A stretch of 32,404 bases of DNA from a virus, in IMG/VR virus record IMGVR_UViG_3300030328_002136, positions 1 to 32,404 of that record; one strand, 5' to 3'. Within the stretch, counting starts at the first letter, position 1. Each line of letters starts with the position of its first letter. The position numbers and the translations under genes were made by a program. The notes under the pieces are model-generated. The model did not search any database and was not told where the DNA came from. It worked only from the letters and a program-made list of their open reading frames with translations. Of this stretch, positions 1 through 32,404 are shown one piece after another.

Positions 1-1303
1 TAATCATTTGACCCACCTTTTGAGCAATTTGTCTTAGTTCACTATCGGATGCCCCTATTCTGCCTTGAACATTTACAGTAATGTTATGCCCACCCGACGA
101 CATTCTTTTAGATTCGGAATTAGAGTGGACTCTTGAACCACTAGGAAGTCGAACAAACTCCGGCCCTCTTTCACCAACAAGAGAAAGACCACCTCTTGTA
201 ACACCTCCATTGGCAAAGGCAAAGGGTTTTGTAAAGAACTTAACCAAACCCGAAACCAATAAAACAACTAAACCGGCAATCATTACAGGCAATGAAGATA
301 AAACAGCACCGACTAGTAGTGCAATTAAGCCCAACATCTGTGCGACATGAGAAAAGAAATTGATTACGCCCAAAAGAGGCTCTTTTACATTGTCATCAAA
401 ATAATCTATAATCATGCCTCCAATTGATGAAACTACTAATTTTAACATCTCAATATATCCTTTAATCAAGGGCATGGCTATAGTTAAAAATAAGTTCCAA
501 AGACCCGTAAAAAATCCACTTATTAACATCCAATACCCATCCAATAAATCGTTAAAGTCACCATCTCCAAATAAAGCACTAAATATTAGTTTAACGCCTT
601 CAAACATAGTGTATAAATTACCAACCAATTTAGAACCGTATTTTAAAAACTCATCTTTCATCATAATGACAACACCCTTTATGCTCTTAAAATCAATACC
701 TGCGGCCTTCAATAACTTCATTATTACAAATACACCTCCTAATGCTAAAGTAAAATAAATTAAATATTTCATAACAAGACCTGCTAATGTAACTACAAAC
801 TTAAAAGCCATACTCCCTATTTTTATGAACTTCTTAACTTTTTTTGGAGATGGCCCACCTCCACTGCCCCCTAATTGTTGAGGCGTTGGCCCAAAAATTA
901 AATCCTTCATTTTTGTAAAATCTTCATTAACACCCATTAACATCCTAGACATTAAACCATCTTTCTTATCACCCATACCCATAATAGGTCGCAAAAAGGC
1001 TCTATCAATAAATGAAAGCATACCGTCTAATCTGTTCTTAAAAATAAAGTAGCCGTCTACACCATACATCATTCGGTGAAAGAAACCCGTTCCTCCGGTC
1101 TGTTTTCTTAAAAAACCATCAATGAATTTACCAAGAAATGTTTGTGTCTTTTCTAAGTCGTCAGTAGTTTTCTTAGCACTGTCTCCAACCTTATCCATTT
1201 CCTCTGAAATCGTAGACAAAACAGGAGATAATTGTTTCATTATACCAAGCATTTTTTCTTGAATCAACATAAGGTCGTTTAGTTTTTGATGGGTTGTTGC
1301 CAT
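1..1303 (-). CDS. Tail tape measure protein, 3' end missing
   Basis: This gene starts at ATG 1303 behind the ribosome site AAGGTGA and stays open for 434 codons to the left edge, so its C-terminus lies outside the window. Tape measure proteins fill the tail tube and set its length. The evidence is position (directly after the tail assembly chaperones), a helical N-terminus, two long hydrophobic stretches (about residues 175-205 and 335-380), and a C-terminal segment with the tape-measure signature GGLSLVGERGPEFVRLPSG followed by a Ser/Asn-rich stretch. The gene probably ends soon after the edge, because the visible end (about NITVNVQGRIG, then ELRQIAQKVGQ) resembles the usual last residues of such proteins. 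At a little over 434 residues it is short for the family, implying a short tail or another protein sharing the role. Membrane insertion during DNA entry is a known role of such hydrophobic segments; here it is inferred. Confidence 0.85.
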   Translation of the reverse strand, partial: MATTHQKLNDLMLIQEKMLGIMKQLSPVLSTISEEMDKVGDSAKKTTDDLEKTQTFLGKFIDGFLRKQTGGTGFFHRMMYGVDGYFIFKNRLDGMLSFIDRAFLRPIMGMGDKKDGLMSRMLMGVNEDFTKMKDLIFGPTPQQLGGSGGGPSPKKVKKFIKIGSMAFKFVVTLAGLVMKYLIYFTLALGGVFVIMKLLKAAGIDFKSIKGVVIMMKDEFLKYGSKLVGNLYTMFEGVKLIFSALFGDGDFNDLLDGYWMLISGFFTGLWNLFLTIAMPLIKGYIEMLKLVVSSIGGMIIDYFDDNVKEPLLGVINFFSHVAQMLGLIALLVGAVLSSLPVMIAGLVVLLVSGLVKFFTKPFAFANGGVTRGGLSLVGERGPEFVRLPSGSRVHSNSESKRMSSGGHNITVNVQGRIGASDSELRQIAQKVGQMI

Positions 1304-1304
1304 A

Positions 1305-1511
1305 TCACTTCACCTTATTCATTTCTTGGTTTATGACTTCGGCTTTAAGTTCTTCTACATTTCTATGAACATATAGTAAATCCATAACTAAACTTGCTGG
1401 CAATTTGTATATTTCTAAAGGGCTTATTGACAACGCCGATGAAAGCGTATAGGTAATCAAGAGAGATGCCATAGAAGGGTCTTCACTCCTTCCTTTCAAG
1501 GCATCTCTCAC
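1305..1511 (-). CDS. Tail assembly chaperone, downstream frame (gpT-like part), reached by -1 frameshift
   Basis: This 68-codon frame lies between the first tail chaperone and the tape measure gene. It is the -1 frame relative to the upstream gene and overlaps its stop codon as GTGA. No good ribosome site precedes the GTG at 1511, and the frame is open back to the A AAA AAC heptamer at 1523-1517. It is therefore more likely the C-terminal half of a frameshift fusion of about 189 residues than a separate protein. The family precedent is lambda gpG/gpGT, where the T part contacts tail tube subunits and the G part coats the tape measure. The peptide has a hydrophobic helix around ASLLITYTLSSAL. 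It ends in AATAAGGTGAAGTGATATG, which carries the tape measure ribosome site. Confidence 0.75.
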   Translation of the reverse strand: MRDALKGRSEDPSMASLLITYTLSSALSISPLEIYKLPASLVMDLLYVHRNVEELKAEVINQEMNKVK

Positions 1512-1873
1512 TCTTCGTTTTTTTCTCCATCTTCTCCTAGAGCATCCATAGGATTAGGCAGTATTTCCTTCAATTGAGAACCAATGTAAGGATTGAGTCG
1601 AATTAGTTCAAGAGTAGTAAGACTTGGTTCTGTGCGAACTACAAACTTTTCTACCATATAACGATACATTTTATTCAAGTCAATATCGAAGGTTTGCTTC
1701 TTAGAATCAATGTTCATAAGAGAAGTCATGGCTTGTTCTACTTCTAGCCAAGTTGGTTCTCTTACCCAAACCTTAAGGTATTCATCACTTGTCGGTGACA
1801 CTTTTAATTCGTGGCACTTCTCTTCATTTAGCGCAAATAACACGCTCTTATCTTTTACAATATTTTTTTCCAT
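1508..1873 (-). CDS. Tail assembly chaperone, upstream frame (gpG-like)
   Basis: This 121-residue protein starts at ATG 1873 (MEKNIVKDK), preceded by GGTGG eight bases upstream. A longer reading from a TTG at 1900 has no ribosome site and is rejected. The position between the tail tube gene and the tape measure gene is the standard place for the chaperone that holds the tape measure protein during tail assembly. The sequence has no family motif that I can name; it contains a SPTSDEYLKVWVREPTWLEVEQ region typical in flavour of such chaperones (a short beta segment, then helices) and an acidic C-terminus. Its last codons include GAA AAA AAC, a classical -1 slip site, ten bases before the stop region. 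The function call rests mainly on position plus the frameshift architecture. Confidence 0.75.
   Translation of the reverse strand: MEKNIVKDKSVLFALNEEKCHELKVSPTSDEYLKVWVREPTWLEVEQAMTSLMNIDSKKQTFDIDLNKMYRYMVEKFVVRTEPSLTTLELIRLNPYIGSQLKEILPNPMDALGEDGEKNEE
1517..1523 (-). promoter_or_regulatory. Programmed -1 ribosomal frameshift site (A AAA AAC)
   Basis: Read on the minus strand, the chaperone gene ends ...GAA AAA AAC GAA GAG TGA. The heptamer A AAA AAC sits exactly in the NNX XXY YYZ register needed for a -1 slip. After slipping, translation continues CGA AGA GTG AGA and enters the downstream frame without meeting a stop, giving a fusion of about 189 residues. Such slips between the G and GT chaperones are conserved in long-tailed phages. 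I did not identify a clear stimulatory stem-loop downstream; that needs a folding calculation. Confidence 0.75.
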
Positions 1874-1925
1874 AATTTTATCCACCTTCAAAACCAACAA
1901 ACAAACAAACGGTGTTGGTGGAGTA

Positions 1926-2039
1926 TTATTCTTCTTCTACAGGCTCTTTTTTAGGTCTTCCTCTTTTCTTAGGCTTGCTTTTTTCTAGCATTTTTTCAGC
2001 CATTTTAGCAAGTTTCTCTTCTCTAGTAAGCAAACGCAA
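1926..2039 (-). CDS. 37-residue basic micro-protein with AT-hook-like tail
   Basis: A short frame starts at TTG 2039, only four bases after the tail tube stop codon, with GGGGTGA as ribosome site overlapping that stop. It encodes MRLLTREEKLAKMAEKMLEK and then a Lys/Pro-rich tail KPKKRGRPKK followed by acidic residues. The RGRP core matches the AT-hook DNA-binding motif, although many lysine-rich tails look like this by chance. The same frame is open further upstream into the tail tube gene (to 2114), but that start has no ribosome site. Its position between tube and chaperone genes suggests a small tail or late protein; function unknown. Confidence 0.45.
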   Translation of the reverse strand: MRLLTREEKLAKMAEKMLEKSKPKKRGRPKKEPVEEE

Positions 2040-2043
2040 AAAA

Positions 2044-3633
2044 TCACCCCTGTAAAATCCAATGAGTTTTAGCAGTGCATGTTCCAATACTTCTAGCCAT
2101 GATTGTTCCTTCAACCATAACTGGGCCTTTGTCTTCGGGCATAGGCCAAGAGTTACTCGTCAAGAAATAATTATCAAATGCTAAGTTTATTGCTTCTCCA
2201 TTATCTTTAGTAAATGCCAAAGTAATGTTACTACCTGTCGTTTCGCTAGTATTCAAAAGTTCATTATACAACTTATCGTCTGTAACCATAGCAGTAAATG
2301 TCATTTCATAAGTTCTTTGAGCAGGTATAGCATCCTTAACTTTTCTACTACCCATACCAACAAATCTCTTATCCGTAAGTGTATTGTTCATAGTCAAAGT
2401 AAAATTAGTAATTTTTAGTAGTTCTTGTCCGAACATATTGATAGCACCATCCGAGAAAAAGAAAGGCTCTCTAAATGAGTCTACAGAAGAATAATTAACA
2501 AAAGAAGTTTCATCCGAAACGCCCCTTCTAGCCTCATATGCTTCTGTTTTTCCAATAGTGTGAATGTTTCTACACATAGTATTCATGTTGATTTTAAGTT
2601 CCTCGTTTTCATTAGCAGTAAGTGTAAGAGTATTTACTCTATTACCTCTTGCGATGCGAACAAAGTTTAGGTCTTCATCATCATCAGCAGTATTTGTTCT
2701 GTAAGTATTACTCGACGGCAACTTAGAAAACGACTGTTCCAAAGCAAAAGAAGGTAGATTGTCTCCGTCTTCTTCACCAAAAGTATAGGTTATTGCATTG
2801 ATAATTGACCCATCAGTATGTAGAGCAGGGGCAGTAATTACTTTCATATCACTCTCGGAATCGTGGCCTCTTACAACAGGGGGAACAATAATATTAGCAG
2901 TGCCTCCTTCTGTAAGAGTTCGATAATAGAATGGCCCTTGTTGTTCGGGAGTGACTTCAATAATAAATGAGTTTGTTGAAGAAGCAATATAATGTGCCGG
3001 ACTACCTGCTGAATCAGCACTGTAAGTTACTGTAGAGCCGCCCGAAGTAAGTCCTTCGTGAATATCTGTAACCTTTCCAAAGAAGTAATACAACCAAGCC
3101 GCATGATTAGCAACGACTCCAATATCAGCCGAACCTGCTGTTTCTATTCCTTTGTATTGGTATGTGTAGTTTCTACTACCACCAACAAATAGGTTCTGTT
3201 GCTTAGTTTCTACTTCATTTTCGGGGAATGTCAAAGAGTCTACAATACCCAACCAATTATCAGCATTTAGTCTAGCAATAGAACCTGTTTTTGGTGCAGG
3301 GCATGGCGCACCATATCTCTTAAGTCTAAAGAAATCAGCAGTTGCATCTATTGTTCCTTGTATTTGATTAGAGAAAGTAATTGTAGTGGCGGTATTGGAG
3401 GTAACTCTGTGTCTAGAAGTAAGGGAAGCATTGTCATAATATTCAATAATACAACCAACATACAAATCAATAACTAGAGAAAATCTAGATGTAAAATTAG
3501 TGTCAATGGTTACTGTGCTAAAACCCGCTACAGTATTATCAATTGTATTACTATTCGATTCGATGTATAAATCTACTTCGGGAACAAAAGTTACCGAGGT
3601 TCCACTTCCTAAAAATATATTGTTGTTCGTCAT
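2044..3633 (-). CDS. Putative major tail tube protein
   Basis: This 529-residue protein starts at ATG 3633 behind GAGGGA. It is rich in Thr, Ser, Asn and Val with many predicted beta strands and has almost no cysteine outside two short spots. Its place directly before the tail chaperone/tape measure set, and after the terminator- and connector-like genes, is where the tail tube (major tail) gene lies in long-tailed viruses. The C-terminal ~120 residues (around RTYEMTFTAMVTDDKLYNEL to ITLAFTKDNGEAINLAFDNY) look like a tube fold: long strands with a short helix. At 529 residues it is roughly twice the length of common tube proteins, so extra surface domains are probably inserted in the N-terminal half. 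A sheath or a fibre-decorated tube protein is the main alternative. Confidence 0.6.
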   Translation of the reverse strand: MTNNNIFLGSGTSVTFVPEVDLYIESNSNTIDNTVAGFSTVTIDTNFTSRFSLVIDLYVGCIIEYYDNASLTSRHRVTSNTATTITFSNQIQGTIDATADFFRLKRYGAPCPAPKTGSIARLNADNWLGIVDSLTFPENEVETKQQNLFVGGSRNYTYQYKGIETAGSADIGVVANHAAWLYYFFGKVTDIHEGLTSGGSTVTYSADSAGSPAHYIASSTNSFIIEVTPEQQGPFYYRTLTEGGTANIIVPPVVRGHDSESDMKVITAPALHTDGSIINAITYTFGEEDGDNLPSFALEQSFSKLPSSNTYRTNTADDDEDLNFVRIARGNRVNTLTLTANENEELKINMNTMCRNIHTIGKTEAYEARRGVSDETSFVNYSSVDSFREPFFFSDGAINMFGQELLKITNFTLTMNNTLTDKRFVGMGSRKVKDAIPAQRTYEMTFTAMVTDDKLYNELLNTSETTGSNITLAFTKDNGEAINLAFDNYFLTSNSWPMPEDKGPVMVEGTIMARSIGTCTAKTHWILQG

Positions 3634-3660
3634 AAAATCCCTCTCCCTGTTACATACTTA

Positions 3661-4182
3661 CTAGGGGATTGTCTGTGCGTATCGCTTTGCTTCTAAATTA
3701 ACTTTATATCCAAATAATCTTTTATTCCTGTCGTTTGCTTCATTTCTGTTTCCTAAAAATAGCAAATTAAACTTAGAACCGTCGCTCGCTTCATACCCCT
3801 TACGCTTGCTCTCAATTGCGTGACGGAGTATCAAGTATAAAGCCCTTAGCCTATCTTTGCCAAAATTAGCATCAGTTCCGCCACTACCAACTGCTCTTTC
3901 ATCGTGAATACAACGGATATGCAAAGTAAAAGAGAATGATTCATTCCTTACATCATACAGCATTGTTGGATATTCAATGGTATTACTGTCTTCAAAGACA
4001 ACAATAACATCCTTTGTAGATAAGTCATAACGAACACCTTTGTTCTTTTCTAATGAACGAACATCAACAAGGTTTGGTTTAGCAACATGTGAAGAACTAA
4101 TAGTCCCCGCACTGACTAAAGTAGTGGCTGATGTAGACCATTGATTATCTAATAAATCCAAAACTAATGCTACTTCATCCAT
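3661..4182 (-). CDS. Putative tail terminator / tail completion protein
   Basis: This 173-residue protein starts at ATG 4182 with AAGGAG eight bases upstream and overlaps the end of the preceding small gene by 13 bases. The sequence reads like a compact alpha/beta protein with a helix-strand pattern and a segment FSFTLHIRCIHDERA followed by a helix DRLRALYLILRHAIESKRKG. Tail terminators cap the tube and sit in this order (connector, completion, terminator, tube). The assignment is by position and general character; no diagnostic motif is visible. A head-closure protein is the alternative. The expected partners are the tube protein encoded next and the connector at 4372-5493. Confidence 0.5.
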   Translation of the reverse strand: MDEVALVLDLLDNQWSTSATTLVSAGTISSSHVAKPNLVDVRSLEKNKGVRYDLSTKDVIVVFEDSNTIEYPTMLYDVRNESFSFTLHIRCIHDERAVGSGGTDANFGKDRLRALYLILRHAIESKRKGYEASDGSKFNLLFLGNRNEANDRNKRLFGYKVNLEAKRYAQTIP

Positions 4183-4370
4183 GCAGTCATCTCCTTAATC
4201 ATTATCTGTTCATAGTATTTAGCCATATCTTCTTCTATGTTTTGCAGTAATTCTTCTTCGGAAAAAGAAACATCTATTCCTAATATCTCCGATACTCTTT
4301 GCATCTCTAAGTTTCTTTCAGTATGTTTATCAATAACATCCTGTAGTTTTTTCTTAGCATTAGAAAACAT
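4170..4370 (-). CDS. Small helical neck-region protein, unknown
   Basis: This 66-residue protein begins at ATG 4370, one base after the connector stop codon, and overlaps the next gene. It is strongly charged and helical (KKKLQDVIDKHTERNLEMQR, then an acidic EELLQNIEED segment), so a coiled-coil or helical bundle is likely. Its lodging between the connector and the terminator-like gene suggests a neck or tail completion part. I do not recognise a family. Confidence 0.6.
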   Translation of the reverse strand: MFSNAKKKLQDVIDKHTERNLEMQRVSEILGIDVSFSEEELLQNIEEDMAKYYEQIMIKEMTAWMK

Positions 4371-4371
4371 A

Positions 4372-5493
4372 TCAATCCAACATATACACTAAATCTTTCT
4401 TACCATCAATAAGGGCCATTCCTTCTGCTTTGAGCAGGTCATACTTTTCCTTAGTAGATATATTTGAGCCTGTTTCAGCAATAAGAATCGTTTGGTCGTC
4501 ATGTCGAATCAATTCAGCCGCAACTAATTTAGTAGTGGCTTCGTGAACTGTAGAAGGAACTCGACCATCACCCGCTACATAAGAAACAATAACAGAGTTC
4601 TTATTATGATAAGGGTATCTTTTATTGAAGAAGATTCGACCATCATCTCCAATCATCCAAAAGTCTCCTAATCTTTTCATGTCCTGTTTATCAGTAAATG
4701 CTACCGCTACAGTATTAGAAGTAGTTCCACCTTTATCAGCCAAAGTAATAGTGCAATCCGAACCATCTTCACCGGCTAATAAACTTGAGATATTTACTTT
4801 AGTTCCATCTTGTTCATCAACGCTAGCATAGAAAAAGTCCGAGATAGCAATAGAAGAATCAGCCTCGGAGTTTTTGAACTTGGCTACAGTAGCACCTGTA
4901 AATTGAGAAGTTTTAGAAGGGAACTCTTCATTGATTAGGTGGCATATTTCTTGAGCAGTAGTCTTTGCCCCAAGAGAATTATTGAAAGTATTGTTGGCAC
5001 TAGTGCCACCTTCACCTGTGTAATACAAAATCCAACTTGACCCACTATTAGGTAATTGTAATGTAATACTTCTCAAGTTTTTATATCCAGTTGAATCTAG
5101 TGAAATACTCGCTTGGGCTGATGCTAATTCTCTGTAAGTATTACCCTCCCAAACTTTTAGACTTACAATTTTACGAACTTTCATTTGAGATAGTTGAACA
5201 AAACCAACATAACCACCATAGTAAGAGTGTATTGGATGTCGTGAAAATTCAAAATCCTTAAACTCATTTTTCCAAATAATAGGGCGATAGGAACGGTTTA
5301 TTTTTTCATCAACCATTCCTTCGATTCTTTTTATTACTGAACCAACTTGAGCCGCACTAGGATATGTTGCTGATGTAAAAGCAGGGATTTGTAGCATATC
5401 CGAAACGGCATTTATGTCTGTGTAGAAACCAAATCCTGTAGAATAGTTTGGACTAATAGTTGTATAGTCGCTTGGGGAGGATGCTACTGGCAT
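4372..5493 (-). CDS. Putative head-tail connector (adaptor) protein
   Basis: This 373-residue protein starts at ATG 5493 (TAATG overlap with the upstream gene) with GGGTGAT as ribosome site. The N-terminal part contains INAVSDMLQIPAF and a helix around SAAQVGSVIKRIEGMVDEKI, and the C-terminal part has IVSYVAGDGRVPSTVHEATT followed by a helix KLVAAELIRHDD. This pattern (a helical bundle with a short beta hairpin, ending in a basic helix) is typical of gp6/gp15-type adaptors that sit under the portal. In most viruses they are 100-150 residues; here a beta-rich insert of about 200 residues separates the two halves. It should bind the portal ring and begin the neck. The call rests on the motif pattern and location. 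Confidence 0.55.
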   Translation of the reverse strand: MPVASSPSDYTTISPNYSTGFGFYTDINAVSDMLQIPAFTSATYPSAAQVGSVIKRIEGMVDEKINRSYRPIIWKNEFKDFEFSRHPIHSYYGGYVGFVQLSQMKVRKIVSLKVWEGNTYRELASAQASISLDSTGYKNLRSITLQLPNSGSSWILYYTGEGGTSANNTFNNSLGAKTTAQEICHLINEEFPSKTSQFTGATVAKFKNSEADSSIAISDFFYASVDEQDGTKVNISSLLAGEDGSDCTITLADKGGTTSNTVAVAFTDKQDMKRLGDFWMIGDDGRIFFNKRYPYHNKNSVIVSYVAGDGRVPSTVHEATTKLVAAELIRHDDQTILIAETGSNISTKEKYDLLKAEGMALIDGKKDLVYMLD

Positions 5494-6719
5494 TAAATCA
5501 CCCTTCCTTCTAATGCGTTAATAGCCCGTTCTAATCTGTTATGTTTATTGGCGATACTTGCTAAAAATTGCCCCACTTGTCTTAAAGAGTTTCTAGTTGC
5601 TTGTAATGTTCCTAAAGTATTTTTTGATTCAGTCATAGGGATATTTAGATGAGGTGCTTCAAAGTTTCTAGAGATGCTTTTTTTCTTAGCAGGTTTAAAT
5701 CCTTTCTTTCCTCTTTCATATTGGCCTGTAGGAACGGCATATTCTGTAAGTCTAAATGGTTGTCTTTTTATTTCGTATTCAATTTCAAAGCCCGAACCGC
5801 CCTCTTTCTTTTGTTCCATAGCATCTTGTTTTCTAGAATGTTTTGTAAAGAACTTTATTGTAATATCAATTCCATTAACAATGTCTCCTATTTCATCTCT
5901 ATAGGTATTAAATAAATATCTAAAGGCAGATTGCTTATCACCATTGTATGTCATTTCCGATGTTTCAGCCCCGCTTGTAGTTTCAACCATCTCTACCGTT
6001 GTAAATTCGTGAATATTAGTGCCACCATCATCTAATTTATTCTCATCAAACAAAACTAAATCTTTCCCACTACTTGTAGTTGCTTTATCTCTGCCTAAAG
6101 TGCTTACTCCATAATCTCTCAAAATCCTTTCTTTTTCTTCTATTAAGTTTAATTTAATTTCAAAACCATCACTTACTTCATAAACATCTAAATTATCCAT
6201 AACGCTTTGAAAAATACTTCTTTCAATAGAATTTTCATCCAAAGTTTCTAAATATTCATCTTCGTCTAATATTTTTTCATCTTCATCTTCCATAGGCTTT
6301 AATGTAGATTGACCTGTTACTCTTTCCATCTGTTCAGTAAAAGCCCCCAACAAACTAAGCCTTGCTCTAGTATTTGCATCGGTCAAGTCCTCTACAGTAT
6401 TCTCTATTTTTTCTATTAAAACAATGTCGTATTCATCTTTATCAACTCTTAGTGTTGGCATTTTATCAAGTCTTCTTTCAACTAAAGGCGAAGGAAAAAG
6501 GTCATTTATTTTAGTATCTCTTATCGCCTCAAACTTATCTTTTAGTTCCCTTACAAACTCTGCATAGTTTTTTGATAGGGGGTCTATTGTTCTAATATTA
6601 TTGACAAAATCCCCTACTCCCTCGCCTTCATAATATTCACTAAATAAATATTCGGAGATATACCTATCTCCTTGTTTAGTAAAGTCAATAGTAGAGCCAT
6701 CATACAATATTTCGACCAA
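5493..6719 (-). CDS. Unknown 408-residue neck-region protein
   Basis: The start is a TTG at 6719, preceded by a weak GTGTGAT site; no better in-frame start is evident. The N-terminal two thirds are acidic and helical, with a Glu/Asp run near LKPMEDEDEKILDEDEYLE, while the C-terminus is basic, with RGKKGFKPAKKKS and a final coiled segment LASIANKHNRLERAINALEG. There is no family I recognise. Position just before the connector suggests a minor head or neck protein. The charge split (acidic body, basic end) would suit a protein bridging a capsid protein and DNA, but that is speculation. Confidence 0.7.
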   Translation of the reverse strand: MVEILYDGSTIDFTKQGDRYISEYLFSEYYEGEGVGDFVNNIRTIDPLSKNYAEFVRELKDKFEAIRDTKINDLFPSPLVERRLDKMPTLRVDKDEYDIVLIEKIENTVEDLTDANTRARLSLLGAFTEQMERVTGQSTLKPMEDEDEKILDEDEYLETLDENSIERSIFQSVMDNLDVYEVSDGFEIKLNLIEEKERILRDYGVSTLGRDKATTSSGKDLVLFDENKLDDGGTNIHEFTTVEMVETTSGAETSEMTYNGDKQSAFRYLFNTYRDEIGDIVNGIDITIKFFTKHSRKQDAMEQKKEGGSGFEIEYEIKRQPFRLTEYAVPTGQYERGKKGFKPAKKKSISRNFEAPHLNIPMTESKNTLGTLQATRNSLRQVGQFLASIANKHNRLERAINALEGRVI

Positions 6720-6731
6720 TATGAATCACAC

Positions 6732-7403
6732 TCACATTAACCATTTGCCCCAAGCCGCTAGTTTCTGTGCTTTTTGGGCTAGATGTAATCCGCTTTGAGG
6801 TGGCTCATAACTCATTTGTCCGGTAGAAGGGTCAATCCAATATGGGCGACCGTAGTTATCATTACCACTAGGAGGAATAGGATAACCACTACCATTATTC
6901 ATAGCAAGTCCTGTAGCACCATAAGTTCCTTGTTGGATTGGTTGATTAGGCATACCCTGTTGCATAGGTATTCCTTGTTGCATACCTGTTGCTTGAGGTG
7001 AATTAAACCCTTGAGATTCTAGATACTGTTGCTTTGCCATCTTTCTTTGGGCAATAACTTCTGTATTTATTGCGGCATTCAAAATATTAGTCATGTCGTT
7101 GTTAATGTTCTCTTGAGTAATAGTGTTTAGTTTTGATTTGCAGTCACCACTTAGTTTCAGCGTTCCTGTAGTGGAGTCTTGAACAAACTCAAGATTAGTT
7201 AAAATGTTGCTAACTACTCTTTCAGTAACATCCTCCATTAACTTTTCTAAAGTAGAGAGGAACTGTTCACCATGATATTGAAAGAACTCTTCGACATGGT
7301 TATCTTGTAGAGAAAGTAAGTTATTTACATTCTTGAATTGTTGGTCGTTTTGGGCTTGAACTGCCCCTAATACTGTTCCATTACTTGTTCCGAATACGCC
7401 CAT
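6732..7403 (-). CDS. Helical protein with Gln/Met/Pro-rich linker and WW-like end
   Basis: This 223-residue protein starts at ATG 7403 behind GGAGAATGAT. Residues 15-130 are helical and probably coiled (repeated Asn/Gln, LSTLEKLMEDVTERVVSNIL). Residues 140-160 form a low-complexity linker with repeated MQQG, IQQG and NQP units. Residues 185-202 read GRPYWIDPSTGQMSYEPP, which resembles the core of a WW domain (two aromatic positions and a closing Pro-Pro) but is shorter than a full one. WW domains bind proline-rich peptides. Function is unknown; the gene sits among head-neck genes. The WW resemblance could be coincidence in a low-complexity protein. Confidence 0.65.
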   Translation of the reverse strand: MGVFGTSNGTVLGAVQAQNDQQFKNVNNLLSLQDNHVEEFFQYHGEQFLSTLEKLMEDVTERVVSNILTNLEFVQDSTTGTLKLSGDCKSKLNTITQENINNDMTNILNAAINTEVIAQRKMAKQQYLESQGFNSPQATGMQQGIPMQQGMPNQPIQQGTYGATGLAMNNGSGYPIPPSGNDNYGRPYWIDPSTGQMSYEPPQSGLHLAQKAQKLAAWGKWLM

Positions 7404-7407
7404 AATA

Positions 7408-8034
7408 TCATTCTCCTTTTTCTATCAATAGATTCATTCTTTCGCTAGCCATTCTTATTTCTGTAGATAACCTTACTACTTCTTCTAGCGTTGATTCTTC
7501 ACCTTTTGTTTCGGGTGGAGTAATTAACCAACCCGCACCAATCAGTGAAATAACATCTGCCTTTGACATAGTGGTAAGCGGCCCCTTAGATAAAACTTGG
7601 GGCATTCTTGGTCTAGGAATAAAGGCTTTAAAGTCTAGTCCGTGTTCATCGGCTAGTATTTGTTGTTGTAGCATTTCTAATTGTTTATGATGAGTTGCAT
7701 GTTTAGGGCAGTATGTCCCTCTCATTGGTCTACCTTTAGTAACATGGCTTAGAGGAATTGGTGGCCTCATGTAGTCGCCGTTTTCCCAAATGTGGTGCAT
7801 ACCACATACAATACATCTGTCTTTTAGATTGAATTTCCAACCGTATTTAATAAAAAGAAACTTTTTCTTTTCAGCCATTAAAACCTTAGACAATTCCTTG
7901 AGTTTTTTCTTTGGTTTAATCTCTCTAAAAGTGTATTCGTCTATTGGCCCTGCGGCTCTAGCCTGTGCTAGTGGTGGCAAAAATGCCTGTGCTACTGATG
8001 AGTTTGCGCCTATTAGTGTCGGTTGTTGAAACAT
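7408..8034 (-). CDS. Zinc-finger protein, unknown
   Basis: This 208-residue protein starts at ATG 8034 with GAGGA as ribosome site. Residues 74-116 hold a likely zinc site: C74 and C77 with H80/H81, then C109 with H112 and H115/H116, consistent with a CxxC...CxxH arrangement. The N-terminal 35 residues are Ala/Pro-rich and flexible, and residues 40-58 are very basic (KPKKKLKELSK). The C-terminal third has a helical segment ending in ASERMNLLIEKGE. It precedes the neck genes, directly downstream of the GTPase and the tagged micro-protein. I do not recognise the family; binding to DNA or to another late protein is plausible. Confidence 0.65.
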   Translation of the reverse strand: MFQQPTLIGANSSVAQAFLPPLAQARAAGPIDEYTFREIKPKKKLKELSKVLMAEKKKFLFIKYGWKFNLKDRCIVCGMHHIWENGDYMRPPIPLSHVTKGRPMRGTYCPKHATHHKQLEMLQQQILADEHGLDFKAFIPRPRMPQVLSKGPLTTMSKADVISLIGAGWLITPPETKGEESTLEEVVRLSTEIRMASERMNLLIEKGE

Positions 8035-8079
8035 TCTTCATTCCTCTTTATTTTTCAATTGCTGTCATAGTCTCTTTAT

Positions 8080-8175
8080 TTATTTTACTTTTATTTTGTC
8101 AAATTCACTGTCGTAAATTGCCTTAGCATTTATTTCATCAGTGAACTCATCTACCTTAAGAATATTTTTCCACAT
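8080..8175 (-). CDS. 31-residue micro-protein with MWKNILK tag
   Basis: This short gene starts at ATG 8175, with AAGGAG ten bases upstream, and ends at TAA 8080. Its first residues MWKNILKV match the N-terminal tag found on many proteins to the right, and they are identical over eight residues, bar the last, to the protein beginning at 19528. After the tag come only about 23 residues, acidic then basic (VDEFTDEINAK...FDKIKVK). A strong ribosome site and the tag make it a real gene despite its size. It is the only tagged gene on the tail side of the capsid gene, and it follows the GTPase gene by two bases. It may be a minimal form of the tagged cargo or a competitor for the tag's partner (inference). 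Confidence 0.7.
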   Translation of the reverse strand: MWKNILKVDEFTDEINAKAIYDSEFDKIKVK

Positions 8176-8177
8176 AA

Positions 8178-8840
8178 TCAATACTCCTTAATCATCGTCA
8201 TTACGCCTCTATAGACCATTTCCGGTTGGGATTTAGCCGACACTATGTATTTGAAAGTTGGTATTCCTTTATCATTTAGCCGTTGCATCCCATATTTGAA
8301 AGGTTCGTATATACTATGGTTTTGCATATCCCCTTCTTCCTTGTATTTTTCTCCCCAAATGTCGAACTTATTAGCCCAAATACCTATCGCCATAGGGTAA
8401 TCATTATTCTTTTTCTTTTTTCCATCGGGCCAAACATCACTACAAATGCAGTCTACTAAATACTTCCACGCTAACTGATGGTCTAAATTAGCAGGGCTAT
8501 CTAAATGTCTATGGTCTATTACAAAAATAATATATTTTACATTTCTAGAACGGATGTCTTTAATCCATTCCTTCCAATATATTGCTTCGCCACCAATATC
8601 CGCAGTTTTCAAAGTATGTGTCTCCCCATCAACCTTTACAACTTTTCTTGTTGCTCTTTCTTTACCAACTGTTCTTTGTTTTATTTCGGGAACTTCACCC
8701 TTAGTTCTTAGTTGATGATGTAAAGTTGTTTTACCAACCATTGTAGCACCATAAATACCGAAGTGAATAGCATGTATTCTCTTGTAAAAAGCCACTGTTG
8801 CTTCAATTACTACTACAGCAAAACCGGCTAGAACAGACAT
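8178..8840 (-). CDS. Membrane-anchored Arf-like small GTPase
   Basis: The chosen start is ATG 8840 (220 residues); a TTG at 8876 has no ribosome site. All five GTPase motifs are present: P-loop G31-x4-G36-K37-T38, switch-I Thr at T57, G3 motif D81-I-G-G84 followed by Glu and a Trp four residues on, G4 N157-K-F-D160 and G5 S201-A-K. The DxGG-then-Trp pattern is that of Arf/Sar proteins rather than Ras or translation factors; the usual catalytic Gln after GG is Glu here, so hydrolysis may be slow. A hydrophobic segment (residues 2-18) could anchor it in a membrane. Two membrane protein genes lie directly upstream. A GTPase of this kind inside a virus structural cluster is unusual. What it moves or gates is unknown. 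Confidence 0.85.
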   Translation of the reverse strand: MSVLAGFAVVVIEATVAFYKRIHAIHFGIYGATMVGKTTLHHQLRTKGEVPEIKQRTVGKERATRKVVKVDGETHTLKTADIGGEAIYWKEWIKDIRSRNVKYIIFVIDHRHLDSPANLDHQLAWKYLVDCICSDVWPDGKKKKNNDYPMAIGIWANKFDIWGEKYKEEGDMQNHSIYEPFKYGMQRLNDKGIPTFKYIVSAKSQPEMVYRGVMTMIKEY

Positions 8841-8847
8841 AATATCA

Positions 8848-9075
8848 CTAATGCCACATAAAATTCCAAATGGCAACTGTCTTATCTATTATCCAACCCA
8901 TCATATTAACATCGAAAACACCTAAGATGTTTCCAATTAGCAAACAAGAAAGTGAAATACAACTACCCCAAAACCACGCTCTCATTTTAAGAAACCAAAT
9001 ATCGGCGGAGTGCGCCCTGCTTTGGTTGTAAGCATAGTCCGAGTCGGAGAAACCCATTATGTCACTAAGAACCAT
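8848..9075 (-). CDS. Small membrane protein, unknown
   Basis: This 75-residue protein starts at ATG 9075 with the strong site GAGGTGG. A hydrophilic N-terminus (about 30 residues, with an Asp/Ser/Tyr cluster) is followed by a transmembrane segment around residues 33-52 (WGSCISLSCLLIGNILGVF) and a second weaker hydrophobic part near the end. It overlaps nothing and its stop lies eight bases before the GTPase start, so the two are likely co-translated. The arrangement suggests a partner for the GTPase in the cell membrane or in a membrane-containing structure. No family recognised. Confidence 0.65.
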   Translation of the reverse strand: MVLSDIMGFSDSDYAYNQSRAHSADIWFLKMRAWFWGSCISLSCLLIGNILGVFDVNMMGWIIDKTVAIWNFMWH

Positions 9076-9084
9076 TTAACCACC

Positions 9085-9495
9085 TCATTGAAGGGCAGTT
9101 AAGAAGTCGGCACTTACGCTATCACCTTCGTAGCCCGATTGAGAAACCATAGGTATTCTTTTCGTTTGGTTTTCACTTTGAAAGGATTTAAGAGATTCTT
9201 GCATCTTCTTTCTTTGTTGTTCATCCTTAGCAATTCTCTCCCAATAAGCACTAATTCTTCTATCCAAAAGCCACATCTCGATTTTATCATTGAGTGCCAT
9301 ATCGAATAGTGCCTTCATAACCATGATAGCACCAACGGTAATTAGTCCAAATAATACACCATGCATTAAAATAGTGTAAGGGAAGTTTAATCCGAACTTA
9401 GCATAAGCAAATACATTAGCACCGCTTACAGTGCCAACAAATAAGATAGTCATAATCAATCTAGTATCGTGGTTTAGAGCAGGTATAATAATCAC
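9085..9495 (-). CDS. Two-helix membrane protein with cytoplasmic coiled tail
   Basis: The frame runs to GTG 9495, whose ribosome site GAGGTGAT contains the start itself; ATG 9453 is an alternative with no strong site, so the first 14 residues are uncertain. Two transmembrane segments lie at about residues 14-33 (IMTILFVGTVSGANVFAYA) and 40-62 (YTILMHGVLFGLITVGAIMV). The remaining 70 residues are charged and helical (RIAKDEQQRKKMQESLK) with a Ser-rich end. The gene is followed by another membrane protein and the GTPase. Holin function was considered because of the size and two helices, but the long coiled tail and head-gene context do not favour it. Confidence 0.65.
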   Translation of the reverse strand: MIIIPALNHDTRLIMTILFVGTVSGANVFAYAKFGLNFPYTILMHGVLFGLITVGAIMVMKALFDMALNDKIEMWLLDRRISAYWERIAKDEQQRKKMQESLKSFQSENQTKRIPMVSQSGYEGDSVSADFLTALQ

Positions 9496-9496
9496 C

Positions 9497-9796
9497 TCAA
9501 TTAAACTCTACAGAAACATTTGCTGTAGAACTACCGACTTCTGTAACTTCTAAGAATAAAGCAGTAGAAGCAAGAACACCATGCATGTCATATTCAATAT
9601 TGTATTGTCCTGTGGTAGTATGGTGTATTCTAGCCAGTTCTGTTCCGCTATTGTCAAGACTATCGAACACCTTGATAGTTACTGCCGCATTACCGACGAT
9701 AACAATAGAAGCATGAATGCTTTTCAATCTACATTGGTTTCTAGAAACAATTGCACTAGCACCTAGAACTCCACTACTTCTGCTTACATCCGCCAT
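9497..9796 (-). CDS. Small beta-sandwich structural protein (decoration- or spike-like)
   Basis: This 99-residue protein starts at ATG 9796 (MADVSRSSG) with AAAGGTGAT five bases upstream; the longer in-frame start at 9817 lacks a site. The sequence alternates strands throughout: RLKSIHASIVIVGNAAVTIK, then LARIHHTTT and STALFLEVTEVG, a pattern common in small phage proteins that form trimeric or pentameric caps. It has Thr/Ser/Val-rich strands and no helices. Located after the decoration and lysine-rich genes, it is probably part of the virion surface or vertex, but no homology-level evidence is available to me. Confidence 0.6.
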   Translation of the reverse strand: MADVSRSSGVLGASAIVSRNQCRLKSIHASIVIVGNAAVTIKVFDSLDNSGTELARIHHTTTGQYNIEYDMHGVLASTALFLEVTEVGSSTANVSVEFN

Positions 9797-9851
9797 ATAA
9801 TCACCTTTTACAAACAAGGGTAATTACAACATCTTAATGAAGGTTGCGTAA

Positions 9852-10283
9852 TTACTCTTCTTCTAAAACCGGCTTAGTCTCTTCTTTTTTAGGAGAAGGT
9901 TTCTTAGCCTTAGTTTGTTTCTTAGGAGTTATTTTCTTAGTTGCCTTTTTAGCACCTGCTCTAAGTTTTTCGGGAACTGTTGGCTTTGGTTTTTCGGGCA
10001 ATAACATAGAAACTAGTCGGTCTTTACTACAGTTTAAAACTCTCATAAGAACCTCTACTTCTCTGTCCGGTAGAGACAATAAATCGTTTCTATCACTTTC
10101 AGTAAATACAGTCTCAATGTTTCTAGAACCAAAATACATAGAGGCAACTAAGGCGGAAACTTCAACAGCCTCCGCCTTAGTCACTCTAATCATTCCTTCT
10201 ACCCCATTACGAATCATTAGATGTGTCGGCTCTAAACGGTTTCCCGTTTCAGCATACGAATCCTTTAATCGAATAGTAGCCAA
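9852..10283 (-). CDS. Capsid-region protein with long lysine-rich C-terminal tail
   Basis: This 143-residue protein starts at TTG 10283 behind GAGGTG. Residues 1-95 form a compact domain with a short helix-rich region (ESDRNDLLSLPDREVEVLMR). From about residue 96 the sequence is a low-complexity basic tail made of KKATKKITPKKQTKAKK-like repeats, ending in a Glu-rich cap. Such tails resemble histone H1-like tails and can bind packaged DNA. A head completion or DNA-binding virion protein is plausible. The position is between the putative decoration protein and the small beta-sandwich gene. Confidence 0.6.
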   Translation of the reverse strand: MATIRLKDSYAETGNRLEPTHLMIRNGVEGMIRVTKAEAVEVSALVASMYFGSRNIETVFTESDRNDLLSLPDREVEVLMRVLNCSKDRLVSMLLPEKPKPTVPEKLRAGAKKATKKITPKKQTKAKKPSPKKEETKPVLEEE

Positions 10284-10292
10284 AGAAACACC

Positions 10293-10913
10293 TCAAAGGT
10301 TTCCAATTGCTTTTAGACGAATACTACCCAAAGTAGTAGTTCCAGTTGCGACATTTGCACCACCAACTAGAGTATCGCCAACAAGGTGACTTGCGGCGTT
10401 TGTTCCGTCTCCATTAGCGGACAAAGCATAAAGATAAACATGCTTACCACTGTCTCTAGGAGAGGTTACATAGTATTTTTCTCTAAGGCTTTCTTGTCCT
10501 ACAACTTCAACATGGGTAAATGTTGAAAGTCCAAAAGAACTAGCAAGGATTTTTTCACCTGCATGGGTAATAACTTCTCCGCCGCCAGTATCAGCACTCA
10601 AGGCTGTGTCGGCTTCTGTTGTTAAAACAGTAGCAGTCAATGTCTTAATTTGCATCAAGTGAGCATCATTAGCACCTGCTGAACCAACAATAGTGCAGTA
10701 ATCACCAACAACAAATCCATCAGTAATAAATGAACCACTTGCTCTAGTCAAAGTCTCGTCTGTTGCCGCATTAATATTTACGGAAGCATTAGCAGGGGAA
10801 CCCACTCGGTATGCTGTAGTAGTCATGTCACCAAGAACAACATATTCATCACCAAGAACCGAAGGTTTTGATTGTCCTTTATGGTCTGCGACCAATGTAA
10901 TAGTATGTGTCAA
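10293..10913 (-). CDS. Putative head decoration protein
   Basis: This 206-residue protein starts at TTG 10913 with GAGGTG eight bases upstream, directly after the major capsid gene. It is rich in Ala, Gly, Thr and Val, contains one cysteine, and shows a strand-rich pattern with repeated short TT/DT segments. A decoration protein (which binds the mature shell) is often encoded next to the capsid gene. The call depends on position and composition; no diagnostic motif is visible. A head fibre or minor capsid protein is an equal alternative. Confidence 0.5.
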   Translation of the reverse strand: MTHTITLVADHKGQSKPSVLGDEYVVLGDMTTTAYRVGSPANASVNINAATDETLTRASGSFITDGFVVGDYCTIVGSAGANDAHLMQIKTLTATVLTTEADTALSADTGGGEVITHAGEKILASSFGLSTFTHVEVVGQESLREKYYVTSPRDSGKHVYLYALSANGDGTNAASHLVGDTLVGGANVATGTTTLGSIRLKAIGNL

Positions 10914-10923
10914 TTAAAACACC

Positions 10924-12270
10924 TCAAGCCACATTGGTAATTTTGCCTTGACCCTTAAAGAAAGAACATCCAACTTCACCGATGGTTCGGTAAAGTGCTT
11001 GGTTTCCGAGACGACCAACACCGAATGGGTTTCCATTTGAAACACCGTCTTCAAAGTATTGAGTCGGCTTAAGAACAGAAAGCCATAGATGGTCTGTATC
11101 AAGGAAAAGCAAATCGCTAATTCCACTGTCCGAAGCATTCAAAGTTGAAGTCATATCCTTACAAGGAATAAGAGGGATGTCGTAGTAAGTTGCCACACGG
11201 AAACCAACTTCAGCACCCTTAATTCCACGAACACCGTTATGTGTCGGGATAATTTCTTTTCTATCCATGAATCTTTCTTGGCTTTGTAGCAAGTCAGCAA
11301 TTGCTTGGATAGTGTCATATCCTGTAAGAATACACTTAGGCGCACCACCGGCAATTCGCAAATTACGAATCATGTTGTTTAGCAAAGTAAGAGTCAATGG
11401 TCGAACCGAAGATGCCGCATAAGAAGAGTTAAAGTCTACTTCAGCATCAAGGAAAGAAGCCGCAGTATATCTCTCATCACCATAGATTTGAGCAAGTGCG
11501 TTTGTAGCATCATTCATTGTATCAGTCATAAGAACACCTGCATCAGCCGCAAGAAGTTCTGCTCGACTAGAAACAACCTTCAAAAGAGAAGTATAGTTTC
11601 TTTCAATGTTTGCTAGAGCCGCAACTTCACCATAAACTTGAACAGGCATAAGTAGCATTTTGTTTTGTGCCTCTGCGTGTGCTTTACCCATGTCTTCACG
11701 AATAATAGCCCGAATATCTCCGAGTCCATCATCAATTTGAGCCATTTCCATAGCAAGTTCGGAAATATCGAACTGATGTGCAATAGTCTTAGGACTCATA
11801 AATAGTTGAGCATAAGTTGGGGCCATAGAACCAAGTCCATCAGCCGCAGTAGATAGTCCTGCGTTTTCGGGAACTCCACCAATTTCATCAGCGTGTGGGT
11901 TTGCGCCACCAATTCCGTTTGCGGAAGAACCGTCACCAGTAATATCAACTGCAAGTTGAGAATCCGAACCACCAAAAGGTCGGCTCTTTAGGATTCTCCA
12001 ACCGGATGAAGTATAAGGTCGCTTTGATAGCATAGCGAGAGCATTTACTTCTCGGTTTAGCATAGACCAAACTTTCTGTCCGTATAGTTGGTTATACATT
12101 CCTGTTGTTGTTCCAATGCCAGTTACACCGCTTGCACCTGCATCAGCAATATCGTGAGCAGTGTGTAGTCCTTGAACTGCACCTGCTTGTTTCAATACAG
12201 AGTTTCCACCAAAGGCAGGTAGTCCGTATGTCGCCGCTTCTAAATCTCTAATCGTGTTAATATATCCCAT
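10924..12270 (-). CDS. Major capsid protein (HK97 fold)
   Basis: This 448-residue protein starts at ATG 12270 with GAGGTGA as ribosome site. It lies right after the prohead protease, the usual order. The C-terminal half shows the expected capsid features: a helical stretch with a Gly-Gly turn (LNNMIRNLRIAGGAPKCILT), then RVATYYDIPLIPCKDM and a final beta-rich A-domain end GRLGNQALYRTIGEVGC. The N-terminal ~110 residues are Gly/Ala/Ser-rich with few charges and may be the arm/E-loop. No separate scaffold gene is evident downstream; the scaffold appears fused to the protease. It forms the icosahedral shell, and would be the obvious partner of the tag described in the summary. Confidence 0.85.
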   Translation of the reverse strand: MGYINTIRDLEAATYGLPAFGGNSVLKQAGAVQGLHTAHDIADAGASGVTGIGTTTGMYNQLYGQKVWSMLNREVNALAMLSKRPYTSSGWRILKSRPFGGSDSQLAVDITGDGSSANGIGGANPHADEIGGVPENAGLSTAADGLGSMAPTYAQLFMSPKTIAHQFDISELAMEMAQIDDGLGDIRAIIREDMGKAHAEAQNKMLLMPVQVYGEVAALANIERNYTSLLKVVSSRAELLAADAGVLMTDTMNDATNALAQIYGDERYTAASFLDAEVDFNSSYAASSVRPLTLTLLNNMIRNLRIAGGAPKCILTGYDTIQAIADLLQSQERFMDRKEIIPTHNGVRGIKGAEVGFRVATYYDIPLIPCKDMTSTLNASDSGISDLLFLDTDHLWLSVLKPTQYFEDGVSNGNPFGVGRLGNQALYRTIGEVGCSFFKGQGKITNVA

Positions 12271-12280
12271 TTAATTCACC

Positions 12281-13456
12281 TCAAATGTTACCGCCGACTG
12301 CTTTATGAATATCACTCCAAGACATTTCAGCAATCTCTTCTGTAGAGAATACCTTTGTTGTTGAAGCGGCTTCTGTAGCCTTGCGGATTGTATTTTTTTC
12401 TTCTGTAAGTGATTTGCGAAGTTCTGCAAATTCACTTGTAAGTGCGTTAATTTCTGCTTGAGCGTCGTATTCCGACTTAGCAACCATTTCTTCTCGATGA
12501 GCAGTTTCGTTTGCGAATCTCTTAGCAAAAGTTCCGGCTAGATTATCATAAGCCAACTTTTCTAGTTGTTCGGCTCGGAATTGAGCGTATGCCTTTTCAA
12601 TGTTTTCAGCACTCAAATTAAGAGTGTTAAACTCGGAGTTGTCAAAGGCCTTTGAAACCATACCTTCTTTCTTTGCTTGAGAACCTGCTTGTTCCATAAG
12701 TTCTCCCGCACCACCGAGGTTTTCATCATCATTGCCATCCACAGTAGTAGACTTAGCCTCGGAATCCATGTATTCCATAGTTTCTTCTTCTTCTGTTTCC
12801 ATTTTCTCGTTAAGAGGGTGTGGCTCTGCCATTTCCAACTCTTCCGGTTCTTCTTCTTTTCGTAGCGTATTGACTTCCTCAAGTAGAGTGTCAAGTTCAG
12901 CCAATGCTTTTTCTAATTTATTCATTTTTTTGTCCTCCTTTAATATGTCAAACCTCGCTTCGGGATTGATTCCTTTTTCACATATGGTTACTTCATGCAG
13001 TTCAAGTTTGCTTATTTCACTATACTCGCCTAATTCCGCATGATGCTTCTTTACTTTTTGTAACGCTTGTCCTCCAATGCTAAAACTTCTCAATGTCCCT
13101 TTGCGAATGCCTCTGTTTATTTCTTTTGCTTTTTCGATGTCATCTCTTAATTTTATTACTACAAAAAAACCGACATCATCTACTTCTGTTTTCCATAATT
13201 TTCCACTTGTATCTCTATATGATTGAATTACTTCTCCGACTTGAACATTTGAGTGGTTTGTCATTACATTCCTAAACTTGTTCTTCTCCATGAATTTTTC
13301 TACTGCTTCATTAAGTGCTTTGAGTGTGATTAGGTCGTTTTGTTTATCCACCATTTCAATAGAAGCATAACCACCAATCATTAAATCATTATTCGCTTTA
13401 ATGATTGTAAAGTCATTCTCCTTATCCGCCAGTATTGTATTTAGCATCCGGCTCAT
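12281..13456 (-). CDS. Prohead protease fused to scaffold, with C-terminal MSW tag
   Basis: This 391-residue protein has two parts. Residues 1-170 are an HK97-type serine protease: H68 in NVMTNHSNVQVGEV, the serine in TLRSFSIGG (S126, with S124 possible), and the closing LHEVTICEKGINPEA with E154 and the expected Asn-Pro. Residues 178-370 are a long acidic helical/coiled region typical of scaffold (delta) domains: LEKALAELDTLLEEVNTLRK and further Glu-rich runs. The last 14 residues start with MSWSDIHK, the same motif as the tag found at the N-termini of fifteen other proteins, and the C-terminal helix of a scaffold commonly contacts the shell. The start was chosen at ATG 13456; ATG 13447 is also possible. 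It precedes the capsid gene. Confidence 0.85.
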   Translation of the reverse strand: MSRMLNTILADKENDFTIIKANNDLMIGGYASIEMVDKQNDLITLKALNEAVEKFMEKNKFRNVMTNHSNVQVGEVIQSYRDTSGKLWKTEVDDVGFFVVIKLRDDIEKAKEINRGIRKGTLRSFSIGGQALQKVKKHHAELGEYSEISKLELHEVTICEKGINPEARFDILKEDKKMNKLEKALAELDTLLEEVNTLRKEEEPEELEMAEPHPLNEKMETEEEETMEYMDSEAKSTTVDGNDDENLGGAGELMEQAGSQAKKEGMVSKAFDNSEFNTLNLSAENIEKAYAQFRAEQLEKLAYDNLAGTFAKRFANETAHREEMVAKSEYDAQAEINALTSEFAELRKSLTEEKNTIRKATEAASTTKVFSTEEIAEMSWSDIHKAVGGNI

Positions 13457-13476
13457 CCCATCTTTTTTTTATTCGA

Positions 13477-16002
13477 CTATTTAACTGATTCCCTATTATC
13501 GGGTAAATCTAAACCTAAATACTTGTCTTTATAGATATTCCATATCCCTTCATCAGTATCTTTATCTACAGGTTTTTGTTCATAACCAGTCCAAGCCAAC
13601 CACATTTTCTGTTCATTAACAGGTATTACTCTAAAGTGTATTTTGGTATCGAACTTATTACCCTTGATAATATATTCATGGTAGCCATGTCTTTGAACAC
13701 CAATCTCTACTTCCCCTTCATCTATCAATTGACCCCTATCAATACTCTTAGATATTTTAGCAGGGTATTTATTGGCCTTACCAAACAAAGAAAAGATGTC
13801 ATCATCATTAGGTAAATCAATAAGCCAAGAAAGAGTCTCTCCTTTATGGCTAATAATAAAATCTAAATTATCATCCTTTCTAGAATATATTTTAAATTCG
13901 GACATCTCTTTAGCAATATCTGTTGGGTCTACATGTAATTTACCCTCGGAGAAACTAATTCCTTCTCTTTGATTCGCCCAATTCTTTAGGTCTTTAGTAG
14001 AAGCATGTCCTAAAATCTTCATCATTTTAGTAGAATCACTATCAAAAAGAGTCTCATATTCACTAGGCATAGCGGCTAATAAGTAGTCGTGGATTTCTTT
14101 AGGGGTTTGAGAGCCTTTGTATTTTAGTCGGTTTTTTATTGCAGTTGTAATTTTACCTTGTAGTGTCTTTAAAGTAGCCTCTGCCTCTTGCTTCCACATA
14201 TCCAAATCAGCCAAAGCATTCTTAGACATTAAATTGTCTTCTTCAAAACCATAAATTGTAAATCCATCCATAGACTTTAGAATAATTGTAGCCTCTCCGT
14301 GTATATTATCAGTTATTGTAATTCCTTTAGTTAATGCTTCTACTTTATACTTTAATGATTTTTTAGTGTCTTTAGATAACATCTCTAGAGTTACTACTTT
14401 ATCGGGAGTTTCTACTTCGGGAACTTCAATAACATTTGCCGAGTATAATGTAAATCTATCATCCGATTGTTTTACCTCATCTACCTTAACTCTAATAATA
14501 TCGCCAATGTTCACATTTGTTTTAGTGTTAAGTGCTTTACCAACATTCATGTAAAGTTTATCATTGAGTTTTACAATATGTTTTCCTTCTTCTAATACCG
14601 GCCCTGCCCCTAAAGTGTATGAGTATAGTTTAGATTTAGTAGACTTCTTATCAAGGACTATCATATCCAAATCAACAAACTTCTTCCACTTAACCCACTT
14701 AGGGTTCTTTTTAGTTCCAATGAAATAAGTAGAAGTTAAGTCTTTGATAACAACCCCTTCGGCTGTCGGCATATCCATAATCTCTTTAGCATACTCTTCA
14801 ATGTCTTTTAGAGAGTCAGCAGTTCTAGTGTCTTTCTTAGAAGGGAAATGTAAAAACTCGGATGACTTTGCCGAGTAATTATTGAATAGTATGTTTATCC
14901 GTTGTTCTAATTCTTCATCAGTCATGTTCTTTTCTTCATGGCGCATAATGTCAAAGACATGTGCTTTCAATTTAGCATCGGGATATTTATTTTTGAAAAC
15001 ATGTGCAATCGTATCTGCTCTATGAAGTGCTTCATCACCGTCGAAAAGAATTAACTCTGCATCCAATATACAATCTCCGTATGATTTTTTCTTCATTTCA
15101 GTAACTTGATTAGGGCATTTATCGGTAATGTCCTTTTCATTGTAAGAATAGATTTTAACTTGGTCGTCTATTTTATGTATCTGTATTCTCATACCATCAT
15201 ACTTTTCTTGAACGATGTAGTCACCGGAAAAACCTTGTAGTTCTTTCATATCATCAATGTCAAATATCCTATACATTGGTTTGTTCGGGACAATAAAGTG
15301 AGAGATTGATTTTTCTTCTGTGGATTTTTTCTCGGATTTTTTCAATTCCACTTGAAGTAGTTTATTCCAATCCTCTTCGGAATACTTGTGAAGGTATGCT
15401 TTTTCAAGTGATTTCAATGCCTGTTTAAATTTAGCCTCTACCTTCTTACTATCCTTATCATCACCATAATGTTCTATGATAAACAAAGGTATGTCCTTTA
15501 CTTGAAGGTCTAATCCATCTAATCCATCAGTAATATCGTCGGCTTGAAACTCAATGCTCTCATAGCAATCCTCGGATAGTGCGTCATCATCGGAACGAAT
15601 GGCATAATGAATAAACTTTACAAATGTGCTTTCATCGGATAAAAGACCCTCTAATACATTACCTTTGAACTTCTTAGCGAATGGGTCATTTACATTTTCC
15701 GAATCAAAACGCATTTGTTTCACTGCTTCATAAATTATTTTTGCAGTTCCACTTGAAGGACTACCTGCATCATCAGCCTCAACATGGCGTTCATCAAGAT
15801 ATTCTTTTATCTCTTTACCCAAAGGAGATATAGAATCGTAAGCATCTTTTACTTCTTCTAGAGCGTTTCTCCAACGACCCCCGTATTCTTTAGGGTCTGT
15901 TCTTGCGGATAAATAGGCTACTCGCACCTTTTCAAAAAGAGAAAGTATTTCATTTGAGATTGGGTTGCTGTCCTTCTCAAACATTAAGCCAGTGGTTGCC
16001 AT
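13477..16002 (-). CDS. ATP-dependent DNA ligase with long N- and C-terminal extensions
   Basis: This 841-residue protein starts at ATG 16002 with GTGAT upstream. The adenylation lysine is K267 in the motif EKYDGMR; motif III is near D314-A-E-L, motif IIIa near F350-D-I-M, motif IV EGVVIK (415-420) and motif V KWVKWKK (435-441), followed by an OB fold to about residue 540. Reaction: ATP-dependent sealing of DNA nicks through a ligase-AMP intermediate. Residues 1-240 would correspond to the DNA-binding domain. About 300 residues after the OB fold are extra; part of that region (about 690-820) has a beta-rich character that loosely recalls a phosphoesterase-like domain of some ligases, but I cannot establish this. 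It lies between two head genes, an odd place for a replication enzyme. It carries no tag. Confidence 0.85.
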   Translation of the reverse strand: MATTGLMFEKDSNPISNEILSLFEKVRVAYLSARTDPKEYGGRWRNALEEVKDAYDSISPLGKEIKEYLDERHVEADDAGSPSSGTAKIIYEAVKQMRFDSENVNDPFAKKFKGNVLEGLLSDESTFVKFIHYAIRSDDDALSEDCYESIEFQADDITDGLDGLDLQVKDIPLFIIEHYGDDKDSKKVEAKFKQALKSLEKAYLHKYSEEDWNKLLQVELKKSEKKSTEEKSISHFIVPNKPMYRIFDIDDMKELQGFSGDYIVQEKYDGMRIQIHKIDDQVKIYSYNEKDITDKCPNQVTEMKKKSYGDCILDAELILFDGDEALHRADTIAHVFKNKYPDAKLKAHVFDIMRHEEKNMTDEELEQRINILFNNYSAKSSEFLHFPSKKDTRTADSLKDIEEYAKEIMDMPTAEGVVIKDLTSTYFIGTKKNPKWVKWKKFVDLDMIVLDKKSTKSKLYSYTLGAGPVLEEGKHIVKLNDKLYMNVGKALNTKTNVNIGDIIRVKVDEVKQSDDRFTLYSANVIEVPEVETPDKVVTLEMLSKDTKKSLKYKVEALTKGITITDNIHGEATIILKSMDGFTIYGFEEDNLMSKNALADLDMWKQEAEATLKTLQGKITTAIKNRLKYKGSQTPKEIHDYLLAAMPSEYETLFDSDSTKMMKILGHASTKDLKNWANQREGISFSEGKLHVDPTDIAKEMSEFKIYSRKDDNLDFIISHKGETLSWLIDLPNDDDIFSLFGKANKYPAKISKSIDRGQLIDEGEVEIGVQRHGYHEYIIKGNKFDTKIHFRVIPVNEQKMWLAWTGYEQKPVDKDTDEGIWNIYKDKYLGLDLPDNRESVK

Positions 16003-16008
16003 ACTAAA

Positions 16009-16500
16009 TCACTTTTTGTAATCCAATCGCTTTCCATATTTAGATTCTTTTTTCTGTTTTTTTTGTAGCATACTAATGTTCTTAGAAAAGCCAACCATTT
16101 TCTTGATTTTACTTGTCAATTTTTCTACAGGAACAGGAACATTTTTTGGTTCACCTCTTACGGGTCTTACTTTGCTCTCCATTTCATCCAACATCATAGA
16201 AACTTCTTTTATTAACAAGTAATAATCCTCAAAATCATCTGCAATTCTATCTTCTGTGGTGTAGTTGCTTTCGGCCTTACCAATAGTTTCTTCTCCGCCC
16301 ATGCCGTAGCCTTCTTTCTTTTGGTTTTTATCTTCGTCATGCTTTTCAGCCTTCGGTCGCTTAACCTTAACATCCTCAACTTCATCATCATAAGGTATTT
16401 CTGTAGAACTACCCACTAGTTTGATTGTTTCTTTTGCTTTGCGAACAAGTCTAATTGCTCTACTAATTCGTGCTTCTTCTTCTGTCATCTTTTCCGGCAT
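16009..16500 (-). CDS. Charged protein, unknown, between scaffold-like gene and ligase
   Basis: This 163-residue protein starts at ATG 16500 (MPEKMTEEEARISRAI) with GGAGGA six bases upstream; a longer reading is rejected. The N-terminal helix is followed by a flexible linker of Lys/Glu/Asp residues, a Gly-rich turn and a helical C-terminus (LTSKIKKMVGFSKNIS...) with a strongly basic end. Most of the middle looks disordered. Location directly beside the tagged 75-residue protein suggests a head assembly part. I do not recognise it. Confidence 0.6.
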   Translation of the reverse strand: MPEKMTEEEARISRAIRLVRKAKETIKLVGSSTEIPYDDEVEDVKVKRPKAEKHDEDKNQKKEGYGMGGEETIGKAESNYTTEDRIADDFEDYYLLIKEVSMMLDEMESKVRPVRGEPKNVPVPVEKLTSKIKKMVGFSKNISMLQKKQKKESKYGKRLDYKK

Positions 16501-16501
16501 A

Positions 16502-16729
16502 TCAATTCCTCCCATTAACAAACTTATCAATATCACTCCAACTCATTTTATGGATTGAATCAGTATCGGGAACTTGATTGTTATTCATAGAAGGAGTCGG
16601 TGAATCTACTACAACAAAACCGGACTTCATCAAAAGATTATCTTTATTGTAGACTGCGGTTTCCAACTCTTTAATTCTAGAAACCAATTCCTTCAAAATA
16701 ACCAACATATCTTCACTTGTTTCACTCAT
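16502..16729 (-). CDS. 75-residue coiled-coil protein with C-terminal MSW tag
   Basis: The start is ATG 16729 (overlapping the previous gene's end by eight bases). The order is: a coiled coil (residues 5-28, MLVILKELVSRIKELETAV), a flexible segment with Ser, Pro and Asn, and a final 14 residues beginning MSWSDIDKFV. That end is nearly identical in register to the end of the protease-scaffold protein (MSWSDIHKAV), in both cases 14 residues before the stop. This looks like a small scaffold-type protein that carries the capsid-binding end. It may share a partner with the scaffold. Function inferred only. Confidence 0.7.
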   Translation of the reverse strand: MSETSEDMLVILKELVSRIKELETAVYNKDNLLMKSGFVVVDSPTPSMNNNQVPDTDSIHKMSWSDIDKFVNGRN

Positions 16730-17072
16730 CTCTCAAATCCCCCTTTCTCTTTGGATATACAATTTGTCGCAAATCTCTATACAACAACTCATACTCCTTA
16801 CGAAGTTTGCTCGACAACGCAACCATATCAATGTTCCTCTCATCAATACTTACGAACTTCTTTTTCATTTTATCATCGGATTTAACTAAATCCAAGTCTC
16901 TTAGAAGGTCAATCAATTCACCCATTCGGGTAAAGTCTTGACCGAAGTATTCTGTCGGTTCAGCCGATTGAAGAGTTTTCTTCAAGGACTTTTTCTTCTT
17001 CTTATCTAGTCCTTCTAGTATCGGACTGTATTCTTTTTCAATGCTTTCTTTTAGTATATATTCCCAAGTCAT
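16722..17072 (-). CDS. MTWEYILK-tagged protein, helical, unknown
   Basis: This 116-residue protein begins at ATG 17072, overlapping the stop of the preceding gene as ATGA, with GAGGAAGG just upstream. Residues 1-8 are the tag MTWEYILK. The rest is helical and charged, with a Lys-rich stretch (KKKKKSLKKTL) and a second helix LRKEYELLYRDLRQ. It is encoded just before the short C-terminally tagged coiled-coil protein, so tag-bearing proteins of both kinds are made side by side. Function unknown. Confidence 0.7.
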   Translation of the reverse strand: MTWEYILKESIEKEYSPILEGLDKKKKKSLKKTLQSAEPTEYFGQDFTRMGELIDLLRDLDLVKSDDKMKKKFVSIDERNIDMVALSSKLRKEYELLYRDLRQIVYPKRKGDLRDE

Positions 17073-18736
17073 CCTTCCTCACTCCCTTGATTATCAAAAT
17101 CTTGTTTAAAATATTCTTCAACTATGTTTGCTAAGTTTTTCATATTTTTTAGTATTTTCTTTTCTTCTTTTATAGTAAGCATAACCATTCCACCTTTTGT
17201 CCTACTATCGTTAATAATAGTAGTCATAAGGGGTGTGCTTCTTCTTATCAAATCCAAAAGAGAAGTGTCATCAGCAATTTGTTCTTGAGATTGTTCCAGT
17301 CTTTCCAAGTCTTCTTCTATTTGAGGATTAACCCCATATCCTATTTGAACTTGGTCTTCTATGGTTTCAGCCAAATTTTCCGTTTCTTGTTCCAATCTAT
17401 CCAACTCTTCTTTCTGTTGAATAGTCATAATCGAATCTCTTCTTTTTATTAGAAGAGCGTTTATTGATTCAGCATACCCCATTAGTTCTTCATATCCAAA
17501 ATAATCTCTAGTGTATTCATTAGATATTTGGTCTTGCTTTTCTTCAGTCATAAGAGAAGTGTCTTTAGGGGCTTTTGGGCCTTCTTGATATTCAAAAGTA
17601 TCTCCACTACCTCTTATGTCATACATTTTTGCTTGGTTGGGTTCTTTATACAAATCTTGTAGATATTTCAAAGTCTGCCTTCTTTCTTTTTTAGTTCTAC
17701 CAAGTAATCTAAAAACATCTGTTTCTCTATTTTTAGCCAATAAGTCTTTCTCATACCTCTCCAAACGACCTAGTAATGTTTTAAGATTGCTTAGTGTTCT
17801 TGGTTTTACTTGTAAATCACCAACATCTTTCATGTATTTTTTAGTATATTCTTTTAATGAGCCAGTCTTCGTTCCTTCATATGGTTCGTCTAATAATACC
17901 TTTAATTTTTTAATTTCTTTACCTTCTAATTCCGATAATGCGTCTTCTTCAAGTCTATCAAACAACATGTTTAGTTTAGCAAGTGCCATTTTTCTAGGAG
18001 TTTTTTTATCTCCTTGATTTACAGGGTTTGTTTCATCTAGCATAGAAGAAGACGATTCTTCAAGGTAGCGAACTATGTCTTGAGAGCCTTTAATTTTACT
18101 TAGTATTTTCATTATTTCTTTATACGGTTCTTTTTCAATTTCTCCGGTTTCTATATTATACACTGTTGGATAAAGACGCTTTCCTGTTGCTTTAGAATCA
18201 ACCTCTTCATCATCAAAACCACTAACAAGTTCTTCTTTTATTTTACTTTCTTTTTTAGGTTTAGGATTTTCAGCCGCATCTATTTCCCCTTCTAAAACCT
18301 TCAAGTATCTTTCTTGTTCTAAAGGAATTATTTCATCCATTTTAGAATTGAACTGTTCTATGGCCGAAGAGTATTCTTCCTTTAGTTCTGTAGTCAATTT
18401 AGATGATTTGGAGGAACTTTCAAATTGTCCTCTAATATCTTCTATTGATTTTAATTCCTTTTTATAGTCGTGTTCTTTATATTTTCCCTGTCCTCTAAAG
18501 GCAAAATCTTCAACTAGTATTTTATGAACTTCGGAATTTAAACCTTCACTTTCAAGAAAATAATTTGTTTCTTTAGTTCCGTCTTTTTTAGTTGTGGTTT
18601 TTGCTTTTCTTTTAGTCGAAGTAGAGTAGTGAAAGTCTTTAGCCTCTAAACCTTCGACAATTTTTATTTCATTCTTCATATCCTCAATAAACCTATCCCT
18701 TTCATCTTTGGGTAAGTTCACTTTAAGAATATTCAA
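17069..18736 (-). CDS. Large helical protein, unknown, with degenerate tag
   Basis: The best start is TTG 18736, five to six bases after GGTGAT; GTG 18748 is possible but has no ribosome site. From 18736 the N-terminus is MNILKVNLPKDE, which looks like the tag without its Trp residue. The 555 residues are charged and mostly helical, with coiled stretches (RLEQETENLAETIEDQ; DLERLEQSQEQIADD). There is no enzyme motif I can find. In size and character it matches the two large proteins at 26390-30759. These may be internal head proteins or part of a packaging complex; evidence is only position between portal and scaffold genes. Confidence 0.65.
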   Translation of the reverse strand: MNILKVNLPKDERDRFIEDMKNEIKIVEGLEAKDFHYSTSTKRKAKTTTKKDGTKETNYFLESEGLNSEVHKILVEDFAFRGQGKYKEHDYKKELKSIEDIRGQFESSSKSSKLTTELKEEYSSAIEQFNSKMDEIIPLEQERYLKVLEGEIDAAENPKPKKESKIKEELVSGFDDEEVDSKATGKRLYPTVYNIETGEIEKEPYKEIMKILSKIKGSQDIVRYLEESSSSMLDETNPVNQGDKKTPRKMALAKLNMLFDRLEEDALSELEGKEIKKLKVLLDEPYEGTKTGSLKEYTKKYMKDVGDLQVKPRTLSNLKTLLGRLERYEKDLLAKNRETDVFRLLGRTKKERRQTLKYLQDLYKEPNQAKMYDIRGSGDTFEYQEGPKAPKDTSLMTEEKQDQISNEYTRDYFGYEELMGYAESINALLIKRRDSIMTIQQKEELDRLEQETENLAETIEDQVQIGYGVNPQIEEDLERLEQSQEQIADDTSLLDLIRRSTPLMTTIINDSRTKGGMVMLTIKEEKKILKNMKNLANIVEEYFKQDFDNQGSEEG

Positions 18737-18741
18737 AACAA

Positions 18742-18966
18742 TCACCACTTGTTTTCAGTTTTCTTTCGCTTCTTTACAGGTAGTTGGACTACATCGGGAG
18801 TATCGGCTGAACCTCTAGATTGTCTATGACTAGTATCGGGCGGTAGTCCACCAACCGAATAGTCTCTACTAATCTTAACTGTTCTATCTTCGGCGGCTCT
18901 TTGAGAGCGAACCTGTGCTAATTCCTTTGCTAGTCTTCTTTCTTTCTGTGCTGTATCTTCTGTCAT
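18742..18966 (-). CDS. Small basic protein, unknown
   Basis: The start is ATG 18966 (MTEDTAQKER), chosen because GAGGA is six bases upstream; an ATG at 18972 has none. The 74 residues start with a charged helix (KERRLAKELAQVRSQRAAED), continue through Ser/Thr/Arg-rich residues and end in a basic cluster KKRKKTENKW. No tag is visible. The terminal basic stretch and high charge suggest a nucleic-acid- or capsid-binding small protein. It overlaps the next gene's start region. Confidence 0.55.
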   Translation of the reverse strand: MTEDTAQKERRLAKELAQVRSQRAAEDRTVKISRDYSVGGLPPDTSHRQSRGSADTPDVVQLPVKKRKKTENKW

Positions 18967-18968
18967 AA

Positions 18969-19172
18969 TCATTCCTCTTTCTTCTTACAAGAATTGCATA
19001 GTAGTATGTGTTTTCCTCGCTTGCTTTTATTTGTGTTTCTCAATGCGACTCTAGCCCCACATTTATCACACTTTTTGCTTTTACTAGTTGTGTCTTTACC
19101 CCGTTTAGGTTGGCTCTGTAAATATCTTTTATACCTTGAAGGGTCTACTTTAATAATATCTTTCCAAGTCAT
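18969..19172 (-). CDS. MTWKDIIK-tagged zinc ribbon protein
   Basis: This 67-residue protein starts at ATG 19172 (TAATG overlap) behind AAGGAG. The N-terminal tag MTWKDIIKV is followed by a basic linker (SQPKRGKDTTSKSKK) and a zinc ribbon with C35-x2-C38 and C59-x2-C62 and a Lys-rich end. The zinc ribbon can bind DNA or protein. It is one of several small tag-plus-zinc proteins in the window. Confidence 0.75.
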   Translation of the reverse strand: MTWKDIIKVDPSRYKRYLQSQPKRGKDTTSKSKKCDKCGARVALRNTNKSKRGKHILLCNSCKKKEE

Positions 19173-19528
19173 TATCTTCGTCTCCTTTGTCCTTTTCTTC
19201 TAGGTTTTCTTGAGTCTTTCATTTGTTGAAACTTTCTTTTTTGTTCCCTTTCTGTTTGTTCTCTTACTGCCCTATTGTATGATTTAATATCTACGGCGGG
19301 TATTGTATAAATCTCTTGCCAATTGGGGCTGTGGCTTCGGAAAATTAAGGTAGAGGAATTATTTGAAATATTATATTCTCTTGCTATTTTTTGAATTTTA
19401 GCCCAACCTAACTGATTTGGCTCTCTTGCCAATTCAACAATTTTATTTTTTTCTAAGTCTCTAAAGAAACCGCTAAAGTCTGCAATTTCTTCCTTAGATA
19501 TATCTGTCTTTAGTATATTTTTCCACAT
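19172..19528 (-). CDS. MWKNILK-tagged protein with Arg-rich tail
   Basis: The start is ATG 19528 (MWKNILKT); its A overlaps the portal stop as TGATG and GGAGG lies eight bases upstream. After the tag the 118-residue chain has a mixed region, a possible helix-turn-helix (WAKIQKIAREYNIS), a short strand-rich part (STLIFRSHSPNWQEIY) and a very basic C-terminal end (KPRRKGQRRRR). The Arg-rich end suggests nucleic-acid binding. It follows the portal gene. Confidence 0.7.
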   Translation of the reverse strand: MWKNILKTDISKEEIADFSGFFRDLEKNKIVELAREPNQLGWAKIQKIAREYNISNNSSTLIFRSHSPNWQEIYTIPAVDIKSYNRAVREQTEREQKRKFQQMKDSRKPRRKGQRRRR

Positions 19529-21165
19529 CAAGGAATCCTCCTTTCACTTCTTCTATCCACATTTTGATTTCCTGCATCAGCCGGTAATCCTGTCATTCGC
19601 TTATCCGGCCCTACACTCATTGAAGGTTTATTCCTTGTGGTTGCAGGATTCTCTTGAGGGGTAGAACCTCCCTCCATCATTGTTCTCATGTTCTCATCTA
19701 AATCCCGTTGGTCTAAATTAGAACCGGCCAACGGGTCTACGCCACTTTCAGCCTTACTTTCTTCTTGTTGAGGTTCTTCTACAGGTTCCGGCTTCTTGAA
19801 AGTAAATTGTCCGTCTTCATCCATATCAACTTCAAATCCTAGATTCTTTACAGAGGCCGCAATATTAACTTCTATCTCTCTTTTGCGAAGACCGGCTATT
19901 TCATCTTCTTCTTCACTTGGAGGTAGTTTCAATACCCAATCAGTAATTCCAAATTGCTTAACTAAGAACGGGAATACATAATTATTGTAGACATTTTGAG
20001 CCATTTGAACTGCTCGATTAGTAACAAGTATTTGCATACCTTCATTGTTCAATCCACCACTAGTAGTATTGTCAGCCATGAAGACTTTACTCACTCCATA
20101 GAATGCTGAAATCCTATCTCTTAAGTCATCCTTAACAGCCGTGTATTCCATCTCTTTTAGACTATCCATAAACTTAATCCATTCAACAGAGCCTTTTCCA
20201 TTCTCCGCCTCGATTCCCATAACAGGAATATAGTGTGGGTCTTGTTCCATTCTTTCTTTGACGCTTCTCCAAAAACTAGACATTGATTCCATGTTTCTAG
20301 TTTGGACTGCTAGCAAACCTCTAGGCATACGGCTCTTAGTGTAAGAAGAGTTAATGTAATTCTCCATAGCAATAAGAGTCATAATATGATTGAATAGTGT
20401 CATAACCGGAGAGTGGCCGTAAAGCCTACTAGGACTATACTTACTGAAATGTAAGACTTCCCCTTCAATGTAATTTTGTTCTTCTCCGTTGGCTCTATTG
20501 ATGTAATGTATAGGGAAAAGTGGACTGTTACAATCGGGACAATTTTCATGTGGTTCTTGGCTGATGTGACTTCTATGATTAATACAGGTAAATCCTTTTG
20601 TTCCTCTAATTCCTAATTCATCAGCGTAGATGCTCATAGTAACAGGGTCGCCTCTAAACAATTCTTTTATTCGGTGCATACGGATTTTACCATTACCGTC
20701 TAAATAGTATTCCTTGACAAGAACAATGTAAGCATCATCCATAATGTTTAGGTCGTCTTCTAATTCTTTAAAGACATCAATGAAGAGTTGTTCGGACTTA
20801 TTGACATATCCTTCAATAAACTTTTCAGCATACTCTAATTGTTTAGGGTCGGGTTTCTTTAGGTCTGTAGAACCACACCTTGCACATTCTGTAACGGGTC
20901 TTTTATGTGTCTTTTGGCATTCATTACATCGGGCTTCGTATGCCTTTTCCCAAACATAGCCTCTACGGAATATCTCTTGTTTTAATTGAGTGATACAGGT
21001 TCGGACAATAACAGACTGTTGGGTGATGTTATAGACCATTGGCCCTGTCATCATGTAAGAGTTTTCACGCTCTTGTATTCCAATATTGTAGACCTTTCTA
21101 TCAGCCGGTTTAGGGGTAGACCGTCTAAACAAATTGCTTATTTTGAATTGTCTCTTTTCCGCCAT
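19528..21165 (-). CDS. Portal protein with two zinc knuckles
   Basis: This 545-residue protein (start ATG 21165, MAEKRQF) is the portal that makes the DNA entry ring at one head vertex. Supporting features: length, position two head genes after the terminase, the N-terminal region with YMMTGPMVYNITQQSVI, a helix-rich centre (SSYTKSRMPRGLLAVQ), and the conserved motif PVMTLFNHIMTLIAMENY. Two zinc-binding loops are unusual: C80-x2-C83 with C94-x2-C97, and C194/H197 with C209-x2-C212. The C-terminal 80 residues are flexible, with Gln, Pro and Asn. A longer reading to 21174 lacks a good start site. The zinc loops might strengthen the ring or contact the terminase or tail adaptor. Confidence 0.8.
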   Translation of the reverse strand: MAEKRQFKISNLFRRSTPKPADRKVYNIGIQERENSYMMTGPMVYNITQQSVIVRTCITQLKQEIFRRGYVWEKAYEARCNECQKTHKRPVTECARCGSTDLKKPDPKQLEYAEKFIEGYVNKSEQLFIDVFKELEDDLNIMDDAYIVLVKEYYLDGNGKIRMHRIKELFRGDPVTMSIYADELGIRGTKGFTCINHRSHISQEPHENCPDCNSPLFPIHYINRANGEEQNYIEGEVLHFSKYSPSRLYGHSPVMTLFNHIMTLIAMENYINSSYTKSRMPRGLLAVQTRNMESMSSFWRSVKERMEQDPHYIPVMGIEAENGKGSVEWIKFMDSLKEMEYTAVKDDLRDRISAFYGVSKVFMADNTTSGGLNNEGMQILVTNRAVQMAQNVYNNYVFPFLVKQFGITDWVLKLPPSEEEDEIAGLRKREIEVNIAASVKNLGFEVDMDEDGQFTFKKPEPVEEPQQEESKAESGVDPLAGSNLDQRDLDENMRTMMEGGSTPQENPATTRNKPSMSVGPDKRMTGLPADAGNQNVDRRSERRIP

Positions 21166-21216
21166 AACACTCATCCCCGTCTATGTTGTAATATCACGCC
21201 TTTTTAATACTACCCG

Positions 21217-21504
21217 TCACCAAAGTTTCTTACAGGCTAAACATTTAGGAGTTTTAATCTCGCCTTTACATTGGTCGCATTTATGTCTTGCTTTAAAATT
21301 AGCCCTGCGGTCTTCATCAGTATGAGTTCCACCGCCTCTATTCTTTCCTTTACCTTTGTAATTGCCATATCCTTCAGCACCTGCATGAATTTTTTTATCT
21401 TCGACAGTTCGCATCATAATTTTTTTACCTTCTCTATCTGAAGGATATACTTTACCTTGCACCATATCTTCTTTATCTTTCTTGAGAACTTTTTTCCAAA
21501 TCAT
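21217..21504 (-). CDS. MIWKKVLK-tagged zinc ribbon protein
   Basis: This 95-residue protein starts at ATG 21504 (TAATG overlap with the upstream gene) behind GGGGGGAG. The tag MIWKKVLKK is followed by a basic, flexible middle rich in Gly (YGNYKGKGKNRGGGTH) and a C-terminal zinc ribbon C76-x2-C79 with C88-x2-C91. The rest of the protein has no clear fold. It is read immediately before the portal gene. Confidence 0.75.
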   Translation of the reverse strand: MIWKKVLKKDKEDMVQGKVYPSDREGKKIMMRTVEDKKIHAGAEGYGNYKGKGKNRGGGTHTDEDRRANFKARHKCDQCKGEIKTPKCLACKKLW

Positions 21505-21887
21505 TATACTCCCCCCAATTTTTCTCTAATCATTTTATCTCTAATAGAATCCCATTTTTTAGAAGGTTGAGGAACCATTCTTAATTCGGGCATAGTTCTC
21601 ATTTCCTCATCAACATCTCGCTCAATTCTTCCTCGCTCGTCTTTCATTTCATTGTCTATTTTTCTATGTAGTTCTCCCATTGTCTGTTCGGGAGTCTTAC
21701 TTTCAACTTCAATAGCATACTCCATAGGCTCTATTAATAACCAAGCGGGATGCCCGTAAGTTTCTTGGAGAAGAATGTATTTAGATTCCAGTTCTGTCAA
21801 ATCTTCATCACTAATTGTAGAAAGGATTTCTTTAGGATATTGGTTTCTCCAATAGTATTCTTTTTTAAGAATCTCTTGCCAACTCAT
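21504..21887 (-). CDS. MSWQEILK-tagged helical protein, unknown
   Basis: This 127-residue protein starts at ATG 21887, overlapping the previous stop as ATGA, with GGGGAGAA upstream. The tag MSWQEILKK is followed by a helical N-terminal half (SDEDLTELESKYILLQETYG) and a charged coiled segment with repeated Asp/Glu/Arg (RGRIERDVDEEMR). The last part has a Pro-rich turn, then a basic helix. Function unknown. Confidence 0.7.
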   Translation of the reverse strand: MSWQEILKKEYYWRNQYPKEILSTISDEDLTELESKYILLQETYGHPAWLLIEPMEYAIEVESKTPEQTMGELHRKIDNEMKDERGRIERDVDEEMRTMPELRMVPQPSKKWDSIRDKMIREKLGGV

Positions 21888-22285
21888 TCTTCTCCCCTCA
21901 ATTGATTTTCCTTTGAAGTCTTATCGTTATCAATAGGGCCACCTTTAGCCCAAGTGTAGCAGGTTCTCGCTGAATGACATTTAAAATCGTGCATCCAACA
22001 ATAACCTAAACGACCGTCTTTATCTGTAGAAAGCGGCATACATTCATCCATTCTAGGTGAAATATCAAAAGCAATACAATTACTACAATTTGATTCTTTA
22101 GCAACATCAGCAGTAGTATTCCATTGTTTAGCATATCGTTCCCAATAATCCTTATCGTCTAAATTAAGAGGGCCGTATTGAATATGTTTTTCTTTAACAG
22201 CCCTATCTCTATTTTTAGTATTGAGTTTCAAGTCTTGAGTCGCTCTAGGACAAGCGAGTTCCTTTAGGATGATATGCCAAGTCAT
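21884..22285 (-). CDS. MTWHIILK-tagged Cys-rich protein
   Basis: This 133-residue protein starts at ATG 22285 (ATGA overlap). The tag MTWHIILKEL is followed by a chain of six cysteines in the second half: C67, C70, C82, C96, C103 and C109, plus C12. The motif NCSNCIAFDISPRMDECM leads to GYCWMHDFKCHSARTCYTW and a GGP turn. This could bind an Fe-S cluster or two zinc ions. The pattern resembles other small Cys-rich phage proteins, but I cannot name the family. The seven cysteines and strong ribosome/tag context suggest a functional cofactor site. Confidence 0.7.
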   Translation of the reverse strand: MTWHIILKELACPRATQDLKLNTKNRDRAVKEKHIQYGPLNLDDKDYWERYAKQWNTTADVAKESNCSNCIAFDISPRMDECMPLSTDKDGRLGYCWMHDFKCHSARTCYTWAKGGPIDNDKTSKENQLRGEE

Positions 22286-22416
22286 GCTGTAAATGGCCCC
22301 CTTCTTTTACTACTCTTTCTTTTTTTATCTTTACAAGCAGGGCATGTTGGCTTACATTTTTTCCCACATGGTTTTTTATTGGTAGGCTTAACCCTTAGAA
22401 TATTTTGCCAAGTCAT
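22282..22416 (-). CDS. 44-residue MTWQNILR-tagged micro-protein with four cysteines
   Basis: The gene starts at ATG 22416 with GGGGATGAG upstream and stops at TGA 22282, overlapping the next ATG. The tag MTWQNILRV (Arg in place of Lys) is followed by C17-x3-C21-x3-C25-x2-C28 in a Lys/Pro background, and a basic end (KKRKSSKRRG). It is likely a zinc knuckle or a metal-binding peptide. Strong ribosome site, ATGA overlap and the tag argue that this very short gene is real. Confidence 0.65.
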   Translation of the reverse strand: MTWQNILRVKPTNKKPCGKKCKPTCPACKDKKRKSSKRRGPFTA

Positions 22417-22541
22417 TTTCTCATCCCCTTTGGCCTATCCGCTTTAATCCAACAGTCGTTACAAAAACCAAACGGGTGCATTTTTGAAGAATTTCTAGTA
22501 TAGCATCTAGAGCAATACGCATATTTTTTATCCTTAGACAA
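22413..22541 (-). CDS. 42-residue zinc ribbon protein without tag
   Basis: The start is TTG 22541, within the last codons of the LAGLIDADG gene, with GGTGG five bases upstream; the stop overlaps the next gene. It reads MSKDKKYAYCSRCYTR and continues to C27-x2-C30, a compact zinc ribbon with C10, C13, C27 and C30. It ends in a basic stretch. The TTG start and overlap make the exact start the least certain part. It is the only small zinc ribbon here without the tag. Confidence 0.55.
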   Translation of the reverse strand: MSKDKKYAYCSRCYTRNSSKMHPFGFCNDCWIKADRPKGMRK

Positions 22542-23904
22542 CGATACCACCTAAACTTTCCATCTCATCCATAACGGACATCTTACAGTTATCTTGGTAT
22601 TTTGAAATATCATCTACATATATTCCTTCTTTAGCAAAATCAAAACCTACATGGTCTTTATGATTCTCCCACTTCATTAACTTGAATATTTCATCACATC
22701 TACCCTTATACCAATCGGCTTTCTTATATGACTTCTTCATCCTAATAAGTTCAAGTAGAAGATTAGCATTACCTTTCTTTAATCTAAAATGGGGCAAACA
22801 CTTACTCAATAATTCAGTAACCTCTGCTTGAGAATAAAAATTAAGTCTATTAACGGGCCTAGTGTCTTGAGGGGATTTTTGGTCTAAGTGTAATTTACCT
22901 ATACCCCCTAATGCCTTATGTATCTCTGTCATAAACGCCTTTCCTCTTTCACCTGTAGCAACCAAACCCACTCTAGGATTATGGTTTCTATCCATAGTAA
23001 TGTAACCATCGGAGTCAATAAAGGCCGCAGTATAAGCCCAAATATTCTTTTTAATCTCCGAATCTAAATTATAATAGCGGCCTTCTATTGAAGTAATGTC
23101 AAGTGCCTTAACCATCTTAGAGATAGAGTGCCAAGAAGACCTATCATAAAGTTTTGAAGGCATACGGTCATGCAATTCTCTAGCCGATATTCCTTGATTA
23201 GAAGATACCTGTTTTAAAATATAATCATTAGTTTGTTCTTTCAAAGATTTTCTTATTGAGGAATCAGTTATGGTTTTTAGTTCTGCCCTAAATTCTTTCT
23301 TAGCATTGTTCATCTCTTTCTGTAGTATTGAGAACTGACGACCATAGGGTGTTTCTTTTTGGTCTAATTCCGCCTCCCAATATTTACAAAGGGAATCAAT
23401 GACTCGTCTTCTTTGAGATGACTCTTTCATTTTGTTTAACTTAGATAAATCCTTTTCATCAAATTTCATTTTAATAAATGCCTCTCGATATGGGCCTATC
23501 CAATAAATACTATCAATGCACTTAGACAAATGTTCGGAATAACCATCAATCAAATCATCAATACTTTTAGACATTCTTAGCCTATCGTTTCCTTTCAAGT
23601 TTCTTCTTTCTTTACGCATGGCCTTTACTACATCCGGTATTCCTTGACCGTAAAGTTCGTATGTTTTAGGAAAGGCCTCAACATGTCTTTTTGCTTGAGA
23701 AGCGTTTATGTTGTAGTCTCTACAGACTTTAACTACGGCCTCATGTTCGGAAAATATACTTAAGTTGTTTCTTAGGCTTAATTGTATTTCATCACCATCA
23801 ACAATTTGCTTAACATCTTCTAAATCATTATCGGCTTCTTCTTCAAGTTCAGCAACTTGTTCTAGCCTTTGACTAGCCTCTCTTAGTTCATCCGGTGTTG
23901 CCAT
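22534..23904 (-). CDS. LAGLIDADG homing-endonuclease-like protein with HTH regions
   Basis: This 456-residue protein starts at ATG 23904 behind GAGGA. The LAGLIDADG motif is seen once near residues 291-300 (YTAAFIDSDGY), followed by the expected beta segment and RVGLVATGERG. A helix-turn-helix-like region is at about residues 58-80 (VCRDYNINASQAKRHVE), and a winged helix at about 236-281 with SNQGISARELHDRMPSK. The rest is helical. LAGLIDADG proteins with one motif work as dimers to cut long DNA targets. It lies two genes after the terminase, free-standing, not inside an intron that I can see. It could be a homing endonuclease that has invaded the module, or a domesticated protein with a virus function. 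Confidence 0.75.
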   Translation of the reverse strand: MATPDELREASQRLEQVAELEEEADNDLEDVKQIVDGDEIQLSLRNNLSIFSEHEAVVKVCRDYNINASQAKRHVEAFPKTYELYGQGIPDVVKAMRKERRNLKGNDRLRMSKSIDDLIDGYSEHLSKCIDSIYWIGPYREAFIKMKFDEKDLSKLNKMKESSQRRRVIDSLCKYWEAELDQKETPYGRQFSILQKEMNNAKKEFRAELKTITDSSIRKSLKEQTNDYILKQVSSNQGISARELHDRMPSKLYDRSSWHSISKMVKALDITSIEGRYYNLDSEIKKNIWAYTAAFIDSDGYITMDRNHNPRVGLVATGERGKAFMTEIHKALGGIGKLHLDQKSPQDTRPVNRLNFYSQAEVTELLSKCLPHFRLKKGNANLLLELIRMKKSYKKADWYKGRCDEIFKLMKWENHKDHVGFDFAKEGIYVDDISKYQDNCKMSVMDEMESLGGIVV

Positions 23905-23913
23905 AAAAAATCC

Positions 23914-24033
23914 TCACAATAACTTAGGGGTAAAATCAGTAATATTATTTTTTAGCAAAATAACTTCTATCAAACTTAACGCTAGGTCTTCTTCATTAAC
24001 CTTCGCCAATTTCAATATTTCAAGCCAAGACAT
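23914..24033 (-). CDS. 39-residue MSWLEILK-tagged micro-protein
   Basis: This gene starts at ATG 24033, overlapping the end of the upstream gene by 14 bases, and stops at TGA 23914. The tag MSWLEILKLAK is followed by a short hydrophobic helical tail (LALSLIEVILLKNN). The ribosome site is weak (GGGGG about ten bases upstream), so expression may depend on translational coupling. Almost the whole product is tag plus one helix. It may be a minimal binder to the tag's partner. Confidence 0.6.
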   Translation of the reverse strand: MSWLEILKLAKVNEEDLALSLIEVILLKNNITDFTPKLL

Positions 24034-24598
24034 TAGAAAAAACCCCCTTGTTTTCATTAATCATAAATCGAGAAATAAGTCCAATATTTACAACGGGTGA
24101 GGCTATACCATTAGATTTCAAATATTCTTTAATCATATTATAGTTATCCAATACTTTACTCTCTATGTCAGCCCCTATTAGTTTAGGTATTTTTTCTTTA
24201 GAAACCCAGTTTTTAAATTTGTCATTAACATTAGCGTGACCCAAAACCATTAGCCAAGTGCCTAAAGGAGAATACCCTCTAGCGGCATTAGCCCCTATTT
24301 CGTGCATGGTATGTCCTATTGATGCCAATTCTTCGGGAGTGTAATTACCAATGTTATTTTCTAAATACTCCATCCATGCTTCAGTTACTTCATCATCAAT
24401 TGCTTCATGGGCATATTCTTCTGTTAGAGTTTCTACTAAGTTATCAACAAATTCATCTTCACTTAAACCCATGCTAGTAGCAAAGTCTTTGTTGGCTAAG
24501 TTGATGGTTACTTCCTTTGTATTCCTATTGTAATGACCCCCCTCACTATCATCGGGCCTAAAAACAAAATTAGTTTTTAATATGTCTTGCCAAATCAT
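24020..24598 (-). CDS. MIWQDILK-tagged zincin-like protein, active site altered
   Basis: This 192-residue protein starts at ATG 24598 with GAGGTG upstream. The N-terminal tag MIWQDILKT is followed by a beta hairpin and helix layout (GHYNRNTKEVTINLANKDF) typical of small zinc metalloproteases, and the helix LVETLTEEYAHEAIDDEV. The protease motif would be HExxH; here the same position reads E60-E61-Y-A-H64, so the first zinc ligand has become Glu. A further Glu or Asp (E65 or D68/D69) could be a ligand, but activity is doubtful. It may be an inactive relative with a structural or inhibitory role. The call is an inference from pattern. Confidence 0.55.
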   Translation of the reverse strand: MIWQDILKTNFVFRPDDSEGGHYNRNTKEVTINLANKDFATSMGLSEDEFVDNLVETLTEEYAHEAIDDEVTEAWMEYLENNIGNYTPEELASIGHTMHEIGANAARGYSPLGTWLMVLGHANVNDKFKNWVSKEKIPKLIGADIESKVLDNYNMIKEYLKSNGIASPVVNIGLISRFMINENKGVFSNVLA

Positions 24599-24607
24599 AA
24601 TTACACC

Positions 24608-26029
24608 TCAAAAGTTTAATCCCATTATTCCGCCACGCCTATTATTAACAGGCGCATCAAATAATCCCAAGTCATCTAGCAATAAGAATGTTTCACTCAC
24701 TGTTTTAGTGGCGGCATTCGCTAAAGCCAAACTCATAACCATGTCGTCATGTGCGCCAACCCCCTCAAATTTGCCTTTGTCTGTAATAGCAAACATAGAT
24801 AATTCTTCTATTAAAGTAGCAGTAACTCTTCTACTTTCTTCATTACCATAAGGCAAATGTATCTTTTGATTTTCAAAGTTCATCTGTAGATTTAAAATAA
24901 TATCCTGTTTCTTTTTTCTAGTGGTGTTGAAGTCATGCACATTTAAATCTGATATGTTCCTCAACTCTTGAGTGAAAGACTTTGCGAATACATTTGTTTC
25001 AAACAGTATTACCTCCGGTTGAAATATTTTACCAATCAGTCGAACTTTCTGTAAGTTTTCTCTAAACTCTACATTCTTTGCTCTGTCAATATAAACAATA
25101 TTCTTGTTGTCATTCTCATCTACTTCTAATACAGTAATCACATTGTAGTCACCATCAGTAGAGATAGCAGGGTCAATACCAACATAATATTTGTAGCCCT
25201 CTCTCCTTGTTGGTTTCAAAACAAAGTTTTTATTTTTAGCCGACTCTAAGTATTCGGGATTGAATAGAGATGTTCCTGTAGAAACAGGAACACATAGATA
25301 TTCTCTTGTAAATTTCAAAGAACCAATTTCAGCCTTTCTAGCCATAAGAGAATCATAATCCCATCTGTTCGGCCAAAGCGGTTCATTCAATGAATTAAAA
25401 CAAGGGTATTTTCTTACAGTATATGCTTCATTTTCTTCTAGTTGAGCATAAATATCTGTATAACTGAAAGGAGTTCCAATGACTCTTAATGATGCTGTAT
25501 GGTGAAGTGTCGGTATCATGTCACCATAAAACCAATCAGTAACTTTTTGAATTGCACTAAGACTAAACTCTTTCAAAGGGTCATCAATAACAATCTCTTG
25601 AGGGTGAAGTCCACGAATCTGTGAACCAACGGAACGCTCTAAGATTTGGTTTCCATTAGTAAGAGTAATGTTACCAATAGCCCAACCCTTAGCAGGTTTG
25701 AAATGTTTAATTGCAGGGTGGTTGAATACCTTATCTATGTCTCTCATGTGAACCATAGTCTGTTTTTGGTTCGATGAAATGTATAGCATTTGATATGGAG
25801 GTGGCTGAAATATTAAATTCCAAACAACCCAACTGTGCATGAAGACTGATTTACCGTGACCTCTACTACAAATGATAACTGTTCTTTGCGTTTCATTCAT
25901 AAGTTCTAGCCACTCTTGCTGATGAGCCGCAAAGTCCCAACCTAAAACATGTTCAAAAAAATACGGGAACGATGTCTTGGATAGTTCCATATCCATTTGA
26001 TGTTCTAAGTTGAAGCCTTCTATCTCCAT
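24608..26029 (-). CDS. terL: Large terminase subunit (TerL)
   Basis: The start is ATG 26029 (MEIEGFNLEH), behind GGTGAT; upstream in-frame starts belong to the previous reading. The 473-residue protein packs DNA into the head. The ATPase domain shows Walker A CSRGHGKS (54-61) and Walker B IVIDD (146-150). The nuclease domain begins with the acidic motif GIDPAISTDGDYN (D286) and continues through VILFETN and a C-terminal acidic motif GAHDDMVMSLALA. The order of domains and spacing are normal. The portal is about 3.4 kb downstream in the same transcription direction. The small terminase subunit was not identified; one of the small proteins upstream may fill that role. Confidence 0.9.
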   Translation of the reverse strand: MEIEGFNLEHQMDMELSKTSFPYFFEHVLGWDFAAHQQEWLELMNETQRTVIICSRGHGKSVFMHSWVVWNLIFQPPPYQMLYISSNQKQTMVHMRDIDKVFNHPAIKHFKPAKGWAIGNITLTNGNQILERSVGSQIRGLHPQEIVIDDPLKEFSLSAIQKVTDWFYGDMIPTLHHTASLRVIGTPFSYTDIYAQLEENEAYTVRKYPCFNSLNEPLWPNRWDYDSLMARKAEIGSLKFTREYLCVPVSTGTSLFNPEYLESAKNKNFVLKPTRREGYKYYVGIDPAISTDGDYNVITVLEVDENDNKNIVYIDRAKNVEFRENLQKVRLIGKIFQPEVILFETNVFAKSFTQELRNISDLNVHDFNTTRKKKQDIILNLQMNFENQKIHLPYGNEESRRVTATLIEELSMFAITDKGKFEGVGAHDDMVMSLALANAATKTVSETFLLLDDLGLFDAPVNNRRGGIMGLNF

Positions 26030-26033
26030 GTAA

Positions 26034-26384
26034 TCACCGCTTAAATCTAATGACATCGAATAACTCTCTTTCAACAAATGAACCTAAAATAACATTGTTT
26101 CTTTTCGATAGTTCTTCTAGTTGGTCGAATAATAATTTCCGGTCATATGTTTTTCCATCAACTGTTAAAGCCTTATTTATATCATTAGTGTTTAAATAAA
26201 TTGCAGGTAAATTACCCTTAATGTAAGATTGCCCGATGCCTGTAGTTCCCATTGTAGCGGCTATTTTATATTCTCCTTTAGGGATTTTTTTAACCATAGG
26301 CAAAACTAAACCATATATGTTTTTTTTAATAACATTAGAATGTTCTACGGCCAATTGTTGTTTTAATATGCTAAACCAAACCAT
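26034..26384 (-). CDS. MVWFSILK-tagged protein, unknown
   Basis: This 116-residue protein starts at ATG 26384, with AGGTGATT upstream, and ends at TGA 26034, in the terminase ribosome site. Residues 1-8 are the tag MVWFSILK. The rest has a strand-rich centre (GEYKIAATMGTTGIGQS; GNLPAIYLNTN) and a helical C-terminus (RKLLFDQLEELSKRN). It is directly upstream of the terminase. The small terminase subunit was considered for its position, but small terminases usually begin with a helix-turn-helix that I do not see. Function unknown. Confidence 0.65.
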   Translation of the reverse strand: MVWFSILKQQLAVEHSNVIKKNIYGLVLPMVKKIPKGEYKIAATMGTTGIGQSYIKGNLPAIYLNTNDINKALTVDGKTYDRKLLFDQLEELSKRNNVILGSFVERELFDVIRFKR

Positions 26385-26389
26385 GTTAA

Positions 26390-28828
26390 TCACCTAAAAT
26401 TAGCCTTGACAAAATAAACTACTTCTTCGGAAACACCAATACTCTTAGAGATACTACTAAATGAATCCACTTCCTCAACCATCTTAACAATCTCGGTTCC
26501 AATAATATCAACATCAAATATTTTCTTAGCAGTGTCAATGGTTTCTCCTATATCATCCATTGACGATAGAGAACCTCGACCGTAGTATATTGGTAGTCCT
26601 TTCAATATTCTAATTGAGTCATGGACTTTCAATATTTTATTTTCAATCTCCATCTTCTTTAACTCGTTTATTTCATCTAGGATTTTAGCGTGTGTTTTAC
26701 TATTACCACTAATCATAGCCTTAGCCGTAGTGTCCGTTAAGAAATCTTGTAGTGCCATAATAATAGTCATCTCTTTTACTTCTTCTATAGGATTTTCTCG
26801 ATAGGCGGAATTGATGTCTATGCCAAACAAAGTAGTTCTTTTCTTTTCTCCGGTTTCAACGAATAGATGCCCTAAGTAAGATGCCATTTCTTTTTCATAC
26901 ATATCCAACAATTTCTTATCGTCTTCAAATAGTTCTTCAAAGACTGTTCTTAGATTTATTATTGCTGTTTTTATGTTACTGACTTGCATATTAGGTTTTT
27001 GAGTTTCAATTAAAAATCTCAATATTCTTTGTAAATCGGAACTGTCTATAACATCCCCTTCTGTATTTACTGTTTTTCTAAACATAGCCTTGTATGCTAA
27101 AGCAAAATCACTTTCAGTCAAAAGAAGAAGTTCTTTGAAATCTAAAGTGTCTTTGTATGGATAGTTTAAGTTTAAGTTCATAGATGGGTCAAATAGTGGT
27201 CGGTAAAAATAATCCTCTACTGCCTGTAAAACTTCTCTTACTTCTGTTTGAACATTTTTTAGTTCTCTAGATTGAGTTGGTCTAGATGAATATACTTCGC
27301 CGTAATTTAGAGGGTCGCCTAATTCATCTTGCCCTGCCGGTGCTGATACTGTATCTCCAACTCTCATTTTAGATGTAACTAATACATCTATAAGTGCTTC
27401 AAATAAGCCCCGTATTGCCCCATCAAGTTTTCCTAAAGATGGCGGAATACTGTCAGTTTTTTCTAAAACACCATCTTTATTTTTCTCATACAATTCTACA
27501 ATGCCAGTATATTTTCCAAGACCGCCTTCTAAAATATACAGAGGCATGTATGCCTTTCTTCTTGAAAGTTTTACTCTCTCCAATTTATTCAAATGTTCAT
27601 CTAAGTCTCTCATTTGGTCGGAACTTTCAAATCCAAACTTCGGCCCTTGTAAAATTGCTTTAGTCGCTTGTTTAATATTAGGGAGGCTTTCTTCATTTAT
27701 GAAAATACCATCCATGTATTCTTTAACATAGTAGTAGCCTAGTATATCCATTTCATCTTTAAACATGTTAGTAAATCCGTCTTTAGTTTTTGCTTTTCCT
27801 TCGGTGTATGCCCCATATTGAGAACTACTACCTCTGTCGCTTTCATCTACTTCTCCCCTCTCCGCTACAGGAATAGAGTCTACTAGTCCTAATTTACCCT
27901 CGACATATGCAGTAATTACTTTCATTGTAGCATCTACTTCACTATCTCGATTCTCTGCAATAGACTGTGGTTTAAACAAACCAACATATTGCCCGTTCTT
28001 TTCAAAATTCTTATTTGCCGTTTTAAGTGCTTCAATCTTTTCTTTCATTTCGCTATCTTTTGCATCTACTGTAATAGCCTTGACTAATTCTCTTACTTTT
28101 TCTACAACAACCGCATGTTTCTTAGAGACTTCTCCCCAAGAAGAATAGATACTTTCTCTTTTCCCTTTGTCAGCAAAACGACCCCAACCCAATAATTCCT
28201 TTACTGTGCCTCTCATTTGAATCGCTACCATGTCTTTAACGCCTAAATTACCGGCCTTAAACTCATCAGCATATTCCATTATTTGCTTTAGTTTTTCTTT
28301 AACTTCGGGTTCTTGACTTAGTTCATAAAGACCGTCTTCTTCAAGAACTGCCTTTCCTTGTTCGGTATCTATCAATCTACCTAGTGCTATTGAATCTTTA
28401 CCTTTCGCTTTACCTGTTACTGTTACAGAAGAAGGTTCAACTCTCTGTTTAAAGTTATTACTAGTTATCTTTCTATTTCGTATTTTAATTGTAGAGCCGA
28501 AAATCATAGTTAAGAGTTTATTCAAGTTCTCTTTCTCTCTTACTTCTGCATCAACATCTTTACTACTTTGGGCATCAAAATCTTGTGAGCCTTCTTTACC
28601 TTCAATGGCAGAATCAAAAGCAATTCTAATCTCTTTGATAAATGCCCTTAACTCTTTATCATCTACTTGTTCTATTTTGCCTTCGGTTACTAAGTCATCA
28701 TATATTTTGTTAATTAACTTCTTCAAGAATGTTCTACGACCTGCTTTATTTTCAGCCTCGTATAATCCAAAATATTTAGTTGCGGTTTGAGTTCCTTCTT
28801 TGAAAAGTTCTTTTAATGGTTCAAGCAT
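26390..28828 (-). CDS. Large helical protein, unknown (812 residues)
   Basis: The start is ATG 28828 with GAGGTGTG upstream. The protein is long, charged and helical throughout, with many Glu/Lys-rich segments, for example LKELFKEGTQTATKY and LTTESDFALAY-like stretches, and few aromatic or cysteine residues. No transmembrane segment or enzyme motif is visible to me. It has no N-terminal tag. It lies next to a similar 642-residue protein in the same operon. Internal head proteins, injection proteins or tail fibre-like proteins are all possible; the head-gene context favours a virion protein. Confidence 0.65.
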   Translation of the reverse strand: MLEPLKELFKEGTQTATKYFGLYEAENKAGRRTFLKKLINKIYDDLVTEGKIEQVDDKELRAFIKEIRIAFDSAIEGKEGSQDFDAQSSKDVDAEVREKENLNKLLTMIFGSTIKIRNRKITSNNFKQRVEPSSVTVTGKAKGKDSIALGRLIDTEQGKAVLEEDGLYELSQEPEVKEKLKQIMEYADEFKAGNLGVKDMVAIQMRGTVKELLGWGRFADKGKRESIYSSWGEVSKKHAVVVEKVRELVKAITVDAKDSEMKEKIEALKTANKNFEKNGQYVGLFKPQSIAENRDSEVDATMKVITAYVEGKLGLVDSIPVAERGEVDESDRGSSSQYGAYTEGKAKTKDGFTNMFKDEMDILGYYYVKEYMDGIFINEESLPNIKQATKAILQGPKFGFESSDQMRDLDEHLNKLERVKLSRRKAYMPLYILEGGLGKYTGIVELYEKNKDGVLEKTDSIPPSLGKLDGAIRGLFEALIDVLVTSKMRVGDTVSAPAGQDELGDPLNYGEVYSSRPTQSRELKNVQTEVREVLQAVEDYFYRPLFDPSMNLNLNYPYKDTLDFKELLLLTESDFALAYKAMFRKTVNTEGDVIDSSDLQRILRFLIETQKPNMQVSNIKTAIINLRTVFEELFEDDKKLLDMYEKEMASYLGHLFVETGEKKRTTLFGIDINSAYRENPIEEVKEMTIIMALQDFLTDTTAKAMISGNSKTHAKILDEINELKKMEIENKILKVHDSIRILKGLPIYYGRGSLSSMDDIGETIDTAKKIFDVDIIGTEIVKMVEEVDSFSSISKSIGVSEEVVYFVKANFR

Positions 28829-28830
28829 AA

Positions 28831-30759
28831 TCACACCTCTGTAATATCTGTATCAACTTTCTTGATAATGAGTATTCTTTCAAGTCTCTTCAAGAATGAA
28901 ACTCCGTCTTTGTCAAGGGGAATCTCATTAGAATAGTCGGCAGGGTCTTTCACTATATCATTCACCTTATCTTGTATTGCTTGAATAACATTATCCTTGA
29001 ACTCTTTAAGTTCCGTATTTAATACTTCAACAAAATCCTCTATTGCCTTTTTGACTTCACTTTTATCATCACTGTTTATTTTTGAATTTAATTTTTCAGT
29101 AGCACTTTGTAGTTTAGAACCATACAAATATGCCATGTTGTAATATGCTTGAAATGCTGTTCTAGCATCAGACTTTCCAATGTAATAATCTACATCTTTA
29201 TAGTCAATATCTCCTTTCATTGACATTCTGTAAATTACTCTATTTGCATTGGTTTTCAAAAAGTTGTCTAAGGCAGTAGAAACAAAGCCACCAGTAATAG
29301 TAGATTCTTGTCTTTTGGGTCTTTCTATTTCTTTACCTGTAACTAAAGATGTAACAGTTTCTTTACCTCTTTCTTGGGGTGCAACTCCTTCTATGGGTTT
29401 AACACTTCTAAAAGAAACATTAGGGTTCTTTATTCCTAATGCTGTTGTTATTCTCTTTATCCTTTCATCCTCTATGACCGCTTCAAACTCTGCAATAAAA
29501 TCAACATTTCTTTTTGGTATCGCTACCAAAGTTTTACCATCACCTTCATATCTAGTAGTAACATTTTCTGCTTGGTTTTCAAATTCCGAAGCATAGTCGT
29601 CTAATATTTCATTGATTATAGAACTAAAAGCATCAGTTTCATCCTTATCTAATCCAGTGATTGATTCATTTTTAACCCCCTTTACTATGATGTCAAATAA
29701 ATCAGCATAATAGTATTCAGTGTTTGAATCATAACCTTCTTCGATAATCTCACTGATTACGGCTTCGGAAATGTATTCCCTCTTAGCGAAGTCATTCAAT
29801 ATAGCATCTATTGGTCTTACACCTCTATCCTCTAGTAATCGTATCAAAAAAGGATTCACCTTCTTTTTCTTTTTTATTAGTGGCCTTGAAGTGGTAGCCC
29901 CTTTAAGTCTAGGTAAAAGAATAGATGCTTGAGGTATGCTTACTACCTCTTCTAAATAATCTACTGCATTGTCGGCAATAACTGTTTCAGCCTCATATTC
30001 ATTTTCTACTTCAAATTTAATTTCTTTACGACCAAAAATCAATTCATAGAGAGGGGGCCATTCCAAAGTAAGAATATAATTACCTAAATGTTTTTTCTTT
30101 TTTGTTGTCTTCTGCAATTCAACATTGTATTCCCTTTCAGCATAACTTACTATTCGTGCTTCGTTTCTAATTATGGGCGCATATCCCGACTCGTTTATCC
30201 CCTTAGCCCTAAGATTATATTTTAACCATTTAACCTGCGGAGACTTTACAAAAGTCTCATCAGTTGGTTTTTCAGTTCCACTATCAGTTTCCATTATTGC
30301 TTTGATTAACTTTGTTTTAGTGATACCTGCTTCGGAAACTTGTTGGTCTATTTTTACTCTGCCTTCAACAAGAGTAACTAGTCTATCAAGTAATTCATCA
30401 CTAGGAGATTCTACCATCATTTTCAAAACATTAGTCAAAGTCATTTGACTTGCAGTAGCGGGTTTTGCTTTGAGTAATTTAGACAAACCGGCTCTCAATG
30501 TAGAGCGAAGTTTTCCAACCTTGATGTTTTGCTTTTCAGCCAACCTCTCTACAGTTTCACTCAATTCGCCTTTCAGCAATTTGAGAATGCCGGAGTTTGA
30601 AGGTTCTTTACTAAAAGGTTCTAGGATTTGAATTAGTTTATTTTTACCTGTGGCCTTTCCAGCCATAATTTCTTCTAGTTCCTCTACTCTACCCCTTTGA
30701 ATATCTAAAAGTAATTTTTCTATAGAATAAGAGCGATTCACCATAGACATATCAACCAT
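28831..30759 (-). CDS. Large helical protein, unknown (642 residues)
   Basis: The start is ATG 30759 with GGTGGAG upstream. The N-terminal part is helical (IEKLLLDIQRGRVEELEEIM), followed by repeated helical segments, a basic stretch near KTTKKKKHLGNY, a Lys-rich stretch near LIKKKKKVNPFL, and a C-terminal helical region (EKLNSKINSDDKSEVKKAIE). No motif I recognise. Similar in general character to the proteins at 26390-28828 and 17069-18736. It overlaps the next gene's ribosome site. It may be an internal virion protein. Confidence 0.65.
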   Translation of the reverse strand: MVDMSMVNRSYSIEKLLLDIQRGRVEELEEIMAGKATGKNKLIQILEPFSKEPSNSGILKLLKGELSETVERLAEKQNIKVGKLRSTLRAGLSKLLKAKPATASQMTLTNVLKMMVESPSDELLDRLVTLVEGRVKIDQQVSEAGITKTKLIKAIMETDSGTEKPTDETFVKSPQVKWLKYNLRAKGINESGYAPIIRNEARIVSYAEREYNVELQKTTKKKKHLGNYILTLEWPPLYELIFGRKEIKFEVENEYEAETVIADNAVDYLEEVVSIPQASILLPRLKGATTSRPLIKKKKKVNPFLIRLLEDRGVRPIDAILNDFAKREYISEAVISEIIEEGYDSNTEYYYADLFDIIVKGVKNESITGLDKDETDAFSSIINEILDDYASEFENQAENVTTRYEGDGKTLVAIPKRNVDFIAEFEAVIEDERIKRITTALGIKNPNVSFRSVKPIEGVAPQERGKETVTSLVTGKEIERPKRQESTITGGFVSTALDNFLKTNANRVIYRMSMKGDIDYKDVDYYIGKSDARTAFQAYYNMAYLYGSKLQSATEKLNSKINSDDKSEVKKAIEDFVEVLNTELKEFKDNVIQAIQDKVNDIVKDPADYSNEIPLDKDGVSFLKRLERILIIKKVDTDITEV

Positions 30760-30800
30760 TTAAGACTCCACCTATTCTTTCGCACAACCCCATACTTCAA

Positions 30801-30825
30801 ATAGTTATCATTGAATAACAACTAT
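30801..30825. repeat. Imperfect inverted repeat at end of a tagged gene
   Basis: The bases atagttat and ataacaactat face each other around cattga, giving a weak stem with a three-base bulge. The repeat covers the stop codon (30824-30822) of the upstream gene and sits in the longest gene-free gap of the window (30760-30821). It could slow transcription or protect a transcript end, but there is no following T-run in the transcribed direction, so it is not called a terminator. The rest of the gap holds only the ribosome site of the next gene. Confidence 0.3.
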
Positions 30826-31109
30826 AGCGTTTTCCAATTACCATCCCAATTTGGCTTATCCAATGTGAACTTTAATCCGGCACTCATATTCCTATTGAGT
30901 TCTCTTACTAATCTACTTTTTACGGAGTTGAACTCCGACCTAGTATCTTTTCCCTCCCAATCAACAGCCATATCATATTTTTCTGTCAATATTCTATTTG
31001 CTTCTTCTTCTATAGCATTCAAATAAGTTTCTCGACCCAACCATTTTTCTTTAGAACGCTGTAATACTTGTTCCCATTCTGTGCTTTTGATTATGTTTTT
31101 CCAACTCAT
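30822..31109 (-). CDS. MSWKNIIK-tagged protein, unknown
   Basis: This 95-residue protein starts at ATG 31109 with GGAGG upstream. The tag MSWKNIIKS is followed by a mostly helical body (TEWEQVLQRSKEKWLG; YLNAIEEEANRILTEKY) and a C-terminal region with Lys/Asp/Trp residues. It is the first of the row of tag-bearing genes met from the left of the right-hand block, and uses the same start-region sequence as its neighbours (AATTACAATGAGTTGG). Function unknown. Confidence 0.7.
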   Translation of the reverse strand: MSWKNIIKSTEWEQVLQRSKEKWLGRETYLNAIEEEANRILTEKYDMAVDWEGKDTRSEFNSVKSRLVRELNRNMSAGLKFTLDKPNWDGNWKTL

Positions 31110-31121
31110 TGTAATTCCTCC

Positions 31122-31445
31122 TTAAGCATAGTCTTCAAGGATAGTATCAATGTCCTCATCGTAATTACTAGCCACTTCTTCCCAATCTACATCATTAAGA
31201 GAATCAACTGAACCATCCGAATCTTCTCTTTCTAATTCTTCCATGAAACCTTCCATGTGAATCATTATACTAGCAAGCCAATTTGCTAGTTGCTCAAGAG
31301 TCTCTTCTTTATCATACCCGCTTTTAACTAATGATTTTATTTTAGCCAATACTTCTCTATAAACGGATTCTTCATTCATAACCCAAAGTTCTGCTGAACG
31401 AGTAGCAGTAGTAATACTCTTCTTCAATGTTCTTTTCCAACTCAT
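31122..31445 (-). CDS. MSWKRTLK-tagged acidic protein, unknown
   Basis: This 107-residue protein starts at ATG 31445 behind AGGAGAG. Tag: MSWKRTLKK. The body is helical with a hydrophobic/amphipathic centre (LANWLASIMIHMEGFMEEL) and a strongly acidic C-terminus (about residues 70-107). The acidic end contrasts with the basic tag. Function unknown. Confidence 0.7.
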   Translation of the reverse strand: MSWKRTLKKSITTATRSAELWVMNEESVYREVLAKIKSLVKSGYDKEETLEQLANWLASIMIHMEGFMEELEREDSDGSVDSLNDVDWEEVASNYDEDIDTILEDYA

Positions 31446-31456
31446 TGTAATCTCTC

Positions 31457-31777
31457 CTAAACCATTTCATCTAAAGTCATATTGTTAAGTTTCATATTTC
31501 CAATAGCAAATAAAGCCTTTCGTTGTTCTAAAAGACCTTTTCTTCCATCATCGCTGAATCTATCAAACTCTTCAGTATTTATTCTTTCCTCACTATTAAG
31601 AATCCCCAATAGTGTTTTTGCTCTTGAATGTGTGTCTTTAGCATTCATAACAGTCTCTTTAACATAATCGTCGCTTCCATCATCGTAGTATTTGCTATAA
31701 TAATTTACTAATGACAATAACATCATATTAGTTAAATCTTCCATACCGCCATCTTTCAATATTCTTTTCCAAGTCAT
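31457..31777 (-). CDS. MTWKRILK-tagged protein, unknown
   Basis: This 106-residue protein starts at ATG 31777 (ATGA overlap with the previous gene) behind CAGGAGAG. The tag MTWKRILKDGG is followed by a helical body (MEDLTNMMLLSLVNYYSKYY), a charged loop, and a C-terminal helix (GLLEQRKALFAIGNMKLN). No motif recognised. Shares its start-region repeat with its neighbours. Confidence 0.7.
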   Translation of the reverse strand: MTWKRILKDGGMEDLTNMMLLSLVNYYSKYYDDGSDDYVKETVMNAKDTHSRAKTLLGILNSEERINTEEFDRFSDDGRKGLLEQRKALFAIGNMKLNNMTLDEMV

Positions 31778-32067
31778 TGTAATCTCTCCTGTCTATATTT
31801 ATCTAAAGAATCAGTTTCTTGATACTCTTGTAAAAATTCCATAACTGCTTGAACACAACGATAAGTTAGCATATATTCTGCACCTTCTAATTCTTCTTCT
31901 TCTGTCACTTCTATAATATCTTCAATTTCTCTCATTACAGGAGAAAGAATTGCTTTCACTTTGGCTAGTCCTTCTTTAGAAGTAGGTGTTGATGTAAGAG
32001 CCTGTCCTTTTAATGGTAATAAAAAGGAACTTGGGTTTAAGTCTTTTAAAATATCTTCCCAATTCAT
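31774..32067 (-). CDS. MNWEDILK-tagged protein, unknown
   Basis: This 97-residue protein starts at ATG 32067 (ATGA overlap) behind CAGGAGAG. The tag MNWEDILKDL is followed by a short Pro/Ser segment, then a helical, acidic region (VMREIEDIIEVTEEEELEG), and a C-terminal helix. It ends in QERLQ, encoded by the next gene's ribosome site. Function unknown. Confidence 0.7.
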   Translation of the reverse strand: MNWEDILKDLNPSSFLLPLKGQALTSTPTSKEGLAKVKAILSPVMREIEDIIEVTEEEELEGAEYMLTYRCVQAVMEFLQEYQETDSLDKYRQERLQ

Positions 32068-32381
32068 TGTAATCTCTCCTGCATTTTTTCAGCGTGTTTG
32101 ATTCTATCTTCGTTTGAGTAGAACTGTGCAGTAGTTTCCATTATTTGATTAAACTGTTCGGGTGAAGCATAATTAACTCCATTACTTTCAAAGTCATCGT
32201 AACCAACAAACTCTAATTCTCCAATTAATTCATCTATTGCGTCTTTAACTACTTTATCCGAAACCAAAGTATAATCTAACTTACCCATACCCGCCATTGT
32301 TTTTTCAGGGTCATCTTTCAAATCAATATTTTCTTTAGTTTCTTTTGCTTGTTTTACGGTGGGTTTTCCCACATTTTTCAT
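32064..32381 (-). CDS. Unknown acidic protein at the right edge, start uncertain
   Basis: The visible reading begins at ATG 32381, giving 105 residues, but no ribosome site lies upstream and the frame stays open to the window edge (about 7 more residues), so the true start may be outside. The N-terminus is basic and flexible (KQAKETKENIDLKDD), and the rest is helical (DKVVKDAIDELIGELEF; RIKHAEKMQERLQ). No tag is visible, although it could lie outside the window. Like its neighbour, it ends in QERLQ from the translated repeat. An A/T-rich stretch (ATATAAAAAAA) precedes ATG 32381; it is too close to be a convincing promoter. Confidence 0.6.
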   Translation of the reverse strand: MKNVGKPTVKQAKETKENIDLKDDPEKTMAGMGKLDYTLVSDKVVKDAIDELIGELEFVGYDDFESNGVNYASPEQFNQIMETTAQFYSNEDRIKHAEKMQERLQ

Positions 32382-32404
32382 AGGTTTTTTTATATTTGCT
32401 TGTG

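Follow-up and report, generated by a model that had tools for sequence, protein, structure and literature searches.

Which proteins enter a phage head is a choice still called 'mysterious' even for T4 (PMC9958956). In T4, the CTS, an N-terminal peptide of about 10 residues on the internal proteins, moves this cargo into the prohead core (PMC9026906, PMC9958956). The 80alpha scaffold and CpmB of SaPI1 both have a helix with the motif RIIK at the C-terminus; it binds the HK97-fold capsid protein between the A and P domains, and a swap of the C-terminus largely transfers function (PMC5644958). In phage P1, an N-terminal segment of DarB is sufficient for head loading, including that of a reporter (PMC9024508). 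For the prohead protease of SPN3US, the available text of the source proposes that the C-terminus targets the protease into the prohead (PMC7411985).

The DNA considered here (the window) is a stretch of 32 kb (32,404 nucleotides) from a virus record of about 40 kb (40,429 bases; locus L009). The record is a magrovirus, a tailed virus of a group linked to Poseidoniales archaea. Magroviruses are uncultured. The Magrovirales have genomes of about 90-110 kb with the morphogenesis module on one strand and the replication module on the other, encode an HK97-fold major capsid protein (MCP), a protease, TerL and a portal, and are distantly related to the Druskaviridae (PMC12999244, PMC10768690). The same layout and head genes are found here: the relatives are 80-97 kb with two opposed arms, and the best named matches of the MCP and the protease are in the Druskaviridae.

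An earlier note on this DNA had listed fifteen genes that begin with a common peptide, and all 15 positions do encode it, on the minus strand (Table 1). The ORFs range from 31 to 192 aa, and most have an upstream Shine-Dalgarno-like purine stretch. For the pattern M-x-W-x-x-[ILVMT]-[ILVM]-[KR], the amino-acid composition predicts 0.00012 matches per start, or about 0.005 in total against the 15 seen; the binomial P of at least 14 matches in about 45 genes is near 2e-44, and over the 40,429-base record the reversed pattern gives 0 matches against 13. About a dozen further tagged genes lie in the remainder of the record. The note's view that nothing else is common to these proteins also holds, for the consensus of 120 aligned representatives, drawn from different families, reads MxWxxILK and then nothing. 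At the place corresponding to the tiny ORF downstream of the capsid gene, the relative G001 has two larger MW-tagged ORFs. The Cys-rich MTWHIILK family is tagged and widely conserved, and W3 and K8 do not vary among 40 aligned orthologues; the predicted structure of its 133-aa member is of low confidence (pLDDT 45).

Table 1. Tagged ORFs, C-terminal motifs and untagged head genes of the window
Feature	Positions	Strand	Basis
N-tagged ORF MNWEDILK, 97 aa	31774..32067	-	translation
N-tagged ORF MTWKRILK, 106 aa	31457..31777	-	translation
N-tagged ORF MSWKRTLK, 107 aa	31122..31445	-	translation
N-tagged ORF MSWKNIIK, 95 aa	30822..31109	-	translation
N-tagged ORF MVWFSILK, 116 aa	26034..26384	-	translation
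Terminase large subunit, untagged	24608..26077	-	
N-tagged ORF MIWQDILK, 192 aa	24020..24598	-	translation
N-tagged ORF MSWLEILK, 39 aa from tag Met; in-frame ATG upstream at 24057	23914..24033	-	
N-tagged ORF MTWQNILR, 44 aa, Cys-rich	22282..22416	-	
N-tagged Cys-rich protein MTWHIILK, 133 aa	21884..22285	-	
N-tagged ORF MSWQEILK, 127 aa	21504..21887	-	
N-tagged ORF MIWKKVLK, 95 aa	21217..21504	-	
Portal protein, untagged	19528..21174	-	
N-tagged ORF MWKNILK, 118 aa	19172..19528	-	
N-tagged ORF MTWKDIIK, 67 aa, zinc-ribbon-like	18969..19172	-	
N-tagged ORF MTWEYILK, 116 aa	16722..17072	-	
p2, 75 aa, ends in similar motif	16502..16729	-	
p2 C-terminal motif MSWSDIDK	16523..16546	-	
Prohead protease (S78), C-terminal scaffold-like helix	12281..13456	-	Peptidase_S78 match; AlphaFold helix 283-365
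Protease C-terminal motif MSWSDIHK	12302..12325	-	M378, W380 invariant in 52 relatives
Untagged major capsid protein of the SU10-like HK97 fold family, candidate partner	10924..12270	-	
N-tagged tiny ORF MWKNILK, 31 aa, downstream of major capsid gene	8080..8175	-	

We turn to the relatives, a set of about 280 partly overlapping loci. They contain 954 distinct tagged proteins, which BLASTP without the tag groups into 371 families, 254 of them singletons, and a genome may have up to about 25 tagged genes. Over the 2.5 Mb of 160 of the related loci, 547 occurrences of the strict motif are close to an ORF start, 8 are close to a C-terminus and one is internal; with the W replaced by F, Y, C or H, the counts near starts are 6, 36, 5 and 8. 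When orthologues are retrieved by the body alone, 211 of 261 keep the tag, and several of the other 50 retain W..ILK behind a different start. Almost all carriers are orphans in Pfam, PHROGs and PADLOC; some have enzyme-like domains (e.g., GNAT, PAP2, nucleotidyltransferase).

The next question is "where do the tagged genes lie relative to the head genes?", a check that the earlier note had proposed. In eight near-complete genomes, 107 of the 592 ORFs on the MCP (head-gene) strand are tagged; the opposite strand has a single tagged ORF among 593 (Fisher P 2e-33). Most of these (102 of 107) sit 5-30 kb upstream of the MCP gene and the other five 0-10 kb downstream of it, and none of the 104 ORFs beyond 10 kb downstream, the region of the tail module, is tagged. 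The tagged genes thus cluster with the head genes and avoid the tail and replication modules. Within the head block of the window, the large proteins p17069, p26390 and p28831 and an 841-aa DNA ligase are without the tag.

Among 194 Thermoplasmatota genomes there are 19 matches, at most one in any genome, and the reversed control gives 12; a host-derived tag is rejected on these counts, and so is the possibility, raised in the earlier note, that host proteins have it equally often. Nor is the tag general in tailed archaeal viruses, being absent from the nearest named ones, namely vir335, vir519 and the Druskaviridae haloviruses HVTV-1, HCTV-1 and HCTV-5. We likewise reject the idea that it is common in other viruses: among the 80 IMG/VR loci listed, all but 9 have magrovirus-like proteins, and of the nine listed exceptions, L274 lies on the same contig as L216, which has such proteins, and the remaining eight have one match per contig. 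A literature search outside the main magrovirus papers (PMC5434244, PMC11706807) finds no earlier description of the tag, and one may exist.

C-terminal copies of a similar motif, overlooked in the earlier note, are found in the protease, in p2 and in a third protein of the record (positions 1938-2927). In nearly all relatives the protease ends with M[SDNE]W[SAG][DE][IL][HN][KR]. The C-terminal end of protein R33437 retains a Trp motif, mostly KSW and in some sequences KMW, despite a body that diverges to 22-46% identity. The C-terminal motif occurs 37 times on the same strand versus 2 on the opposite one, while the F/Y control gives 20 versus 24. In the AlphaFold model of the protease, which is poor overall (mean pLDDT 47, pTM 0.21; about 60 for the motif helix), an 83-residue helix is followed by a short helix, residues 380-388, that bears the motif.

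Is it the peptide or the DNA that is conserved? Residues 2-8 each hold 1.3-6.8 bits of information, positions 2, 4 and 5 having been left free in the search pattern, and from residue 9 onward no position exceeds 0.23; pS is 0.54 in the tag codons versus 0.59 and 0.56 elsewhere. Since synonymous change in the tag equals that in the rest of the genes and the information ends at residue 8, it is the peptide that is conserved. The alternative places the conservation in the DNA or RNA, as a translation-initiation context or through duplication of a 5' cassette with its ribosome-binding site. It could draw on GGAGAGATTACA, which precedes the ATG in several array genes, and on the Ser2 codon, AGT in 87% of cases versus 28% in the background. 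It is nevertheless very improbable: I6, L7 and K8 use several codons, as the earlier note had observed, with K8 usage at background; most other tagged genes differ in their upstream sequence; and the motif is found at C-termini too. The codon comparison already contradicts DNA-level conservation and cassette duplication.

Good support for the earlier proposal, a docking tag for one common partner, comes from this peptide-level conservation, the hundreds of unrelated carriers, the use of either terminus and the restriction to the head-gene strand. Its further proposal of capsid loading gains from the clustering with head genes and from the related motif that ends the protease/scaffold and p2; the presence of the carriers in virions is what we infer. 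Because a closely similar peptide ends the capsid protease/scaffold, the tag is most likely an address label for loading the forming head. We put at roughly two in three the probability that it is a capsid-address motif, by which cargo would reuse the peptide that docks the scaffold/protease and so be carried into the procapsid. According to this model, [ST]-W-x-x-[IV]-[LI]-K would be a short, probably helical docking motif that directs proteins inside the assembling magrovirus head. The related C-terminal motif would dock the protease/scaffold and p2, most simply to the inner face of the MCP or to a core component, and the N- and C-terminal forms would bind one partner. Dozens of unrelated accessory proteins bearing the motif at the N-terminus, and a few at the C-terminus, are proposed on that account to co-assemble into the procapsid as cargo, which would remain with the genome and be delivered at infection. 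Whether all this amounts to a general code for cargo addressing in an archaeal virus order, with magrovirus virions loaded with a large, fast-changing protein set through one scaffold-mimicking peptide at either end and delivering it into archaeal cells with the genome, is a reading that we hold and doubt in equal measure.

Two other readings also start from a functional docking peptide. The carriers may dock to the prohead scaffold or core as assembly helpers or protease substrates, to be expelled or degraded on maturation. The location of the genes and the sharing with the protease/scaffold fit this equally well, as does the small size of many tagged proteins; in T4, the proteins of the core are degraded during maturation (PMC9026906). 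The very high turnover of families, however, with most of them singletons, is unlike that of essential assembly factors, and the enzyme-like domains of some carriers also speak against such a role, so we find it improbable. It is also unlikely, in our estimate, that the tag sends late proteins to a partner other than the capsid, such as a viral factory, the host membrane or a hijacked host complex. An amphipathic W..IL.K segment at a protein end could attach to membranes or to a host protein, and orphan, fast-evolving families are what is expected of host-interaction proteins; yet this leaves unexplained why a related motif is the invariant end of p2 and the prohead protease. The tag is also missing from the early/replication arm, another place in which takeover proteins would be expected, and the Thermoplasmatota counts stay at background.

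The tag could instead mark its carriers for degradation, or let a viral or host protease or chaperone take hold of them; it is short and terminal, and the prohead protease itself has a copy. We give this little credence: a degron would bring no clear benefit to hundreds of late structural-strand proteins and the protease, and no conserved prohead-protease cleavage site (L/I-x-E, as in T4) follows the tag, positional conservation being absent after residue 8-10.

Returning to the described systems with the capsid-address reading, we find that the likeness to the T4 CTS lies in a short N-terminal peptide that a virus puts on otherwise unrelated proteins, which are made with the head genes, and in diverse carriers of fast turnover (PMC9026906, PMC9958956). 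The magrovirus tag differs in its sequence, in its C-terminal form on the protease/scaffold, in having no cleavage site and in its number of carriers, up to about two dozen per genome. With RIIK it has in common a short terminal helix plus motif on different proteins (PMC5644958), and the alignment and the low-confidence model place the motif at the scaffold C-terminus after a long helix. RIIK itself is absent from the protease, where the motif reads W[SAG][DE][IL][HN][KR]; it is confined to the C-termini of two scaffolding proteins, whereas the magrovirus tag is on hundreds of families, mostly N-terminal, and its binding is presumed. DarB resembles the tagged proteins in its N-terminal packaging signal (PMC9024508), which spans 10-30 residues with no consensus among Dar proteins, in contrast to the clear eight-residue consensus here. 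For the SPN3US protease, the available text describes a 64-residue cleaved propeptide and reports no motif sharing with cargo (PMC7411985). We claim no homology of the tag with either the CTS or RIIK; it would work by analogy with either. Cargo loading by encapsulins is the subject of PMC8229669. Encapsulins are cellular compartments in which a short terminal peptide docks one or few cargos inside an HK97-fold shell. Their cargo-loading peptides are alike in terminal position and shell fold and differ in that cellular setting and in the number of cargos.

One eight-residue motif recurs on hundreds of families in a virus group that is abundant in the ocean, and the closely related motif at the end of the protease/scaffold reduces the question of head entry to plain peptide-binding and loading tests. 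If the capsid-address reading is true, it gives a one-line annotation rule for likely virion cargo among orphan genes, predicts the unknown proteins that act on archaeal cells when infection begins, and provides a new loading tag for HK97-type shells. The N-terminal (ILK) and protease/p2 (SDIHK) forms are similar and not identical, and they could therefore bind different partners or sites.

Two smaller observations concern the C-termini. The end of R32782, PE[IV]WLDIKKKMQERLQ, is compatible with a loose form of the motif and is less certain. Lineage covariation is also seen, with SFDDMAK in p2 occurring together with SWADLNR in the protease.

The fifteen gene starts at which the earlier note had read a common N-terminal MxWxxILK peptide (the tag) are all present in the window as it stated, where composition predicts about 0.005 such starts per 45 genes, and the rest (L009) of the 40,429-base parent virus record, of which the window is bases 1-32404, has about a dozen more tagged genes. 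The observation is confirmed and extended. Near ORF starts the strict motif was counted 547 times over 160 related loci, as opposed to once internally and eight times near C-termini, and versions with the W replaced are rare in the same loci. When orthologues are sought by the protein body without the tag, 211 of the 261 found keep it, and several of the untagged ones retain W..ILK behind another start. That the carriers are otherwise unrelated holds as well: compared minus their first ten residues, 954 distinct tagged proteins from about 280 partly overlapping loci form 371 families, 254 of them singletons, and an alignment of 120 representatives gives the consensus MxWxxILK and then no majority residue.

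The carriers have very few matches to known families: one GNAT acetyltransferase domain, one PAP2 phosphatase, one nucleotidyltransferase and one EF-hand-like stretch. The widely conserved Cys-rich family listed in the table has the pattern CSNC...C...C...C...C, no Pfam match and no convincing PHROG match, and is possibly a metal or Fe-S protein. A tag variant, M[ST]WKDEIKK, seen in L009 and in two related genomes (G002, G012), carries Glu and Ile at positions 6 and 7, and its sequence suggests a looser register than ILK. A second common N-terminal peptide, MNS[KR]DFRNIREAKK[IL]LK, begins two L009 proteins and two of another contig, L286, whose sequences differ afterwards; these are perhaps marked by a second address tag, or are recent paralogues.

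Features discussed in the text, by position in the window or in L009
Feature	Sequence	Position	Strand	Remark
Major capsid protein (MCP)	window	10924-12270	minus	
S78 prohead protease with C-terminal scaffold-like helix	window	12281-13456	minus	
841-aa protein, ATP-dependent DNA ligase domain	window	13477-16002		between protease and p2
p2, 75 aa	window	16502-16729	minus	
133-aa Cys-rich tagged protein	window	21884-22285	minus	best conserved of those examined; W3, K8 invariant in 40 aligned orthologues
Tandem genes	window	31109-32381		
Tandem genes	L009	565-1283		
Protein with terminal Trp motif	L009	1938-2927		
Second N-terminal peptide	L009	5676-5999	minus	
Second N-terminal peptide	L009	6345-6638	minus	
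M[ST]WKDEIKK variant	L009	6635-6820		

With one representative per family (n=317 of the MxW form), information extends across positions 2-8, of which 2, 4 and 5 were unconstrained by the search pattern: S/T/N is preferred at 2, K/E/Q at 4 and D/N at 5, followed by I, L and K, and from position 9 onward it is at most 0.23 bits. Synonymous divergence over 304 orthologue pairs is 0.54 in codons 2-8, compared with 0.59 for codons 9-20 and 0.56 for later ones, so that the tag codons diverge like the rest, and I6, L7 and K8 are each written with several codons (K8 at background usage), which bears out the earlier claim that the peptide, not the DNA, is conserved. A start-context effect is present, Ser2 being AGT in 87%, and GGAGAGATTACA is common to some tagged genes upstream of the start; as the source of the conserved peptide, this context fails to explain it. 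Several of the tandem genes carry GGAGAGATTACA or a near-identical sequence ahead of the ATG, and where they overlap it reads as the C-terminal QERLQ of the upstream protein.

We consider the location of the tagged ORFs in eight near-complete genomes of 87-96 kb, using a simple greedy ORF caller. The tag is on 107 of 592 ORFs of the MCP strand and on 1 of the 593 opposite ones (Fisher P 2e-33). Enrichment near head genes, which the earlier note had proposed as a check, is found: 102 of the 107 fall within the stretch 5-30 kb upstream of MCP, where they make up 36% of the ORFs. Five are 0-10 kb downstream; there are none among 104 ORFs more than 10 kb downstream, at the tail genes, or among 59 lying over 30 kb upstream. 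The tag is missing from MCP, portal, terminase and tail tube, and large fast-evolving head-block proteins have it in some genomes and lack it in others. In 194 Thermoplasmatota genomes the DNA pattern occurs 19 times, not clearly above the 12 of a reversed control and at most once per genome, and the motif was not found in the head regions of HVTV-1, HCTV-1, HCTV-5, vir335 and vir519. Among the matches listed from an IMG/VR-wide scan, 71 of 80 loci have magrovirus-like proteins, one further locus (L274) without them shares a contig with one of the 71, and the other eight contigs have one match apiece. The literature searched, which covers the central magrovirus papers incompletely, holds no earlier mention of the motif.

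A similar motif is also found at C-termini. The prohead protease ends in MSWSDIHKAVGGNI, nearly all of its relatives end in M[SDNE]W[SAG][DE][IL][HN][KR] (the SDIHK form), and past residue 348 a 52-sequence alignment has no invariant residues other than M378 and W380. Its small neighbour p2 has the same type of C-terminal motif, in other genomes often letter-identical to that of the protease (MDWSDIHKMV). In a third family (L009 in the table) a tryptophan motif is kept at the very end, mostly as KSW and in some relatives as KMW, with bodies down to 22-46% identity; a fourth, PE[IV]WLDIKKKM.., fits loosely, and the remaining genes with a C-terminal match are single occurrences. Such matches number 37 on the MCP strand versus 2 opposite, and F/Y controls 20 versus 24. 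A structure model of the protease, poor overall, has a helix of 83 residues and after it a short one bearing the motif, a predicted layout as expected for a protease-scaffold fusion with a terminal docking element. In one sublineage (L041, L044, L047, L100, L129) p2 ends in MSFDDMAKII, with Trp changed to Phe, and the protease in MSWADLNRLAGN.

We propose that the motif would form a short docking helix by which proteins attach to the inner side of the head during its assembly. The C-terminal copy would serve this purpose in the protease/scaffold and in p2, and accessory proteins that gained the motif at either end would be taken into the procapsid. The ILK and SDIHK forms likely bind one partner, given their similar sequence, terminal position and gene neighbourhood; candidates for it are MCP, portal and a core protein. 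Mechanistically, the closest precedents are a C-terminal helix plus RIIK that the 80alpha scaffold has in common with SaPI1 CpmB and that binds capsid protein (PMC5644958), the T4 capsid targeting sequence (PMC9026906, PMC9958956) and, in P1 DarB, an N-terminal loading signal (PMC9024508). Their sequences, however, differ from the magrovirus motif, whose binding and packaging are predicted, and positional conservation gives no T4-like cleavage site after the tag; we therefore do not count it as a member of these signals. The docking or capsid-loading interpretation of the earlier note is the best available, yet unproven, and is strengthened by the copy on the protease/scaffold.

Almost every gene of the window lies on the minus strand, and its genes include those for terminase large subunit, portal, S78 prohead protease, SU10-like MCP and tail tube protein. 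In IMG/VR we confirm 437 loci with relatives of this MCP and 234 with relatives of the terminase, on contigs up to 80-97 kb. The relatives' genomes are built of two opposed arms, and among named viruses the closest MCPs and proteases belong to the Druskaviridae haloviruses HCTV-1, HCTV-5 and HVTV-1 (24-30% identity). Both traits fit Magrovirales, viruses of Poseidoniales, as described in the literature (PMC12999244, PMC10768690). Three MAG contigs labelled Maricaulis and Altibacter (L170, L171, L172) encode terminases with 57-84% identity to the window's own and look like misbinned relatives of its virus. The head block also holds the ligase-domain protein of the table, and relatives carry in addition, on the other strand in the replication arm, a ligase-like protein about 505 aa long.
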